Source: Phycicoccus sp. Root101
Lineage (GTDB): Bacteria; Actinomycetota; Actinomycetes; Actinomycetales; Dermatophilaceae
DNA: 64,000 bases
Assembly (NCBI RefSeq): GCF_001426245.1
Contig: NZ_LMCM01000007.1
Span: forward strand, 62,001 to 126,000
Reading direction: 5' to 3'
The translations under genes and the position numbers were made by a program. Shown here piece by piece: positions 1-64,000 of the stretch (its first letter is position 1; every line of letters begins with the position of its first letter). The notes under the pieces are model-generated. The model was given only the letters and a program-made list of their open reading frames with translations. It ran no database searches and had not been told where the DNA came from.

Positions 1-758
1 CCGTCCTCGTCGATGGCGATGAGCTCACCGGGCTCGACCTCGCGGATGAGCGAGGCGCCGACGATGTCGAGGGCGGCGGTCTCGGAGGCGACGACCCAGC
101 CACGGTCCAGGCGGCCCAGGACCAGGGGACGGATCCCCTGCGGGTCGCGCGCGGCATACAGGGTGTGCTCGTCCATGAACACGAAGCAGAAGGCGCCCTG
201 CAGCTTGGGCAGGATGTCCATCGCCGCCGCCTCGAGCGAACGGTCGGGGTCGTCAGCGAGCAGGGCGGTGACCAGGGCGGTGTCGGTCGTGTTGCCCCGG
301 ACCAGCTCGCCGCCGCCGTGGGCGAACCCCTCCTCGGCGCGGGAAGCGACCAGCTCGCGCAGCTCGGCGGAGTTGATGAGGTTGCCGTTGTGGGCCAGGG
401 CCACCGTCGACTCGGCGTGGCCGCCGAGGGTGGGCTGGGCGTTCTCCCACGTGGAGCCGCCGGTCGTGGAGTAGCGGCAGTGGCCGACGGCGAGGTGTCC
501 GCGCAGGGAGGCGAGCGACCGCTCGTCGAACACCTGGGACACCAGGCCCATGTCCTTGTAGACGAGGATGCTGCGCCCGTCGGAGGTCGCGATGCCGGCC
601 GACTCCTGCCCGCGGTGCTGCAGGGCGTAGAGGCCGTAGTAGGTGAGCTTGGCGACCTCCTCCCCGGGAGCCCAGACGCCAAAGACCCCGCAGGCGTCCT
701 GCGGGCCCTTCTCGTTCGGAAGGAGGTCGTGCGTCAGCTGTCCGTCGCCACGTGCCAC
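1..758 (-). CDS. purF: Amidophosphoribosyltransferase (partial, 3' end outside window)
   Basis: First committed enzyme of purine synthesis: converts PRPP and glutamine to phosphoribosylamine in the cytosol. About 252 N-terminal residues are visible, covering the class II glutamine amidotransferase domain. The motif DACGVFGVW places the nucleophile at Cys23 after a short propeptide, and YALQHRGQESAG, GHCRYSTTGGS and LAHNGNL are all typical of PurF. The likely start is the GTG at 758-756. No strong Shine-Dalgarno is visible. The frame stays open to base 1, so the phosphoribosyltransferase domain lies outside the window. The other de novo purine genes (purL, purQ, purS, purC, purD) lie upstream on the same strand. 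Confidence 0.95.
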   Translation of the reverse strand, partial: MARGDGQLTHDLLPNEKGPQDACGVFGVWAPGEEVAKLTYYGLYALQHRGQESAGIATSDGRSILVYKDMGLVSQVFDERSLASLRGHLAVGHCRYSTTGGSTWENAQPTLGGHAESTVALAHNGNLINSAELRELVASRAEEGFAHGGGELVRGNTTDTALVTALLADDPDRSLEAAAMDILPKLQGAFCFVFMDEHTLYAARDPQGIRPLVLGRLDRGWVVASETAALDIVGASLIREVEPGELIAIDED

Positions 759-788
759 GTGGCTCAGTGTCCCACAGGGGGAACGGCG

Positions 789-1016
789 TCAGTCGCGGCG
801 TTCCAGAAGCACGGCCACCACCGCGGCCAGGAGCCCGAACACGCAGGCGCCGAGGACCCCCAGGAACAGCACCGACGACGACTCGCTGTAGGAACGGCCG
901 AACTCCGTGGTGTTGCTGCCGCCGTAGTAGGCGAACACCGAACCGACGATGAAACCGAGGATCGCCCCGGTGGAGATGAAGGCGACGAAGTTCGGGTAGC
1001 GACGGGTGGGAGGCAC
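789..1016 (-). CDS. Small two-TM membrane protein
   Basis: A 75-residue protein with two predicted membrane helices, about residues 9-31 and 48-70, joined by a short polar loop (GGSNTTEFGRSYSESSS). I recognise no catalytic motif. It sits 30 bp upstream of purF on the same strand; small membrane proteins are common at this position in actinobacteria, so it may be cotranscribed with purF. The start is the GTG at 1016-1014. A -10-like TAGCGT (minus strand, 1028-1023) ends six bases before it, suggesting leaderless translation. Function unknown. Confidence 0.75.
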   Translation of the reverse strand: MPPTRRYPNFVAFISTGAILGFIVGSVFAYYGGSNTTEFGRSYSESSSVLFLGVLGACVFGLLAAVVAVLLERRD

Positions 1017-1077
1017 GGGTCCACGCTACCTCCCCCTCCCAGAGGCCTTGCCGGGCCCTGATCGACGCCACCCCTAC

Positions 1078-1106
1078 CCATCCGTTGCCCCCGGCGGGTA
1101 CGAATG
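1078..1106 (+). promoter_or_regulatory. SigK-type promoter of the molybdopterin oxidoreductase gene
   Basis: CCATCC at 1078-1083 and CGAATG at 1101-1106 are separated by 17 bases. This resembles the promoter reported for the mycobacterial SigK regulon (CCATCC, 17-18 bases, CGAAT). The same CGAATG occurs before the fasciclin gene. Predicted transcription start is near 1112-1113, on the ATG at 1113. Match by eye only. Confidence 0.65.
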
Positions 1107-1112
1107 GAGGTC

Positions 1113-2681
1113 ATGGAACCCACTTCGAAGAGCCAACGCCTCAGGTATGCCGTCAGCGGCCTGCTCGCGGCCCTCACCGGTATGGCCGTGGGTCACCTCG
1201 TCGCAGCCCTGGTCAACCCGGCGGCCTCGCCGGTGCTGTCCGTGGGTTCGACGGTCATCGACGCCACCCCGACCCCGGTCAAGGAATGGGCGATCCAGCA
1301 TTTCGGCACCAACGACAAGCCCGTCCTGCTCTCCAGCGTCGCTCTGGTCACGGCCCTCGCGGCCCTCGGCATCGGCCTGCTGGCCCGCAAGCGGCCGAGT
1401 GCAGCCGGCGTCCTCGTCGTGCTGCTCGCCGGCCTGGCCGGACTGGCCGCGATGCTGCGACCCACCGCCTCGCCGGTCGACATCCTGCCCGCGTTCGCCG
1501 CGGCGGTCGTCGGCGTCGGGGTCCTGTTCGGGCTCCTGCGCCTGCTGAGCACCGGCGCCACCGAGGCGGCCGCTCACGAGTCCCCGCTCGACCACTCCGC
1601 GCAGGCCCCGGGGGTCGCCTCGACGACCGGGCGACGCAACTTCCTCATCGGTGCGGCCGGCGCCACGGTCGGTGCAGCCGCCGTCGGCACGCTCGGCCAG
1701 AAGCTGGCCGTTCCGCCCACGCTGCCGTCCTCGGTGTCCCTGCCCACCCCGCAGAACACCGCGCCGGCCCTGCCGGCCGGGCTGGAGACCAAGGTCAAGG
1801 GCATCAGCGCCTTCAGCACCCCGATCAAGGACTTCTACCGCGTCGACACGGCCCTGGTCATCCCGCGCATCGACGTGAAGAGCTGGAAGCTCGAGATCGG
1901 CGGGGACGTGGACAAGCCCTACTCGATCACCTTCGACGAGCTGCTCAAGATGCCGATGATCGAGAAGTACATCACCCTCAACTGCGTCAGCAACGAGGTC
2001 GGCGGCCCCTACATCTCCTCGACCCTGTGGCAGGGCGTCCGCATCAAGGACCTCCTCGAGCGCGCCGGGGTGAAGGCGAACGTCGACCAGATCCTGAGCG
2101 AGTCGACCGACGGCATGACGATCTCGACCCCGATCGAGGCTCTCACCGACGACCGCGACGCCATCATCGCCGTGGCGATGAACGGCGAGCCGCTCCCGCC
2201 CAAGCACGGGTTCCCCGCGCGGATGGTCACGCCGGGCCTCTACGGGTTCGTCGGCGCCACCAAGTGGGTCACCAAGCTCACCGCGACGACGTACGCCAAG
2301 GACAAGGCCTACTGGACCGAGCGCGACTGGCTCATCGACGGGAAGGTCAAGACGCAGGCTCGCATCGACACGCCCCGAGGCCTCGCGACCTACAAGCCCG
2401 GGAAGATGGCTGTCGGCGGGGTCGCGTGGGCCCAGGGCCGCGGCATCGAGAAGGTCGAGGTCCGCGTGGACGACGGCCCGTGGCAGAAGGCCACCCTCGG
2501 ACCGGACGGCGGCACGGACTACTGGCGCCAGTGGTTCTGGGAGTGGGATGCAAAGAGCGGTCGCCACGACCTGACGGTGCGCGCCACCGACGGCACCGGC
2601 ACGGTCCAGACCCAGGAGAAGGCCGACCCGTTCCCCGGTGGAGCGTCCGGCTACCACTCGATCGTCGTGCTCGTCTCCTGA
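1113..2681 (+). CDS. Membrane-anchored molybdopterin-dependent oxidoreductase (sulfite oxidase family)
   Basis: A 522-residue redox protein. Four hydrophobic segments lie within residues 10-145, followed near residue 175 by a Tat-like segment (GRRNFLIGAAGATVG), then an oxidoreductase molybdopterin-binding domain. LNCVSNEVGGPY carries the expected molybdenum-ligand Cys near residue 291. The C-terminal 100 residues (VEVRVDDGPW, WRQWFWEWDA) form the Ig-like Mo-co dimerisation region. The catalytic domain is probably extracytoplasmic. An in-frame ATG at 1104 is possible, but it lies inside the predicted -10 element, so I prefer ATG 1113 as a leaderless start. It heads a cluster with a fasciclin lipoprotein, sigK and rskA. 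Substrate unknown. Confidence 0.85.
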   Translation: MEPTSKSQRLRYAVSGLLAALTGMAVGHLVAALVNPAASPVLSVGSTVIDATPTPVKEWAIQHFGTNDKPVLLSSVALVTALAALGIGLLARKRPSAAGVLVVLLAGLAGLAAMLRPTASPVDILPAFAAAVVGVGVLFGLLRLLSTGATEAAAHESPLDHSAQAPGVASTTGRRNFLIGAAGATVGAAAVGTLGQKLAVPPTLPSSVSLPTPQNTAPALPAGLETKVKGISAFSTPIKDFYRVDTALVIPRIDVKSWKLEIGGDVDKPYSITFDELLKMPMIEKYITLNCVSNEVGGPYISSTLWQGVRIKDLLERAGVKANVDQILSESTDGMTISTPIEALTDDRDAIIAVAMNGEPLPPKHGFPARMVTPGLYGFVGATKWVTKLTATTYAKDKAYWTERDWLIDGKVKTQARIDTPRGLATYKPGKMAVGGVAWAQGRGIEKVEVRVDDGPWQKATLGPDGGTDYWRQWFWEWDAKSGRHDLTVRATDGTGTVQTQEKADPFPGGASGYHSIVVLVS

Positions 2682-2726
2682 CGAATCATCAACAGCCGCA
2701 ACACTTTGAAGTGATGCGGCACCGAG

Positions 2727-2763
2727 GCCCCTGCTGAGCCGCTCTGGCTCGGCAGGGGCTTTG
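2727..2763 (+). terminator. Hairpin after the molybdopterin oxidoreductase gene
   Basis: Arms GCCCCTGCTGAGCC (2727-2740) and GGCTCGGCAGGGGC (2746-2759) pair over 14 bases with one G-U pair and a 5-base loop, followed by TTT. It separates the oxidoreductase from the fasciclin gene, which has its own promoter. Confidence 0.7.
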
Positions 2764-2829
2764 GCGTTGTCCCGCAACGGTTTCGAGGGACCGCCGGGGC
2801 AAAAACTCGAAAAAACTTTCACCAGAGTC

Positions 2830-2857
2830 CAATCCGCCTCCCGAGCAGGGCCGAATG
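2830..2857 (+). promoter_or_regulatory. SigK-type promoter of the fasciclin gene
   Basis: CAATCC (2830-2835; with the preceding C it reads CCAATCC) and CGAATG (2852-2857), 16-base spacer. The -10 is identical to that upstream of the molybdopterin oxidoreductase. Predicted transcription start near 2864 leaves a leader of about 32 bases carrying the ribosome site AAGGAG at 2883-2888. Confidence 0.6.
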
Positions 2858-2895
2858 CCAGATGTCAGAACGTCACTGAAACAAGGAGCCACATC

Positions 2896-3534
2896 ATGCG
2901 ACTCGCACGCCGCAGCACCATCGCCGTCCTCGGCCTCGCCCTTCCCCTGAGCCTCGCCGCCTGTGGGAACTCCGGTTCCGACGCGGCCTCCACGTCCTCC
3001 TCCTCGTCCCCGATGTCGAGCAGCTCGAGCTCCTCGTCCTCCAGCACCACCGACGACATGGCCGCCAAGCCGTTCGGCTCCGGTTGCGCCGCCGTTCCCA
3101 CGAGCGGCAAGGGCTCGTTCTCCGGCATGGCCACCGACCCGGTCGCCACCGCCGCGAGCAACAACCCCGCGCTGTCCACCCTGGTCACCGCCGTCGGCGA
3201 GGCCGGCCTGGGCGAGACCCTGAACTCGGCCAAGGACATCACCGTCTTCGCCCCGAGCAACGACGCGTTCAAGGCCGTCCCGAAGGCCACGATGGACGCC
3301 GCGATGAAGGACCCGAAGGGTCTGCTCACCAAGGTCCTCACCAACCACGTCGTCGAGGGTCGCCTGACCCCGGAGACCCTGGCCGGCGAGCACAAGACCC
3401 TGGGTGGCGGCACCATCACCGTCGAGGGTTCCGGCGAGTCCTTCAAGGTCGGTACGGCCAACGTGGTCTGCGGCAACGTGCAGACCGCCAACGCCACCGT
3501 CTACATCATCGACGGCGTCCTGCTCCCCAAGTAA
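2896..3534 (+). CDS. Fasciclin-domain lipoprotein (MPT70/MPT83-like)
   Basis: A 212-residue surface lipoprotein. The signal peptide ends in the lipobox LSLAAC (Cys19), followed by a low-complexity Ser/Thr linker to about residue 55. A single fasciclin (FAS1) domain fills the rest: ITVFAPSNDAF is the H1 motif, VLTNHVVEGRLT follows, and VYIIDGVLLPK is the C-terminal H2 motif. FAS1 proteins are usually cell-surface adhesion or matrix proteins. The ATG at 2896 is chosen because AAGGAG lies seven bases upstream and a signal peptide follows. In mycobacteria the fasciclin proteins MPT70 and MPT83 are SigK targets; here sigK and rskA follow directly. Confidence 0.9.
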   Translation: MRLARRSTIAVLGLALPLSLAACGNSGSDAASTSSSSSPMSSSSSSSSSSTTDDMAAKPFGSGCAAVPTSGKGSFSGMATDPVATAASNNPALSTLVTAVGEAGLGETLNSAKDITVFAPSNDAFKAVPKATMDAAMKDPKGLLTKVLTNHVVEGRLTPETLAGEHKTLGGGTITVEGSGESFKVGTANVVCGNVQTANATVYIIDGVLLPK

Positions 3535-3607
3535 GCCCGGATCAGCGATGATGGTGTCCATGGCAGCGACTTCCTCAGGTCCCAACCCGACTTGGGGAGG
3601 TCCTGCC

Positions 3608-4156
3608 GTGGCACCGGACCTCAGCGAACTGCTGCGGATGTGTTCCCTCGGGGACGAGTCCGCGTTCGCCAAGCTGTATGACGCGGTGTCCTCCCGGATC
3701 TACGGGTTGGTGCTGCGCGTCGTACGGGATCCGGCGCAGTCCGAAGAGGTCGCCCAGGAAGCCTTGCTCGACATCTGGCGCACCAGCGCCCGGTTCGACC
3801 CCGAGCGTGGGACCCCGGTGAGCTGGATGCTCACCATCGCCCACCGCAAGGCGGTCGACCGGGTGCGGTCCGCGCAGGCGTCCACCAACCGCGAGGACAG
3901 CTACGGTTCCCGGAACCAGGAGCGGTCCTTCGACCAGACGGTCGAGACGGTGGAACGTCGGCTGGACGCTCAGCGCGTGCGCAACGCGATGGACTCCTTG
4001 ACGGAGACCCAGCGCAAGGCGGTCGAGCTCGCCTACTTCGGTGGCTACACCCATACCGAGGTCGCTTCCCTCCTCGGCGTTCCCCTGGGAACGGCGAAGA
4101 CCCGAATACGTGACGGACTCATCCGTCTGAGAGACACCCTGGGGGTGCAGCAATGA
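3608..4156 (+). CDS. sigK: ECF RNA polymerase sigma factor, SigK type
   Basis: A 182-residue ECF sigma factor. Region 2 contains FAKLYDAVSSRIYGLVLRVV and EEVAQEALLDIWR; region 4 contains LTETQRKAVELAYFGGYTH and GVPLGTAKTRIRDGLIRLR. GTG 3608 is preferred because GGGGAGG lies seven bases upstream and the length fits SigK (about 187 residues). In-frame ATGs at 3548, 3551 and 3560 would add up to 20 residues but lack comparable ribosome sites. The stop overlaps the start of the anti-sigma gene (ATGA), implying translational coupling. Likely targets are the two upstream genes. Confidence 0.88.
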   Translation: MAPDLSELLRMCSLGDESAFAKLYDAVSSRIYGLVLRVVRDPAQSEEVAQEALLDIWRTSARFDPERGTPVSWMLTIAHRKAVDRVRSAQASTNREDSYGSRNQERSFDQTVETVERRLDAQRVRNAMDSLTETQRKAVELAYFGGYTHTEVASLLGVPLGTAKTRIRDGLIRLRDTLGVQQ

Positions 4157-5001
4157 GTGCCGACGTCCACAGCCTGGTCGGTGCCTACGCCGTCGATGCC
4201 ATCGACGAGCATGAGCGCGCAGCGTTCGAGCTCCACCTCTCCGAGTGCCCCGAGTGCATGGACGAGGTGACGAGCCTTCGCGCCGCTGCTGCCAGCCTGT
4301 CGCTCGTCAGCGAGGTCGCTCCCCCGGCCGCCCTGCGTGACGCGGTCCTGGCCGGCATCCGCACGGTGCGCCCGCTGCCCCCGCTCGAGCAGCCCGGGGA
4401 CGCCCAGCACTCCCTGACCACCAGCACCGCCGGCCCGACCGGCACCCCTGTCGCCCGCATCCCCGTCGTCAGCGACGACGGCGAGACCGAGCCGGCACCC
4501 GGCGTCGGTCCGGCTGCCCTGCCATCGAACGTCGTGCCGATGCGCCGTCGCCGCCCCGTCGCCGAGTGGCTCGTCGGCGCAGCCGCCGCAGTGGCTCTCA
4601 TCGCCGGTGGCATCGCGTGGAGCCCTTGGGACAACGGCACCGGGAACCAGCAGATCTCCGCGTCCGAGCAGGTCCTCGAGGCCAAGGACGCGCAGCGCGT
4701 GGTCCAGACCGTCGACGGCGCCAAGGTGACCATCGTCCGCAGCCCGTCGCTGGGCAAGGCCGTGATCATCGCCGACAACATGCCGGCGGCCCCCGACGGC
4801 AAGGACTTCCAGGTCTGGTTCAACCAGCCCAACCAGGGCATGGTCAGCGCCGGAGTCATGCCGCACGGCAGCGCACCGACCGTGGCCGTCATGCTCGACG
4901 GCGACGCCAGGAGCGCCCTGGCTGCCGGGATCACCCTCGAGCCGGCGGGTGGCTCGAAGTCGCCGACGACCGCGCCCCTGGCGCTCTTCGCCTTCAGCTG
5001 A
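4153..5001 (+). CDS. rskA: Anti-sigma-K factor, RskA family
   Basis: A 282-residue single-pass membrane anti-sigma factor. The N-terminal cytoplasmic part contains the zinc-binding anti-sigma motif HLSECPECMDEV (HxxxCxxC). A transmembrane helix lies at about residues 137-155, and the outer domain is RskA-type (KDFQVWFNQP, GVMPHGSAPTVAVMLDG). It should hold SigK at the membrane until regulated proteolysis releases it. Translation is coupled to sigK by a 4-base overlap. Its last eight bases overlap the convergent F420 oxidoreductase gene, leaving no room for a terminator. Confidence 0.88.
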   Translation: MSADVHSLVGAYAVDAIDEHERAAFELHLSECPECMDEVTSLRAAAASLSLVSEVAPPAALRDAVLAGIRTVRPLPPLEQPGDAQHSLTTSTAGPTGTPVARIPVVSDDGETEPAPGVGPAALPSNVVPMRRRRPVAEWLVGAAAAVALIAGGIAWSPWDNGTGNQQISASEQVLEAKDAQRVVQTVDGAKVTIVRSPSLGKAVIIADNMPAAPDGKDFQVWFNQPNQGMVSAGVMPHGSAPTVAVMLDGDARSALAAGITLEPAGGSKSPTTAPLALFAFS

Positions 5002-5866
5002 GTCGGCGCAGGGCGTCGAGACGCCCGGCCACCTGCTCCAGCACGGCCTCGGACCCCGCGTACGGCGCGCTCGTCCGGGGCCAGTGCGTCACCACGTCCG
5101 TGAAGCCGAGCTCCGCGGCCCGACCCACCAGCTCCTCGAAGAGCTCGGGGCTCTCGAGCGAGAACCTCGGCGAGCCGTCGAGCGACAGGTAGCGGTCGAT
5201 CGGTCGCTCACGCCCAGCGGTCGACTCGGCCTCGTCGAGCAGCTCGCTCAGCGCGGCCACCCCCGACCACCACTCCTCCAGGGTGTCGCCACCCCGGCCG
5301 TAGGTGACCCAGCCCTGCCCGAGCCGGGCCGCGAGCCGCAGCGACCGCGGTCCGTTCGCCGCGACGAGGAACGGCACCCGTGGTCGTTGCACGAAACCCG
5401 GCAGGGTGCGCGCGTCGACCGTCGTGAAGTGAGCACCGTCGTGCGACACGTGGTCCTCGCGGGACAGCCGGTCGAGCACCTCCACGAACTCGTGGAACCT
5501 CTGCACCCGCTCCTTGAGGGGCCGTTCCTCGCCGAGGATCCGCGAGTCGAGGTCGCCACCGGTGCCGAGGCCGCAGATCAGGCGACCCCCTGAGATGTCG
5601 TCGACGGCCAGCAGGTCGCGCAGGAACGTGTACGGGTGCCGGTAGTTCGGTGAGCTGACGAAGGTGCCGAGCCGCATCGTCGAGGTCACCGTGGCGGCTG
5701 CGGTCAGGGTCGGCAGCGCCCCGAACCACGGGGAGTCCGGCAGGCCGGCCCACACGAGGTGGTCGTAGGTCCAGGCGTGGTCGAAGCCGTACTCCTCGGC
5801 CCGGCGCCACAACGGCTCGGCGACGGACCAGCGGTGCTCGGGAAGGATCGTGATGCCAAGGCGCAT
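4994..5866 (-). CDS. LLM-class (F420-type) flavin-dependent oxidoreductase
   Basis: A 290-residue protein of the luciferase-like monooxygenase fold. The N-terminus (MRLGITILPEHRW), FDHAWTYDHLVW, TSTMRLGTFVSSPNYRHP and ICGLGTGGD match the family. In actinobacteria this type generally uses coenzyme F420 rather than FMN; substrate unknown. ATG 5866 is preferred over a 14-residue N-terminal extension. A TACCCT -10-like element ends six bases upstream, suggesting a leaderless transcript. The 3' end overlaps rskA by eight bases, tail to tail. Confidence 0.85.
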   Translation of the reverse strand: MRLGITILPEHRWSVAEPLWRRAEEYGFDHAWTYDHLVWAGLPDSPWFGALPTLTAAATVTSTMRLGTFVSSPNYRHPYTFLRDLLAVDDISGGRLICGLGTGGDLDSRILGEERPLKERVQRFHEFVEVLDRLSREDHVSHDGAHFTTVDARTLPGFVQRPRVPFLVAANGPRSLRLAARLGQGWVTYGRGGDTLEEWWSGVAALSELLDEAESTAGRERPIDRYLSLDGSPRFSLESPELFEELVGRAAELGFTDVVTHWPRTSAPYAGSEAVLEQVAGRLDALRRLS

Positions 5867-5920
5867 GCAGGGAGGGTATGCCGCGCGACAGGACGCGGCC
5901 CGTCCCACCCGTGCCCACGG

Positions 5921-6979
5921 TCACCCCAGCGGCAGCCGGTAGACGACGTCGAGGTCGTGGGCCGAGATCCACACGGCCGAGTCGTCGGCGGCGACGCTCC
6001 CGCTGCCGCCGGCAGGTCCGTACCGCGCGACCACCTCGTTCGTCGCCGGGTCGATCTTGGCGACCAGGGCGTCCGACACCCGGGCCCAGACGAACCCGCC
6101 CCCCACGGCCAGGTCGCCACCGTCGACCGCCCCGCCGTCCACCTTCACCGTCGCCACGACGGCGTTGGTGGACGGGTCGATCCGCGAGACCGTCCCGTCG
6201 ATGTTGTTCTGCACCCACACCGCCCCCGCTCCGACCGCGAAGAACCGGGCCCCCTGACCTGCCGCCACCTTCGCCACGACCTTCTGGGTGCGCGGATCGA
6301 GGCGGAGCAGCTCGCCCCTGATCGGGTCGGTGAGCCACAGCCCACCCAGCCCTGCCCGTGCCGCCACGACGCCGTCGGGGATGGCTGTCCGCGAGACGAC
6401 CGTGTTGCTCTTCGGGTCGATCCTGACGAGCTGGTGCTGCGGCGGGGCGGTGACCACCCACACCGCCCCTTCCCCGCTGGCGACAGAGCCCTCCTCGAGG
6501 ATCTGCAGCCCTGTCAAGGTGACGCGTGCCTGCACCCTGCCGTTCGACGGATCGATGCGCAGGACCGATGCCGACGTCGGGTCGCAGGCCGCTGCCCAGA
6601 GGGAACCGAAGCCGGAGTCCATCGCCGTGCACGTCTCCGCACCTGCGTTGGCGATGGACGTCCGCGGACGTCCGCGGTCATCGAGCTGCTGGACCACCCC
6701 GCCCTCGGGTCTGCTCACGGCCGTCCACAGGTGTCCCTCGACGACCTGCATCCAGTCGGCGTCCTGGACACTGAGTGCCGTCCCGCCGGCCCCGACGAGG
6801 TCGCTGACCGGTGGCCAGCCCTTCGTCGAGGGTGCCGAGGTCGTGACGGCGGACGAAGACGACGACGCCTTGCCCGGGCCATCGGTCGCACCGCTGCAGC
6901 CGGCCGAGCCCAGGCAGGCAAGGACGGCACCGGCGACGAGCCAGCGGCGGCGGCCACCTCGACTGCTCAACACCGCCAT
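5921..6979 (-). CDS. Lipoprotein with YncE-like beta-propeller repeats
   Basis: A 352-residue predicted exported lipoprotein. The signal ends in the lipobox CLGSAGC, followed by a Ser/Thr linker and then repeated blades of the form (L/V)RIDP..N..V. Examples are VLRIDPSNGRVQ, LVRIDPKSNTVV, LLRLDPRTQKVV, VSRIDPSTNAVV and VAKIDPATNEVV, spaced about 40-50 residues. This is typical of YVTN/Vgb-like seven-bladed propellers. ATG 6979 is chosen because GGAGGAG lies just upstream and the signal peptide begins there. Ligand and role unknown. It diverges from the alcohol dehydrogenase at 7097. Confidence 0.82.
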   Translation of the reverse strand: MAVLSSRGGRRRWLVAGAVLACLGSAGCSGATDGPGKASSSSSAVTTSAPSTKGWPPVSDLVGAGGTALSVQDADWMQVVEGHLWTAVSRPEGGVVQQLDDRGRPRTSIANAGAETCTAMDSGFGSLWAAACDPTSASVLRIDPSNGRVQARVTLTGLQILEEGSVASGEGAVWVVTAPPQHQLVRIDPKSNTVVSRTAIPDGVVAARAGLGGLWLTDPIRGELLRLDPRTQKVVAKVAAGQGARFFAVGAGAVWVQNNIDGTVSRIDPSTNAVVATVKVDGGAVDGGDLAVGGGFVWARVSDALVAKIDPATNEVVARYGPAGGSGSVAADDSAVWISAHDLDVVYRLPLG

Positions 6980-7096
6980 GGCTCTCCTCCGGGTCGGAAC
7001 GCACGCAGACCTGACCACCATGCCCGAGGCAGTGCCCGCACGGCATCCGTGGAACCACGTAGCGTCCCTCCGCACGCCCCGTGGGAGGCTGGGTCC

Positions 7097-8143
7097 ATGA
7101 AGGCCACGATCCTCCACGCGCCCGGCGACATCCGTCTCGACGAGGTCCCCGACCCCGTCCTCGTCGCCCCCACCGACGCCCTCGTTCGCGTCACCGCCTC
7201 GTGCGTCTGCGGCAGCGACCTGTGGCCCTACCGCGGCATCAACGACGTGACCGAGCCGACCCGCATCGGGCACGAGTTCGTCGGCATCGTCGAGGAGGTC
7301 GGCGCCGAGGTGCGCAGCCTGCGCCCGGGCGACTTCGTCATCGCACCGTTCATGTACTCCGACAACACCTGTCCGCACTGCCGGGTCGGCATCCAGTCGC
7401 GGTGCTCGCACGGCGGGTTCTGGGGCGGCAACGACCGGGACGGTGTGCTGGCCGACGGCGGCCAGGGCGAGTACGTCCGCGTCCCGCTGGCCGACGGCAC
7501 GCTCGTGTCCACCCGTGAGGTCCCGGACGACTCGCTCGTCCCGTCGCTGCTCACCCTGTCCGACGTCATGGGCACGGGCTGGCACGCGGGTGTCGCCGCC
7601 AAGGTCTCCGAGGGCGACACCGTCGTCGTCGTGGGCGACGGGGCGGTCGGTCTCAGCGGGGTCCTCGCTGCCGCCCGCATGGGGGCCGAGCGCATCATCG
7701 CGCTCTCACGGCACGCCTCGCGCCAGGCGGTCGCCCGCGACTTCGGGGCCACCGACGTCGTCGAGGTGCGCGGCGACGAGGCCGTCGCCGCGGTCAAGGA
7801 GCTCACCGACGGCGTCGGTGCGGACGCCGTGCTCGAGTGCGTCGGCACCAACGAGTCCATGCACACGGCCATCGCCGTCGCGCGGCCCGGCGCCACCGTC
7901 GGGTACGTCGGTGTGCCGCACGGCATCGAGTACCCGGTGCGCGACATGTTCGTGCGCAACGTCGGGATCGCGGGAGGCATCGCCCCCGCGCGCCAGTACC
8001 TGCCGCAGCTGCGCGACGACGTCCTCGCCGGCACGATCAACCCGGGCGCCGTGTTCGACCTCGAGCTGCCGCTCAGCGAGGTCGCCGAGGCGTATGCCGC
8101 GATGGACGAGCGCCGCGCGATCAAGTCGCTGCTGCGCCCCTGA
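7097..8143 (+). CDS. Zinc-dependent alcohol dehydrogenase family protein
   Basis: A 348-residue medium-chain dehydrogenase. The catalytic zinc site is visible as Cys38 (SCVCGSDLW) and GHEF (His59-Glu60). The structural zinc loop is abbreviated (TCPHCRVGIQSRC, three Cys instead of the classic four). The nucleotide fold is VVVVGDGAVGLSGV. ATG 7097 has GGGAGG nine bases upstream. The next gene starts two bases after the stop, so the two are probably cotranscribed. Substrate unknown. Confidence 0.85.
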   Translation: MKATILHAPGDIRLDEVPDPVLVAPTDALVRVTASCVCGSDLWPYRGINDVTEPTRIGHEFVGIVEEVGAEVRSLRPGDFVIAPFMYSDNTCPHCRVGIQSRCSHGGFWGGNDRDGVLADGGQGEYVRVPLADGTLVSTREVPDDSLVPSLLTLSDVMGTGWHAGVAAKVSEGDTVVVVGDGAVGLSGVLAAARMGAERIIALSRHASRQAVARDFGATDVVEVRGDEAVAAVKELTDGVGADAVLECVGTNESMHTAIAVARPGATVGYVGVPHGIEYPVRDMFVRNVGIAGGIAPARQYLPQLRDDVLAGTINPGAVFDLELPLSEVAEAYAAMDERRAIKSLLRP

Positions 8144-8145
8144 CG

Positions 8146-9024
8146 ATGGGCCGCGACCGTGGGTCGAGGCGCACGCCCGACAGCCGCGCCGACACCCGCG
8201 CCGACCCCGCCGACGAGGCCGGCACCTCGCCGGTCGAGTTCGTCGACGACGGCACCGGCGGCACGGTCGTCATGATCGACGGGCACCCGCAGTCCTACGT
8301 CCAGCTCGGCGACCCCCGCCTCCTCGTCTTCGAGTACGTCCAGTTCCTCGCGGCCGTGGTCGACGTGCTGCCGGAGGGACCCGTGGCCGCCACCCATGTG
8401 GGTGGGGCCGGCCTGACCCTCCCCCGCTACGTCGCCCACACCCGACCCGGGTCGCCGCAGATCGTCCTCGAGCCTGCGCAGGACGTGACCAGCGCCGTGC
8501 GCCAGACGCTGCCGCTGCCGCGTGGTCACCGGATCCGGGTGCGCCCGGTCGACGGTCGCAGCGGGCTGCGCCAGCTCGCCGACGGCAGTGCGGAGCTGGT
8601 GGCCGTCGACGCGTATGCCGCCGGCCGCGTCCCTGCCGAGCTCACCTCGACCGAGTGGTTCACCGACGTCGCCCGGGTGCTCGGGGCGGGCGGTCTCCTC
8701 GCGATGAACACCGCCGACGAGCCCAGTCGTCGCCACCTCGCCCGCCTGCACGCCACGATCGCCACCGTCCTGCCGCACACGGCGGCGATCGCGACCTCCG
8801 AGGTCCGCAAGGGTCGACGCTTCGGCAACACCGTCCTCGTCGCGAGCGCCCAGCCCCTGCCCCTGACGGCCCTGGCCCGCAGGGTCGCCATGACGGCCTT
8901 CTCGGCCACCTTGCTGCACGGTCCGTCGCTGGCCAGGACCCTCGGGTCGGCGCAGCCGTTCACCGACGAGGACGCCGAGGCCTCCCCCGAGCCACCCCGC
9001 GTCGAGGGCTGGCGCGTGCGCTGA
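8146..9024 (+). CDS. Spermidine-synthase-like protein
   Basis: A 292-residue protein of the spermidine synthase / SAM-methyltransferase fold. DPRLLVFEYVQFLAAVVDVL, THVGGAGLTLPRY, VLEPAQDVT and ELVAVDAYAAGRVPAELTS follow the order seen in SpeE-like proteins. Many actinobacteria encode such stand-alone proteins annotated fused MFS/spermidine synthase or spermidine synthase-like, and real polyamine synthesis is doubtful for them. It starts two bases after the alcohol dehydrogenase stop. The first 30 residues are Arg/Asp-rich and may be disordered. Confidence 0.72.
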   Translation: MGRDRGSRRTPDSRADTRADPADEAGTSPVEFVDDGTGGTVVMIDGHPQSYVQLGDPRLLVFEYVQFLAAVVDVLPEGPVAATHVGGAGLTLPRYVAHTRPGSPQIVLEPAQDVTSAVRQTLPLPRGHRIRVRPVDGRSGLRQLADGSAELVAVDAYAAGRVPAELTSTEWFTDVARVLGAGGLLAMNTADEPSRRHLARLHATIATVLPHTAAIATSEVRKGRRFGNTVLVASAQPLPLTALARRVAMTAFSATLLHGPSLARTLGSAQPFTDEDAEASPEPPRVEGWRVR

Positions 9025-9079
9025 GGCGCACGGGCTGACGGGCGGCTGCCCCGCGCCATGCCGGGGTCGACGCGGCAGG

Positions 9080-10123
9080 ATGGAGTCCATGACCTCCGCC
9101 CTCAGGCTGCCCGCCCCGCGCGTCCCCGACCCCCGCTCCGCACCGGTGCTGCGCTGGGGCGTGATCGCCCCGGGCGGCATCGCCCGCACGTTCGGGCGGG
9201 CACTGCGCGCACGGACGGGCCAGGAGCTCCGGGCGGTGGCCTCGCGCAGCCTCGACCGGGCGCAGGAGTACCAGCGGGAGTTCGACGTCGAGGTCGCCTA
9301 CGGCTCCTACGAGGAGCTGGTCGCGGACCCGCACGTCGACGCCGTGTACGTCGCGTCGCCGCACTCCGAACACCTGGCCCACGCCCAGCTCGCCCTGGAG
9401 GCGGGCAAGCCCGTCCTGGTCGAGAAGGCGTTCACGCGCACCGGTGCCGAGGCGCGCGCCGTGTTCGACACGGCGGAGCGCGCCGGGCTGTTCGCCATGG
9501 AGGCGATGTGGACGCGGTTCCTCCCCCACATGGACGTCGTCCGCCAGGTCCTCGAGCAGGGGCTGCTCGGTGAGGTGCAGGTGGTCGCCGCCGACCACGG
9601 TCAGAAGCTCTATCCCGACGGACCCCAACGGCTCAGCGACCCGGCCCTCGCCGGGGGTGCCCTCCTCGACCTCTGCGTCTACCCGATCTCGTTCGCCTCC
9701 ATGGTGCTCGGCGAGTTCGACTCGCTGTCCGCGACCGGGCTCCTCACCACCGAGGGCGTGGACGCCCAGGAGGTGGTCACGGTGCAGAACGCCGCCGGGG
9801 CCCTCGGGCTGCTCAGCGCCAGCATGGTCTCGAGCACCCCCACGACCGCGTCCATCTCCGGGACCCGGGCGCGTCTGGAGTTCACCGGCGCCTTCTACGG
9901 CCAGTCGACCATGACCCTGCTGTCGCCCCACGACGAGGTGCTCGACGTCCTCGAACCCAGCGACCGCGAGCACGGCCTGCACCACGAGATCGTTGAGGTG
10001 GCTGCCTGCGTCGACGCCCGGCTGCTCGAGTCGCCGCTCCTGCCGTGGGCCGAGACGCTGCGGGTCATGGACGCCATGGACGCCGTGCGCGAGCAGATCG
10101 GGTTCCGCCTGCCCGGCGAGTGA
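9080..10123 (+). CDS. Gfo/Idh/MocA family NAD(P)-dependent oxidoreductase
   Basis: A 347-residue oxidoreductase. The N-terminal Rossmann fold begins WGVIAPGGIARTFG; DAVYVASPHSEHLAHAQLAL and AGKPVLVEKAFTRTG carry the family EKP-like motif (here EKA). The C-terminal alpha/beta domain includes MEAMWTRFLPH and GGALLDLCVYPI. Such enzymes oxidise or reduce sugars, inositols or related polyols, or dihydrodiols; substrate unknown. ATG 9080 is used; ATG 9089 is equally possible. Not obviously linked to its neighbours. Confidence 0.85.
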   Translation: MESMTSALRLPAPRVPDPRSAPVLRWGVIAPGGIARTFGRALRARTGQELRAVASRSLDRAQEYQREFDVEVAYGSYEELVADPHVDAVYVASPHSEHLAHAQLALEAGKPVLVEKAFTRTGAEARAVFDTAERAGLFAMEAMWTRFLPHMDVVRQVLEQGLLGEVQVVAADHGQKLYPDGPQRLSDPALAGGALLDLCVYPISFASMVLGEFDSLSATGLLTTEGVDAQEVVTVQNAAGALGLLSASMVSSTPTTASISGTRARLEFTGAFYGQSTMTLLSPHDEVLDVLEPSDREHGLHHEIVEVAACVDARLLESPLLPWAETLRVMDAMDAVREQIGFRLPGE

Positions 10124-10195
10124 TCCGCGCCCGTACGCTGCCCGCGCGTGCTGCGCCGAGGTCCGGGACGTGGGCAGGGCGCGCAGGTGGTGGGG

Positions 10196-10558
10196 TCAGA
10201 CCAGGGGGAGGTATGCCGTGAGGTCGGCCCGGTGGCCGCTGACCCGCAGGCTGCCCGCCTCCCAGGCCCCGTCCCAGCTCAGGGAGCCGGTGGCCACCTG
10301 CAGCCACGTCTGCGCGTCGGTCTCGACCACGTTGGGCGGGGTGCCTCGCGTGTGGGTCGTGCCGGACACGCACTGGACCGCGCCGAACGGTGGCACGCGC
10401 ACCTCGACGCTGCGACCGGGCGCGACCGTCGCGAGCTCCTCGAGCGCGTAGCGCACGGCGGTGGCCAGGTCCGCGCGGGCGAGGTCCGCACCCTCTGCCT
10501 GCCAGCGTTGCACCGCCGAGCGTCCAGCGGCGACAGGGACTCGGCGGCGCGGCGGCAT
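10196..10558 (-). CDS. Sterol-carrier (SCP2-like) family protein
   Basis: A 120-residue protein. The block VRYALEELATVAPGRSVEVRVPPFGAVQC followed by HTRGTPPNVVETDAQTWLQVATG is highly typical of the small actinobacterial bacterial SCP orthologue, which is usually encoded among purine genes, as here between purF and purL. The SCP2 fold binds lipids or acyl chains; the role of this family is not known. It is separated from the upstream kinase gene by a hairpin region. Confidence 0.8.
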   Translation of the reverse strand: MPPRRRVPVAAGRSAVQRWQAEGADLARADLATAVRYALEELATVAPGRSVEVRVPPFGAVQCVSGTTHTRGTPPNVVETDAQTWLQVATGSLSWDGAWEAGSLRVSGHRADLTAYLPLV

Positions 10559-10659
10559 GCCTCCATCGTAGGCAGCGAGCAGGGGGCGGCCGGACGCGGC
10601 GGTCCGACGCGACCGGCCGGCGCGGGTCGCTCGCGACCTGTCGGCGGCGGCTCCAGGGA

Positions 10660-10677
10660 ATGGGTACTTCTACCCAT
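10660..10677. repeat. Short inverted repeat upstream of the SCP2-like gene
   Basis: ATGGGTA, CTTC, TACCCAT: a perfect 7-base inverted repeat with a 4-base loop, about 100 bases upstream of the SCP2-like gene. It could be a regulator site or small hairpin. Confidence 0.45.
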
Positions 10678-10735
10678 GTACGCCTGTCGGTGGGCAGGCC
10701 TATGGTTCACGACAGGGGACACCACAGGGGACGAA

Positions 10736-10771
10736 CGGCCCGGCCACGCAGGGGGAAGCGTGACCGGGCCG
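10736..10771 (-). terminator. Hairpin downstream of the truncated GAF kinase
   Basis: Arms CGGCCCGGCCACGC (10736-10749) and GCGTGACCGGGCCG (10758-10771) pair at 13 of 14 positions with an 8-base loop, 15 bases beyond the stop of the minus-strand GAF protein. There is no clear T tail, as is common in actinobacteria. Confidence 0.6.
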
Positions 10772-10785
10772 CTCGCTGTGTCGGG

Positions 10786-11541
10786 TCAGCGTCGGTCCGG
10801 TCTGCGGCCGTCCGCCGGCCCGGCGTCGGCACCAGAGGACCGGGCCACGTCCAGCAGCTCGGCGATCATGGCGCCCATCCCTGCCGCCGAGGACTCGGCC
10901 CGGGCCAGCAGCTGGGCAGCGTTCGGGGAGTCGATCAGCTCGGGACTGCCCGCCGCGAGCTCGATGAACCACGTGAGGGCGGCGAGCGGGTTGCGAAGGT
11001 CGTGGCAGACCTGTCCGGCGAACTTGAGCAGGTGGTCGTTGGAGCGCGCCAGCTCACGGGACACGAGCCGCAGCTCGAGGAGGTCGACGGCCTGGTCGGC
11101 CAGGGCTCCGAGCGCGCGCCCACCTGCGACGGACAGGTTGCGCGGGACGTCGTCGAAGACGCACAGGGTCCCGATCGGCACCCCGGCCGGCGTGACGAGC
11201 GGGCTCGAGGCGTAGAAGCGGACGTTGGCGATCTCACCGGTGACGAACGGGTTGGCCTTGAAGCGTTCGTCGACCCGGGCGTCCGGGACGGCCACCTGCA
11301 CCGGGTCGCTGAGGACCTGGGCGCACATCGACTCCTCACGCGAGCACACCGCAGCGAGCAGGCCCACCGCTGCGATCTGGTGCTGGTGGCGGTCGTCGAT
11401 GATGTTGATGACCGCGGTCGGGACGTCGCACATCGCTGCCGCCAGCTCGACGAGCCGTTCGAGATCCGGTTCGGCCGGAGCGCCGACGACGTCGTACTCC
11501 TCGATCGCCTCGCGGCGTGCGAGGTCCTGGACCGTGCTCAT
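10786..11541 (-). CDS. GAF-domain histidine kinase homologue lacking the ATPase domain
   Basis: A 251-residue tandem paralogue of the next gene. The GAF domain spans about residues 20-165 (DVPTAVINIIDDRHQHQIA, FYASSPLVTPAGVPIGTLC). The dimerisation/phosphoacceptor helix keeps the H-box (CHDLRNPLAALTWF, about residue 180) and ends at LARAESSAAGMGAMIAELLDVAR. It stops there, with no N, G1 or G2 boxes, so it cannot autophosphorylate alone. ATG 11541 with GGGGGGAG upstream is preferred over a 10-residue extension. It may heterodimerise with, or be phosphorylated by, the full-length partner; that is inference. Confidence 0.8.
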   Translation of the reverse strand: MSTVQDLARREAIEEYDVVGAPAEPDLERLVELAAAMCDVPTAVINIIDDRHQHQIAAVGLLAAVCSREESMCAQVLSDPVQVAVPDARVDERFKANPFVTGEIANVRFYASSPLVTPAGVPIGTLCVFDDVPRNLSVAGGRALGALADQAVDLLELRLVSRELARSNDHLLKFAGQVCHDLRNPLAALTWFIELAAGSPELIDSPNAAQLLARAESSAAGMGAMIAELLDVARSSGADAGPADGRRPDRR

Positions 11542-11637
11542 CTCGCTCCCCCCAGGGATTCCCACACCCACGTCCCCCTCTCGTCAGCTGCCGGCCGGTC
11601 GCCCCCTCGGTCCCCGGTCCCCGTGGCCGTTCTCGTC

Positions 11638-12834
11638 CTACCCGCTGCCCTGTGACTGCGGCCGGTCCGGGAAGGACACCCAGACGCTGGCGCCGCCGAG
11701 CTCGGAGTCGACGATGCCGATGCGGCCGCCGTGCGACTGCACGATGCGGCGGCACGTGCTCAGGCCGATGCCCAGTCCTTCGACGTCCTGCTTGTCGTCC
11801 CCCCGGGCGAGCAGCTCGAAGACGCGGTCGCGGTCCTGCCTGGGCACCCCGGGACCGTTGTCGTCCACGGTCACCCGCCAGCCGCCGGTGATGCGCTCGG
11901 CGCCGACGCGGACCACGGGCTGCCCGGTACCGGCTGCGGCACTGAACTTCACGGCGTTGGCGACGAGGTTCTGGAGCAGGGCGCGAAGCAGCGTGGCGTC
12001 GCCGGACACCTTGGGCAGGCCCTCCACGCGGACGTCGGCCCTGGCGTCGGCGATCTGGGCGGACAGGTCCTCGAGCACGGCGTCGGCCTCGCCCTGGAGG
12101 TCGACGATGCCCTTGCGCCCACCGCCACCGATGCGGGCGAAGTCGAGCAGGTCGCCGATCATCGCGGTCATCCGCGCTGCGGACGACTCGGCCCGCGCCA
12201 GCAGCTCGGCAGCGTCAGGGGCGTCAGCGAGCTCCGGGCTGTCGGCGGCCAGCTCGAGGAAACCGGTCAGCGCCGCGAGCGGGTTCCGCAGGTCGTGGCT
12301 GACCTGCCCGGCGAACTGCGTCAGCTGCTCGTTGGAGCGCGCCAGCTCACGGGTGAGGCGGCGCAGCTCCAGGACGTCGACCACCTGCTCGGCCAGCACC
12401 CCCAGGGCCTTGCCCGCTGCCACGGACAAGCGGCGAGGCACGTCGTCGAAGACGCACAGGGTGCCGATCGGCACGCCCGCCGGCGTGACGAGCGGGCTGG
12501 AGGCGTAGAAGCGGACGTTCGCGATGACGCCCGTGACGAACGGGTTGTCCGCGAAGCGCTCGTCGAGGCTCGCGTCGGGCACCGCCACGAGCTGGGGGTC
12601 GTGCAGGACCCGGGCGCACATCGAGTCCTCGCGGGAGCAGACCGCAGCAGACAGCCCGATCGCTGCGATCTGGTGCTGCTGACGGTCGTCGATGATGTTG
12701 ATGACCGCCGTCGGGACGTCACACACGGCGGCGGCCAGCTCGACGAGGCGCTGGAGGTCGGGTTCCGCCGGGCGTCCGACGACCTCGTACTCCTCGATCG
12801 CCTCGCGCCTGGCGAGGTCCTGCCCTGAACTCAC
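11638..12834 (-). CDS. GAF-domain sensor histidine kinase
   Basis: A 398-residue soluble kinase. The GAF domain is at about 20-165, HisKA with the H-box VSHDLRNPLAALTGF at about 180, and HATPase_c at about 285-390: N-box LLQNLVANAVKFS, G1 VDDNGPGVP, G2 GLGIGLSTCRRIVQSHGG. There is no transmembrane segment, so it probably senses a cytosolic ligand or redox state through GAF. The start is GTG 12834 with GAGGAG upstream. No response regulator gene is adjacent, so it is an orphan. The next gene downstream is a near copy lacking the catalytic domain. Confidence 0.9.
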   Translation of the reverse strand: MSSGQDLARREAIEEYEVVGRPAEPDLQRLVELAAAVCDVPTAVINIIDDRQQHQIAAIGLSAAVCSREDSMCARVLHDPQLVAVPDASLDERFADNPFVTGVIANVRFYASSPLVTPAGVPIGTLCVFDDVPRRLSVAAGKALGVLAEQVVDVLELRRLTRELARSNEQLTQFAGQVSHDLRNPLAALTGFLELAADSPELADAPDAAELLARAESSAARMTAMIGDLLDFARIGGGGRKGIVDLQGEADAVLEDLSAQIADARADVRVEGLPKVSGDATLLRALLQNLVANAVKFSAAAGTGQPVVRVGAERITGGWRVTVDDNGPGVPRQDRDRVFELLARGDDKQDVEGLGIGLSTCRRIVQSHGGRIGIVDSELGGASVWVSFPDRPQSQGSG

Positions 12835-12888
12835 GACACTCCTCAGTGGGACCCGTCGACATCGTCGTCGACCCGGAAACCGGACGAA

Positions 12889-15185
<2,297 letters not shown>

Positions 15186-15189
<4 letters not shown>

Positions 15190-15857
15190 GCTGAAACCAC
15201 CTGTCGCAGAACAGAAGTGAAGAAGGGGAGCCCATCGGTCGAGGGGCCGTAGCCCTCCTCCACGCAGTGCTCGGGGTGGGGCATGAGGCCCACGATGTTG
15301 CCGCGCTCGTTGCTGATGCCCGCGATGCCGCGGTACGAGCCGTTCGGGTTGTCACCGGCATACCGGAAGACCACGCGGCCCTCACCCTCGAGCTCGTCGA
15401 GGGTTCGCTCGTCGGCGACGAACCCGCCCTCGCCGTTCTTGAGGACGATCGTGATCTCCTGCCCGGCCTCGAAGTCGGAGGTCCAGGTGGTCGAGGCGTT
15501 CTCGACGACGAGCCGCTGGTCGACGCAGTTGAACTTGCGGTGGTCGTTGCGGATCAGCGCACCGGGGAGCAGGTGGCTCTCGCAGAGCACCTGGAAGCCG
15601 TTGCAGATGCCGAGCACCGGCAGCCCTCCCTGGGCTGCGGGGATGAGGGCGTCCATGACCGGCGCGAAACGGGCGATGGCACCGCAGCGCAGGTAGTCGC
15701 CGTACGAGAAACCGCCGGGGAGGACCACGGCGTCGACGCCCTTGAGGTCGGCGTCGCCGTGCCAGAGGCTGACGGCCTCGGCGCCGACGGCGCGCACCGC
15801 GCGGGCGGCGTCACGGTCGTCGAGGGAGCCCGGAAACGTGACGACCCCGACCTTCAC
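15186..15857 (-). CDS. purQ: Phosphoribosylformylglycinamidine synthase glutaminase subunit
   Basis: A 223-residue class I glutamine amidotransferase that supplies ammonia to PurL. The nucleophile lies in [15 protein letters not shown] (Cys of GICNG), the oxyanion region in [12 protein letters not shown], and the catalytic His/Glu in [12 protein letters not shown]. The start overlaps the purS stop and the stop overlaps the purL start, each by 4 bases. Confidence 0.97.
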
Positions 15858-16126
15858 TGGCCGGGGTCCGTGGTCTCGCCGTCGCTCGCGCGGACGGACA
15901 CGACGTCCTCGATGACGGGGTTGGAGAGCAGCTTGTCCGCTGCCTCCCGCGCCGCCGCGAGCACCTCGTCGGTGACCTCGCCGTCCACGGTGAGGACGAA
16001 GCGCTTGCCCTGCCTCACATCCGTGAACTGCTCGAAGCCGAGCCGGGGGAGCGCCCCGTTCACGGCCTGACCCTGGGGGTCGAGGATCTCTGGCTTCAGC
16101 ATGACGTCAATGACGACGTGGCCCAT
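15854..16126 (-). CDS. purS: Phosphoribosylformylglycinamidine synthase subunit PurS
   Basis: A 90-residue small subunit that bridges PurQ and PurL in the FGAM synthase complex. The pattern [20 protein letters not shown] followed by [14 protein letters not shown] is characteristic of PurS. ATG 16126 is chosen because AGGAGA lies upstream and the protein then begins MGHVV; a longer start at 16150 is unlikely. The C-terminus carries a short extra acidic tail. Confidence 0.95.
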
Positions 16127-16307
16127 TCGGGTGTCTCCTGGGTTCAGCACGGGACTAGCGCGGGGGATGGAAGCGACCGCAGTCTATCCGGGCCACGGAG
16201 CAGGTATGCCGCGTGGTCACCTCCCGGACGTCCCCGCACGGCCGGGCGAGTGGTTGACACGTCGTGGCGCCCGGAGGAGCGTCCGTGGGGAGAGCCCGGG
16301 AGGCGCC

Positions 16308-16748
16308 ATGAACACCGTGATGAAGACCGTGATGCGGACCGCCAACAAGGTGGGCGTCGGTGTCTACCGGGTGTCGGGCGGCAAGGTGGGGGGCAAGGGC
16401 TCCGGCGGTGTCCCGGTCCTGCTGCTCACCGTCCCCGGCCGCAAGACGGGGAAGCCGCACACCACCCCCGTCGGGTACTTCGAGCACGAGGGCGGCTACC
16501 TCGTCGTGGGGTCGGCGGGCGGGATGCCGGAGGACCCGCAGTGGTTCCGCAACCTGCGGGCCGCCGGTCGCGCGGAGGTGCAGCGGGGCCGGGCCACCGA
16601 GGCCGTCACGGTCCGGGAGCTGACCGGGGACGAGCGGGATGCTGCCTGGCGGGACGTGGTCCTCGTCCGCTGTCCACCCTTCGGCAAGTACGAGCTGAAG
16701 ACGTCGCGGACCATGCCCCTCGCCCTCCTGACCCCCACGCGCGGCTAG
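16308..16748 (+). CDS. Deazaflavin (F420)-dependent nitroreductase-family protein (DUF385)
   Basis: A 146-residue protein of the Ddn/FDOR-A type split beta-barrel family: PVLLLTVPGRKTGKPHTTPV, YLVVGSAGGMPEDPQWFRNL and ADVQ-like repeats are the usual signature. Members use reduced F420 to reduce nitro-aromatics, quinones or similar compounds. ATG 16308 has GGGAGG four bases upstream. It is monocistronic and diverges from purS. Physiological substrate unknown. Confidence 0.87.
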   Translation: MNTVMKTVMRTANKVGVGVYRVSGGKVGGKGSGGVPVLLLTVPGRKTGKPHTTPVGYFEHEGGYLVVGSAGGMPEDPQWFRNLRAAGRAEVQRGRATEAVTVRELTGDERDAAWRDVVLVRCPPFGKYELKTSRTMPLALLTPTRG

Positions 16749-16817
16749 TCCAGCGGGGCGGGGTCGGCTGCGCGGGCGGCGTCGGCTGCGCGGGGGCCTC
16801 GCCGGGGCCAGCCGGCG

Positions 16818-18209
16818 TCAGGTGCGCGCTGCGGCGAGGGCAGCCAGGACCGCCTCGACGGAGCGGTCGACGTCCTGCGAGGTCGTCATCCAGCCGGACA
16901 CCGAGATCCGCATGACCGCGTCGCCGTTCCAGGTGCTGCCACCGATCCACGCCTCGCCGCCGGCCTGGACCCCAGCGAGGACCGCGCGGGTGACGTCGTC
17001 GGAGTCGTCGAACCGCACCAGCACCTGGTTGAGCACCACGTCGTTGAGGACCGCGACCCGTGCGTCGGCGGCCACCAGGGCCGAGGCGAAGCGGCGCGCG
17101 TGGGCGCAGGAGCGGTCCACGAGGTCGGCGACGCCGTCCCGGCCGAGCTGGGAGAGGGCGGCCCAGATCGCGAATCCCCTTGCGCGACGGGAGGACTCGA
17201 CGACATACCTGTAGGGGTCGCGGCCCGCCCCGGGGACGACGTACGGCGCCTCCCACGACATGGCGGCGACGTGGGCGACGGGATCGCGGGTGGCGACGAA
17301 GGCGGAGTCGTAGGGGACGTTGAGCCACTTGTGGCAGTCCGTGGCCCAGGAGTCGGCGCGCTCCACGCCGTCGACCAGCGGTCGCAGCCGTTCGCTCGCC
17401 CCTGCCCACAGCCCGAACGCTCCGTCCACGTGCAACCACGCACCTGCCTGCGCGCAGAGGTCTGCCAGCTCCCCGAACGGGTCGAAGGCACCGGTGTTGA
17501 CGTTGCCGGCCTGTGCGCACACGATGACCGGTCCCCCGTCCCGCCGGAGGACCTGCGCGAGGGCCGCGGGTCGCATCCGACCCTGCTCGTCGCTGGCGGC
17601 GACGTCGGGACGGCTGCCCAGGCCGGCGAAGCGCAGGGCCTGAGGCACGGTCGCGTGCACCTGGCCGCCGACGACGACCTGGATGCGGGGTGCGCCCTGG
17701 AGACCGTCGGCCTCGACGTCCCATCCCGCCCGCTCGAGCACCGCGTGCCTGGCTGTCGCGAGCGCCGTGAAGTTCGCCATCTGGGCGCCGGTCGGGAACC
17801 CGAAGGACGCCTGCGCCGGAAGGCCGAGCAGGTCGAGCAGCCAGCCGCCGGCGACCTCCTCGACGGCGGCCGCAGCCGGCGACATCACCTCGAGGCCGGC
17901 CACCTGGTCCCAGGCGACCGCGAGCCAGTCAGCGGCCATGGCGGCCTCGAGGGTGCCGCCCACGACGTACCCGAAGTAGCGCGGCCCGCTGGAGGCGACC
18001 AGTCCCGGGCCGACGGCGGCGGCGAGGCGCTCGACGACCTCCGCCGGTTCGGAGCCGCGGACCGGCACAGGTCCGCCGAGCGCCGCCCTCAGGCTCTGCG
18101 CCGTGACGTCCGGAGGCGCCCCGACCCGGCGTTCCCGCAGCCCGTCGAGGTGGGCGCGCGCAGCGGCCGACGCCGCGGCGAGGGCCGGGTGGCCCTCCAG
18201 GTCCTCCAC
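16818..18209 (-). CDS. PLP-dependent decarboxylase (group II, aromatic amino acid decarboxylase-like)
   Basis: A 463-residue PLP enzyme. The lysine that binds PLP is in DSWATDCHKWLNVPYDSA (about Lys294), and the preceding HVDGAFGLWAG carries the Asp that contacts the pyridine nitrogen. Also visible are GFPTGAQMANFTAL and VIVCAQAGNVNTGAFDPF. Group II enzymes decarboxylate aromatic amino acids, glutamate or related substrates; specificity cannot be read here. It starts (GTG 18209) only 27 bases after the purC stop, so it is probably cotranscribed with purC. Confidence 0.85.
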   Translation of the reverse strand: MEDLEGHPALAAASAAARAHLDGLRERRVGAPPDVTAQSLRAALGGPVPVRGSEPAEVVERLAAAVGPGLVASSGPRYFGYVVGGTLEAAMAADWLAVAWDQVAGLEVMSPAAAAVEEVAGGWLLDLLGLPAQASFGFPTGAQMANFTALATARHAVLERAGWDVEADGLQGAPRIQVVVGGQVHATVPQALRFAGLGSRPDVAASDEQGRMRPAALAQVLRRDGGPVIVCAQAGNVNTGAFDPFGELADLCAQAGAWLHVDGAFGLWAGASERLRPLVDGVERADSWATDCHKWLNVPYDSAFVATRDPVAHVAAMSWEAPYVVPGAGRDPYRYVVESSRRARGFAIWAALSQLGRDGVADLVDRSCAHARRFASALVAADARVAVLNDVVLNQVLVRFDDSDDVTRAVLAGVQAGGEAWIGGSTWNGDAVMRISVSGWMTTSQDVDRSVEAVLAALAAART

Positions 18210-18236
18210 GTCGGTGAGGCTACGCCCGCGCGGCGG

Positions 18237-19133
18237 TCAGGAGAAGGTGCGGCCGGTCAGGCGCTCGTAGGCCTCGACGTACTTCGCCCGCGTCTGCGCC
18301 ACGACGTCCTCGGGCAGGTCGGGCGGAGCCTCGCCCGACGCCTTGTCCCAGCCGCTGGCGGACGAGGTCAACCAGTCGCGGACGTACTGCTTGTCGTACG
18401 ACGGCTGCGGGTGGCCCGGCTCCCAGAGCTCGGCCGGCCAGAACCGGGACGAGTCCGGCGTCAGCACCTCGTCCGCGAGGACGACCTCGTCACCGTCGAG
18501 CCCGAACTCGACCTTGGTGTCGGCGATGAGGATGCCGCGCTCGGCGGCGATCTCGTTGCCGCGGGCGAGGATCGCGGTCGTGAGGTCCCGCACCCGCGAC
18601 GCGAGGGGGGCGCCGATCTCGGCCTCCACGGCGGCATACGGCATCGGCTGGTCGTGCTCCCCCATCGGCGCCTTGGTGGACGGGGTGAAGACGGGTTCGG
18701 GCAGGCGCGAGCCGTCGACCAGGCCCTCGGGCAGCGCCACCCCGGAGACGTGGCCGTCGGCGCGGTACTCGGTGAGTCCGCCACCGGTCAGGTAGGCGCG
18801 GGCGACGCACTCGACGGGGAGCATCGCGAGCCGCTTGACCAGCACCGCCCGCCCGGCAACGGCATCGGGCACGTCGGCCGACACCACGTGGTTGGGCACG
18901 AGGTCCTGCAGCCGCTCGAACCACCAGAGCGACAGCTGCGTCAGGACGGCACCCTTGTCGGGGATCGGGGTGTCGAGGACGAAGTCGTAGGCGGACATGC
19001 GGTCGCTGGCGACGAGGAGCAGCTGGTCGTTCCGCGGCGTCCCCGACTCGTCGAGCGGGGCGTAGAGGTCGCGGACCTTGCCCGAGTAGACGTGGGCGTA
19101 GCCGGGCACCGTGAGCGGCTGGGAGGACGTCAT
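18237..19133 (-). CDS. purC: Phosphoribosylaminoimidazole-succinocarboxamide synthase
   Basis: A 298-residue SAICAR synthetase: joins aspartate to CAIR with ATP in purine synthesis. Signatures are HVYSGKVRDLYAP, LVASDRMSAYDFVLDTPIPDKG, LPVECVARAYLTGG and LIADTKVEFGLDGDEVVLADE. ATG 19133 is chosen because GGAGG lies upstream and homologues begin there; an upstream 40-residue extension is rejected. The PLP decarboxylase follows 27 bases downstream. Confidence 0.96.
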   Translation of the reverse strand: MTSSQPLTVPGYAHVYSGKVRDLYAPLDESGTPRNDQLLLVASDRMSAYDFVLDTPIPDKGAVLTQLSLWWFERLQDLVPNHVVSADVPDAVAGRAVLVKRLAMLPVECVARAYLTGGGLTEYRADGHVSGVALPEGLVDGSRLPEPVFTPSTKAPMGEHDQPMPYAAVEAEIGAPLASRVRDLTTAILARGNEIAAERGILIADTKVEFGLDGDEVVLADEVLTPDSSRFWPAELWEPGHPQPSYDKQYVRDWLTSSASGWDKASGEAPPDLPEDVVAQTRAKYVEAYERLTGRTFS

Positions 19134-19197
19134 GCACCACATCCTCCCAGCCGACCGGTGGTCCGCGCGTGCCGGTCCGGCGCCCTCGCCCGTGTTC

Positions 19198-19250
19198 AGT
19201 GAGCAGCAACCGTCGGAGTCCGCGTGCCATACCGACAGCTGCTGCTCACT
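19198..19250. repeat. Long imperfect inverted repeat between purC and the MFS gene
   Basis: AGTGAGCAGCA (19198-19208) and TGCTGCTCACT (19240-19250) are perfect 11-base arms enclosing 31 bases that also contain GTCGG/CCGAC. It sits between divergent genes, so a simple terminator role is unexpected; a shared regulator site or RNA hairpin is possible. Confidence 0.5.
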
Positions 19251-19269
19251 CAACCGATCCTCGTGCGGC

Positions 19270-19300
19270 TTGACTTGAAGTCCACTTCATCTTTGAGGAT
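19270..19300 (+). promoter_or_regulatory. MerR-type promoter/operator of the MFS gene
   Basis: TTGACT (19270-19275) and the -10-like GAGGAT (19295-19300) are separated by 19 bases. Inside the spacer is the palindrome TGAAGT-CC-ACTTCA (19276-19289). The over-long 19-base spacer with a centred dyad is the hallmark of promoters activated by MerR-family regulators. Predicted transcription start coincides with the ATG at 19308. No merR gene is adjacent. Confidence 0.65.
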
Positions 19301-19307
19301 GGCGGGC

Positions 19308-20708
19308 ATGTCCACCGACACGGCGCAGAGCCGACCCACCGACCTGCCCCCGAGCCTGTTCACCCGAGCGCACCTCCCCTTCGCCATCGGGGCGGTGGCG
19401 CTCGTGACGCTCGGGGCGTTCGAGAACCGCGCGACGACGACGGTGCTGCCCACCGTCGCCCGCGACCTCGACGGGCTGTGGCTGTTCGGTGCGGCCAGCG
19501 CCGCACCGCTCGTGTCGTTCGTCCTCGCCACCGTTGTCGCCGGCGCCTGGGCCGACCACCGCGGGCCCGTCCGCCCCCTGCTGGCCGGGATGGCGGTCTT
19601 CGTCGCCTCCCAGGTCCTCATGGCCGTCGCCCCCGGTATGGCGCTGTTCACCGTGGGGCGGTTCGGCTCCGGCATCAGTGAGGCGTTCATGGACGTGTCG
19701 CTCACGGTCCTGCTCGCGCGGGCACTGCCAGAGGCCTTGCGGGCCAAGGTCTTCGCCGCGTTCGCAGCGGCCTGGGTGCTTCCCTCCCTGCTCGGGCCGC
19801 CGGTGGCCGGGCTCCTGGCGCAGACCTGGTCGTGGCGATCCGTCTTCGCCGTCGGCATCGCCCTCATGGTGCCGGCCGCCCTCCTGCTCCGACCGTCGAT
19901 GCGCGCCTCCACGGCGGCCACCGGTCCTGCCACGCCGTGGACGGGACAGGAGCACCGAGCCGTGCGGGCAGCGGCCCTCGCCGCGGTCGGGCTCGGCGCC
20001 CTGACCGCTGGGGGGTCCCTCTTCGGTGGCAGCAGCACCGCCCGAGTCCTCGGCCTCATCCTGGTGGCCACCGGACTCGCCTGCACCGTCCCGGCGGTGC
20101 GCGCCGTGCTGCCGGCCGGCACGCTGCGGCTCGTCCACGGCATACCGGCCCTCGTGGCGTTGCGTGGGCTCGTCGCCGCGGCGTTCGGGACCGCGGGGAG
20201 CCTGCTGCCCCTCATGCTCACGACCATCCACCACCTCGGGCCGGCCGCCGCGGGCGTGAGCCTCACGGTGACGGGGCTGTGCTGGGCGGCGGGTTCGCAG
20301 CTGCACGGGCTCGACGCGGTGCAGCGACGGGTGGGGGCCGTGCGGCGGCTGCAGGTCGGGTTCGCCCTCATCGCCGTCGGGATCGCCGGACCCGCCCTGA
20401 CCAGCCTCGGGCTGCTCCCGGTCGCACCCGGACTCGTGCTGTGGGGGGTCGCCGGGCTCGGCATGGGGATCGTGTCGCCGACGCTGTCGACCCAGCTGCT
20501 CCTTCTCGCACCCGTGTCCGACCAGGGCCGGATCACCGCTGCGTCGAGCCTGACCGCGTCGGTGGCCCAGGCCGTGGCGCTGGCCGGCGCCGGCGCGCTG
20601 ATCGCCTGGCAGGCCCCGGCACTGCCCGGGTGGCTCTTCGCCGCCGTGATGGTGGGCAGTGCAGCGCTCGGGGCCCTGGGGTGGGCCGCCGCCCGCCGAG
20701 CCGGGTAG
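19308..20708 (+). CDS. MFS transporter (drug/metabolite efflux type)
   Basis: A 466-residue membrane protein with about 12-14 hydrophobic segments starting at residue 21 (LPFAIGAVALVTLGAF). The MFS motif-A region is AGAWADHRGPVRPLLAG. ENRATTTVLPTVARDLDG resembles the DHA2/EmrB-like group. ATG 19308 is preferred because the predicted MerR-type promoter puts the transcription start there (leaderless); ATG 19299 lies inside the -10. Substrate unknown. Convergent with purD. Confidence 0.85.
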   Translation: MSTDTAQSRPTDLPPSLFTRAHLPFAIGAVALVTLGAFENRATTTVLPTVARDLDGLWLFGAASAAPLVSFVLATVVAGAWADHRGPVRPLLAGMAVFVASQVLMAVAPGMALFTVGRFGSGISEAFMDVSLTVLLARALPEALRAKVFAAFAAAWVLPSLLGPPVAGLLAQTWSWRSVFAVGIALMVPAALLLRPSMRASTAATGPATPWTGQEHRAVRAAALAAVGLGALTAGGSLFGGSSTARVLGLILVATGLACTVPAVRAVLPAGTLRLVHGIPALVALRGLVAAAFGTAGSLLPLMLTTIHHLGPAAAGVSLTVTGLCWAAGSQLHGLDAVQRRVGAVRRLQVGFALIAVGIAGPALTSLGLLPVAPGLVLWGVAGLGMGIVSPTLSTQLLLLAPVSDQGRITAASSLTASVAQAVALAGAGALIAWQAPALPGWLFAAVMVGSAALGALGWAAARRAG

Positions 20709-20734
20709 ACCGTGCCGCTCAGTCGGCGGGGTCG

Positions 20735-22018
20735 TCAGCCGACGTGGAGCTCGTCGCGCTCGGCCGCCAGGGCGATGTCGGTGCGATGGTGGGACCCGTC
20801 GAGCTCGATCGAGGCCACCCCCTCGTAGACCCGTTCCCGGGCCTGGCTGAGGCTCTCCCCGAGGGCCACGACCGACAGCACGCGGCCGCCCGCCGAGACC
20901 AGAGTGCCGTCGTCGGCGCGGCCGGTACCGGCGTGCAGGACGTAGACGGTCGGCACCTCGGTGGCGGCCTCGATCCCGGTCACGGGGTCACCCGTGCGCG
21001 GGGTGCCCGGGTAGTTGTGCGAGGCGACGACGACGGTCACCGCGTGCTGCGGCGACCAGTGCAGCGCGCCGACCTCGGCCAGCCGTCCGGTGGCCGCTGA
21101 CAGGAGCAGCCCACCCAGGGGGGTTTGCAGCCGCGCCAGCACCACCTGGGTCTCCGGGTCGCCGAACCGCGCGTTGAACTCGATCACCCGAGGACCACGG
21201 CTCGTCAGCGCCAGCCCGATGAACAGCACCCCGGAGAACGGCGTCCCGCGGCGGCGCATCTCGTCGACGGTCGGCTGGGCGACGCGGGTGACGAGCTCGT
21301 CGACCATCGAGGCCGGCGCCCAGTCGAGCGGGGAGTAGGCACCCATGCCGCCGGTGTTGGGGCCGCGGTCCTCGTCGAAGACCCGCTTGAAGTCCTGCGC
21401 CGGAGCCAACGGCACGACCGTCTCCCCGTCGCAGAGGACGAACAACGACACCTCCGGCCCGTCGAGGAACTCCTCGACGACCACCCGCCCGTCCTCCTTG
21501 GCGAGGCAGCCCCGGGCGTGCTCGAGGGCGGCGTCACGGTCGTCCGTGACGACGACGCCCTTGCCCGCGGCGAGGCCGTCGTCCTTGACCACGTATGGCG
21601 CGCCCATGGCGTCGAGCGCGTCGGCCACCTCGTCCTCGGTCGCGCACACGCGGGCGAGGGCCGTCGGCACCTCGGCGGCAGCCATGACCTCCTTCGCAAA
21701 GGCCTTGCTGCCCTCGAGGCGGGCGGCCTCGGCGGACGGGCCGAAGACGGGGAAGCCGGCCGCGCGCACCACGTCGGCCACTCCGGCGACGAGCGGGGCC
21801 TCCGGGCCGATGACCACGAGGCCGACCGAGTGCCGGCGCGCCAGCTCGACCACACCGTCGCCGTCGAGCAGGCCTGCGGGGAGCGGCTCGCACAGGGCCA
21901 CGGCGTCCATGCCGGGGTTGCCGGGAGCCACCACCACGGCGTCGACGTCCGGGTCCGCGCCGAGCGCCTTGACAATGGCGTGCTCACGAGCACCGGACCC
22001 GACGACGAGAACCTTCAC
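20735..22018 (-). CDS. purD: Phosphoribosylamine-glycine ligase (GAR synthetase)
   Basis: A 427-residue ATP-grasp ligase, second step of purine synthesis. The N-terminus VKVLVVGSGAREHAIV is diagnostic. MGAPYVVKDDGLAAGKGVVV and VVEEFLDGPEVSLF are ATP-grasp elements, and PNTGGMGAYSP and GVLFIGLALTSRGPRVIEFNARFGDPE complete the signature. The start is GTG 22018. A TACGCT -10-like element lies only four bases upstream, so the promoter assignment is uncertain. A large hairpin lies 34 bases upstream. Confidence 0.96.
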   Translation of the reverse strand: MKVLVVGSGAREHAIVKALGADPDVDAVVVAPGNPGMDAVALCEPLPAGLLDGDGVVELARRHSVGLVVIGPEAPLVAGVADVVRAAGFPVFGPSAEAARLEGSKAFAKEVMAAAEVPTALARVCATEDEVADALDAMGAPYVVKDDGLAAGKGVVVTDDRDAALEHARGCLAKEDGRVVVEEFLDGPEVSLFVLCDGETVVPLAPAQDFKRVFDEDRGPNTGGMGAYSPLDWAPASMVDELVTRVAQPTVDEMRRRGTPFSGVLFIGLALTSRGPRVIEFNARFGDPETQVVLARLQTPLGGLLLSAATGRLAEVGALHWSPQHAVTVVVASHNYPGTPRTGDPVTGIEAATEVPTVYVLHAGTGRADDGTLVSAGGRVLSVVALGESLSQARERVYEGVASIELDGSHHRTDIALAAERDELHVG

Positions 22019-22051
22019 GCGCCCAGCGTAGAGAACCGGGCGGGAGATGAG

Positions 22052-22103
22052 TGCGCGGCGTCCCGGGGAGGCAGGGGGGACATTCTCCCGGGGACGCCGC
22101 GCA
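22052..22103. repeat. Large hairpin in the purD 5' region
   Basis: Arms TGCGCGGCGTCCCGGGGAG (22052-22070) and CTCCCGGGGACGCCGCGCA (22085-22103) are nearly perfect 19-base complements with a 14-base loop. It lies between divergent purD and the LuxR-type regulator. It would form in either transcript, so it may be a leader structure for purD. Confidence 0.6.
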
Positions 22104-22174
22104 GCCGACGTGCGGTCGCCTGGCGGGGGAACCTGCGACCGGGCACGTGGGTCGACGAATCGACTCGGCCCAGA

Positions 22175-22203
22175 TTGGACCATGACGGGTCCGCACGTAA
22201 AGT
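22175..22203 (+). promoter_or_regulatory. Predicted housekeeping promoter of the LuxR-type regulator
   Basis: TTGGAC (22175-22180), 17-base spacer, TAAAGT (22198-22203). Transcription would start near 22210, leaving a leader of about 97 bases before GTG 22307. Confidence 0.55.
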
Positions 22204-22306
22204 CTCGACGTGGCGGACTTGCGCCATTGACGGGATCTCGCCAACACAGCACCATGGGTCGCGGCCACTCACCTCGGACCGAGGAGCAGAGCATGGGCAG
22301 GACCTC

Positions 22307-23305
22307 GTGAGCGACGCCGTCGCCGCCTTGGGACTCGGCAACCACGGTGACGGTGACGCCGTGGTGACGCGGGTCTACCTCGCGGCGCTGCAGCACCCGG
22401 AGCCGACCCGGTCCCTGCTCGTGGCGCAGGGGATGAAGGCGCCTCTCGTCGACCACTCGTTGGAGGTGCTGCAGGAGCGCGGCCTCGTCCGTCTGCAGCC
22501 CGGTGGTGTCATCGAGGTCATCCCGCCCGACATCTCCCTGCCGACGCTCGCACTCAGCTACGAACGACGGGCACGCGAGACACGGTCGGCGGCGCACGAG
22601 CTCGCGCAGGTCTTCTTCCAGGCCCGGGCCGCTACGACGACCCCCGACGCGGGCACCATACGCATCCTCGCCTCGCTGGACGAGATGGCTGCGGTGACCG
22701 CCGAGGCCGTTGCGGCAGGAACGGAGATCGTCCGCGTCTTCCGCGCGCCGTCGCCACGGACGGACGCCATCTTCGACAGCCCGATGCACAGCCACGAGGA
22801 GCCGAGCAGGGGCGCCGGCGGGATCGTCCTCGACATGGCCTCGGTGTACGACTCCCGCATCCTGGAGATCCCCGACGCTCTCACCATCCTCGAGGCCCGG
22901 GAGCGCGGCGGCGAACGCTTCCGCCTCACGACCAGCGTCCCGTTCTCCTGCGTGATCGTCGACGAGTCGGCCGCCATCGTGGACGTCAGCTCGTTCGACC
23001 CGACGGGGTTCGGGTCGGCGCTCGTGCGCGCGCGGGCGATGGTCCTGGCGCTGATCTCGCTGTTCGACCACCTGTGGACGCTCGGTTCGCCGTTGCAGCG
23101 TGCGGGGACGGGCAGCGCCGCCGAGCAACGCGACCAGCTCATCCTGTCGCTGCTCGCGGCCGGCGCGCCCGATGCGACGATCGCCCGCCAGACCGGCGTC
23201 TCCCAACGCACCGTGGAGCGGCGGGTGCGCGCGCTCATGGACCAGCTCGGCGCCGGGACCCGGTTCCAGGCCGGCGTCCAGGCAGGGAGGCGGGGCCTGA
23301 TCTGA
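22307..23305 (+). CDS. Transcriptional regulator with TrmB-like N-terminus and LuxR-type HTH
   Basis: A 332-residue regulator. An N-terminal winged-helix-like stretch (SLLVAQGMKAPLVDHSLEVL, about 35-60) is followed by a helical linker and a central domain resembling TrmB/phospholipase-D-like sensor regions. The C-terminal LuxR-type HTH is at about 275-330 (LAAGAPDATIARQTGVSQRT, VERRVRALMDQLGAGTRFQ). The start GTG 22307 has GGCAGGA upstream. A clear paralogue lies at 32802-33641. Ligand and targets unknown; the next gene downstream is the HelD-like helicase. Confidence 0.8.
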   Translation: MSDAVAALGLGNHGDGDAVVTRVYLAALQHPEPTRSLLVAQGMKAPLVDHSLEVLQERGLVRLQPGGVIEVIPPDISLPTLALSYERRARETRSAAHELAQVFFQARAATTTPDAGTIRILASLDEMAAVTAEAVAAGTEIVRVFRAPSPRTDAIFDSPMHSHEEPSRGAGGIVLDMASVYDSRILEIPDALTILEARERGGERFRLTTSVPFSCVIVDESAAIVDVSSFDPTGFGSALVRARAMVLALISLFDHLWTLGSPLQRAGTGSAAEQRDQLILSLLAAGAPDATIARQTGVSQRTVERRVRALMDQLGAGTRFQAGVQAGRRGLI

Positions 23306-23404
23306 GGCCCGGCGTGGGATGGCGCGAAGACACCCGGGGACGCGGGGCTAGACTCGTGCGTTCTCTGCGGGACGAGCAGGCCGTTCGACAAGAAAGTCAC
23401 CACC

Positions 23405-25639
23405 GTGACCGCTCCGGATCACCAGTCCTCCACCTCCAACAGGGCGACCACCGCCGAGGTGGCGCGCGAGATCGCCGTCGAGCAGGCGCACGTCGACGTC
23501 GTCTACGCCGAGCTCGCGAAGGCCAAGCTCCGGGCGGGCCTGGTCGAGACCGACGGGCTCGCGCGGGGGCGCACCGACCGCACGGGCGACGTCCGGGACG
23601 AGGAGCTGACCGGGCTGTTCGAGCGCGACGCCCTGGTGTTCAACGCCGCCCGACGCCGCTCGACCCTCGACACGCAGTTCGAGGGCCTGGTGTTCGGCCG
23701 GCTCGACCTCGACCACGCCCTGTCCAAGGAAGGCGCCGACAGCGACCGCGAGACCCGCTACATCGGCCGGCTCGGCGTCCGCGACGACGACTACGAGCCG
23801 CTGGTCGTCGACTGGCGCGCGCCGGCAGCGGCGGCCTTCTACCGCGCCACCCCCGTGGAGCCGATGGACGTCCTGCGCCGCCGGGTGCTGCGCTGCAAGG
23901 GCCCTGACGTCGTCGGCGTCGAAGACGACCTCATGGTGGCGGAGGCACCGGACGACCTCGTCGTGGTCGGCGACGGCGCCCTGCTCGCGGCGCTGACCCG
24001 CAGCCGCGGCGCCCAGATGCGCGACATCGTCGCCACGATCCAGCGCCACCAGGACGAGGCCATCCGCGCCTCCGCCCGCGGCATCACCGAGATCACCGGC
24101 GGACCCGGTACCGGGAAGACGGTCGTCGCCCTGCACCGGGCCGCCTACCTGCTCTACTCCGACCGGCGCCGCTTCGAGAACGGCGGGATCCTCGTCGTCG
24201 GGCCGTCGTCGGCCTACACCGCCTACATCGAGCGCGTCCTCCCCTCGCTCGGCGAGGAGTCGGTGACGCTGCGCTCCCTCGGCGACGTCGTGGACGGGGT
24301 CACCGCGGTGCGCCTCGACAGCCCCCAGGTCGCGGCGGTCAAGGGGTCCCTGCGCGTGCGACGCCTCCTGTCGAGGGCCGCCGCCGACAGCCCTCCCGGT
24401 GCGCCGACACAGTTCCGGGCGTTCGTGGGAGGCAACGCCGTCCGCATCGACACCCCTGCCCTCGACCGCATCCGCGCCCAGGTCCTGCGCAGCCACCAGC
24501 GCAACCTTTCCGCCAAGGCCGTCCGCGCGCAGCTGGCGGAGGCCGCCTGGAACAGCGTGCGCGAGGGCGACCGGGGCGAGTTCATGGACCACTTCGAGGA
24601 CCACCTCGAGGTGGACGCGTTCCTCGAGCGCTGGTGGCCCCAGGTCGACCCGCGCGAGGTCCTGCTCTGGCTCGCCGACCCCGAGCTGGCCACCCGCCAC
24701 GGGCGCGGTGTGCTGACCGCTTCCGAGTGCGAGGCGTTCGCAGCCTCCATGCGGGAGGCCCTGCGGACCGGGACCTGGTCCGTGGCCGACGCAGCCCTCG
24801 TCGACGACCTGGCCGCCCGCATGGGGTCGGTCCAGGAAGCCGCGGTCGAGGAGCGCGGCTTCTACGAGATCGAGGAGCTCGACGACGTCTCGCAGTTCGG
24901 CGTCGCGGAGGTGCGGGCCACCCGGCAGTCGGGAGCGGGCTCGGCCAACGCCTGGTCCCGGATCGCCGTCACCGACCCGCGCGAACGGCTGCTGCAGGGA
25001 CGGGTCGAGGGCCCCGGCGAGTACGCCCACGTCCTCGTCGACGAGGCGCAGGACCTCTCCCCCATGCAGTGGCGCATGCTCGGCCGCCGCGGCCGCTACT
25101 CGTCGTGGACCGTGGTCGGCGACGCCGCGCAGGCCTCGTGGCCCGACGCCGCCGAGTCGGGGCGCGCCCGGGAGGAGGCGTTCGGCACGCAGGCGCGACG
25201 GCTGTTCCACATGGACACCAACTACCGCAACGCCCGCGAGATCTTCGACTACGCGGCTGCGGTCGTGAAGGCGCAGGTCCCCGACGCCGACATCCCGCAG
25301 GCCGTCCGTGAGACCGGCGCGCACCCCCTCGACCTCACGGTCGGCGACGGCGACTGGGCGGCGGTGGCCACCGAGGCCGTCGAGGTGCTGCTCGGCGAGG
25401 TCGAGGGCTCGATCGCCGTGATCACCCCCGAACGCCACCACTCGGCGCTGGCCGCCGTCGGCGAGCTCGGCGACCGCGTGGTCGTCATCGACCCGATGTC
25501 CACCAAGGGCCTCGAGTACGACGCCACGGTCGTCGTCGACCCGGACGAGATCACGGCCGAGTCACCCGGTGGCGTGCGGGTCCTCTACGTCGCGCTGACC
25601 CGAGCAGCGCACCGCATGACCGTCCTGCGACCCGCCTGA
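23405..25639 (+). CDS. helD: HelD/HelR-type RNA polymerase-recycling ATPase (UvrD-like helicase fold)
   Basis: A 744-residue SF1-type ATPase. The N-terminal coiled coil (about 15-60), the early blocks RETRYIGRLGVRDDDYEPLV and VDWRAPAAAAFYRATP, and Walker A GGPGTGKTVVALHRAAYLLY (about residue 233) are typical of HelD. Walker B is HVLVDEAQDLSPMQWRML and motif VI is LYVALTRAAHRMTVL. Actinobacterial HelD/HelR displaces RNA polymerase from DNA and, in some species, rescues it from rifampicin. The start is GTG 23405. A -10-like TAGACT lies at 23349-23354. No rifampicin-associated element was recognised upstream. Confidence 0.88.
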   Translation: MTAPDHQSSTSNRATTAEVAREIAVEQAHVDVVYAELAKAKLRAGLVETDGLARGRTDRTGDVRDEELTGLFERDALVFNAARRRSTLDTQFEGLVFGRLDLDHALSKEGADSDRETRYIGRLGVRDDDYEPLVVDWRAPAAAAFYRATPVEPMDVLRRRVLRCKGPDVVGVEDDLMVAEAPDDLVVVGDGALLAALTRSRGAQMRDIVATIQRHQDEAIRASARGITEITGGPGTGKTVVALHRAAYLLYSDRRRFENGGILVVGPSSAYTAYIERVLPSLGEESVTLRSLGDVVDGVTAVRLDSPQVAAVKGSLRVRRLLSRAAADSPPGAPTQFRAFVGGNAVRIDTPALDRIRAQVLRSHQRNLSAKAVRAQLAEAAWNSVREGDRGEFMDHFEDHLEVDAFLERWWPQVDPREVLLWLADPELATRHGRGVLTASECEAFAASMREALRTGTWSVADAALVDDLAARMGSVQEAAVEERGFYEIEELDDVSQFGVAEVRATRQSGAGSANAWSRIAVTDPRERLLQGRVEGPGEYAHVLVDEAQDLSPMQWRMLGRRGRYSSWTVVGDAAQASWPDAAESGRAREEAFGTQARRLFHMDTNYRNAREIFDYAAAVVKAQVPDADIPQAVRETGAHPLDLTVGDGDWAAVATEAVEVLLGEVEGSIAVITPERHHSALAAVGELGDRVVVIDPMSTKGLEYDATVVVDPDEITAESPGGVRVLYVALTRAAHRMTVLRPA

Positions 25640-25657
25640 CAGGTCGAGCCCGCCTGC

Positions 25658-25693
25658 CCTGCAGCAACCTCTGCTAGCAGAGGTTGCTGCAGG
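25658..25693. terminator. Perfect 36-base palindrome between convergent helD and purA
   Basis: The 18-base arm CCTGCAGCAACCTCTGCT is followed directly by its exact complement (25676-25693). It lies 18 bases after the helicase stop and 64 bases beyond the purA stop, so it can serve as a bidirectional terminator. Confidence 0.75.
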
Positions 25694-25757
25694 AGGATCA
25701 CGCTGCTGCCTACGGCTCGGGCAGCAGCCTGTGCTGAGTGAGGCGCAGGGCCGAGGG

Positions 25758-27095
<1,338 letters not shown>

Positions 27096-27193
27096 TCATG
27101 CAGCGAGCCCCTCGCGTACAGCGCGGGGCCCGTACCGGTGAAGGCTACCGGTCCGTGGGGAGGCAGGGCACCGGCGACCACGCAGCCGTGGCG

Positions 27194-27226
27194 TCGGCCC
27201 CGCCGCGCCGGCTGCGGCGGGGCCGA
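27194..27226 (-). terminator. Hairpin at the end of the amidohydrolase/ADH operon
   Basis: Perfect 13-base arms TCGGCCCCGCCGC and GCGGCGGGGCCGA with a 7-base loop, ten bases past the ABM gene stop, separating this operon from purA. Confidence 0.65.
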
Positions 27227-27235
27227 TGGGCACCG

Positions 27236-27568
27236 TCAGGACCCGCGGGGCGAGATCTCCCCCATCGGACCGAAGCCGGTCACCTCGTCCGCGTCAACGT
27301 AGATGATCTGCGGCTGGGCAGAGACGATGTCCGGCATCTCGGCCATGAACCGCGCGACGTGCTCCTGGCCCATGTGCTCCCGGCCGGCGTCCGAGTCACG
27401 GAAACCCTCGATGCAGACGTACGTCTGCGGCTCCGTGAGGCTCCTGGAGAACTCGAAGAACACGCACCCGGGCTCCTCGTTGACGGCCTTGGCGTAGAAG
27501 GACGACAGCTCGCCCCACTCGTCGAGCTTGTCCTCGCGGATCGGGAACTTCACGGTGATGAGAATCAT
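27236..27568 (-). CDS. Antibiotic-biosynthesis-monooxygenase (ABM) domain protein, putative quinol monooxygenase
   Basis: A 110-residue dimeric ferredoxin-like-fold protein. ILITVKFPIREDKLDEW, NEEPGCVFFEFSRSLTEP and EHVARFMAEMP are the usual ABM pattern. Relatives oxidise quinols, degrade haem or act without cofactor; the role here is unknown. ATG 27568 has AAGGAG upstream. It is the last gene of a five-gene operon with a DUF1097 protein, an alcohol dehydrogenase, a DUF59 protein and an amidohydrolase. Confidence 0.82.
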   Translation of the reverse strand: MILITVKFPIREDKLDEWGELSSFYAKAVNEEPGCVFFEFSRSLTEPQTYVCIEGFRDSDAGREHMGQEHVARFMAEMPDIVSAQPQIIYVDADEVTGFGPMGEISPRGS

Positions 27569-27601
27569 CGGCTTCGCTCCTTGGGTAGGGGTTGGGCTGA
27601 C

Positions 27602-28099
27602 CTAGGCCGCGGCCTGGGCCGGGGCGACCGGGGGCTCGGTCGTCCGCGTCCGTCCGTCCACGGCCACCTGCAGCCGGGTACCGAGCACCCCGGACGCCCA
27701 GCCGAGCAGGGCACCCACCACGAGGGCGATCGCCGTGGGCCAGAAGGAGAAGGCCGTGCCGAAGTAGGCGGCGGCGCCGACGAACGCCCCGGGGATGAAC
27801 GAGAGCGTCGACCATCCGGCCTGCAGGCACATGAGGGCGGCCACGACGCCCACGGCGATGGCGAGGGCGCCGGGGAACGACGCCACACCGATGAACGCGG
27901 CGACCAGCCAGCCGTACGCCAGCCCGGACAGGTTTGCCGCGAGGCCGCGGGTGAAGCCCACGCGCCCCGTGCCGGCGGCGAAGTAGCAGGCCCAGGCGAG
28001 GAACCCGACCCAGGTCACGAGGTCGAGACTGACGCTGACCTGGGTCCAGACTGCTGCGAGGACGCCGATCGACACGGCGACGCCGAGGTAGTTCTTCAT
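27602..28099 (-). CDS. DUF1097 family membrane protein
   Basis: A 165-residue integral membrane protein with about five or six hydrophobic helices (YLGVAVSIGVLAAVWTQV, WVGFLAWACYFAAGTG, FIGVASFPGALAIAVGVVAA and others). The FLAWACYFAAG segment and length fit DUF1097, a family of uncharacterised inner-membrane proteins. A strong ribosome site AAAGGAG precedes ATG 28099. It lies 43 bases downstream of the alcohol dehydrogenase. It could carry a substrate or product of the operon, but nothing shows this directly. Confidence 0.78.
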   Translation of the reverse strand: MKNYLGVAVSIGVLAAVWTQVSVSLDLVTWVGFLAWACYFAAGTGRVGFTRGLAANLSGLAYGWLVAAFIGVASFPGALAIAVGVVAALMCLQAGWSTLSFIPGAFVGAAAYFGTAFSFWPTAIALVVGALLGWASGVLGTRLQVAVDGRTRTTEPPVAPAQAAA

Positions 28100-28142
28100 G
28101 ACGGACTCCTTTGTCCGAGTGGTGGGTGGGGCTCCGGCCGGG

Positions 28143-29177
28143 TCACGGCACGAGGATGGCGCGCCCGCGGACGTCGCCGTTGTCGAGGTCGGTGACCGCC
28201 TGCTGGAAGTCGTCGAGCGCGTACTTCTGGGTGTGCAGCGTGACCGCCCCGGTCGCCGCCAGGGCCATCAGGTCCTGGAGGTCGTTGTAGGACCCGACGA
28301 GGTTGCCGACGACGTTCTTCTCGGTGGAGACGAGATCGATGGTGGGGACGTCGACGTTCTCGCCGTAGCCGACGACGTGGTAGTCGCCGGCCTGTCGGGT
28401 CATGGCGATGCCCTCGGAGGTTGACCCGTTCTCCCCCACGAAGTCGACGACCACCTCGGCACCGAAGCCACCGGTCAGCCCGAGCACCGCGTCCACCTGG
28501 CCGCCGTCGGCGAGCACTCCCTCGTGAGCCCCGATCGTGGTCGCCAGGTCCAACGCCGCCTGGTTGCGGTCGACGACGACGAGACGGGCGGGCGAGAGGG
28601 CCCGGAGGACCTGGATGCCGATGTGCCCCAGACCTCCTGCGCCGATGACCACGCACGTGTCGCGCGGGGTCAGGCGGCGGGCCGCCTTGGCAGCGGCGTG
28701 GTATGCCGTGAGCCCGGCGTCCGCGAGCGCGGCCACGTCGGCGGGCTCGAGGGAGTCGTCGATGCGGACGACGGAACGGGCGGACGTGAGCAGGTACTCG
28801 GCATACCCCCCGTTGGTGCTGATGCCGGGGAAGGCGTTGTTCTCGCAGTGGACGTCGTCGCCGGAGCGGCAGGCGCGGCAGAGGCCGCAGGTGATGAGGG
28901 GATGGAGGATGACCTTGTCGCCCTCCTTGACGTTCGTCACGGCCGAGCCCACCGCGTGCACCCACCCCGCGTTCTCGTGGCCGATCGTGTAGGGCAGGGT
29001 CACCTGGGACTTCTCGGCCCACTGACCCTCGAGGATGTGCAGGTCGGTGCGACACACTCCGGCGCCGCCGATCCGGACGACGACGTCCCACGGACCCTGC
29101 GCCTCGGGCACGGGGACCTCGGTCATCTCGAGCTTCTCGTGGTAAGCGACGACCTGGACGGCTCGCATGGTGCTCAT
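28143..29177 (-). CDS. NAD-dependent zinc alcohol dehydrogenase
   Basis: A 344-residue zinc alcohol dehydrogenase. Catalytic ligands are Cys42 (AGVCRTDLHILEGQW) and His67-Glu68 (GHENAGW). The full structural zinc site is CGLCRACRSGDDVHC, and the NAD fold is CVVIGAGGLGHIGIQVLRAL with a downstream acidic residue (VVVD). The sequence is of the class encoded beside soluble di-iron propane/ketone monooxygenases. Its ATG overlaps the DUF59 gene stop (ATGA). A likely role is oxidation of a small secondary or primary alcohol, inferred from family and context. Confidence 0.87.
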   Translation of the reverse strand: MSTMRAVQVVAYHEKLEMTEVPVPEAQGPWDVVVRIGGAGVCRTDLHILEGQWAEKSQVTLPYTIGHENAGWVHAVGSAVTNVKEGDKVILHPLITCGLCRACRSGDDVHCENNAFPGISTNGGYAEYLLTSARSVVRIDDSLEPADVAALADAGLTAYHAAAKAARRLTPRDTCVVIGAGGLGHIGIQVLRALSPARLVVVDRNQAALDLATTIGAHEGVLADGGQVDAVLGLTGGFGAEVVVDFVGENGSTSEGIAMTRQAGDYHVVGYGENVDVPTIDLVSTEKNVVGNLVGSYNDLQDLMALAATGAVTLHTQKYALDDFQQAVTDLDNGDVRGRAILVP

Positions 29178-29962
29178 CGGGGAATCTCCTTCACGGTCAC
29201 GGGGATCAGGTGGTGGTGGTCTGCCGGCTCCGCACCGTCGGGGCGAGGCGCCTGGTCCGCACCCGACCCCTCGTAGCGGGTCCGCAGCAGACCCCGGCAG
29301 AAGTGCGCATTGCCGTCGATCGAGATCCGGGTCGACCGTGCCCGGCGCAGTGCCATCGGCACCTCGTCGGGCGAGTACCCGCGACCCTCGTGGTCGACGA
29401 GCACCAGCGCGTCGGGGTCGTCGGGCAGGCCGATGGCCTCCCGCCGGCGCAGCAGCGCCTCGGTCGTGCGACCCGGACCGAGGTGTCGCAGCCGGACCGA
29501 ACCCACCATGCTCTCGGGCAGGGTGGGCTTCGAGCGCAGGAGCTCGGTCAGCACCCGCTCCGCGGCGGCCGTGTGGGCCTTGCGGCGGAAGGTCATCCGG
29601 AGCTCGTCGAGGCTGCTCTCCGCCTCGTGGCCGAAGGTGCCGACGTACCCGGCATCGGCGGCCAGCCCGGCGTTGATGAGGGCCGAGTCGTGGTGGTCGT
29701 CGAGCTCGACGACCACCACGCCGACACCGTCGAGTGCGCTGAGGGCGTCCTTGGCGTCGGAGGCCATGAGGTAGGCGAAGTTCGGCGAGCAGAACGACGT
29801 GGGCAGCCGCAGGTGGACCGTGACGTCGTCGCCGTCGATGTCGACCGAGCGGACGAAACCGAGGTCGGTGACCGGTTCGTCGAGCTCGGGGTCGATGACG
29901 GTGTCGAGGGCGCGGCGGACGTCAGCCCTCGACACCGTCTGCCGGTCGGTGAGGACGGTCAT
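29174..29962 (-). CDS. DUF59/MIP18-type metal-sulfur cluster assembly protein with extra C-terminal domain
   Basis: A 262-residue protein. Residues 10-100 are a DUF59 (MIP18-like) domain: LDTVIDPELDEPVTDLGFV and the conserved Cys in RLPTSFCSPNFAYLM. The remaining 160 residues, with SLDELRMTFRRKAHTAAAER and NAHFCRGLLRTRY, are not recognised. Proteins of this layout accompany amidohydrolase and alcohol dehydrogenase genes in monooxygenase operons, where they are presumed to help metallocentre assembly. It starts three bases after the amidohydrolase stop and is coupled to the dehydrogenase. Confidence 0.8.
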   Translation of the reverse strand: MTVLTDRQTVSRADVRRALDTVIDPELDEPVTDLGFVRSVDIDGDDVTVHLRLPTSFCSPNFAYLMASDAKDALSALDGVGVVVVELDDHHDSALINAGLAADAGYVGTFGHEAESSLDELRMTFRRKAHTAAAERVLTELLRSKPTLPESMVGSVRLRHLGPGRTTEALLRRREAIGLPDDPDALVLVDHEGRGYSPDEVPMALRRARSTRISIDGNAHFCRGLLRTRYEGSGADQAPRPDGAEPADHHHLIPVTVKEIPR

Positions 29963-29965
29963 CGC

Positions 29966-31009
29966 TCAGACCGTCGCCAGGTCGGCCGCGGCCGGGTCGC
30001 GCGGACCGGTCTCGGTGGTGTCGGCCTCCGGGAGGCGCAGCTCCGCGGGCACCTCGATGCCGTACATCTTCGCCGCGTTGAGACCGAGGATCTTCTTCTT
30101 CTGCGCGGTCGTGAGCGGGGCGTACTCCGTCAGGTCCGCAGGGATCTGGAAGTCGACGAACTGCTCCACGAGCCACTTCGGGGTCCAGATCGCGTAGTCG
30201 CTGGAGAAGAAGATCCGGTCCTCGCCGATCCAGTAGAGGAGCTCGCCGAGGATCTGTGCGAAGTAGCGCGGGCGGGTGTGCATGAAGGGCATCGCGACGG
30301 CCAGGCCGCCGTAGACGTTCGGCTCCTGCGTCGCGATCCAGCAGAAGTCCTCCAGGCGGGGGAGGCCGACGTGCTCGACGATGAAGTTGAGGTCAGTGAA
30401 GTCCGTTGCCACGGCGTCGATGTCCGCCACGTCGAAGGCGTCCCGGTCGAGCGGGCGGATCGTGGGGCCCTTGTGCACGTGGATGTTGGTGACACCGAGC
30501 TTGCGGCACTCCTCGAGGTACCGGTAGGCCCAGGGGTCGGTGAGCTTCCAACCCCGGGACTCACCGTGCCACTCGGCCGTGTACAGCTTCACTCCGGTGA
30601 ACTTCATCGCCTCGTGGTCGGCGCGCAGCTGGTCCAGCCCCTGCTCGCCGTTGCGCGGGTCGAAGTTGTGGTTGTACGTGAGCCTGGTCGGGTTGGCGGC
30701 GGCGAGCTCGTACGCCTCCTTCGTCTGACCGAAGCCGGTGTTGTAGAACTCGGTCAGCGCTGCCGGCTGGAAGATCGCGTGGTCGACGTACCCGTCCTCG
30801 AAGAGGTCCTTCATGAGGCGCTGGCCGCCCTGGTAGAGGTAGTCCTCGTAGCTCCACACCTCGGCCTCGGGGGACAGGTTTCGGTGGTAGTCGTAGAAGC
30901 AGTCGATGAACTGCTTGCCGTGCTCGTTGCGCAGGTTCTCCGGACGCGCGTCCCACAGGGCGATGTGCGCGTCGACGATGAAGTAGCTCTCGCCGTCCTT
31001 GGTGTACAT
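29966..31009 (-). CDS. Amidohydrolase (amidohydrolase-2 family)
   Basis: A 347-residue TIM-barrel metal hydrolase/decarboxylase-type protein. Visible metal-site candidates are VDAHIALWD near the N-terminus (the usual second His is replaced by Ala-Leu), NIHVHKGP, FIVEHVGLPR and FFSSDYAIWTP. Homologues are encoded beside mimABCD/prmABCD-type di-iron monooxygenases and are reported or presumed to support formation of active hydroxylase. It is the first gene of the operon, with AAGGAG before ATG 31009. No monooxygenase subunit is encoded in this window. Confidence 0.83.
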   Translation of the reverse strand: MYTKDGESYFIVDAHIALWDARPENLRNEHGKQFIDCFYDYHRNLSPEAEVWSYEDYLYQGGQRLMKDLFEDGYVDHAIFQPAALTEFYNTGFGQTKEAYELAAANPTRLTYNHNFDPRNGEQGLDQLRADHEAMKFTGVKLYTAEWHGESRGWKLTDPWAYRYLEECRKLGVTNIHVHKGPTIRPLDRDAFDVADIDAVATDFTDLNFIVEHVGLPRLEDFCWIATQEPNVYGGLAVAMPFMHTRPRYFAQILGELLYWIGEDRIFFSSDYAIWTPKWLVEQFVDFQIPADLTEYAPLTTAQKKKILGLNAAKMYGIEVPAELRLPEADTTETGPRDPAAADLATV

Positions 31010-31078
31010 GGACTTCTCCTTCCCGCGACCTCGTCGTCGCGGACCGTTCCCCTGACGTCGTCGTCCCGGGTGCTCCCG

Positions 31079-31084
31079 AAGTTA
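31079..31084 (-). promoter_or_regulatory. Candidate -10 of the amidohydrolase operon
   Basis: TAACTT on the minus strand, about 33 bases downstream of the operator pair. It would give a leader of about 62 bases. There is no good -35, consistent with an activator-dependent promoter. Confidence 0.4.
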
Positions 31085-31116
31085 GGCAGGCATCGATCCG
31101 GCCGGGAGGGGGTCGG

Positions 31117-31157
31117 CGTCTCAATGTGAGACGACCCGCTCGTCTCACATTGAGACG
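31117..31157. promoter_or_regulatory. Duplicated palindromic operator for the GAF-Fis activator
   Basis: Two 15-base sites, GTCTCAATGTGAGAC (31118-31132) and GTCTCACATTGAGAC (31142-31156), are each palindromic (GTCTCA/TGAGAC) and are exact inverted copies of one another. The whole forms an 18-base-arm inverted repeat with a 5-base spacer. It lies between the divergent activator gene and amidohydrolase operon. It is the obvious binding site for the activator. Confidence 0.8.
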
Positions 31158-31218
31158 GCGACCCCTCGTCATCCGGGCGTGGCGGAGCTACCGTCGGACC
31201 AGCGAGAGGAGGTCGAGG

Positions 31219-32718
31219 GTGACCGCCGAGGACGACGCGGCCCTGCCGCAGCGCGCGACCGCGCCCCCGGGCGTGGGCGCGGTCGCCGCGCCGTCCAAGC
31301 GCCTGCTCGCGTCGTGGCGCCGCAGCGCGGAGTACGGCGTGTCCCTCGAGGAGGTCGAGCCTGTGTGGGCCGGGTCACCCGTGACCGACTCGCTGTTCAG
31401 CGAGTGCGGTCACGAGGTCCTCACCAACCTGTACCAGACCCTCGCCGACGAGCCGCTCAGCCTGATGCTGACCGACGCCGACGGCCTGGTGCTCAACAGA
31501 TTCTCGGGTGACACCAGCCTGCTGCGGGCGCTCGACAGGGTGCACCTCGCACCGGGGTTCGCCTTCTCGGAGCGGGAGGCCGGCACCAACGGCCTCGGCC
31601 TCGCGCTCGCCGACCGTTCGCCCACCCTGGTCCGCGCCGAGGAGCACTACAGCGCGAGCCTGTGCACCTACACCTGTGCTGCCGTGCCCGTGATCGACCC
31701 CGTCGGCGGCCAGCTCGAGGGCTGCGTCAACATCACGACGTGGTCGCGCTCCTCCGCGGGCCTGCTGCTCGCCCTGGCGGAGTCGGCCGCCAGCACCACC
31801 AGTGCGCTCATGCTCGCCCGGTCGAGCGGGCGCACGCCACGACCCGCGACCCGAGGCGGCGTCTTCCGGGTCCAGCGGGCACGGCTCGAGCCCGCGGCCG
31901 GGACCGTGCGGGCGATGTCGGCGCCGTGGGTGGATGCGCTCGACGCCGCCTGCGCGGCACTGCGCTCCGGCCGGGTCGTGGCCGCCGTGGGCGAGCCCGG
32001 GTCCGGGCGGGCGACGCTGCTGGGTCAGGCCCTGCGCCGGGCCCACCCACGGATCCGCATCCTCAGCGCCGACGTCCCGGCCCCCGAGGACGTCGAGGCC
32101 TGGTTGAGCCTCTGGACCCCAGAGCTCGCCAAGCCCGACACCGCGGTCGTCGTCGAGAACGTCGACCGCCTCCCCGCGTGGGCGGCCCACGAGCTGCGGC
32201 AGCGGGCGGTGGCCGCCCTGCAGCAGAGGTCTCCGGAGGGTGTGCACCCGTTGACGTGGGCGGTGACCGCCGTCGACCTCGACGCCGTTCCGGCGCCACT
32301 CGGCCCCTTGGTCGACACCGTCGTCCCGGTCCTGCCCCTGCGTGAACGCGGCGAGGACCTCCTGCTCCTCGCCAGGTGGGCCGCGCACCAGGCCCGGATG
32401 CGCGAGGTCGACTTCACCGCCGCCGCCGAGCAGGCGCTGCTCGCCCACGACTGGCCCGGCAACGTCGACGAGCTCGTCGCGGTCGTCCACGACGCCGCGA
32501 CGAGGGCGGAGACCATCGACGTCCGCCACCTCCCGCCCGCCTTCTCCGCTCCCGGCGGGCACCGGCTGACGCGGATGGAGACGGTGGAGCGCGACGAGAT
32601 CGTGCGCGTCATGGCCGGTCACCCCGCGTCGGTCGGGGACGCCGCCACCCGGCTCGGCATGAGCCGCGCAACGCTGTACCGCAAGTTGCGCTACTACGGG
32701 GTGACGCGGCCCGGCTGA
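31219..32718 (+). CDS. GAF-Fis type transcriptional activator (AcoR/MimR-like)
   Basis: A 499-residue regulator. The N-terminal GAF sensor region is at about 20-200 (SWRRSAEYGVSLEEV, FAFSEREAGTNGLGLALAD, CTYTCAAVPVIDP). The central AAA-like domain is degenerate (GEPGSGRATL, TAVVVENVDRLP) and lacks the GAFTGA loop that contacts sigma-54. The C-terminal Fis-type HTH is VGDAATRLGMSRATLYRKLR. GTG 31219 with GAGGAGG upstream is preferred over an ATG at 31126, which would overlap the operator. It probably activates the divergent amidohydrolase operon in response to a small organic effector. Confidence 0.85.
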   Translation: MTAEDDAALPQRATAPPGVGAVAAPSKRLLASWRRSAEYGVSLEEVEPVWAGSPVTDSLFSECGHEVLTNLYQTLADEPLSLMLTDADGLVLNRFSGDTSLLRALDRVHLAPGFAFSEREAGTNGLGLALADRSPTLVRAEEHYSASLCTYTCAAVPVIDPVGGQLEGCVNITTWSRSSAGLLLALAESAASTTSALMLARSSGRTPRPATRGGVFRVQRARLEPAAGTVRAMSAPWVDALDAACAALRSGRVVAAVGEPGSGRATLLGQALRRAHPRIRILSADVPAPEDVEAWLSLWTPELAKPDTAVVVENVDRLPAWAAHELRQRAVAALQQRSPEGVHPLTWAVTAVDLDAVPAPLGPLVDTVVPVLPLRERGEDLLLLARWAAHQARMREVDFTAAAEQALLAHDWPGNVDELVAVVHDAATRAETIDVRHLPPAFSAPGGHRLTRMETVERDEIVRVMAGHPASVGDAATRLGMSRATLYRKLRYYGVTRPG

Positions 32719-32759
32719 GGTCCCGACGCCGAGGTCCCGACGCCTGAGGTCCCGACCGG
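32716..32759. repeat. Tandem repeat spanning the activator stop codon
   Basis: Three head-to-tail copies of a 14-15 base unit (T)GAGGTCCCGACGCC at 32716-32730, 32731-32744 and 32745-32759, the last diverging at its end. The first copy contains the TGA stop of the activator gene. Confidence 0.75.
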
Positions 32760-32801
32760 CCCGGGTCGACGCCGCTCGCGAGAGGATGAAGGAGGTGAGG
32801 G

Positions 32802-33641
32802 CTACCGGTCCGTGGAGCGGTCGAGGGCGACGAGTCCGGCCCGCGCAGCGGCGACGCCGAGCTGGAACCGCGTCTGCACGCCGTACTGGTCCATCAGCTG
32901 CGCCATCCGCCGCCGGACGGTGCGCAGGCTGCACCCGAGGTAGCGCGCGATGGACTCGTCCTTCAGGCCCAGCTCGAGCAGGCGGACCAGCTCGGCGTCG
33001 TCGTCGTTGCCCGGCCCGTCGGACGCGATCGGCAGGGCCCGCGCGAACGAGCGGTCGAACAGGGCGGTGAACGCCGCGATGACCATGGGGTCCCGGATGA
33101 GGACGTAGTCGGCCGCGGGGTTGGCCCACTCCGCGACCGCGACCAGCGCCTGGTCGTCGAAGATGGCGAACTCGCTGGGCGGCACGAGGCTGACCCGTTG
33201 CTCCTCCCCGGCATCGGCCCACGACCGCACCCACGCCCGACCGGCCTCGCTGTCGAGGATGTCCATCGGGTAGATGGTCTGCTGGCGGAAGGCACCGCTG
33301 CTGATGAGGGACTGGGTGTTGCGGATGTTGTCGGCGTCGGTGCCCGAACCGATGTCGATGCTCAGGGCGCAGTTGCGGGCGATGGTCGTGGTGGCGTCGA
33401 TGAGGTGGCGCAGCAGTGGCGGCGCCAGGTGCGCGGGGAGCGCCTCGAGGACCACCTGCCCCCGGGCCGCCGAGGTCGCGGGGTGGGCGGCGAGCTCGAA
33501 CAACGCGTAGCGCACCTCGGCCAGCTCGGCCCGACGCACCTCGAGGTTGCGCTCCCCGCGTTCGAGGATGCGGTGCATGCGCTCGAGCGGGCCCGCGAAC
33601 AGGGCTTCGAGCTCGTGCGCGGGTACGTCCTTGCTGGTCAC
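32802..33641 (-). CDS. LuxR-type HTH transcriptional regulator (paralogue of 22307 gene)
   Basis: A 279-residue regulator. The N-terminal helical region (PLERMHRILERGERNLEVRR), a central domain ending ADYVLIRDPMVIAAFTALFD, and a C-terminal LuxR-like HTH (LELGLKDESIARYLGCSLRT, VRRRMAQLMDQYGVQTRFQ) match the regulator at 22307-23305 over the last 60 residues. GTG 33641 has GGAGGGG just upstream; a longer ATG start is possible but lacks that site. Convergent with the GAF-Fis activator gene. Targets unknown. Confidence 0.8.
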   Translation of the reverse strand: MTSKDVPAHELEALFAGPLERMHRILERGERNLEVRRAELAEVRYALFELAAHPATSAARGQVVLEALPAHLAPPLLRHLIDATTTIARNCALSIDIGSGTDADNIRNTQSLISSGAFRQQTIYPMDILDSEAGRAWVRSWADAGEEQRVSLVPPSEFAIFDDQALVAVAEWANPAADYVLIRDPMVIAAFTALFDRSFARALPIASDGPGNDDDAELVRLLELGLKDESIARYLGCSLRTVRRRMAQLMDQYGVQTRFQLGVAAARAGLVALDRSTDR

Positions 33642-34010
33642 AGGCCCCTCCCCCGACATTTCGTCATCATCTGGCCATTGACACCATAGTGCCACCTGCC
33701 CGCCGGTACGGCAGGGCACAATGAGTCCGCCAGCTCGTCGAATCGGCAGGGGACGACCAGACGGGCGGTACGCAGGGCCGGTCTCCGGACCAGTCCGCAG
33801 GGGGCGACGCCGGGGGGTGGGATCCGATGGATCCCACCCCCCGGCTTCACAGCGTGGGGCTTCGCTGGGGGCCCCTCCGCCGGTCCACCGATGCGTCACG
33901 ACCGGGCAGCACGCACCCGTCACGACCACGGGGCACCCAACCCCACGGCCCCGTATGGCGTCGACGAGGGTGAGGGGGCACGCGCCCGGACCGCACGACA
34001 GGGGAGACCG
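33642..34010. other. 369-base intergenic region between divergent regulator and lipoprotein genes
   Basis: No convincing gene. It contains a strong 35-base inverted repeat (33810-33844, listed separately) and a TTGACA-like stretch at 33679-33684 without a matching -10. One GTATGSCG motif lies at 33953. The ribosome site AGGGGAG lies directly before ATG 34011. Confidence 0.6.
33810..33844. repeat. Perfect 16-base-arm inverted repeat
   Basis: CCGGGGGGTGGGATCC (33810-33825), loop GAT, then its exact complement (33829-33844). It is terminator-like, but both flanking genes point away from it, so it may end a short untranslated RNA, attenuate the plus-strand leader or bind a regulator. Confidence 0.65.
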
Positions 34011-34562
34011 ATGACCAGCCAGCGCACGACCACCGCCCTGACCGCCACCGCGGGACTGCTCGTCGTGGGGGCGCTCGCTGCCTGCGGCAGCCCGGGTGGG
34101 GCGTCCGGCTCGTCGGCCACCTCGAACCCCTCGTCCACCACCTCGAGCCCCTCGTCCACCAGCTCGACCGCTGGACCGAGCCCCACGACGGTCACCGTCA
34201 CCGTCACCGCCGGCTCCCCCACTCGCACCCCGCACATCGACCCGTCGCCCACCACGCCGCCGGCAGCCAAGGACGCCCCCGCCATCCCTCGATCGGCGCA
34301 GGACTACGGCACGGCGTTCGTTAAGGCCTGGGTCGACGACGACCGCACCCGGGCCGACCAGCTCGGGACCCCGGCGTCGGTCAAGGCGGCCTTCGCCAGC
34401 CGGGTCGACACCATGCCGAGGTTCGTCCGCTGCGAGGGGGCGGCCGGCTCGAGCTACTGCACCTGGCAGGGCGACGAGTACACGATGCAGGTTCGACTCC
34501 GCAACGACCTTGCGTCCCTGGGGCAGCCGCACGCGGTCACCGAGGTGGTCTTCCAGCACTGA
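34011..34562 (+). CDS. Small secreted lipoprotein of unknown function
   Basis: A 183-residue predicted lipoprotein: signal peptide ending GALAAC (Cys25), then a long Ser/Thr/Pro-rich linker to about residue 95. A compact domain follows (SAQDYGTAFVKAWVDDDRTR, ADQLGTPASVKAAF, CEGAAGSSYCTWQGDEYTMQ) with two Cys that could form a disulfide. The family is not recognised; similar domains occur in actinobacterial exported proteins of unknown role. ATG 34011 has AGGGGAG upstream. Confidence 0.75.
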   Translation: MTSQRTTTALTATAGLLVVGALAACGSPGGASGSSATSNPSSTTSSPSSTSSTAGPSPTTVTVTVTAGSPTRTPHIDPSPTTPPAAKDAPAIPRSAQDYGTAFVKAWVDDDRTRADQLGTPASVKAAFASRVDTMPRFVRCEGAAGSSYCTWQGDEYTMQVRLRNDLASLGQPHAVTEVVFQH

Positions 34563-34591
34563 GGGCGTGGGCGCCGTGCGCCCACGCCCTC
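34561..34591. terminator. Perfect hairpin between convergent genes
   Basis: GAGGGCGTGGGCGC (34561-34574), loop CGT, exact complement (34578-34591). It overlaps the lipoprotein stop and lies before the DUF3151 stop, so it can act in both directions. Confidence 0.75.
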
Positions 34592-34623
34592 GATGACCCG
34601 CCCACTGCGGGCAGGTCGGTGAC

Positions 34624-35028
34624 CTAGAGGCCGAGCTCGCGCGCCCCGGTGGTCGAGGAGTCGCGCAGGAACTCGGTGCACCGGTGCTGCTCGTCGGTCT
34701 CGCCGATCGCTCCTGCGGCCTTGGCCAGCGCGGCGAGCGCACGCAGGAACCCGCGGTTGGGCTCGTGCTCCCACGGCACCGGGCCCTGGCCGCGCCAACC
34801 GTTCTTGCGCAACGAGTCCAGGGCCCGGTGGTAGCCGGTGCGGGCGTAGGCGTAACCCTCGACGGTGCGGCCATCGGCGAGGGCGTCCTCGGCGAGCGTC
34901 GCCCAGGCGAGCGACGACGTGGGGTGCGCCGCGGCCACCTGGTCGGCAGCCACGCCGTCGTCCAGCAGGCGTGCTGCGGGGTCGACGGGCAGCCGGGTCT
35001 CGGGGATGCCGAGCAGGTTGTCGCTCAT
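34624..35028 (-). CDS. DUF3151 family protein
   Basis: A 134-residue all-helical protein: TSSLAWATLAEDALADGRTV, EGYAYARTGYHRALDSLRKN, GWRGQGPVPWEHEPNRGFLR. The GWRG.GPVPW and Asn-Arg-Gly-Phe block is characteristic of DUF3151, which in actinobacteria is regularly encoded directly downstream of fbaA, as here (4-base overlap ATGA). Function unknown. Confidence 0.85.
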   Translation of the reverse strand: MSDNLLGIPETRLPVDPAARLLDDGVAADQVAAAHPTSSLAWATLAEDALADGRTVEGYAYARTGYHRALDSLRKNGWRGQGPVPWEHEPNRGFLRALAALAKAAGAIGETDEQHRCTEFLRDSSTTGARELGL

Positions 35029-36050
35029 GCGTGGGTGCCGGCCGATCGCAGGTGCTGGCAGGCCTCGACGACCCGGGCAGCCATCCCGGCCTCGGCCTCC
35101 TTGCCCCAGGCACGCGGGTCGTACTGCTTCTTGTTGCCGACCTCGCCGTCGATCTTGAGGACACCCTCGTAGTTGGTCAGCATGTAGCCGGCCACGGGAC
35201 GGGTGAAGGCGTACTGCGTGTCGGTGTCGATGTTCATCTTCACGACGCCGTAGTCGACCGCGGCCGCGATCTCCTCGGCGGTCGAGCCGGACCCACCGTG
35301 GAAGACGAGGTGGAACGGCTTCTCGTCGGCGGTGCCGAACTCCCGGTGCACGGCGTCCTGCGCAGCCTTGAGCACCTCGGGCTTGAGCTTGACGTTGCCC
35401 GGCTTGTAGACGCCGTGGACGTTGCCGAAGGTCAGGGCCGTCATGAAGTAGCCGTTCTCACCGGTGCCGAGGGCCTTGGCCGTGGCGATGGCGTCCTCCG
35501 GCGTGGAGTACAGCTTGTCGTTGATCTCGTTGGCGACCCCGTCCTCCTCGCCACCGACGACGCCGACCTCGATCTCGAGGATGACGTGGGCGGACTTGCA
35601 GGCGTCGAGCAGCTCACGTGCGATCGAGAGGTTCTCGTCGAGCGGCACGGCCGAGCCGTCCCACATGTGCGACTGGAACCACGGGGTGCCGCCGGCCTTG
35701 ACCCGCTCGGCCGAGGCGGCCAGCAGCGGGCGCACGAACCCGTCGAGCTTGTCCTTGGGGCAGTGGTCGGTGTGGAGCGCGATGTTGACGTCGTAGTTCT
35801 TCGCGACCTCGTGCGCGTACGCGGCCAGCGCCAGCGAGCCGGCGACCATGTCCTTGACCGTCGGGCCGGAGAGGTACTCCGCGCCACCGGTCGAGACCTG
35901 GACGATGCCGTCGCTGCCGGCCTCGGCGAACCCGCGGATCGCGGCGTTGAGCGTCTGCGAGGACGACACGTTGATGGCGGGGTACGCGAAGGAGCCTGCC
36001 TTCGCGCGGTCCAGCATGTCGGCATACACCTCGGGGGTGGCGATGGGCAT
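35025..36050 (-). CDS. fbaA: Class II fructose-bisphosphate aldolase
   Basis: A 341-residue zinc-dependent aldolase of glycolysis and gluconeogenesis, cleaving fructose-1,6-bisphosphate to DHAP and glyceraldehyde-3-phosphate. Signatures are FAYPAINVSSSQTLNAAIRG, NIALHTDHCPKDKLDGFVRP (zinc ligand and catalytic Asp), ILEIEVGVVGGEEDGV, and FHGGSGSTAEEIAAAVDYGV for phosphate binding. ATG 36050 has AGGAGA upstream. Translationally coupled to DUF3151. Confidence 0.96.
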   Translation of the reverse strand: MPIATPEVYADMLDRAKAGSFAYPAINVSSSQTLNAAIRGFAEAGSDGIVQVSTGGAEYLSGPTVKDMVAGSLALAAYAHEVAKNYDVNIALHTDHCPKDKLDGFVRPLLAASAERVKAGGTPWFQSHMWDGSAVPLDENLSIARELLDACKSAHVILEIEVGVVGGEEDGVANEINDKLYSTPEDAIATAKALGTGENGYFMTALTFGNVHGVYKPGNVKLKPEVLKAAQDAVHREFGTADEKPFHLVFHGGSGSTAEEIAAAVDYGVVKMNIDTDTQYAFTRPVAGYMLTNYEGVLKIDGEVGNKKQYDPRAWGKEAEAGMAARVVEACQHLRSAGTHA

Positions 36051-36152
36051 GGTCTCTCCTTCGTTGGCACGGCGACGGGCACGGCGAGGGCAGCAAGGCC
36101 TTGCGTCGCCACCGATCCTTCCACGTCGGTCGCCGCCGGCGACACCCGTGTC

Positions 36153-37421
36153 TCAGCCGGGCGCGGCGTCCAGGGCCTCGAGGCGGGCCGTGAGCAGCGC
36201 CCGCTCCGCGTCGTTCGCGCAGCGCGAGATCGCGAGCGCGTATGCCGCGTGGGCGCCTTCGTCGTCGCCGGCGCGGCTGAGCAGCTCGGCGCGCACGGCG
36301 GGGAGCCGGTGGCTGTGCGGGAGCTGGTCGTCGAGACCGTCCAGCTGGGCGAGCCCGGCCCGGGGACCGTCGGACTCGGCCACGGCGACCGCCCGCGCGA
36401 GCTGGGCGCTGGGGGTCGGCGCGAGGGCGAGCAGCGTGTCGTAGTGGGCGACGACCCGGTCCCAGCGGGTGGAGCGGGCATCTGGGGCCGTCGCGTGCTC
36501 GGCCGCGATCCGAGCCTGCACGGCATACCCGGCGGTCTGGACGGTGACCGGTCCGGTGAGGACGGCCGAGTCGAGGAGCGCCAGCGCCTCGTGGACCTCG
36601 TCGCGGTGCCACCGGCTGCGGTCCTGGTCGGGCAGCAGCACGATCGCCCCGGTGGCGTCGACGCGCGCGTCCCGTCGCGAGTGCTGGAGCAGCATGAGGG
36701 CGAGCAGCGCGGTGAGCACCGGTTCACCGGGGCGCAGGCCGAGCACCACGCGCACGAGGCGGATGGCCTCGCCGGCGAGTTCGGTGCGGACCGCGTCCGG
36801 GCCGCTTCCCGGGGCGTACCCGGCGGTGAACGCGAGGTACGCGGTCTGGGCCAGGACGTCGAGGCGCTCGGGCAGCTCGGCGGCCGAGGGCACGGAGAAG
36901 GGGATGCCGGCGGCGACGATCTTCTTCTTGGCCCGCGTGATCCGGGCCGCCATCGTCGGTTCCGGCACGAGGAAGAGCCGCGCCACGTCGGGCGTCCCGA
37001 CACCGAGCACGAGCCGCAGGGTCAGGGCGCTGGCGGCGGCGGGGTCGAGGGCGGGGTGGCTGCACATGAGGACCAGCCGCAGCAGGTCGTCCTCGACGAG
37101 GTCACCCGGGTCTGCCCTCACCACCCCTCCCTCCTCGGACGCCACCACGAGCAGCGGCACCTTGCGCTGGGCCATCGCCTCGCCGCGGAGGCGGTCCAGG
37201 ATCCGGCGCCGTGCCGTCGTGTGCAGCCAGCCGACCGGGTTGTCGGGCACCCCGTCCTGCGGCCAGCGCCGTGCGGCGGCCTCCACGGCGTCGCCGAGCG
37301 CGTCCTCGACGAGGTCGAGGCGACGGAACCGCGCGAGGAGCAGGGACACCAGGCGCCCCCACTCCTCGCGCACGACCCGGGCGAGCAGGTCGGCCGGGTC
37401 GTGCGGAGGGAGGGACGTCAC
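36153..37421 (-). CDS. ECF42-type RNA polymerase sigma factor with long C-terminal extension
   Basis: A 422-residue sigma factor, far longer than typical ECF factors. Region 2 lies in residues 8-85 (LVEDALGDAVEAAARRWPQD, WLHTTARRRILDRLR). Region 4 follows (LRLVLGVGTPDVARLFLVPE, TMAARITRAKKKI). The C-terminal half is TPR-like and contains VLLPDQDRSRWH, the DQDRS-type motif of ECF42 extensions. The start GTG 37421 overlaps the stop of the first DGPF gene. ECF42 factors have no classical anti-sigma; the extension and linked DGPF proteins are thought to matter for control. Confidence 0.87.
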   Translation of the reverse strand: MTSLPPHDPADLLARVVREEWGRLVSLLLARFRRLDLVEDALGDAVEAAARRWPQDGVPDNPVGWLHTTARRRILDRLRGEAMAQRKVPLLVVASEEGGVVRADPGDLVEDDLLRLVLMCSHPALDPAAASALTLRLVLGVGTPDVARLFLVPEPTMAARITRAKKKIVAAGIPFSVPSAAELPERLDVLAQTAYLAFTAGYAPGSGPDAVRTELAGEAIRLVRVVLGLRPGEPVLTALLALMLLQHSRRDARVDATGAIVLLPDQDRSRWHRDEVHEALALLDSAVLTGPVTVQTAGYAVQARIAAEHATAPDARSTRWDRVVAHYDTLLALAPTPSAQLARAVAVAESDGPRAGLAQLDGLDDQLPHSHRLPAVRAELLSRAGDDEGAHAAYALAISRCANDAERALLTARLEALDAAPG

Positions 37422-37780
37422 AGGCTCTGGTACCCCTCGACCTGCACGGTCGGGCGCACCTCGACGGTGTACGACCTCGGCAGCAGCTTCGCGGCCGCGA
37501 TGGCGGTGTCGAGGTCTGGGAGCTCGACGTCGTAGTAGCCGCCGACCTGCTCCGTGAGCTCGACGAACGGGCCGTCGGTGACGACAGGCGTGCCGTCCTC
37601 ACCGTGCCGGATCGTCGTCGCCAGGTCGGCGTCGCACAGGGCTGCGCTCTCGAGCCGTCGGCCCCGCTCGTCGACGAACCGCTCGAACGCGTGGTGGGCG
37701 TCGAAGAACTCCTGCCGCTCCTCGGCCCCGGCCGCCTCCCACCGCCCCGGCGCGTAGGCGATGAGGACGACGTACCTCAC
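37418..37780 (-). CDS. YCII/DGPF-domain protein (copy nearest sigma gene)
   Basis: A 120-residue YciI-like protein. It opens VRYVVLIAYAPGRWEAA and carries the DGPF core TDGPFVELTEQVGGYYDVEL, ending in a beta strand VEVRP. GTG 37780 overlaps the stop of the second DGPF gene; its own stop overlaps the sigma factor start (GTGA in each case), so all are translationally coupled. DGPF proteins co-occur with ECF42 sigma factors; biochemical role unknown. Confidence 0.85.
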   Translation of the reverse strand: MRYVVLIAYAPGRWEAAGAEERQEFFDAHHAFERFVDERGRRLESAALCDADLATTIRHGEDGTPVVTDGPFVELTEQVGGYYDVELPDLDTAIAAAKLLPRSYTVEVRPTVQVEGYQSL

Positions 37781-38139
37781 GACGGACGGTCCTGGGGCTT
37801 GACCACCCGTCGGACCTCGATGCCGTCGCCGAGCGCGGCGATGATCTGGCAGCAGTCCACGAGGTCGTCGAGGTCCTCGGTCTCCACCTGGTAGAAACCG
37901 CCGACCTGCTCGGTCACCTCGGCGAACGGCCCGTCGGTGGGGCTGCCGCCGCCGGCCGGGATGCTGCGCGCCTCCTTCGAGGAGTGCAGCTCGGCCCCGC
38001 CGGTGATCTTGTGCCCCCGCTTGGCGAGCTCCTCCCCGAAGCGGTTGTACTCGGCATACCCGGCGGTGCGCTGCTCGACGCTCATGGTGGTCCACCAGCG
38101 GTCGGCGTCCCCCACGATCAACACGACGTACTCGGTCAT
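37777..38139 (-). CDS. YCII/DGPF-domain protein (middle copy)
   Basis: A 120-residue paralogue: MTEYVVLIVGDADRWW, then HKITGGAELHSS and PTDGPFAEVTEQVGGFYQVE, ending with IEVRRVV. ATG 38139 has GAGGGGAG upstream. It lies ten bases after the third copy and overlaps the first copy by 4 bases. Confidence 0.87.
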   Translation of the reverse strand: MTEYVVLIVGDADRWWTTMSVEQRTAGYAEYNRFGEELAKRGHKITGGAELHSSKEARSIPAGGGSPTDGPFAEVTEQVGGFYQVETEDLDDLVDCCQIIAALGDGIEVRRVVKPQDRPS

Positions 38140-38149
38140 GGCGCTCCCC

Positions 38150-38509
38150 TCACATGCCCACGGTCGGGCGGATCTCGACGGCCGGGTGGAACGGCGTCGC
38201 GAGGAGCCGGCCGCAGACACGGGCCAGGTCCTCCACGTCGTCGGACTCGACCAGGTAGTAGCCGGCGACCTGCTCGGCGCTCTCGGCGAAGGGACCGTCG
38301 GTCAGGGTCACCTCGTCGAGCGAGGTGCCGCGCACGACCCTGGCCATCGGGGACGGCGTGAGCTGGGCGCCGCCGGTCATCTTGTGCCCGCGCTCGGCGA
38401 GGAGCTGGACGAACTCGGTGTGGGCGGCGTGCAGGTCCTGCTTCTCCTGGTCGGTCGCTGTCGCGTACCTGGCCTCGGGGCTCGGCAGGAGCACGAGGTA
38501 CTCGGTCAT
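38150..38509 (-). CDS. YCII/DGPF-domain protein (first gene of the ECF42 operon)
   Basis: A 119-residue paralogue: MTEYLVLLPSPEARYA, HKMTGGAQLTPSPMARVVRG, LTDGPFAESAEQVAGYYLVE, ending VEIRPTVGM. ATG 38509 has AGAGGA upstream. It is the promoter-proximal gene; an ECF42-like promoter lies 38-64 bases upstream, suggesting that the operon is autoregulated by its own sigma factor. Confidence 0.87.
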   Translation of the reverse strand: MTEYLVLLPSPEARYATATDQEKQDLHAAHTEFVQLLAERGHKMTGGAQLTPSPMARVVRGTSLDEVTLTDGPFAESAEQVAGYYLVESDDVEDLARVCGRLLATPFHPAVEIRPTVGM

Positions 38510-38546
38510 GGCTGGTCCTCTCATCGGTGGGTGCTTCCACCCTGAT

Positions 38547-38573
38547 GACGCACGAGCTCCGCGCTAATCGACA
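38547..38573 (-). promoter_or_regulatory. Predicted ECF42 autoregulatory promoter
   Basis: On the minus strand TGTCGA (38573-38568), 17-base spacer, CGTC (38550-38547). This matches the ECF42 promoter as I know it from Streptomyces (TGTCGA at -35, CG(A/T)C at -10). It straddles the stop codon of the upstream methyltransferase gene. Confidence 0.65.
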
Positions 38574-39238
38574 GCCTGCCCGAAAACATGTCTCCGGACC
38601 CAGGCATGCATCGCCACGGCTGCCGCTGCCCCGGCGTTGATCGAGCGGGTGGAGCCGAACTGCTCGATGTGCAGCACGACCTCGCACGCCTCCCGAACCT
38701 CCGCCGAGAGGCCCGGCCCCTCCTGCCCGAACACCAGGACGCACTCGCGCGGCAGGTCGTGGGTCTCCAGCGGCACCGAGCCCGGCAGGTTGTCGATCCC
38801 GATCAGCGGTATGGCGCGCGGACGGCCCTGCTCGTCCCGCCCCGCGGTGGCGGCCCAGGCGATGAGGTCGTCGACGGTCGGGTGGTGGTGCTCGTGCTGG
38901 TAGCGGTCGGTCACCATCGCGCCGCGACGGTTCCAGCGGCGCTTGCCGACGATGTGGAAGGCCTTGGCGTTGAAGGCGTTCGCGGTCCTGATGACCGAGC
39001 CGATGTTGAAGTCGTGGCCCCAGTTCTCGACGGCCACGTGGAAGTCGTGGCGGTGGGTGTCGAGGTCGGCGACGATCGCCTCGTGCCGCCAGTAGCGGTA
39101 GGCGTCGACGACGTTGCGCCGGTCCCCCTCGCGCAGCAGGTCGGGGTCCCAGTGGTCACCGACGGGCCACTCGCCGGCCCAGGGACCGACCCCCACCTCG
39201 ACGTCCGACACCTCGACGTCGGGGGTCTGCTCGCTCAC
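38564..39238 (-). CDS. SpoU/TrmH-family RNA 2'-O-methyltransferase
   Basis: A 224-residue SPOUT methyltransferase that methylates a ribose 2'-OH in tRNA or rRNA using SAM. Motif 1 is NWGHDFNIGSVIRTANAFNA. The trefoil-knot motifs 2 and 3 are CVLVFGQEGPGLSAEVREAC and QFGSTRSINAGAAAAVAMHA. The N-terminal acidic stretch is a poorly conserved extension. The start is GTG 39238. RNA target not determinable from sequence. Confidence 0.9.
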   Translation of the reverse strand: MSEQTPDVEVSDVEVGVGPWAGEWPVGDHWDPDLLREGDRRNVVDAYRYWRHEAIVADLDTHRHDFHVAVENWGHDFNIGSVIRTANAFNAKAFHIVGKRRWNRRGAMVTDRYQHEHHHPTVDDLIAWAATAGRDEQGRPRAIPLIGIDNLPGSVPLETHDLPRECVLVFGQEGPGLSAEVREACEVVLHIEQFGSTRSINAGAAAAVAMHAWVRRHVFGQAVD

Positions 39239-39344
39239 GGGTCCCACCCTAGGCGCGCCCGGCGCCGCCCCGGGGTCACTCCCGGGTCGCTCCGGGTCAG
39301 CCCGAAAACCCTTTGTCGCCTGCGGGGTGGGTCTGCTGCCATGA

Positions 39345-39416
39345 GTGGGTACGCACCACCGACACCAGACCGGAGAAACCCATGCGAGCTGCTTCCACGT
39401 CCCGCCAGGTACCCAC
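39345..39416 (+). promoter_or_regulatory. Possible leader-RNA stem upstream of the TetM-like gene
   Basis: GTGGGTAC (39345-39352) is perfectly complementary to GTACCCAC (39409-39416). The pairing would enclose the ribosome site and start of the small upstream ORF at 39382. It could form part of an attenuator. Confidence 0.35.
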
Positions 39417-39477
39417 CTACCGAATGGATGTGAAGGCAGTTGCGTACGTTGACCGTCGGGGTCGTGGCGCATGTTGA
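39382..39477 (+). CDS. Putative 31-residue leader peptide overlapping the TetM-like gene
   Basis: ATG 39382 is preceded by GGAGA at a proper distance (CGGAGAAACCC), a better ribosome site than that of the gene behind it. The frame reads MRAASTSRQVPTYRMDVKAV and continues to TGA at 39475-39477, overlapping the first 38 bases of the TetM-like gene in another frame. Leader peptides upstream of tetM-type and other ribosome-targeted resistance genes often mediate attenuation. Chance cannot be excluded. Confidence 0.4.
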   Translation: MRAASTSRQVPTYRMDVKAVAYVDRRGRGAC

Positions 39478-41371
39478 CGCCGGCAAGACCAGCCTGACCG
39501 AACGGATCCTGCACGAGGCAGGGGTGCTCGACCGACCCGGCAGCGTCGATGCCGGCGACACCCGCACCGACTCCCTCGAGCTCGAGCGCCGCCGTGGGAT
39601 CACGATCCGCTCCGCCGTCGCGTCCTTCGAGTGGCACGACACCCTCGTCAACCTCGTCGACACCCCGGGGCACTCGGACTTCGTCGCCGAGGTCGAGCGG
39701 TCGCTGGCGGTGCTCGACGCCGCCGTGCTCGTCGTCTCCGCCGTCGAGGGGGTCCAGGCGCAGACCCTCGTGCTGATGCGCGCGCTGCAGCGGCTGGGGC
39801 TGCCGACCCTGCTGTTCGTCAACAAGCTCGACCGCGCCGGCGCCGACCCGGACCGCGTCCTGGCCCAGGTGGGCGAACGGCTCACGGCGGAGGCGGTCCC
39901 GCTCGGCGCCGCGGACGCCCCCGGCAGCCCGCACGCGGCATACCTGGCGTTCGCCGCGTCCGACGGCGAACAGGCCGACCTGCGGGAGGGGACGCGGGCG
40001 GCCCGCGTCCAGCCGGTCGTCTTCGGGTCGGCCATCACGGGGGCGGGTGTCCCGGCCCTGCTCGACGCGCTCACGGACCTCGTCGCCGAGGAGAACGGCC
40101 CAGCGCTCGCGACCGAGGACGACGCCCTCGAGGCGCCGGCCGGCACCGTGTTCAAGCTCGACCGGTCCCCCTCGGGGACTCGCCTGACCTACGTGCGCCT
40201 GAGGCGCGGCACGCTCCGGGTGCGCGACCGGCTGGCACTGGCGGGCCGCGAGCCCGAGAGGGTGACCGGCGTCGAGGTGTTCGGACCTGACGGGCTGCAG
40301 CGCGCCCGGCAAGTGCAGGCCGGGCGGATCGCCGTGCTCCGCGGCCCCACCACGGCCCGCGTGGGCGACCGGTTCGGTCCGCACGGGCAGGGGACCCGGG
40401 ACGTCGAGCTGGGGCGGCCCAGCCTGGAGACCGTGGTCGACCCGGTCGACCCGCGACAGCGGGGGCGGTTGTTCACCGCCCTCACCGAGCTGGCGGAGCA
40501 GGACCCGCTCATCGACCTGCGGCTCGACGACGGTCGCGGCGAGGTGGCGGTCTCGCTCTACGGCGAGGTGCAGAAGGAGGTCATCGCGACGTTCCTCGAG
40601 GAGGACCACGGCGTCGCGGCGACGTTCCGGCCGACGACCCCGATCTGCGTCGAGCGGGTCCGGGCGGTGGCCGCCGCGCACCAGCTCATCGACGTCAGCC
40701 CCAACCCGTTCCTCGCCACCGTGGGGCTGCGAGTCGAACCGGCCGAGGTCGGCCACGGCATCGAGCTCGGCCTCGAGGTGGAGCTGGGGTCGATGCCGCC
40801 GGCCTTCTTCGCGGCGGTGCGGGAGGGGGCCGGGCTCACCCTCGGGGAGGCTGTGCACGGCTGGGCGGTGCCGGACTGCCGGGTCGTCGTGACGCACTCG
40901 GGCTACTACCCGCGGCAGAGCGCGATGCACGCGGGCTTCGACAAGAAGATGTCGAGCACGGCTGCCGACTTCCGGAGCCTGGCCCGGCTCGTGCTCGCCG
41001 AGGCGCTGGCACGGGCCGGCACGGTCGTCTGCGTCCCCGTCCACCGGTTCGAGCTCGAGGTGCCCCAGGACCTGGTGGGCGTGGTGCTGGCCGAGCTGCC
41101 CCACCACCGGGCGGTGCCCCACACCACCCGCGTGCCGGACCGCTCGCTGGGCGCCGCAGCGGTGCTCAGCGGTGACGTCCCGGCCGGGGAGGTGCACGGC
41201 CTGGCGCAGCGCCTGCCGCACCTCACCCGGGGCGAGGCCGTCCTGACCACGGTCCTCGACCACCACGCGCCCGTCACCGGCCCGCCCCCGGAGCGCTCGC
41301 GGGCCCGACCCGACCCGTTCGCCCAGGTGCGTGACTGGGCCCGGGTGAAGCGGGCCTGGCCAGCCGACTGA
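39440..41371 (+). CDS. TetM/OtrA-like ribosomal protection GTPase (EF-G family)
   Basis: A 643-residue translational GTPase. G1 is VVAHVDAGKTS (residues 8-18), G2 is RRRGITIRSAV, G3 is LVDTPGHSDF, G4 is FVNKLDRAG, and the EF-G-like domains II-V follow. The length and the ITI-S-VAS-F segment fit the TetM/OtrA type rather than true EF-G (about 700). These proteins release tetracyclines from the ribosome; many actinobacteria carry such genes without proven resistance. The frame opens after a TGA at 39431, so the start must be TTG 39440 (protein begins MRTLTVGVVAHVDAGKTS) or later. There is no good ribosome site, so coupling to the leader ORF is plausible. Confidence 0.85.
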   Translation: MRTLTVGVVAHVDAGKTSLTERILHEAGVLDRPGSVDAGDTRTDSLELERRRGITIRSAVASFEWHDTLVNLVDTPGHSDFVAEVERSLAVLDAAVLVVSAVEGVQAQTLVLMRALQRLGLPTLLFVNKLDRAGADPDRVLAQVGERLTAEAVPLGAADAPGSPHAAYLAFAASDGEQADLREGTRAARVQPVVFGSAITGAGVPALLDALTDLVAEENGPALATEDDALEAPAGTVFKLDRSPSGTRLTYVRLRRGTLRVRDRLALAGREPERVTGVEVFGPDGLQRARQVQAGRIAVLRGPTTARVGDRFGPHGQGTRDVELGRPSLETVVDPVDPRQRGRLFTALTELAEQDPLIDLRLDDGRGEVAVSLYGEVQKEVIATFLEEDHGVAATFRPTTPICVERVRAVAAAHQLIDVSPNPFLATVGLRVEPAEVGHGIELGLEVELGSMPPAFFAAVREGAGLTLGEAVHGWAVPDCRVVVTHSGYYPRQSAMHAGFDKKMSSTAADFRSLARLVLAEALARAGTVVCVPVHRFELEVPQDLVGVVLAELPHHRAVPHTTRVPDRSLGAAAVLSGDVPAGEVHGLAQRLPHLTRGEAVLTTVLDHHAPVTGPPPERSRARPDPFAQVRDWARVKRAWPAD

Positions 41372-41427
41372 CCGGGCCTCAGCCGGCGCTCAGGAAGCAG
41401 GCCCCCTCGACCCGTACCCTTGGGGCC

Positions 41428-42114
41428 ATGCACTCACTCAGCACCAACTGGATGGACCCCCAGTGGCTCCTCGACCACTTCGGATCGCAGTTCTTCTGGG
41501 TGAGCGTCGCCATCGTCTTCGTGGAGTGCGGGCTGCTCTTCCCGATCCTCCCCGGGGACTCGCTGCTCTTCGCGATCGGCCTGTTCATCAGCACCGGTGA
41601 CTTCAGCATGAACCTCGTCGTCGCCCTGGTGCTCCTGAGCGTCGCCGCATTCGCCGGCAACGTGGTGGGGTACGAGATCGGGCGCGCGGTGGGCCGACCG
41701 CTGTACGAGCGTGACGGCCGCATCCTCAAGAAGAAGTACTTCGACGACAGCCACGCCTTCTTCGAGAAGCACGGCGCCAAGGCCCTCGTCATCGGACGCT
41801 TCGTGCCGATCGTCCGCACCTTCATCACGGTGGTGGCCGGCGTGAGCCGGATGGAGCGTCGTCACTTCTTCGTGTGGAGCGGCGTCGGCGCGGTGCTGTG
41901 GGTCTGGGTCATCACCCTGCTCGGCTACTTCCTGGGCAACGCGTTCCCCGCCCTCAAGGACCACCTCGAGCTCGCGATCCTCGCCATCGTGGCGGTGTCC
42001 GTCATCCCCATGGTCATCGAGGTCGTGCGCGCCCGTCGTGGCGACACCGCCGCCGAGGCCGTGGTCGAGGAGACCGGCGAGGCGCTGGGCGACCTCAGGG
42101 ACGAGCGCCGCTGA
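41428..42114 (+). CDS. DedA family membrane protein
   Basis: A 228-residue polytopic membrane protein. The signatures FVECGLLFPILPGDSLLFAIG, GNVVGYEIGRAVG, FFEKHGAKALVIGRFVPIVR and TFITVVAGVSRMERRHF define DedA. Some members are lipid (undecaprenyl-phosphate or phospholipid) scramblases/flippases linked to envelope stress and proton motive force. ATG 41428 is preceded by TACCCT ending seven bases upstream, suggesting leaderless translation. The 3' end overlaps the convergent MFS gene by 20 bases. Confidence 0.93.
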   Translation: MHSLSTNWMDPQWLLDHFGSQFFWVSVAIVFVECGLLFPILPGDSLLFAIGLFISTGDFSMNLVVALVLLSVAAFAGNVVGYEIGRAVGRPLYERDGRILKKKYFDDSHAFFEKHGAKALVIGRFVPIVRTFITVVAGVSRMERRHFFVWSGVGAVLWVWVITLLGYFLGNAFPALKDHLELAILAIVAVSVIPMVIEVVRARRGDTAAEAVVEETGEALGDLRDERR

Positions 42115-43330
42115 GGGCTCCGACCCTCTGCAGCGACCACCACGCCCAGCCCGCGACCGCGATCCCCAGGGTCCCCGCGACGACGAACGACGGACGCGGC
42201 CCGAGCAGCGTCGCCGCGACGCCTCCGAGGGCGAGCGCCAGCATCGTGCAGGAGCGGGCCAGGCCGTTGACGACGGCCATCGCCTTGCCCCGGTCGCAGG
42301 CCGGCACCCGTCGCACCAGCACCGCGATGATGGCCGCGTTGCTCGTCGCGTTCGTGAGCCCCAGCACCACCGCGAACCCGAGGAAGACCCCGAGCCCCGG
42401 GGCGAGGCCCTGACCGACCTGCGCCGACGACATGGCTGCCACGCACGCCACCACCGCCCGGAGCCGGGCCGTGTCGGTCGCCATGAGGCCCGCGAGGCCG
42501 GCCCCGACCACCGCGCCGGCCCCGGTGACCGCCTGCGCGAGCCCGAACTGCGCCTCACTGGCGCCGAGGACGTCGCGGAGCAGGAACACCTCCACGGTGT
42601 TCATCCCCTCGAGGGTCACGACGAACGGCAGCAGCGCCCGGACCAGGACCCAGACCACGAGCTCACCCCGGATGACGTCCAGACCGGCCCGGGGGAACAC
42701 CCCACCCAGGACGCGCGCCACCCGCCCGGCGCGCGCCCCGCCGCCGATCCCGGGCGAGGGTTCGGACCGCATCCGCAACGACACCCCCACCGCGACGAGC
42801 ACCAGGTAGGTGAGGGCGTCGAGGACGAACACGACCGGGTCGCCGTGCAGCTGGACGAGGACCCCACCGAGCGCGGCGCCGACGGGTGCGGCGATCGCGG
42901 CCAGCGCGTGCTGGGTGGAGACGAGGCCGCCGACGCGCTCGTCCCCCACCGCCCGGGTGAGCACCGACGACCACACCGGGTTGGTGAAGGCGAACCCCGT
43001 CTGGAGCAGCAGGACGAGCGCGAGCGTCGCCGGCACCGAGTGCCACGTCGCCAGGCCGGCCGCGGCGAGGACCTGGACCGCCCCTCCCACGCCCAGCACG
43101 AGCCGCGGGTCGGCCCGGTCCGACAGTGACCCCGCCACCCCCATGGTGAGCACGACGGGCAGGGAGAAGCACGCGAGCAGCACCGCCACGGCATACGGGC
43201 CGTCGCCGGTGGAGTGGATGCGCAGGGTGAGCGCCACCATCGCCATCGCGTCGCCGGCCACCGAGACCGCGCCGGCCGGGACGGCGAGGCGCACGTCCCA
43301 GGGCCACGATGTGTGAAGCGTGTCTTTCAT
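42095..43330 (-). CDS. MFS transporter controlled by the adjacent ArsR-type regulator
   Basis: A 411-residue transporter with about 12 transmembrane helices: LAVPAGAVSVAGDAMAMVAL, GVAGSLSDRADPRLVLGVGG (motif A) and a C-terminal half beginning near LLPFVVTLEGMNTVEVFLLR. The arrangement resembles EntS/MefA-type exporters. It has its own promoter (TTGACC, 18-base spacer, TACCTT on the minus strand) ending seven bases before ATG 43330, so it is probably leaderless, and the operator overlaps that promoter. Substrate unknown. Confidence 0.88.
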   Translation of the reverse strand: MKDTLHTSWPWDVRLAVPAGAVSVAGDAMAMVALTLRIHSTGDGPYAVAVLLACFSLPVVLTMGVAGSLSDRADPRLVLGVGGAVQVLAAAGLATWHSVPATLALVLLLQTGFAFTNPVWSSVLTRAVGDERVGGLVSTQHALAAIAAPVGAALGGVLVQLHGDPVVFVLDALTYLVLVAVGVSLRMRSEPSPGIGGGARAGRVARVLGGVFPRAGLDVIRGELVVWVLVRALLPFVVTLEGMNTVEVFLLRDVLGASEAQFGLAQAVTGAGAVVGAGLAGLMATDTARLRAVVACVAAMSSAQVGQGLAPGLGVFLGFAVVLGLTNATSNAAIIAVLVRRVPACDRGKAMAVVNGLARSCTMLALALGGVAATLLGPRPSFVVAGTLGIAVAGWAWWSLQRVGALSGARP

Positions 43331-43333
43331 ATT

Positions 43334-43353
43334 TGTGAAGGTAGCCCTTCACA
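43334..43353. promoter_or_regulatory. ArsR-type operator between MFS and regulator genes
   Basis: TGTGAAGG-TAGC-CCTTCACA, an 8-base inverted repeat with 4-base spacer. It covers the -10 (43343-43338, minus) and spacer of the MFS promoter, whose -35 TTGACC is at 43367-43362. A second half-site-like GTGTGAAG lies near 43311. Repression by the divergent regulator is the simplest reading. Confidence 0.7.
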
Positions 43354-43380
43354 TCTGCATCGGTCAACTACCCTTCCCGT

Positions 43381-43953
43381 ATGCCGCGGCCACGCCAGCG
43401 CACGACGCTCACCATCGACGACCCCCACGCCCTGCGCGCGCTGGCCCACCCCGCGCGCCAGCGCGTCATCGAGGAGCTGTTCAACGGGGAGGTCCTCACC
43501 GCCACGGAGGCCGCGCGGCTGTGCGGGATCACGCCGTCCGCGATGAGCTACCACCTCCGGGCCCTCGAGCAGTGGGGCATCGTCGAGCGTGACACCTCGG
43601 CCGACGGCCGGGAGCGGCCCTGGCGTGCCACGGCGGACCACTTCTCCATCGCGCCCCGCACCCACCGGGCAGCCGGCACCGCAGCCAGCCAGGCGTTCCT
43701 CCTGCCCTGGGTGGGTGAGCTCCAGGCGGGTCTCGAGCGGGCTGCGGACAGCCTGGCCGACGACGACGCGGACGACTGGACCACCCTCAGCCGGGGCCGG
43801 CTCTGGCTCACCGCAGAGGAGTCCGTCGCCCTGCGCGAGGAGATGACCGGGGTGCTCGACCGGTATCGCGGCCGGACCTCACGCAACCACCCGGAAGGCG
43901 CTCGCGCCAGGAACGCGTACTGGCTCCTGCTCCCGACCGAGGGATCGGACTAG
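43381..43953 (+). CDS. ArsR-type winged-helix transcriptional regulator
   Basis: A 190-residue regulator. The winged helix is at residues 12-85: HALRALAHPARQRVIEELFN, TATEAARLCGITPSAMSYHL, RALEQWGIVERDTSADGRER. The C-terminal region is a helical dimerisation/effector part. ATG 43381 follows TACCCT by six bases (leaderless). Its start codon lies inside a GTATGSCG motif (43379-43386). It shares the last four bases (CTAG) with the convergent response regulator gene. Confidence 0.88.
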   Translation: MPRPRQRTTLTIDDPHALRALAHPARQRVIEELFNGEVLTATEAARLCGITPSAMSYHLRALEQWGIVERDTSADGRERPWRATADHFSIAPRTHRAAGTAASQAFLLPWVGELQAGLERAADSLADDDADDWTTLSRGRLWLTAEESVALREEMTGVLDRYRGRTSRNHPEGARARNAYWLLLPTEGSD

Positions 43954-44609
43954 AGCTCGATGATGCCCGCCCGCAGCGCCGCGGTCACCGCCGCGGTGCG
44001 GTCGGCCACACCGAGCTTCTCGAAGGCCCGGAGCAGGTGGGTCTTCACCGTCGCCTCACCGATGTGCAGCTCCCGGCCGACCGCGGCGTTGGACAGACCT
44101 CTGGCGACGCACCGCAGCACGTCGGTCTCGCGGTCGGTCAGGGACGGACCCGCCGGTGCCCGCATCCGGCTGGCGAGCCTCGCCACGACCGGCGGCGCCA
44201 GCACCGTCTCGCCGCGGGCCGCCCGCCGGATCGCGTCGGCGAGGACCTCGCGGGGCGAGTCCTTGAGCAGGTAGCCGTTCGCCCCCGCCTCGACCGCACG
44301 GACGATGTCGGCGTCGGTGTCGTAGGTCGTGAGCACCAGCACCGCCGGTCCATCGGCACGCGACCGCAGCCGGGCAGTGGCGGCAGCCCCGTCGAGGACG
44401 GGCATCCGCAGGTCCATGAGGACGACGTCGGGCGTCAGTCGCTCGGCGAGCAGGACCGCCTCGGCACCGTCGGCCGCCTCCCCCACGACCTCGAAGTCCT
44501 CGTGCTCCGACAGCATCGCCACGAGTCCCATCCGCACGACCGGGTGGTCGTCGACGACCAGCAGCCGCAGCGTCGCAGCGGGCACCGGGCTCGGGGTCAC
44601 CGAGGTCAC
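43950..44609 (-). CDS. NarL/LuxR-family response regulator
   Basis: A 219-residue response regulator. The receiver domain is at about 15-130: LLVVDDHPVVRMGLVAML with acidic pair, phospho-acceptor Asp in PDVVLMDLRMPVLDG, and GYLLKDSPREVL for the Lys. The LuxR-type HTH is at about 150-215 (LTDRETDVLRCVARGLSNAA, TVKTHLLRAFEKLGV). GTG 44609 overlaps the kinase stop by 4 bases (GTGA). Last gene of the ABC exporter/two-component operon. Confidence 0.92.
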   Translation of the reverse strand: MTSVTPSPVPAATLRLLVVDDHPVVRMGLVAMLSEHEDFEVVGEAADGAEAVLLAERLTPDVVLMDLRMPVLDGAAATARLRSRADGPAVLVLTTYDTDADIVRAVEAGANGYLLKDSPREVLADAIRRAARGETVLAPPVVARLASRMRAPAGPSLTDRETDVLRCVARGLSNAAVGRELHIGEATVKTHLLRAFEKLGVADRTAAVTAALRAGIIEL

Positions 44610-45829
44610 CGCGGAACCTCCATCCGCAGCCGGGTACCCGCACCCGGGGTGCTCTGCACCTCGAACCGGCCACCGACCTCGTCGGCCCGGGCCGTCGCAC
44701 CGTCCAGCCCGTAGCCGCGGTCCGGGGTGTCGGGGGCGAACCCGACCCCGTCGTCGGCGACCTCGAGGGACACGGGGGCGTCGGCGGCATACGTGAGGCG
44801 CACCTCGAAGGTGCGGGCCCGCGCGTGGCGGCGGACGTTGGCGAGACCCTCCTGGGCCGTGCGCAGCAGGACCACCTCGGAGTTGGCCGGCAGGACGGTC
44901 GGCTCGCCCTGGACCACGAGGTTCCCCGTCATGCCGGACTCGGCCGCGACGGCGTCCACGAGGCGCCCGAGCGCCTCGGACAGCGTGCGTGACTGGAGGT
45001 GGCCCGGGGTCATCTCGGCGACGATGAGACGCGCCTCGGAGAGGTTGTCGGCCGCCGTCTGCTCGATCAGTCGCACCCGCTCCCGCACCACGTCGAGGTC
45101 GCCGCGGTCCAGCGCCGCCTCCGTGGCGCGGGCCAGGGTGACGACCGACGTGAACCCCTGGGCGAGGGTGTCGTGGATCTCGCGGGAGATGCGTTCCCGT
45201 TCTCCTGCAACGCCTTGCGCACGTTCGGCAGCCGCGAGCTGGGCCTGGGTGCGACGCAGCTCGTCGATGGTGAACGCACGCGAGTCGGCCTCCCCGATGA
45301 TCTTGTGGATGAACAGGCCCATGACGAGGGACAACGAGAGCGTGATGGCGGTGCTGATCGCGATGCCGACCAGGTCGTCCCCGGTCCGAGGCCCCTGCCA
45401 GAGCCGGACCCCGCCGATCGCCAGGACGGCCACGACCACGACGGCGGCAGCCTGGTTGCGACGCAGCATCGCCCAGGACTGTGGGAACAGCCCGAAGGTG
45501 AGGATCCACGCCGTACCCGACCCGTCCACGGCCATGAGCGCGATGAGGGCGACCCAGGAGACCGTCACGTAGAGGATCCCCGCGGGCGGCTGCTGCTCGC
45601 CGATGCCGCGCCGACCCCACACGAGGTAGGCCACAGCGATCACACCGACGCCCAGGAGCGACCACCCGAGGTGGTCGGCCTCGGCGGCCACGAGGACGCC
45701 CGCCGTCGTCGCCAGCAGGACGGCGAAGAACACGTGCCACCAGACCAGCTGGCGCCGCCACATCTCGTCGAGCTCGCCGGACGACGTCCCCGGCAGGGGA
45801 CGGCAGTCGACAGGCTGGTCGGTGCTCAT
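44606..45829 (-). CDS. Sensor histidine kinase (HisKA_3, NarX/DesK-like)
   Basis: A 407-residue membrane kinase. Five or six transmembrane helices occupy residues 30-180 without a large extracellular loop. The HisKA_3 H-box is ERISREIHDTLAQGF (about residue 215) and HATPase_c carries LLRTAQEGLANVRRHARA, VADDGVGFAP and GYGLDGATARADEVGG. Intramembrane-sensing kinases of this shape are often paired with ABC exporters, and here the exporter genes are immediately upstream (seven-base gap). Confidence 0.92.
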   Translation of the reverse strand: MSTDQPVDCRPLPGTSSGELDEMWRRQLVWWHVFFAVLLATTAGVLVAAEADHLGWSLLGVGVIAVAYLVWGRRGIGEQQPPAGILYVTVSWVALIALMAVDGSGTAWILTFGLFPQSWAMLRRNQAAAVVVVAVLAIGGVRLWQGPRTGDDLVGIAISTAITLSLSLVMGLFIHKIIGEADSRAFTIDELRRTQAQLAAAERAQGVAGERERISREIHDTLAQGFTSVVTLARATEAALDRGDLDVVRERVRLIEQTAADNLSEARLIVAEMTPGHLQSRTLSEALGRLVDAVAAESGMTGNLVVQGEPTVLPANSEVVLLRTAQEGLANVRRHARARTFEVRLTYAADAPVSLEVADDGVGFAPDTPDRGYGLDGATARADEVGGRFEVQSTPGAGTRLRMEVPR

Positions 45830-45836
45830 CTGCCCA

Positions 45837-46640
45837 TCATGTCGTGCCGCGCTTGGTCCAGCGGAAGGTCCGCGCGCACACCAGCAGGCCGGCCACGAGC
45901 CAGACGCCGAGGACGAGGGCGGTGCGGCCGTGCTCCCACACGCCCGCCATCTCCTGGGTCTGCCAGTCGTCGGGGAAGAACACCGAGCGCATGCCCTGCG
46001 CGATCCACTTGAGCGGGAAGACCGAGGCGACCTGCTTGAGCCAGTCGGGCAGGTCGGTGAAGGCGAAGTAGACGCCCGAGATGAACTGCAGGATCAGCGT
46101 CGGCGCGATGACGACCGCCCCGACGGAGCGGGACGAGGAGGCGATGGAGGAGTAGGCGATCCCGAGCACCGTGCCTGTCGCGACGCCCAGCAGGAACACC
46201 CAGATGAACGTCACCCAGTTGCTCGCGCTGCTCGGCAGCTGCACCCCGAAACCGATCTTCGCGATGGCGATGAGCAGGGCGAACTGAGCCAGCGAGGTGA
46301 AGGCGACCAGGCCGACCTTGCCCAGGAAGTAGGCGACGGGAGGCATCGGCGTCGAGCGCAGCCGCTTGAGCGTGCCGTCGTCGCGCTCCACGGCGACACT
46401 GAGCGCCATCGACTGGAAGCTCGTCAGCATCACGCCGGCGGCCACCATCCCGGGGAGGAAGAACCGTGCGGCATTGACGCCGGACTGGTCCTCCTTGCCG
46501 AACTGGTCGCCGAAGATCGTCGCGAACATCGACAGCATGAGGATCGGGAAGACGAAGGAGAAGAAGACCGCCTCCTTCTCGCGGAAGTACATCTTCAGCT
46601 CGAGGACCGTCCGGTCCCAGCCGATGGCTGCGGCGTTCAT
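45837..46640 (-). CDS. ABC-2 type transporter permease
   Basis: A 267-residue permease of the ABC-2 class with six hydrophobic segments. The N-terminal cytoplasmic stretch is RTVLELKMYFREKEAVFFSF, and TDLPDWLKQVASVFPLKWIA precedes the final helices, as in drug and polyketide exporters. The ATG overlaps the stop of the ATPase gene by 4 bases. Together they form an exporter for an unknown, possibly toxic, compound. Confidence 0.9.
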   Translation of the reverse strand: MNAAAIGWDRTVLELKMYFREKEAVFFSFVFPILMLSMFATIFGDQFGKEDQSGVNAARFFLPGMVAAGVMLTSFQSMALSVAVERDDGTLKRLRSTPMPPVAYFLGKVGLVAFTSLAQFALLIAIAKIGFGVQLPSSASNWVTFIWVFLLGVATGTVLGIAYSSIASSSRSVGAVVIAPTLILQFISGVYFAFTDLPDWLKQVASVFPLKWIAQGMRSVFFPDDWQTQEMAGVWEHGRTALVLGVWLVAGLLVCARTFRWTKRGTT

Positions 46641-47518
46641 GCCGACACCCCCACGGGCTCGACCGCGGCGTCGGCACCGAGGTGCGGGGCGATGAGCGAC
46701 AGGTACGTGTCTTCCAGGGACGGCCGGGTGACGGTCAGCTTGGGCACCTCCCCGCCGAGCCGTGCGGAGAGTGCGGTGACGAACTGCGTGGGCATGCTGG
46801 TCCTCTCGCTGTGTCGGGTGCCGCCCTCCTCCCAGGAGACCGTGGCCTCCGAGGAGGCGCGGCCGCCGAGGTTGGCCGGGGTGTCGAGGGCGAGCATCCG
46901 GCCGGCGGCGATCACGCCGACCCGGTCGGCGAGCTGCTCGGCCTCGTCGAGGTAGTGGGTCGTGAGCAGGATGGTCGTGCCGCCGTCGGCGAGCGACCGG
47001 ATGAGGTCCCAGAAGTCGCGGCGGGCCTGCGGGTCGAACCCCGTCGTGGGTTCGTCGAGGAACAGCAGCTCAGGGCGACCGACGATGCCGAGCCCCACGT
47101 CGAGTCGACGCCGCTGGCCGCCGCTGAGCTTGCCGATCCGGTCGTCGGCCTTGTCCTCGAGGCCCACCGCGGCGATGACCTCGTCGACGTCCCGCGGGCT
47201 GCGGTACACCTTCGCCGTGCTGGTGATGGCTTCTCGTGGGGTGATCAGGTCCAGCCCGGTGGAGGACTGCAGGACGATGCCGATGCGGTTGCGCCAGGCG
47301 AGGTCGGCCGCCTCCGGGTCCACGCCGAGGACCTTCACCTCACCGCCGTCCCGGCGCCGGAACCCCTCGAGCACCTCGACCGTGGTGGTCTTGCCGGCGC
47401 CGTTCGGCCCGAGGAGCGCGAACACCTCGCCCGCCTCGATCGTCAGGTCGAGGCCGTCGACGGCCTCACGGGTTCCATAGGTCTTGCGCAGTCCGGTGAC
47501 GGTGATCGGTGCGTCCAT
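46637..47518 (-). CDS. ABC transporter ATP-binding protein (drug export type)
   Basis: A 293-residue ATPase. Walker A is GPNGAGKTTTVEVLEGF (about residue 36), the signature motif is KLSGGQRRRLDVGLGIV, Walker B is ELLFLDEPTTGFDPQAR, and the H-loop is ILLTTHYLDEAEQLADRV. A C-terminal extension after residue 220 is of the DrrA/CcmA type. ATG 47518 has GGGAGG upstream. First gene of the operon with permease, kinase and response regulator, which probably senses and expels a toxic substrate. Confidence 0.92.
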   Translation of the reverse strand: MDAPITVTGLRKTYGTREAVDGLDLTIEAGEVFALLGPNGAGKTTTVEVLEGFRRRDGGEVKVLGVDPEAADLAWRNRIGIVLQSSTGLDLITPREAITSTAKVYRSPRDVDEVIAAVGLEDKADDRIGKLSGGQRRRLDVGLGIVGRPELLFLDEPTTGFDPQARRDFWDLIRSLADGGTTILLTTHYLDEAEQLADRVGVIAAGRMLALDTPANLGGRASSEATVSWEEGGTRHSERTSMPTQFVTALSARLGGEVPKLTVTRPSLEDTYLSLIAPHLGADAAVEPVGVSA

Positions 47519-47637
47519 GGGACCACCCTCCCGCGGCCGGACCGCATCGCGGCAGCATCAGCCGGTGGAATCGCCGTCCACCGACCGGTGGACCCCCGCC
47601 CTGCACTCCGCCCGCCCTCCGTGCGCTCACGCAGAAC

Positions 47638-47692
47638 GCCGGTTGCGGGGCAGACCTCGGGACGACAACCCGCGGTATGCAGCGCAACCGGC
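47638..47692. repeat. Inverted repeat between lemA and the ABC operon
   Basis: GCCGGTTGCG (47638-47647) and CGCAACCGGC (47683-47692), perfect 10-base arms around a 35-base loop, followed on the plus strand by TTTGT. Both flanking genes are on the minus strand, so it may terminate lemA transcription or structure the ABC operon leader. Confidence 0.5.
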
Positions 47693-47706
47693 TTTGTGCC
47701 GGAACG

Positions 47707-48402
47707 TCAGGACTGGGTGGGGGGCTGCGCGGGCGGAGGGGTCGTCGGCGGGGCGCTCTCCGGGGCGGCCACCGGCGGGGCCGCAGGGACGCCGGCCTCG
47801 GTCCCGGCGGCATACCCGCTCGGCGGGGGGATCGTCGCGTCGCGCTGGCCGAAGTCGACCTTCACCGGGTCGCGCTGCTCGCCCTCGGCCTCGAAGTACT
47901 CCGCGCGCTTCACCTGGGCGAGGCCGGCGATGATGTTGGAGGGGATGGTCTCGACCTTGGTGTTGAGCTCGCGGACGTTGGCGTTGTAGTAGCGCCGGGC
48001 GGAGGCGATGCGGTCCTCGGTCGAGGTCAGCTCCTGCTGGAGGGCGAGGAAGTTCTGGTTGGCCTTGAGGTCGGGGTAGGCCTCGGCCACGGCGATGAGG
48101 CGGCCGAGCGCCTGGCTCAGCAGCCCCTCGCTCTGCGCCTGCTGCGCCGGTGACTGGCCGCCCGCCATCGCGGCGGACCGGGCCTTCATGACGTCCTCGA
48201 GGGTGCCGCGCTCGTGGGCCGCGTAACCCTTGACCGTCTCGACGAGGTTGCCGATGAGGTCGTGGCGGCGCGTCAGCTCGACGTCGATCTGGCGCCAGGC
48301 CTCCTGCACGAGGTTGCGCAGCTTGATCAGGCCGTTGTAGATGCTGACGCCCCACAGGACCAGCAGGACGACGACGACGGCGAAGACGATCGCTTTGATC
48401 AT
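47707..48402 (-). CDS. LemA family protein
   Basis: A 231-residue membrane-anchored protein with one N-terminal helix (IVFAVVVVLLVLWGVSIYNG). The LemA helical domain follows: LRNLVQEAWRQIDVELTRRH, DLIGNLVETVKGYAAHE, LGRLIAVAEAYPDLKANQNF, RRYYNANVRELNTKVETIPS. The C-terminal 45 residues are a Pro/Ala-rich tail, possibly disordered. Function of the family is unclear. ATG 48402 has GGGGAG upstream. Confidence 0.92.
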   Translation of the reverse strand: MIKAIVFAVVVVLLVLWGVSIYNGLIKLRNLVQEAWRQIDVELTRRHDLIGNLVETVKGYAAHERGTLEDVMKARSAAMAGGQSPAQQAQSEGLLSQALGRLIAVAEAYPDLKANQNFLALQQELTSTEDRIASARRYYNANVRELNTKVETIPSNIIAGLAQVKRAEYFEAEGEQRDPVKVDFGQRDATIPPPSGYAAGTEAGVPAAPPVAAPESAPPTTPPPAQPPTQS

Positions 48403-48447
48403 GGAACTCCCCTTGTTCAGGCGCGGCGACTGGCGCTGCGCCCGATC

Positions 48448-49002
48448 CTAGGCGAGGCCGAGCTCCTCGAGGCCGTAGACGTGGCGGTACTCGAAGCCGG
48501 CATCGGCGAAGACCTGGGCCGCGCCGGTGGCACGGTCGGCGATGGTGGCGACCGCGACGACCGTGGCGCCGGCCTCACGCGCGGCGTTCGCTGCATCGAG
48601 GGGTGAGGCCCCGGTGGTCGAGGTGTCCTCGACGATGACGACGCGGCGGCCCTCGATGGACGGACCCTCGATGCGCTGCTGGAGGCCGTGGGCCTTGCCT
48701 GCCTTGCGGACCACGAACGCGTCCTTGCGGTCGCCCGCGGCCGCGCTGGCGTGCAGGATCGCGGTGGCCACGGGGTCGGCGCCCAGCGTCAGCCCGCCGA
48801 CGGCGTCGTAGTCGAGGTCGCTGATGAGGTCACGCATGACGATCCCGACGAGCGGGGACCCCTCGCCGTCGAGGGTGATGCGGCGCAGGTCGACGTAGTA
48901 GTCGGCCTCCTTGCCGGAGGACAGCGTCACGCGGCCGTGGACGATGGCCTTGTCCTTGACGAGCTCGAGGAGGCGGGCACGGGCGGCGGTGGAGTCGGTC
49001 AC
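48448..49002 (-). CDS. pyrE: Orotate phosphoribosyltransferase
   Basis: A 184-residue enzyme of pyrimidine synthesis: orotate plus PRPP to OMP. The PRPP-binding motif is RRVVIVEDTSTTGASPLDAA. Also present are GRVTLSSGKEADYYVDLRR, GGLTLGADPVATAIL and VVRKAGKAHGLQQRIEG. GTG 49002 lies eight bases after a TAGGCT -10-like element, so it may be leaderless. It lies 45 bases upstream of lemA on the same strand. Confidence 0.95.
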   Translation of the reverse strand: MTDSTAARARLLELVKDKAIVHGRVTLSSGKEADYYVDLRRITLDGEGSPLVGIVMRDLISDLDYDAVGGLTLGADPVATAILHASAAAGDRKDAFVVRKAGKAHGLQQRIEGPSIEGRRVVIVEDTSTTGASPLDAANAAREAGATVVAVATIADRATGAAQVFADAGFEYRHVYGLEELGLA

Positions 49003-49024
49003 GGCTCAGCAGCCTAGCGAGAAC

Positions 49025-49810
49025 TCAGCGACTGCCCTTGGACCCGTCCTTCGGGCGGTGCACCGTCCTGGCCCGCGAGCGCACCAGCGCCCGGGGCACG
49101 AGGCGCAGGCCGGCGACGATCGCCTTGTACTGCGGTCCGGGGACCGACACGACCTTGCCCTTGGCCACGTCGTCGAGGCAGTCACGGACCAGGCGGTCGG
49201 CGTCGAGCCACATGAACTTCGGGACGCCCGACATGTTGACGCCGGCCCGGTCGTGGAACTCCGTGTGCGTGAAACCGGGGCACAGCGCGGTCGCCGTCAC
49301 CCCGGAGCCGGCGAGCTCGCCGGACAGGCCCTCGGTGAAGACCGTGACGAAGGACTTCTCGGCCGAGTAGGTGCCGGAGGTGATGAAGCTGGCCACGGAG
49401 GAGACGTTGACGATGGCTCCGTTGCCGCGCTCGCGCATGGCCCGGGCCGCGGCGTGGGAGAGGACGAGCACGGCTCGGCAGAGCACGTCGAACAGGGCCT
49501 CCTCCTGGCTGATGTCGTTGTCCAGGAACCGCTTCTTGAGCGAGTAGCCCGCGTTGTTGACGAGCAGGTCCACGGGCCGGGCGGCGTCGGCCAGACGTTC
49601 GGCGACCTTGCCCGTGTCGGCCCGGTCGGACAGGTCTGCGACGAGGATCTCGGTGCCGACCTTGTACTTCGCGCGCAGGTCGTCGGACAGGTTCTCCAGC
49701 CGGACCCGGTCACGGGCGACGAGCACGACGTCGTGCCCGCGCTCGGCGAGCTGGTGGGCGAAGGACAGTCCGATGCCGGCGGTGGCGCCGGTGACGAGGG
49801 CGGTGCTCAT
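49025..49810 (-). CDS. Short-chain dehydrogenase/reductase
   Basis: A 261-residue classical SDR. The cofactor motif is ALVTGATAGIGLSFAHQLAE (TGxxxGIG), then NNAGYS, active-site Ser in NVSSVASF and catalytic GTYSAEKSF (YxxxK). The C-terminus resembles long-chain ketone/aldehyde reductases (CPGFTHTEFHDRAGV). ATG 49810 is preceded by TAGAGT ending seven bases away, suggesting leaderless translation and a promoter divergent from xth. Substrate unknown. Confidence 0.88.
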   Translation of the reverse strand: MSTALVTGATAGIGLSFAHQLAERGHDVVLVARDRVRLENLSDDLRAKYKVGTEILVADLSDRADTGKVAERLADAARPVDLLVNNAGYSLKKRFLDNDISQEEALFDVLCRAVLVLSHAAARAMRERGNGAIVNVSSVASFITSGTYSAEKSFVTVFTEGLSGELAGSGVTATALCPGFTHTEFHDRAGVNMSGVPKFMWLDADRLVRDCLDDVAKGKVVSVPGPQYKAIVAGLRLVPRALVRSRARTVHRPKDGSKGSR

Positions 49811-49817
49811 GGGGCCC

Positions 49818-49840
49818 ACTCTAGGTGCGCCACATAAGGT
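49818..49840. promoter_or_regulatory. Back-to-back -10 elements of the divergent SDR and xth genes
   Basis: TAGAGT on the minus strand (49823-49818) ends seven bases before the SDR ATG. TAAGGT on the plus strand (49835-49840) ends seven bases before the xth GTG. Both geometries predict leaderless transcripts; the 37-base gap leaves no room for separate leaders. Confidence 0.6.
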
Positions 49841-49847
49841 TGGCATC

Positions 49848-50633
49848 GTGCGAATTGCGACGTGGAACGTGAACTCCATCCGGTCCCGGATCGACCGGGT
49901 CGAGGCGTGGCTGGAGCGCAGCGACGTCGACGTCCTGGCGATCCAGGAGACCAAGGCGACGGACGCGCAGTTCCCGTTCGACCGGCTGCAGGCGCTCGGT
50001 TACGAGGTCGCCCACCACGGCCTCAACCACTGGAACGGCGTGGCCATCATCTCCCGTGTCGGCCTCACCAACGCCGTGCCGTCGTTCGCCGACGCCCCCG
50101 CCTGGGGCGACCCGGCCGTCGTCGAGGCCCGCGCGCTGACCGCGACCTGCGGCGGGGTCAAGGTCACCTCCGTCTACGTCCCCAACGGCCGCCAGCTCGA
50201 GGACCCGCACATGGTCTACAAGCTGGCGTGGCTGGCAGCGCTCCGCGAGGACGCCATCCGGTCCGCCGAGGCCGGGGAGACCGCCGCGATCATGGGCGAC
50301 TGGAACATCGCGCCGCAGGACGAGGACGTCTGGTCGATGGAGTACTACCTCGACAAGAGCCACGTCTCCCCCGGCGAACGGGCCGCCTTCCAGGCGATCC
50401 TGGACGCCGGGTTCGTCGACGTGGTCCGCCCCCACACCTCGGAGCCGGGCACGTTCACCTACTGGGACTACACCCGCCTGGCCTTCCAGAAGCGTCGCGG
50501 CATGCGGATCGACTTCATCCTCGGGACGCAGCCGTTCGCCGACCGCGTGCTGGGCGCAGCGATCGACCGTGAGGAGCGCAAGGGCAAGGGCGCCTCCGAC
50601 CACGCGCCGGTCGTCGTCGAGCTGGCCGACTGA
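49848..50633 (+). CDS. xth: Exodeoxyribonuclease III
   Basis: A 261-residue AP endonuclease/3'-exonuclease of base-excision repair. Signatures are VRIATWNVNSIRSRIDRVEA, LAIQETKATDAQFP (metal-binding Glu), HGLNHWNGVAIISR, GDWNIAPQDEDVW (Asp-Asn), RMRIDFIL-type block GMRIDFILGT and KGASDHAPVVVEL (catalytic Asp-His). The start is GTG 49848. The alpha/beta hydrolase gene begins one base after its stop. Confidence 0.94.
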   Translation: MRIATWNVNSIRSRIDRVEAWLERSDVDVLAIQETKATDAQFPFDRLQALGYEVAHHGLNHWNGVAIISRVGLTNAVPSFADAPAWGDPAVVEARALTATCGGVKVTSVYVPNGRQLEDPHMVYKLAWLAALREDAIRSAEAGETAAIMGDWNIAPQDEDVWSMEYYLDKSHVSPGERAAFQAILDAGFVDVVRPHTSEPGTFTYWDYTRLAFQKRRGMRIDFILGTQPFADRVLGAAIDREERKGKGASDHAPVVVELAD

Positions 50634-50634
50634 G

Positions 50635-51507
50635 ATGCCCACCCCCTCGATCCTGACCGTTGCCGCGCCCGACGGGGTCCGCCTGCGCGTCCAGGTGTGT
50701 GCCGCCGCGCCTACTCACCTCGACGCCGCACCACCGGTTGACCTCCCGACCGTCGTGCTCGCCCACGGCTGGACCCTCACCCACGCCTCCTGGCTGCCGG
50801 TCGTCGAGCGCCTGACCGCCCGGGGACTGCGCGTGGTGACCTGGGACCAGCGCGGGCACGGCCGGTCCGGCGCCCTGACCGGACCGACGTCGGTGCGGGT
50901 CCTCGGTGACGACCTCGCCGCGGTGCTCGCGGTCGTGGCTCCCGACGGCCCCCTCGTCCTCGGGGGCCACTCCATGGGCGGCATGACCGTGATGGCGTAC
51001 GCCGGGCTGCACCCGGCTGCGTTCACCACGCGGGTGCGGGGCACCGTGCTGGTGTCGACGATGGCGGAGACGTTCGACCGCCCGGTGTCGATCCGGCAGC
51101 GGCGGGCCATGGGGCTGATCGCGCGGCTGCCCCGGATCCGGGCCGGACGGTTCGTGACGCTCGACGGCCAGCGACGGCTGCTGTTCGGGCCGGCGGCGGA
51201 GGACGAGCACGTCGCGCTCACCCGCGACCAGGTCGCCGCCACCACCCTGCCGACGATGGGCCGGTTCTACCGGGCCCTGCAGGAGCACGACGAGGCGCAC
51301 GCGCTGGCGCACTTCGACGGCATACCGACCGTGGTGCTGGTCGGCGAGCGCGACCGGCTGACTCCACCGCGTCAGTCCGAGCGCATCGCCGAGCTGGTGC
51401 CGCACGCCGAGCTGCACGTGCTGCCCGGGCTCGGCCACATGCTCGCCTACGAGGCGATCGACGAGGTCGTCGACGCGTTCACGCGCGTCCTGCCCCACCC
51501 ATCCTGA
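50635..51507 (+). CDS. Alpha/beta hydrolase
   Basis: A 290-residue hydrolase. HGWTLTHASW holds the oxyanion His-Gly, the nucleophile elbow is LGGHSMGGMTV (Ser), the acid is VLVGERDRLTPP and the catalytic His is PGLGHMLAYE. There is no signal peptide, so cytosolic. Substrate unknown. It starts one base after xth and is surely cotranscribed. Confidence 0.87.
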   Translation: MPTPSILTVAAPDGVRLRVQVCAAAPTHLDAAPPVDLPTVVLAHGWTLTHASWLPVVERLTARGLRVVTWDQRGHGRSGALTGPTSVRVLGDDLAAVLAVVAPDGPLVLGGHSMGGMTVMAYAGLHPAAFTTRVRGTVLVSTMAETFDRPVSIRQRRAMGLIARLPRIRAGRFVTLDGQRRLLFGPAAEDEHVALTRDQVAATTLPTMGRFYRALQEHDEAHALAHFDGIPTVVLVGERDRLTPPRQSERIAELVPHAELHVLPGLGHMLAYEAIDEVVDAFTRVLPHPS

Positions 51508-51541
51508 CCCCACCCCGCCTGACCCCACCCCGCCCGACCCA
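51504..51541 (+). repeat. Tandem repeat spanning the hydrolase stop codon
   Basis: The 15-base unit CTGACCCCACCCCGC occurs at 51504-51518 and 51519-51533, followed by a partial third copy (CCGACCCA). The first copy includes the TGA stop. Similar in kind to the repeat after the GAF-Fis activator gene. Confidence 0.75.
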
Positions 51542-51559
51542 GTTCGCCGCGAGTCCCCC

Positions 51560-51628
51560 GCAAAGCGGGTGTCCTTCGGCGACCCGGGTCTTATTTGTGC
51601 TGGGTTTGCCGAACGACACCCGCTTTGC
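51560..51628. terminator. Large inverted repeat between convergent genes
   Basis: Arms 51560-51580 and 51608-51628 pair at 20 of 21 positions. The 27-base loop starts with the palindrome GACCCGGGTC and contains TTATTT. The left arm can also self-pair (CCCGC-AAA-GCGGG). Bidirectional terminator for the hydrolase and the lprG-p55 operon is likely. Confidence 0.7.
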
Positions 51629-51640
51629 GCGGGCGGGACG

Positions 51641-52087
51641 TCAGGGGCGGCTCGGCTCCGCAGGGGTGACGGTGAGCTCGGCCCGGTAGACGGTGGGGTC
51701 GCACCCGGGCCCGTTGGGTGAGAACGAGCGCGGGGTGACTCGAACGGTCGTCGGCGACAGCAGCACACCGGTCGTGCCGCTGACCAAGATGCTGAGGTCG
51801 ACCGGCTCCGTCGAGGTGAACGGCAGCTCCATCCCCACCGAGTTCCCGCGGCCGCCGTCGAACTGCGCACTGGTGCAGGTCGTCGCGAGGCACACCTGCA
51901 CCGTGACGAGGTCCGGTCCGGCACTCGCCGAGTCGAGCGCCCGTGGGAATCCGGCGACAGTGACCCTCAGCAGGTTGGAGGCATCCGCGGTGTCGCAGGC
52001 CCGGCCGCCGCAGCCCACCGCCAGTGCGCCGACCAGGACGGCCGTCAGGGCGACACGGGAGGCATGCGCGGCGCGGGAGGTCTTCAC
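51641..52087 (-). CDS. Small lipoprotein, third gene of the lprG-p55 operon
   Basis: A 148-residue predicted lipoprotein: signal peptide with lipobox GALAVGC (about Cys26), then a beta-rich domain (LLRVTVAGFPRALDSASAGP, VTVQVCLATTCTSAQFDG, TVYRAELTVTPAEP) with several Cys. The family is not recognised. GTG 52087 overlaps the stop of the MFS gene (GTGA), so it is translationally coupled to the transporter and probably works with it at the membrane's outer face. Confidence 0.72.
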   Translation of the reverse strand: MKTSRAAHASRVALTAVLVGALAVGCGGRACDTADASNLLRVTVAGFPRALDSASAGPDLVTVQVCLATTCTSAQFDGGRGNSVGMELPFTSTEPVDLSILVSGTTGVLLSPTTVRVTPRSFSPNGPGCDPTVYRAELTVTPAEPSRP

Positions 52088-53739
52088 AGGGGTGGGATGC
52101 CGCCCAGGGGCTGGTGGTTCCGTCGCAGACCCAGGCCGAGGGAGGCCAACGCCCCCAGCACCGCCGCGACGGCAGCACCGGTGAAGACGGTCTGCACCTG
52201 GACGACGCCGGCGGCGACCAGGGCCTTGGTGTCCGTCTGATCGGGCAGGGCGGCCACGGTGTCGTAGTACCGGTGGAGCCCGATCGCCGTGAGCAGCGCG
52301 AGCCCGACGACCATGCCGACCATCCGCGAGACGACGACCAGGGCCGAGGCGACCCCGTGGGCGTCGTCCGGGGCCGCAGCGAGGGCGGCGTTGTTCACCG
52401 GCGCGAGGGCCAGTCCGATGCCGAGGCCGACGAGGGCCAGGACGACGGTGGCGGAGAACGCGTCGAGCGACCCGTCGCCCCACCGGCTCATGACGAGCAG
52501 CCCCACGGCCGACAGCGCCAGTCCCAGCCCGCTGACGACACCGTCACCGAGTCGACGCAGCGACCAGCCACCGAGCAGGGCACCGACGGGCACGGCGACG
52601 AGGAACCGCACGAGCACCAGCGCCGCCTCGGTCTGCGAGTCCGTGAACGTGAGCCGCGCCAGCACCGGGACGTCGACGACGACGGACACCAGCGACGCCC
52701 CCACGAACGCACTGACCAGCAGCGAGAACCGGGCCCGACCGCGGACGACCCCGCGGGCGATGAGGGGTTCTGCAGCGCGGCGGTGCCGCCACAGGTAGAG
52801 CCCGAAGGCCAGCGCCCCCAGGGGGAGCAGCGCGAACCCCAGCGGGCCGACGACCTCACGCTCGGGGTCGCTCGCGGCGAACGTCAGCACCACGCTGCCC
52901 AGCGCGATGCCCAGGAGCAGCGCGCCGGGGACGTCCGCGCGGCCGACGACGGCCCACCAGCCTCGCGCGCTGACCGCCAGCCAGGCGAGGACGAGGACCA
53001 GCGCGACGACCCCGATCGGGGTGGCCAGCCGGGACGTCGAGCCACCGAACGGCACGAACGGCACCCCCAGCGACACGTCGGTCACCAGCCGCGCGGGCGC
53101 GGCCAGCGCGACTCCTGTCACCACGAGCGCGAGCAACCCCAGGACGAGCGGTATGGCGCGTGGCCGGGCCGGCCTCTCGCCACCAGCGACGACGACGGCA
53201 AGCGCCAGGAGCACCCCGGCGATCACGTTGAGCCAGAAGATCATCCGCCAGTCCGAGACGGCGAGGACGACCGCGCCGAGCACCGGACCCAGGACGCTCC
53301 CCAGCTCCTGCACGGCACCGACGACGCCCAGCGGCATACCCCGCTTGTCGGCCGGCCAGAGGTCGGCCACGAGGGCCAGGGTGGCAGGCACGAGGCCTCC
53401 ACCGCCGATGCCCTGGAGGACCCGGCCGGACACGAGCACCGGGAGCTCGACGGCAAGGGCCGTCACGGCCGAACCCACGACGAAGATCGCTAAGCAGGCC
53501 AACAGGATCCGTTGCCTCGAAGCCAGGTCGGCAAGGCGGCCGATGAGGGGCAGCACCGCGATGTAGCCGAGGAGGAAGCCCGAGATGATCGGGGTCGCCT
53601 TCTGCAGCGCGTCGATGCCCAGGCCGACGCCGGTCATCATGTCCGTCAGGGCCAGCACGACGACATAGGTGTCGGCCGCGGCGAGCGCCACGGCCACCGA
53701 GGCGGTGGCCAGCAGCGCCCTAGGGGCGGGTGATCGCAA
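52084..53739 (-). CDS. P55-like MFS transporter (lipid/drug export, 14 TM type)
   Basis: A 551-residue MFS protein. The first helix carries AADTYVVVLALTDMMTGVG, closely resembling the DTYVVV region of mycobacterial P55 (Rv1410c). It is followed by GFLLGYIAVLPLIGRLADLA (motif A) and LVSGRVLQGIGGGGLVPATL. P55 works with LprG in moving triacylglycerides/lipoglycans and affects drug tolerance; the same gene pair is present here. The most likely start is TTG 53739, inside the last 20 bases of lprG, with no ATG nearby. Confidence 0.87.
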   Translation of the reverse strand: MRSPAPRALLATASVAVALAAADTYVVVLALTDMMTGVGLGIDALQKATPIISGFLLGYIAVLPLIGRLADLASRQRILLACLAIFVVGSAVTALAVELPVLVSGRVLQGIGGGGLVPATLALVADLWPADKRGMPLGVVGAVQELGSVLGPVLGAVVLAVSDWRMIFWLNVIAGVLLALAVVVAGGERPARPRAIPLVLGLLALVVTGVALAAPARLVTDVSLGVPFVPFGGSTSRLATPIGVVALVLVLAWLAVSARGWWAVVGRADVPGALLLGIALGSVVLTFAASDPEREVVGPLGFALLPLGALAFGLYLWRHRRAAEPLIARGVVRGRARFSLLVSAFVGASLVSVVVDVPVLARLTFTDSQTEAALVLVRFLVAVPVGALLGGWSLRRLGDGVVSGLGLALSAVGLLVMSRWGDGSLDAFSATVVLALVGLGIGLALAPVNNAALAAAPDDAHGVASALVVVSRMVGMVVGLALLTAIGLHRYYDTVAALPDQTDTKALVAAGVVQVQTVFTGAAVAAVLGALASLGLGLRRNHQPLGGIPPL

Positions 53740-54415
53740 CGGCCTTGGCCAGGCTCGTGAGGTGCAGCGTGTAGGTCGAGGTGGCGCCGGCGTAGAACGG
53801 GCCCTTGATGACCACGCTGCGCAGCTCCTTGCCGGTCTGGGTCACGCCGTAGGTCACGTCGAACGTGCCCTTGCGGTCGCCGATGACCAGCAGGTCGGCC
53901 ACGGCATCGCCGGGGAGCTTTCCGGTGAAGGTGTTGAGGACGTCGGCCCCGTCACGAACCGTCGACGCCTTCGCCGGGGTCTGGGTCTTCGTGATGAGCG
54001 CGGTGATGCCGGTGTCCTTGTTGAACAGCTGCGCGGGGTTCGGGGCGCCGTAGGTCGCGGGATCGATCTTGTTGAAGGTCGGGGTGAAGAACTTCATGTA
54101 GACGTCCTTCTCGACCGCGACCACCTCGACCGTCCCGGTGACGCCCTTGATCGAGGCGTTGAGCGTGCCCTGGAACGACGGCGGCGTGAACAGGCCCGTG
54201 CCCTTGGCTCCGGAGACGCCTACCGCCTTGCCGGGGAGCCCTGCCGACTCGAGGGTGAAGGTCACGGCGGGACTCTTCTCCAGCACCGCGCGGGCGTCCG
54301 CCAGCTGCTGGGCCGGCGGCTGCTCGGCCGCTGCCTTGTCCGCACCCCCGGAGCACGCGGTGAGCGCCAGCATCGAGACGAGTCCGGCGGCGGCGAGGGC
54401 AGGGGTGTGGCGCAC
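53720..54415 (-). CDS. lprG: LprG/LppX-family lipoprotein
   Basis: A 231-residue lipoprotein: lipobox SMLALTAC, then a half-barrel LppX_LprAFG domain (SPAVTFTLESAGLPGKAVGV, FQGTLNASIKGVTGTVEVVA, DVYMKFFTPTFNKIDPATYG, TFDVTYGVTQTGKELRSVVI). The family binds triacylated lipids in a hydrophobic pocket. GTG 54415 lies six bases after TACCGT (minus strand), suggesting a leaderless transcript. It overlaps the MFS gene start and forms the classic lprG-p55 operon with an added third lipoprotein. Confidence 0.88.
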   Translation of the reverse strand: MRHTPALAAAGLVSMLALTACSGGADKAAAEQPPAQQLADARAVLEKSPAVTFTLESAGLPGKAVGVSGAKGTGLFTPPSFQGTLNASIKGVTGTVEVVAVEKDVYMKFFTPTFNKIDPATYGAPNPAQLFNKDTGITALITKTQTPAKASTVRDGADVLNTFTGKLPGDAVADLLVIGDRKGTFDVTYGVTQTGKELRSVVIKGPFYAGATSTYTLHLTSLAKAVAITRP

Positions 54416-54547
54416 AGGGCAACGGTAACCGCCACGACAGCGCCAGCCGGACGGGACGCGCAGACCCCGCCCGTTCGGTGGGTCCGCGCGCCGGGAGCGG
54501 GCGCCCGGGGAACCCGGTGAGGCGACTTCGGCGGGGACTGCTCCCCA

Positions 54548-54576
54548 TGGTCAGGGCGACCCGCCGCTCCTAGCGT
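54548..54576 (+). promoter_or_regulatory. Candidate promoter of the NlpC/P60 gene
   Basis: TGGTCA (54548-54553), 17-base spacer, TAGCGT (54571-54576); transcription start near 54583 gives a leader of about 40 bases with GAGGGGGAA before ATG 54624. The -35 is weak. Confidence 0.4.
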
Positions 54577-54623
54577 TCCGGTCGAGCCGGCACCGCGTCG
54601 GCCGACACCCGAGGGGGAACCAC

Positions 54624-55457
54624 ATGCAGCTTCTCAGCACCCGGCGTCGCCGACTGGCCACCGCCGCAGCCTCCGTCATCCTGGTCGGCGTCCCGCTGGT
54701 CGGGACCGTCGCGGCCCAGGCCGCGGGCAGCGCGACCGGCACGGTCAACACCAGCGGCGCCGCACTCAAGGTCCGCTCCGCACCCACCACCGCTTCCGGC
54801 GTCATCGGCACCCGGGCCGACGGCGCGAAGATCACCATCACCTGCCAGACCTACGGCGAGAAGGTCTCCGGCACCTACGGCACCAGCAAGGTCTGGGACA
54901 AGCTCAAGGCCGGTGGCTACGTCAGTGACGCCTTCGTCAAGACCGGCTCCGACGGCCTCGTCGCCCCGCTCTGCGCCGGCACGACGACACCGCCCCCGGC
55001 GACCGGTCAGTCGGCGAAGGTCAAGGCCACCATCGCCGCAGCCAAGGGGATGCTCGGCAAGTACCCGTACTCCTGGGGTGGCGGCAACGCGAACGGCCCG
55101 ACCCGTGGGATCTGCTGCAGCCCCAGCGGGATCGACGACCGCAACACGGTGGGCTTCGACTGCTCCGGCTTCATGGAGTACGTGTTCCACAAGGGCGCCG
55201 GCCTGACCCTGTCGAGCACGTCCCGCAGCCAGTACTCCGCCGGCCCGCGCGTCTCCATCTCCCAGCTCAAGGCCGGCGACATGGTGTTCTGGTCCAACTC
55301 GAGCAGGACGGCCTCCGGCATCCACCACGTCGCCCTCTACATCGGTGACGGCAAGATCGCCGAGGCCAACCGGGTGAGCGGCCCGGACATCCGCATCCGC
55401 TCCTTCTCCAGGAACGAGTCCGGTGTCATGCCCTACGTGGTGCGTCCGATCCGCTGA
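54624..55457 (+). CDS. Secreted SH3b-NlpC/P60 peptidoglycan hydrolase
   Basis: A 277-residue exported cell-wall hydrolase. The Sec signal peptide is residues 1-34 (ending AAQAAG), a bacterial SH3 domain at about 40-115 (ALKVRSAPTTASGVIGTRAD, GGYVSDAFVKTGSD) and NlpC/P60 at about 130-277. The catalytic Cys is in VGFDCSGFMEYVF, His in GIHHVALYIGDG, with the usual GDMVFW. The segment NGPTRGICCSPSGIDDRN before the Cys is an unusual insertion containing two adjacent Cys. It probably cleaves stem peptides. No riboswitch was recognised upstream. Confidence 0.92.
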   Translation: MQLLSTRRRRLATAAASVILVGVPLVGTVAAQAAGSATGTVNTSGAALKVRSAPTTASGVIGTRADGAKITITCQTYGEKVSGTYGTSKVWDKLKAGGYVSDAFVKTGSDGLVAPLCAGTTTPPPATGQSAKVKATIAAAKGMLGKYPYSWGGGNANGPTRGICCSPSGIDDRNTVGFDCSGFMEYVFHKGAGLTLSSTSRSQYSAGPRVSISQLKAGDMVFWSNSSRTASGIHHVALYIGDGKIAEANRVSGPDIRIRSFSRNESGVMPYVVRPIR

Positions 55458-55472
55458 TCCCACCGCACGGGG

Positions 55473-55511
55473 CAGGGGTATGGCGCGTGGTCACCACGCG
55501 CCATACCCCTG
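55473..55511. terminator. Perfect 39-base palindrome after the NlpC/P60 gene
   Basis: CAGGGGTATGGCGCGTGGT (55473-55491), a single C, then the exact complement (55493-55511). It lies between convergent genes and can terminate both. Each arm contains one copy of the genome-wide GTATGSCG motif, so the palindrome displays the motif in both orientations. Confidence 0.75.
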
Positions 55512-55527
55512 ATCGTGTGCCGCTCGC

Positions 55528-55977
55528 TCAGTCGGGGGTTGCGGCGTGGCCGGCTCGCCCGTCGGTGCGGCGGTCGCTCTTCATCTCCGCCTCGCAGACG
55601 TGCCGGCGGCCGTCCATGAGCTCGTCGCGGACGACCTTCTCGAGCCGCTGGAAGTCGGCGTAGTAGCCGTCGTCGAACTCCTCGACGAGCTGGAACGTCC
55701 AGCGCCCCTGGATGAAGTTGCGTCCGACGAGCTCGGTCTCGAGGCGGTCGGCGAGGTCGCCGTGGCCCGCCTTGCGCAGCAGGTCGCACGCCTCGCCGAG
55801 GGCGAGGTCGGCCGACCCGGTGAGGCGGTGCAGGCCGTAGAGCCGGCCACGCACCTCCTCGATGGTCTCGAACGCCTCGCTCAGCTTTCCGACCGCCTCG
55901 ACGGTCGCGTCGTCCACCCCGTCGGGGCGTCGGTCGAGACCGCGCTCCCCCGGGTTGCCCCGGTCGTCCTCGCTCAT
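55528..55977 (-). CDS. Conserved actinobacterial hypothetical protein
   Basis: A 149-residue soluble, charged, mostly helical protein: VEAVGKLSEAFETIEEVRGR, LYGLHRLTGSADLALGEACD, FIQGRWTFQLVEEFDDGYYA. I do not recognise a characterised family. ATG 55977 is used; a GTG two codons upstream is possible. It begins 17 bases after the clpB stop and may be cotranscribed with clpB. Confidence 0.72.
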   Translation of the reverse strand: MSEDDRGNPGERGLDRRPDGVDDATVEAVGKLSEAFETIEEVRGRLYGLHRLTGSADLALGEACDLLRKAGHGDLADRLETELVGRNFIQGRWTFQLVEEFDDGYYADFQRLEKVVRDELMDGRRHVCEAEMKSDRRTDGRAGHAATPD

Positions 55978-55994
55978 GGGCACAGTCTGCGGGC

Positions 55995-58598
55995 TCAGTC
56001 CTGGCCGCGCACGATGAGGTGGTCGGTCTCGGGGTCGCGGTCGATGACCACGGCCTCGCCGTCACGGACCTGCCCGGACAACACTGCCTTCGCGAGCCGG
56101 TCGCCGATCTCCTTCTGCACCAGCCGGCGCAGCGGACGGGCGCCGTAGGCCGGGTCGTAACCGGTGATCGCCAGCCACTCACGAGCGGCAGGCGTCACCT
56201 CGAGGCTGATCCGGCGGTCGACGAGCCGACTCGCCAGCTCACGCACCTGCAGCTCGACGATGTGGGTGAGCTCCTCCGAGCTGAGGGGGTCGAAGATGAC
56301 GACCTCGTCCAACCGGTTGAGGAACTCCGGCTTGAAGCTGGCCCGCACCACTCCCATGACGGCCTCACGCTTGGCCGACTCCTCCATCGTGGGGTCGACG
56401 AGGAACTGGCTGCCGAGGTTGCTGGTCATGACGAGGATGACGTTGCGGAAGTCGACAGTCCGGCCCTGGCCGTCGGTGAGCCGCCCGTCGTCGAGGACCT
56501 GCAGCAGGATGTCGAAGGTCTCGGGGTGCGCCTTCTCCACCTCGTCGAGGAGGACGACGGAGTAGGGGCGACGGCGGACCGCCTCGGTGAGCTGACCGCC
56601 CTCCTCGTACCCGACGTACCCGGGAGGCGCGCCGATGAGCCGGGCGACCGAGTGGCGTTCGGAGTACTCGCTCATGTCGATGCGGACCATGGCCCGCTCG
56701 TCGTCGAAGAGGAAGTCGGCCAGGCTCTTGGCGAGCTCGGTCTTGCCGACGCCGGTGGGTCCGAGGAACAGGAACGAGCCGGTGGGGCGGTGGGGATCCG
56801 ACAGGCCCGCCCGCGACCGGCGGACCGCGTCGCTGACCGCCTCGACCGCCGCCCCCTGACCGATCAGCCGTGAACCGATGATCGACTCCATCGACAGCAG
56901 CTTCTCGGTCTCGCCCTGGAGGAGCCGCCCGGCCGGGATGCCGGTCCACGCCGAGATGACCTCGGCGATGTCGTCGGCGCCAACGCGCTCCTTGACCATG
57001 AGCTCCTCGGGCTGGCCGCCACCCTCGCGCAGGGCGAGTGCGCGGCTGCCCTCGGCCTCCTGCGCGGTGACGAGGGCCTTCTCGAGGGCGGGGATGTCGC
57101 CGTAGAGCAGCTTGGACGCACCCTCGTAGTCACCCTCGCGCTGCAGGCGCTCGGCCTGGCTGCGGGCCTCGTCGATCTGGGACTTGAGGTCACCGACCCG
57201 GTTGAGCCCGGACTTCTCCGACTCCCAGCGGGCGTTGAGCGCCGCGAGCTCCTCGCTCTTGTCGGCGAGGTCCTTGCGCAGCCTCTCGAGGCGCTCGACC
57301 GAGGCGTCGTCGGTCTCGCGGGTGAGGTGCAGCTCCTCCATCCGCAGGCGGTCGACGGCACGACGCAGCTGGTCGATCTCGACCGGAGAGGAGTCGATCT
57401 CCATGCGCAGCCGGGAAGCCGCCTCGTCGACGAGGTCGATGGCCTTGTCGGGGAGCTGGCGTCCGCTGATGTAGCGGTCGGACAGGCTGGCCGCCGCGAC
57501 GAGCGCGGCGTCCTCGATCTCCACCTTGTGGTGCGCCTCGTACCGCTCCTTGAGCCCGCGCAGGATCGCGATGGTGTCCTCGACGCTCGGCTCACCCACG
57601 AAGACCTGCTGGAACCGGCGCTCGAGAGCCGGGTCCTTCTCGATGTGCTGGCGGTACTCGTCGAGCGTCGTCGCCCCGACCAGCCGGAGCTCACCACGGG
57701 CCAGCAGCGGCTTGAGCATGTTGCCGGCGTCCATGGCGCCCTCGCCCGAGGCTCCGGCACCGACGACCGTGTGCAGCTCGTCGATGAACGTCACGACCTG
57801 TCCGTCGCTCGCCTTGATCTCCTCGAGGACGGCCTTGAGCCGCTCCTCGAACTCACCGCGGTACTTCGCGCCGGCCACCATCGCCGCCAGGTCGAGGCTG
57901 ATCAACCGCTTGTCGCGCAACGACTCCGGCACGTCGCCGTCGACGATGCGCTGGGCCAGCCCCTCGACGACGGCGGTCTTGCCGACACCGGGCTCGCCGA
58001 TGAGGACCGGGTTGTTCTTCGTCCGCCGCGACAGCACCTGCACGACCCGGCGGATCTCCGAGTCGCGACCGATGACCGGGTCGAGCTTGCCGTCCCGGGC
58101 CGCCTGGGTGAGGTCGGCGCCGTACTTCTCCAGCGCCTCCCCGCCCTCGACGGGCGTCTCGCTGCTGACCTTGCGGCCAGCCCGCAGGGCGTCGATCTTC
58201 GCCTCCATGTCCTTCGCCCCTCGCTTCTCGATCGCGGCGAGGTGACCGGTCTCGGCGAGCGCCAGCAGGAGGATGTCGCCGGCGAGGTAGGTGTCGCCCT
58301 TGGCGCGCATGAGGGTGTCGGCCTGCTGGAGGACGGCGACCGCCTCGCGACCGAAGGTCGGCGGCTGGGTGGCACCGGTCGTCGTGGGCAGGGTGCGCAG
58401 ACGGGCGTCGGCCTGACCCAGCACCTGACCGGCCCCGGTGCCGGCGGCCTGGAGGAGGACGTCGGCCTGCGCGGTCTCGAGCTGGACCAGGGCGCTGGTG
58501 AGGTGGTCGGGGGTGATCTCGGGGTGGCCGGCGGACTGCGCCGCACGTTGGGCGAGCGCGAGGGCCTCGGCGACCTTGGCGGTGGGCTTCAGATCCAT
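55995..58598 (-). CDS. clpB: ATP-dependent disaggregase ClpB
   Basis: An 867-residue Hsp100 that works with DnaK to dissolve protein aggregates. The N-domain is at 1-145, NBD1 Walker A is GEPGVGKTA (about 205) and Walker [11 protein letters not shown]-type, the coiled-coil middle domain is at about 405-530, and NBD2 Walker A is GPTGVGKTE (about 605) with [13 protein letters not shown]. The full length of the family is present. An HspR operator (HAIR) lies 57-77 bases upstream, so it belongs to the HspR heat-shock regulon. Confidence 0.97.
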
Positions 58599-58654
58599 GC
58601 CTGGGTGCTCCTGGTGGTTCGGTCTGACTGTTCTTCGGAGACAACCGCTCCAAA

Positions 58655-58675
58655 GTTGAGTCTATTCCGCTCAAC
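58655..58675. promoter_or_regulatory. HAIR operator (HspR-binding) of clpB
   Basis: GTTGAGT, 7 bases, GCTCAAC: matches the HspR-associated inverted repeat (CTTGAGT-N7-ACTCAAG) with exact 7-base spacing. Confidence 0.85.
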
Positions 58676-58725
58676 CTTGTGCTGCACAGGCCCTTGGTCC
58701 CGCCTTCCCGCGCCGGCCATGTGGA

Positions 58726-59001
58726 CTACAGCACGCGCGGCGTCGGCTCGGGGTCGTACCAGCCGCCACGGTCGTCGGCCAGCGCCTGGAACCGGTCGCG
58801 CAGCCCACCCTCGACCGGCCCCGACTCGTCGGCGACCATCTCCTCCACGACGTGCACGGCCCACTCGTGGGCCTCGGAGTCGTCCTCGCCGGCCAGCGCC
58901 TCCCGGACGACCCGCACCCCGCTGAACCCCTCTTCGGTCAGCTCGGCGGCGACCTCGTCGGCGGTGTCACGGTCGGGGAAGACCAACAGGTGCTCGCTCA
59001 C
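58726..59001 (-). CDS. RraB-like (ribonuclease E inhibitor family) small protein
   Basis: A 91-residue acidic protein: SEHLLVFPDRDTADEVAAEL, EEGFSGVRVVREALAGEDDS, EAHEWAVHVVEEMV. The pattern fits the RraB-like fold, a regulator of RNase E in gammaproteobacteria; the actinobacterial role is not established. GTG 59001 is preferred over an upstream start that would add 21 unlikely residues. A GTATGSCG motif lies just upstream (59010). Confidence 0.7.
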   Translation of the reverse strand: MSEHLLVFPDRDTADEVAAELTEEGFSGVRVVREALAGEDDSEAHEWAVHVVEEMVADESGPVEGGLRDRFQALADDRGGWYDPEPTPRVL

Positions 59002-59086
59002 AGGCTCGAGTATGCCGCGTGCCCCCACCGCCGGGATGCGCCGCCGCCACGACGCGCCCAGCACGTTTGCAACGCGGTCCGTCCGC

Positions 59087-59554
59087 TCAGCTGCGGTGGC
59101 TGGGTCGCCAGACCACGAGGGCCTGGGAACGGCCGCTGCGGGGGCGCTCCCCCGCCCGGACCGCGATCACGTCGCCGGTCGGCCCGACGGCGAACACCCG
59201 CGAGCCGAACGTGCCGCGGGTCGCGACCCGCAACCCAGCCACCTCGTCGGTGAGCTCCCGGACCCGGGAACGCAGCGTCTCGACCTGGTGCTCGAGCTCG
59301 AGGATGCGCTGGATGCCCGCGAGGCTGATGCCCTCCTCCTGGGAGAGCCGCTGCACCTCACGCAGCAGCGCCACGTCACGCCCGGAGTAGCGGCGGCCGC
59401 CACCGCGGGTGCGCGACGGGCTGACGATGCCGAGCCGGTCGTACTGCCGCAGGGTCTGCGCGTGCATCCCCGCGAGGGTGGCCGCCACCGAGATGACGAA
59501 GACGGGCGCGTCGTCGTCAGGCGAGAAGCCGGAGCCCGGGACCACGGGAACCAC
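59087..59554 (-). CDS. hspR: Heat-shock repressor HspR (MerR family)
   Basis: A 155-residue MerR-type repressor. The N-terminal HTH is VFVISVAATLAGMHAQTLRQ then YDRLGIVSPSRTRGGGRRYS, followed by a coiled coil (LAGIQRILELEHQVETLRSR) and a variable C-terminus. It represses dnaK and clpB by binding HAIR sites with DnaK as corepressor. It starts (GTG 59554) six bases after the dnaJ stop, so it is the last gene of the dnaK-grpE-dnaJ-hspR operon and is autoregulated through it. Confidence 0.93.
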   Translation of the reverse strand: MVPVVPGSGFSPDDDAPVFVISVAATLAGMHAQTLRQYDRLGIVSPSRTRGGGRRYSGRDVALLREVQRLSQEEGISLAGIQRILELEHQVETLRSRVRELTDEVAGLRVATRGTFGSRVFAVGPTGDVIAVRAGERPRSGRSQALVVWRPSHRS

Positions 59555-59560
59555 GACGGG

Positions 59561-60583
59561 TCACCGTCCCGCGTTCTCGAAGAGCTCGGCGCGCGGGTCG
59601 TGCCCCTCGTCCTGCGACCGCAGGGTCTCCACCGCCTCACGGGCCTCGTCGGAGAGCCGTTGCGGCACCACGACGACGACGCGGGCCATCAGGTCACCGG
59701 GCGTGCCCTTGACCTGGACCCCGCGGCCCTTGACCCGCAGCACCCGACCGCTCGGGGTGCCCGGCGCGATGCGGACCTTGACCGGGTCGCCGGTGAGGGT
59801 CGGCACCGAGACGGTCGCACCCAGGGCGGCCTCGGCGAACGTCACCGGCAGGTCCAGCGTGAGGTTGTCGCCGTCCCTGCTGAAGACCGGGTGCTTCTCC
59901 ACCGAGATGGTCAGGATGAGGTCGCCGTTGTCGGCCCCGCGGTCGCCGGGCTGGCCCTTGCCGCGCAGCCGGATCTTCTGGCCGTCCTTGACGCCGGCCG
60001 GGATCCGCGTGGTGATCTGGCCCCCGCCGGTGACGCCCAGGGTGACGGTGGAACCCGCGACGGCGTCACGGAAGGACAGGCTGGTGCGGGCCGTCAGGTC
60101 GCCGCCCTTGCGCGGCCCGGTCGGTGCCCGGAAACCGGCACCGCCGCCATACGTCTGGCCGGCAGCGCCACCGCCCCCGAACATGCCGAAGAGGTCCTCG
60201 AGGTTGGGCTGGCCCCCGCCACCGCCGGTGGAGTAGCGGACGCGCTGGCCGCCCCCACCACCGCCGAACATCGACGAGAACACGTCGTCGAACCCGCCGC
60301 CACCGGCAGCCCCACCGGGGCCACCCGCGGTGAAGCGGGCCCCGCCGCGGGCCATCTGGCGCACGGCGTCGTACTCCCGGCGCTTCTCGGGGTCGGACAG
60401 CACCGAGTTGGCCTCGCCGATGTCCTTGAACCGCTGCTCCGCGGCCGCGTCCCCGGGGTTCTGGTCGGGGTGGTGCTTGCGGGCGAGCTTGCGGTAGGCC
60501 TTCTTGATCGCCGCGTCGTCGGCATCCTGGGGGACGCCGAGGATGGCGTAGAAGTCCTTCTCGAACCAGTCCTGGCTGGCCAT
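59561..60583 (-). CDS. dnaJ: DnaJ chaperone without zinc-finger domain
   Basis: A 340-residue Hsp40. The J domain is at 7-75 with HPD (KLARKHHPDQNPG), followed by a long Gly-rich linker (about 88-165) with FDDVFSSMFGGG and LEDLFGMFGGG, then the client-binding C-terminal domains (GQKIRLRGKGQPG, VTFAEAALGATVSVPTL). The CxxCxGxG zinc-finger repeats of classic DnaJ are absent, so it is CbpA-like in architecture even though it sits in the dnaK operon. Confidence 0.93.
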   Translation of the reverse strand: MASQDWFEKDFYAILGVPQDADDAAIKKAYRKLARKHHPDQNPGDAAAEQRFKDIGEANSVLSDPEKRREYDAVRQMARGGARFTAGGPGGAAGGGGFDDVFSSMFGGGGGGQRVRYSTGGGGGQPNLEDLFGMFGGGGAAGQTYGGGAGFRAPTGPRKGGDLTARTSLSFRDAVAGSTVTLGVTGGGQITTRIPAGVKDGQKIRLRGKGQPGDRGADNGDLILTISVEKHPVFSRDGDNLTLDLPVTFAEAALGATVSVPTLTGDPVKVRIAPGTPSGRVLRVKGRGVQVKGTPGDLMARVVVVVPQRLSDEAREAVETLRSQDEGHDPRAELFENAGR

Positions 60584-60626
60584 GTCCGGGTCCTCCTCTC
60601 AGCAGTCGGTGGCGGTGGTGGGCGGA

Positions 60627-60654
60627 AGCCCGGGGACAGGTGTCGTCCCGGGCT
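60627..60654 (-). repeat. Hairpin between grpE and dnaJ
   Basis: AGCCCGGG (60627-60634) and CCCGGGCT (60647-60654), perfect 8-base arms with a 12-base loop, in the 101-base gap between grpE and dnaJ. It may tune operon expression or mRNA processing. Confidence 0.45.
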
Positions 60655-60684
60655 CCCGCGCCGTGTCGTGCAGTCTGGCCTCGG

Positions 60685-61295
60685 TCACTCGGGGTCCGCC
60701 ACGGCGACACGCGCCGCGCGCAGGACCTGCTCGCCGGCGCGGTAGCCGGGCTGGAGCACCTGGACCACGGTGGTCGACCCGGTCGAGGCGACCGAACCGT
60801 CCTGCGGCCAGGCCGTGTGCATCAGCGCCTCGTGCAGGGAGGGGTCGAACTCCTCGCCCACGGCGCCGTACCGCTCGAGCCCGAACTTGCCCAGGGTGGT
60901 CTCGAGCTTGTCCGCGATCGAGGAGAACGGGCCGCCCTCGAGGTCGCCGTGCTCGCGGGCCGCGTGGATGTCGTCGAGGACCGGCAGCAGCGCCTCGATG
61001 ACGGACCGGGCGGCGCGCTCCTGCACGACCGCACGGTCGCGGTCGACGCGACGCTTGTAGTTGACGTACTCCGCCTGGAGGCGCTGCAGGTCGACCAGCC
61101 GCTCCGCCGCGAGGGCGGTGTCGGGGTGGCCTTCTGCGGCGCCCTCGGGCTGGTCGTCCGAGGCGTCGGAGGCCTGGGCGCCCGACTCCTGCACCACGTC
61201 ACCCTCGAGCGGGGACGCCTCGGGGGCGGTGGGCCCGGCCTGCTGGCCGGCGCCCACCTCCTCCTCGGTGCCCTGGGGCCAGGAGCTGCGCTCCG

Positions 61296-61299
<4 letters not shown>
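60685..61299 (-). CDS. grpE: Nucleotide exchange factor GrpE
   Basis: A 204-residue GrpE: an acidic disordered N-terminus to about residue 60, a long coiled coil ([20 protein letters not shown]), helix bundle ([20 protein letters not shown]) and C-terminal beta domain ([34 protein letters not shown]). It releases ADP from DnaK. GTG 61299 overlaps the dnaK stop by 4 bases. Confidence 0.96.
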
Positions 61300-63194
<1,895 letters not shown>

Positions 63195-63230
63195 GGGGAT
63201 GCTCCTGTGGTGCTGGGGAATGGGTACCGG

Positions 63231-63251
63231 GTTGAGTTGCCTCCACTCAAG
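63231..63251. promoter_or_regulatory. HAIR operator 1 of the dnaK operon
   Basis: GTTGAGT, 7 bases, ACTCAAG; nearest to the dnaK start (37 bases upstream). Spacing fits the HspR consensus exactly. Confidence 0.87.
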
Positions 63252-63292
63252 TTAGGACGACGTCCCGACGGGTGCAAATCCGAGCACCCAAA

Positions 63293-63313
63293 CTTGAGTT
63301 CATCAGGCTCAAC
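63293..63313. promoter_or_regulatory. HAIR operator 2 of the dnaK operon
   Basis: CTTGAGT, 7 bases, GCTCAAC; its centre is 62 bases from that of operator 1, about six helical turns, so two HspR dimers could bind the same DNA face. Confidence 0.87.
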
Positions 63314-63468
63314 TTCGTGCGTGCAGACTTTGTTCCCGCCCGTATGCCGCAGGGGCCGGCACCGCGTCGGCCACGGGTTCGCGGGGTGGTGGGCTGGCGG
63401 CACACCCCCGGCGGGCCCCGGCTCGACGAAGCGGGGTCGGGGTCGGGGTCCGGCGTCGGGCGGCCGGG

Positions 63469-64000
63469 TCAGCCGGGCTTGTTGTCGTCGGTGCGCTTGC
63501 GGCTGCGCGGGTCGGGGACGCCGGCGGTGTAGACCATCTCGTGCTCGTCGCCGCGGCCCACGACCGGCATGCTGCCGAGCTCCCGCGTGATCACGGGGCC
63601 CTGGTCCTCGAGCGCGACGACGGTGGGTTCACCCGGGTCGACCCTGACCCGCTCGCCGCGCACGACGAACTCGAGCCCGTCGCCCTCCACGAGGGTGAAC
63701 GCGATCTGGTCCGGAAGGATCTCCACCCGCACCCGGTTGCCGCGCACGCGCAGCCGGAACTCCAGCCGCGGCCAGCTCGCCGGCAGGCGCGGGTCGAAGG
63801 TCAGCGTGCCGTTGTGGTCGCGCATGCCGCCGAACCCGTAGACGGTGGCGTTCCAGACACCGCCGCAGGAGGCGATGTGGACGCCGTCGGCGGCGTTGCG
63901 GTGCAGGTCCGCGAGGTCGACGTAGAGCCCGGAGTGGAAGTACCGCAGGGCGAGGTCCTGGTAGCCGACCTCCGCCGCGATGATCGACTGCACGACCGCC
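63469..64000 (-). CDS. GH65 family glycoside phosphorylase/hydrolase (C-terminal part)
   Basis: The last 177 residues of a glycoside hydrolase family 65 protein (trehalose, kojibiose or maltose phosphorylase type). VVQSIIAAEVGYQDLALRYF, HSGLYVDLADLHRNAADGVH and GGVWNATVYGFGGMRDHNG are the end of the (alpha/alpha)6 barrel, and FDPRLPASWPRLEFRLRVRG is the C-terminal beta domain. The frame is open to the window's right edge; the catalytic acid and phosphate site lie outside. A polar tail of about 30 residues follows. Substrate not determinable. Confidence 0.85.
   Translation of the reverse strand, partial: AVVQSIIAAEVGYQDLALRYFHSGLYVDLADLHRNAADGVHIASCGGVWNATVYGFGGMRDHNGTLTFDPRLPASWPRLEFRLRVRGNRVRVEILPDQIAFTLVEGDGLEFVVRGERVRVDPGEPTVVALEDQGPVITRELGSMPVVGRGDEHEMVYTAGVPDPRSRKRTDDNKPG

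Follow-up and report, generated by a model that had tools for sequence, protein, structure and literature searches.

GTATGSCG, the core of a candidate DNA uptake signal in Phycicoccus sp. Root101 and two actinobacterial families

Described DNA tags and an abundant actinobacterial octamer

To our knowledge, tags that mark 'self' DNA for uptake have so far been described only in two Gram-negative families. The DNA uptake sequence (DUS) of the Neisseriaceae is read by the minor pilin ComP, and the USS of H. influenzae shows a gradual spectrum of near matches with an excess of one-mismatch forms; in our view, such an excess is not a defining feature of a DUS. HIP1 of cyanobacteria (GCGATCGC) is a palindromic and very abundant octamer of both coding and non-coding DNA. 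The available portions of the relevant papers link inverted DUS pairs to terminators (PMC3630211), report an atypical distribution of DUS in mobile elements (PMC7371117), and describe the density of Pasteurellaceae USS together with their lack of orientation bias, their core and weaker flank, and some inverted pairs (PMC1939737).

The word GTATGSCG resembles the DUS in being short, non-palindromic (as the sequence itself tells, GTATGCCG versus CGGCATAC), present in thousands of copies and divided into dialects among related genera, with inverted pairs at gene ends and an uneven occurrence in mobile DNA, and it resembles the USS in density, absence of orientation bias, a core with a weaker flank, and the occurrence of some inverted pairs. 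Like HIP1, it is an octamer of very high abundance both inside and outside coding DNA. It differs from the DUS in the phylum, the high-GC host and the possession of Tad/Flp pilus genes in place of type IV ones, and it shares only ATGCCG with the DUS ATGCCGTCTGAA, without the essential CTG core. The USS is an unrelated word, and its gradual near-match spectrum has no equivalent here; unlike HIP1, GTATGSCG is non-palindromic, has variants in sister genera, and forms inverted pairs at gene ends. No DNA uptake sequence of Actinobacteria is described in the literature searched, and the titles and abstracts among the matches listed for GTATGCCG concern other matters.

We refer to the whole 64-kb stretch of DNA that was analysed as the window. 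It contains 37 copies of GTATGSCG (17 on the plus and 20 on the minus strand, 29 of them GTATGCCG and eight GTATGGCG; Table 1), whereas 100 dinucleotide-preserving shuffles gave 1.43 (sd 1.09, max 5). An earlier note on this stretch had reported about 18 GTATGSC and 21 GSCATAC sites, 37 of the 39 completing the 8-mer, and our recount of the 7-mer gives the same figures (18 plus and 21 minus, with G as the next base in 37 of 39); its coordinates agree with ours, those on the minus strand being 7-mer starts. The over-representation that it claimed is upheld, and its expectation of about four copies was generous. The whole-genome count that it proposed gave 2046 copies (1021 and 1025 by strand) versus 210 for a reversed-pattern control. 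A comparison of the 64-kb window with Rfam gave no match.

Table 1. Copies of the two forms of GTATGSCG in the window; intergenic positions are by our own gene calls.
Feature	Coordinates	Strand or basis
GTATGCCG site	152..159	-
GTATGCCG site	1145..1152	+
GTATGCCG site, intergenic	5876..5883	+
GTATGCCG site	8092..8099	+
GTATGCCG site	8613..8620	+
GTATGCCG site	10211..10218	+
GTATGCCG site	14355..14362	-
GTATGCCG site	15356..15363	-
GTATGCCG site, intergenic	16204..16211	+
GTATGCCG site	18632..18639	-
GTATGGCG site	19636..19643	+
GTATGCCG site	20138..20145	-
GTATGGCG site	21593..21600	+
GTATGCCG site	26468..26475	-
GTATGCCG site	27054..27061	-
GTATGCCG site	28701..28708	+
GTATGCCG site	28799..28806	-
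GTATGGCG site, intergenic	33953..33960	+
GTATGCCG site	36020..36027	-
GTATGCCG site	36240..36247	+
GTATGCCG site	36521..36528	-
GTATGCCG site	38052..38059	-
GTATGGCG site, intergenic	38809..38816	+
GTATGCCG site	39936..39943	-
GTATGCCG site	43189..43196	-
GTATGCCG site	43379..43386	+
GTATGCCG site	44785..44792	-
GTATGCCG site	47808..47815	-
GTATGCCG site	51318..51325	-
GTATGGCG site	53151..53158	+
GTATGCCG site	53332..53339	-
Head-to-head inverted GTATGGCG pair, hairpin	55478..55506 (55478-55485 +, 55499-55506 -)	RNA fold
GTATGCCG site, intergenic	59010..59017	+
GTATGGCG site	60145..60152	-
GTATGCCG site	61433..61440	-
GTATGCCG site, intergenic	63342..63349	+

Variants and losses across genomes

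A comparison of related genera, which had also been proposed, extends the motif well beyond the host: 92 of 163 genomes of the host family (Intrasporangiaceae in NCBI, Dermatophilaceae in GTDB) carry at least 600 copies, this tally and that for a second family being taken by eye from count tables. In some sister genera GTATGSCG is replaced by GGATGCCG (as in G026) or by GTACGCC (as GTACGCCS in G033 and G034), and the GTATG-type genome G025 and the GGATG-type genome G026 are sisters at 100/98. In G034, GTACGCC exceeds synonymous shuffles by a factor of only about two. We are less sure of two weaker variants, GGATGCCG in G011 and GTACGCC in G029. In G011, GGATGCCG reaches only about twice the usual level and was not among the top words of an 80-kb sample, and 20 kb of the congener G540 shows no increase; the G029 variant is doubtful because other families carry up to 578 copies of GTACGCCS per strand.

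The second family (f19) carries GGATGCCG, at a density, recomputed from tabulated counts, of more than 0.35 copies/kb in 16 of 20 genomes, and in a sample of one member (G159) the word has an anatomy like that of the host's motif. An excess between genes is lacking in G159 and G026, where intergenic and genic densities per kb are 1.09 versus 1.62 and 0.60 versus 0.67, respectively. The size of this family and its many species suggest that it is the Microbacteriaceae; a piece of a Microbacterium MAG (L078), only 11.6 kb long, has three copies of GGATGCCG versus one of the reversed word, numbers too small to weigh either way.

The motif has also been lost within genera, G515 having 85 sites in a genus of 28 genomes whose remaining 27 have at least 618, and G497 having 33 versus 3724 in G498. 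No substitute word stood clearly above coding background in 20-40 kb samples of the motif-free genomes G012, G018, G019, G020, G023, G024 and G030, or in samples of the same size from G515, G497, G470 and G540, so that motif-free genomes may have none, or one too weak to see. As an exception, TGGTACAC-type words stand out in G030, where they look like a local repeat.

Competence genes and the candidate uptake signal

A DNA uptake sequence, absent from the explanations listed in the earlier note, is in our judgement the best-fitting reading. We consider it probable, from the comparisons reported here, that GTATGSCG is the core of a genome-wide uptake signal present, with variants, in two actinobacterial families and read by a Tad/Flp competence pilus. 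Somewhat more cautiously, we favor the broader proposition that this would be a third, independently evolved code for uptake of self DNA and the first outside the Proteobacteria, spanning at least two actinobacterial families in two or three dialects, with switches from one sister genus to another, and that its reading by a Tad/Flp competence pilus would imply frequent natural transformation. The word on free DNA would be bound by a surface protein of the transformation apparatus, the putative reader most likely being part of a Tad/Flp competence pilus similar to tad-1 of Micrococcus luteus, and DNA of kin would be preferentially pulled in, handed to ComEC and recombined. Over many such rounds, fragments that bear the tag would spread it and maintain it on the two strands as far as codons permit, and inverted tag pairs could have been co-opted as terminators.

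The host has comEC and a tad-1-like cluster (G000:C5:465573-470227) in the order tadA-tadB-tadC-small protein-TadE/F-type proteins. Its gene order and separate tadB and tadC are like those of M. luteus tad-1, a likeness judged by description; the available portion of the M. luteus paper reports that transformation needs both of its Tad clusters, and states no sequence preference (PMC4322843). The pilin N-termini resemble, by eye only, those printed for M. luteus in the portion available of a further paper (PMC6370729). All 28 family members that carry some variant of the motif have a Tad ATPase, three of the eight that carry none lack it, and one further motif-free genome is without Tad pilins. 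As discriminators of motif bearers, comEC and a TadE HMM were both uninformative, each being found in 57 of 58 genomes. The divergence of Tad pilins shows no relation to motif variant (19 clusters, 171 pairs, the fit excluding mixed-variant and motif-free genomes) and therefore singles out no receptor, and no counterpart of ComP was found among the Tad pilins by this comparison.

In the main rival reading, which we regard as possible but unlikely, the motif would instead be a HIP1-like site acting inside the cell, bound or modified (by a methyltransferase coupled to repair, in nucleoid organisation, or in a replication-linked role) and kept by selection or biased repair while its specificity drifts between genera. 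A co-evolving protein of this kind would also fit how abundant and strand-balanced the word is, its variants and its retention at the DNA level; sites are spaced somewhat more evenly than random (CV 0.85), the four motif-free genomes G012, G018, G019 and G020 retain the Tad cluster, and the pilins do not track the variants. Such a role sits less well with a word that is not palindromic, with the recruitment of inverted pairs to gene ends, and with the losses inside genera (G515, G497); moreover, a modified DNA site does not normally bring 10- to 30-fold enrichment.

If GTATGSCG is indeed an uptake signal, its occurrence in monoderm, high-GC bacteria as a third case would indicate that such codes evolve repeatedly. 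The tag would mark naturally transformable actinobacteria, its addition to donor DNA would be a simple laboratory aid, and the dialect-switched sister genera and within-genus losses would let comparison find the receptor.

Strand balance, DNA-level constraint and inverted pairs

A 400-kb stretch contains 98 plus and 98 minus sites, with 13/7 to 13/15 in eight bins of 50 kb on C1, and strand totals are near equal in the motif-rich genomes counted. The earlier note had raised a recombination hotspot or a segregation signal; a Chi-like or KOPS-type element of chromosome architecture would likewise be over-represented genome-wide, but these are polar along the replichore, and the strand balance largely contradicts a polar signal of this type, making such a role very improbable.

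Constraint at the DNA level, another claim of the earlier note, is well supported. Coding sites number 178 compared with 16.6 in 200 synonymous shuffles (sd 3.7, max 28), and the excess is seen in all five frame/strand classes observed, more than one codon pair in one frame could give. As that note had indicated, the sites use otherwise avoided codons, containing 98 of 166 TAT and 25 of 40 ATA codons in the sampled genes. For GTATGCCG in 464 kb (180 observed), Markov models of order 1, 2 and 3 expect 5.8, 6.6 and 10.3 (a 27-fold enrichment over order 2) and order 4 expects 46; orders 5 and 6, those proposed in the earlier note, expect 117 and 173, absorbing the count because sub-words of the motif carry the excess too, and the high-order test therefore cannot decide where the codon test can. 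Among orthologues the motif is retained in 58 of 89 cells (the identical word in 49 of 89), compared with 2724 of 12765 (21%) for controls, and where a Tyr is conserved its codon stays TAT in 18 of 23 cells within the motif versus 15 of 62 outside it.

One-mismatch forms show no general excess (0.3- to 3.2-fold, on small counts). The largest neighbor is GGATGCCG (77 versus 46 expected), a few are depleted (GTCTGCCG, 14 versus 44), and the likely source words GTACGCCG and GTGTGCCG are at expectation (37 versus 38 and 34 versus 37). GTATGSCG has a weak 3' extension as CG, and its density in the host is 0.92/kb in intergenic and 0.43/kb in genic DNA, a 2.1-fold excess that rests on genes called by our own codon-usage script, with rough edges and small genes. 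The synonymous shuffles, the Tad cluster, the densities in G159 and G026 and the Tyr comparison use gene calls from this script too. We give little credence to an origin as a by-product of mutation or codon usage, for instance through very-short-patch-type repair or a favored codon pair, even though the order-5 and -6 models absorb the count and words such as GTCTGCCG are depleted: the synonymous shuffles contradict a codon-pair artefact, and the five classes, the host's intergenic excess, the hairpins and the unchanged source words all stand against it. The biased mutational process of the earlier note is, taken alone, not easily reconciled with gene-end hairpins, orthologue retention and variants that switch between sister genera.

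Sites are scarce in some mobile DNA, with one in 11.1 kb of an insert in G017 versus 20 in 18.9 kb of its flanks, and few also in the insert ends of G004 and in the host's C7:1-20000; G009 is uninformative or even contrary, its insert ends having four in 28.6 kb and its flanks none in 11.4 kb.

The inverted GTATGGCG pair in the window occupies the gap where two convergent genes end, one encoding an NlpC/P60 protein (54624-55457, plus strand, by Pfam) and the other an ORF without Pfam match (55528-55977, minus strand), and is predicted to fold as RNA into a terminator-like hairpin (-45.6 kcal/mol, z -8.6). Head-to-head pairs number 31 in the host genome versus 4.5 expected, all expectations being recomputed from tabulated counts; the corresponding values are 94 versus 17.9 in G002, 90 versus 7.7 in G006, 62 versus 8.0 in G031, 48 versus 8.5 in G027 and 33 versus 1.6 in G025. 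Inverted pairs clearly exceed chance in genera g1, g16, g18, g22 and g23, and are at chance level in G013, G014, G021 and G028. Despite these pairs, a dispersed repeat, a transposable element relic or a terminator element only is the least credible explanation, since flanks unrelated past a few bases rule out a dispersed repeat, the 31 pairs take just 62 of 2046 sites, and 178 of 233 sampled sites lie within genes. All five head-to-head pairs of the 464-kb sample lie no more than about 75 bp downstream of a stop codon by our gene calls, a position in which they may serve as transcription terminators.

Abundance of the word and constraint at the DNA level

The window contains 37 copies of GTATGSCG (17 plus and 20 minus), whereas 100 dinucleotide-preserving shuffles gave a mean of 1.43 and a maximum of 5. 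The whole Phycicoccus sp. Root101 genome (4.38 Mb in 12 contigs) contains 2046, with 1021 forward and 1025 reverse, as against 210 for a control pattern read backwards, and the over-representation reported in an earlier note thus extends genome-wide. Word statistics were derived from a 464-kb sample, comprising 400 kb of contig C1 and the window. Among words with at least 12 occurrences, GTATGCCG is the top 8-mer in an order-3 Markov model (180 observed, 10.3 expected; 6.6 expected by order 2); at order 4 it is third, after the overlapping words TATGCCGC and TATGGCGC, and at orders 5 and 6 the model takes up its excess. GTATGGCG occurs 53 times against 10.8 expected (6.0 by order 2), and the remaining single-base neighbours of GTATGCCG lie between 0.3- and 3.2-fold. 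Most of these are rare; the highest count is that of GGATGCCG (77 against 46). On its 3' side the word has a weak continuation, CG..gG.

Of the 233 sites in the sample, our own codon-usage gene caller assigns 178 to genes, 50 to intergenic DNA and 5 to edges, corresponding to densities of 0.43/kb genic and 0.92/kb intergenic. Shuffling synonymous codons within genes (200 shuffles) reduces the 178 coding sites to 16.6 (sd 3.7, maximum 28); each of the five frame/strand classes seen shows an excess, and the motif contains 98 of 166 TAT and 25 of 40 ATA codons in the sampled genes. In gap-free alignments of our sample to 21 related loci, the motif is kept in 58 of 89 orthologous cells (own site by other species; 49 as the identical word), as against 2724 of 12765 for control words with the same letters in another order; these cells are non-independent, with just 11 own sites aligned in at least three other species and retention across them ranging from 0/3 to 6/6. 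At conserved tyrosines, cells inside the motif retain TAT in 18 of 23 cases, compared with 15 of 62 for those outside; at conserved isoleucines ATA is retained in 18 of 24 inside, the 4 of 4 outside being too few for comparison. The retention in orthologues and of TAT inside the motif indicates that sites turn over yet are held at the DNA level, and the constraint proposed in the earlier note is borne out both here and by the codon shuffles.

Distribution and variant words

The closest named matches to the Root101 ComEC protein are from Phycicoccus sp. Soil748 (80% identity) and Pedococcus. NCBI places Pedococcus and Knoellia in the Intrasporangiaceae; we take the GTDB name of the wider family, which our genome grouping follows, to be Dermatophilaceae, a name also used in one record title. 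We examined 42 of 80 named loci (L041-L082). Twelve pieces of 14-22 kb, from Phycicoccus, Pedococcus, Knoellia, Janibacter sp. HTCC2649 and one Dermatophilaceae MAG, have 7-24 copies against 0-3 of the backward control; a Leekyejoonella piece has 6 against 3, a Janibacter massiliensis piece 2 against 0, and the other 28 loci have 0-1 copies of GTATGSCG. In a set of 58 genomes (our own and relatives; G numbers denote compared genomes), enrichment covers the whole genus (11 of 11), another 12 members of the family and none of the 22 genomes from other families of the order. Of 163 genomes of the family with completeness of 90% or higher, 92, spread over 26 of 48 genera, have at least 600 copies (a tally by reading the table). 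Two losses lie within genera: G515 has 85 copies and the other 27 of the 28 genomes of its genus at least 618, and G497 has 33 against 3724 in G498; no replacement word was seen in 20-kb samples of either (L271, L272). In a class-wide set of 394 genomes, the word is present in 5 of 8 family members, and a single genome stands out from the remaining 386, G350 (262 against 56 control). This genome belongs to family f45, in the same class but outside the order; its first 20 kb are more strongly enriched in GTACGTCG (L249; 13 against 0.9 expected), and its word is possibly independent or possibly a related variant.

Family members without the motif were sampled for alternative words. GGATGCCG, of GGATG type, is strongly raised in G026 (1966/1850 per strand) and only about doubled in G011 (674/662), the background in other family members being about 110-490 per strand. 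G033 (1192/1243) and G034 (1151/1177) have an excess of GTACGCCS; within our own genus, G009 and G010 have 515-648 per strand and less GTATGSCG than their congeners, the other nine genomes having 143-356. The variant is doubtful in G029 (544/565), since other families reach 578 GTACGCCS per strand, and no word was raised there in a 20-kb sample. In longer samples G026 and G034 retain their own words at the top, but GGATGCCG is not the top word in G011, nor is it in excess in 20 kb of its congener G540. Coding copies of GGATGCCG in G026 number 67 against 16.3 by synonymous shuffle, and of GTACGCC in G034 only 102 against 45. In a tree of the Tad ATPase, GTATG-type G025 adjoins GGATG-type G026 (support 100/98), and G034 with G029 falls inside a six-member group that includes GTATG genera (98/97); the base of the tree is unresolved. 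In G030 (L139, L217), TGGTACAC/CTGGTACA-type words occur 12 times in 40 kb, with 0.6 expected, and are probably a local repeat.

In f19, a second family of the order, GGATGCCG exceeds 0.35 copies/kb in 16 of 20 genomes (up to 1.3), and by reading of the table it is below about 0.25 in the other 374. It ranks first among 8-mers in 160 kb of one f19 member, G159 (254 against 25.6 expected; strands 129/125), with 241 coding copies against 48.5 in 60 synonymous shuffles, and forms six head-to-head and no tail-to-tail pairs, 2.5 being expected. The observation of the earlier note is confirmed, and broadens into a DNA code that extends across the family, has variants and finds a counterpart in a second family.

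Inverted pairs, putative competence machinery and interpretation

The 464-kb sample contains two tail-to-tail and five head-to-head pairs, each of the latter about 75 bp or less past at least one stop codon by our gene calls. Root101 has 31 pairs with 4-22 nt spacers, against 4.5 expected from site counts. Pairs are well above expectation in all 11 genomes of our genus and in genera g16, g18, g22 and g23: 13 of these 15 genomes have 25-94 against 1.6-18 expected, and two are sparser (G009, 15 against 1.3; G010, 7 against 0.8). G017 has 56 against 25.6, and G015, G022 and G035 have 4-5 against 1.3-2.0; numbers are at chance in G013 (21 against 15.7), G014 (15 against 21.2), G021 (16 against 16.0) and G028 (2 against 3.2). 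Any pair is present in only 24 of the 58 genomes, and among the matches listed the bases within hairpins vary between genera.

ComEC is present in 57 of the 58 genomes; its two-piece match in G005 reflects either a frameshift or an assembly error. The chromosomal Tad cluster encodes a T2SSE-type ATPase, TadB, TadC, a small protein at the Flp position (66-75 aa, without a Pfam match), two TadE-like proteins and one Tad/TadG-like protein, and shares its gene order with the M. luteus clusters that are required for transformation of that species (PMC4322843). The ATPase is found at 64% identity or more in 28 of 28 variant-carrying family members of the set, counting G029 and G011 as carriers and including a partial copy in G027, one across contigs in G031 and split genes in G004, G009 and G017. 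It is absent, except for distant paralogues or weak matches, from three of eight non-carriers (G016, G023, G024), a difference with a chance probability of 0.008 if kinship is ignored. Motif-free G012, G018, G019 and G020 retain the cluster, its pilins being more divergent in two of them (G018, G019), and pilin divergence does not correspond to word variants. The G030 cluster lacks the small protein and pilins, stopping after TadC beside ORFs resembling an insertion sequence.

Published accounts describe for the Neisseriaceae uptake sequence (DUS) dialects, terminator-linked inverted pairs and a CTG core (PMC3630211), and for DUS and the Pasteurellaceae signal (USS) an unbiased orientation and inverted repeats at about 10% (PMC1939737). 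According to PMC12616744, such recognition is known from no family other than these two; PMC5031613 and PMC2734928 name the same two groups, and PMC10526031 states that no uptake signal has been reported for mycobacteria. No actinobacterial uptake signal was found among the matches listed, most subscription journals and all bioRxiv preprints being outside the scope. Neisseria DUS ATGCCGTCTGAA shares ATGCCG with GTATGCCG, but we regard this as coincidence because GTATGCCG lacks the essential CTG core. Anatomy and distribution are best accounted for if the word is an uptake signal, which we consider probable, with some reserve given that G009, like the variants of G011 and G029, is a weaker case. 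The main rival, a HIP1-like role inside the cell, seems to us unlikely. A polar signal of Chi or KOPS type, as a form of the recombination hotspot or segregation signal suggested in the earlier note, is ruled against by the 98 plus and 98 minus sites of C1:1-400000 (50-kb bins from 13/7 to 13/15), where GC skew is weak, changes sign and is uninformative, but polarity across hundreds of kb would have shown. Spacing there is slightly evener than random (CV 0.85).

Inserts in the Tad ATPase gene and mobile DNA

Coordinates of individual features and associated observations
Feature	Location	Remarks
Head-to-head pair in the window	55478-55506	Between two convergent genes; RNA fold -45.6 kcal/mol, z -8.6
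ComEC match in two pieces, G005	G005:C1:1517076-1517881	Different frames; one-contig, motif-rich genome
Split Tad ATPase, G017	L218:9224-9766 and L219:856-1506	Insert ~11 kb; recombinase 128 bp from break
Split Tad ATPase, G004	L220:7830-8531 and L221:14098-14628	Insert ~71 kb; recombinase 28 bp from break
Split Tad ATPase, G009	L222:4907-5596 and L223 near 14170	Insert ~79 kb; recombinase 3.1 kb from break
Second Tad cluster, Root101	L153:6866-17409	Within C7:1-20000, upstream of the window

All three split ATPase genes are in motif-bearing genomes. The breaks fall at the Walker A motif (residues 201-209) or no more than about 30 residues beyond it, and a large serine recombinase, different in each genome, lies near each of them. 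The gene is an apparent integration hotspot and likely a competence gene; disruption of competence genes by prophages and transposable elements has been described in other work (PMC7029219, PMC12955456).

The G017 insert has one site in 11.1 kb, against 20 in 18.9 kb of flanks; in G004, where only the insert ends were read, there are 3 in 25.6 kb against 8 in 14.4 kb of flanks. Scarcity is not seen in G009 (4 sites in 28.6 kb of insert ends, again the only parts read, and 0 in 11.4 kb of flanks), which is either contrary or too sparse to tell. In Root101, C7:1-20000 has a single site in 20 kb. The second Tad cluster in this region has one motif in 10.5 kb and is 84-96% identical, protein by protein, to a cluster in another genus (G017), and was probably acquired recently.
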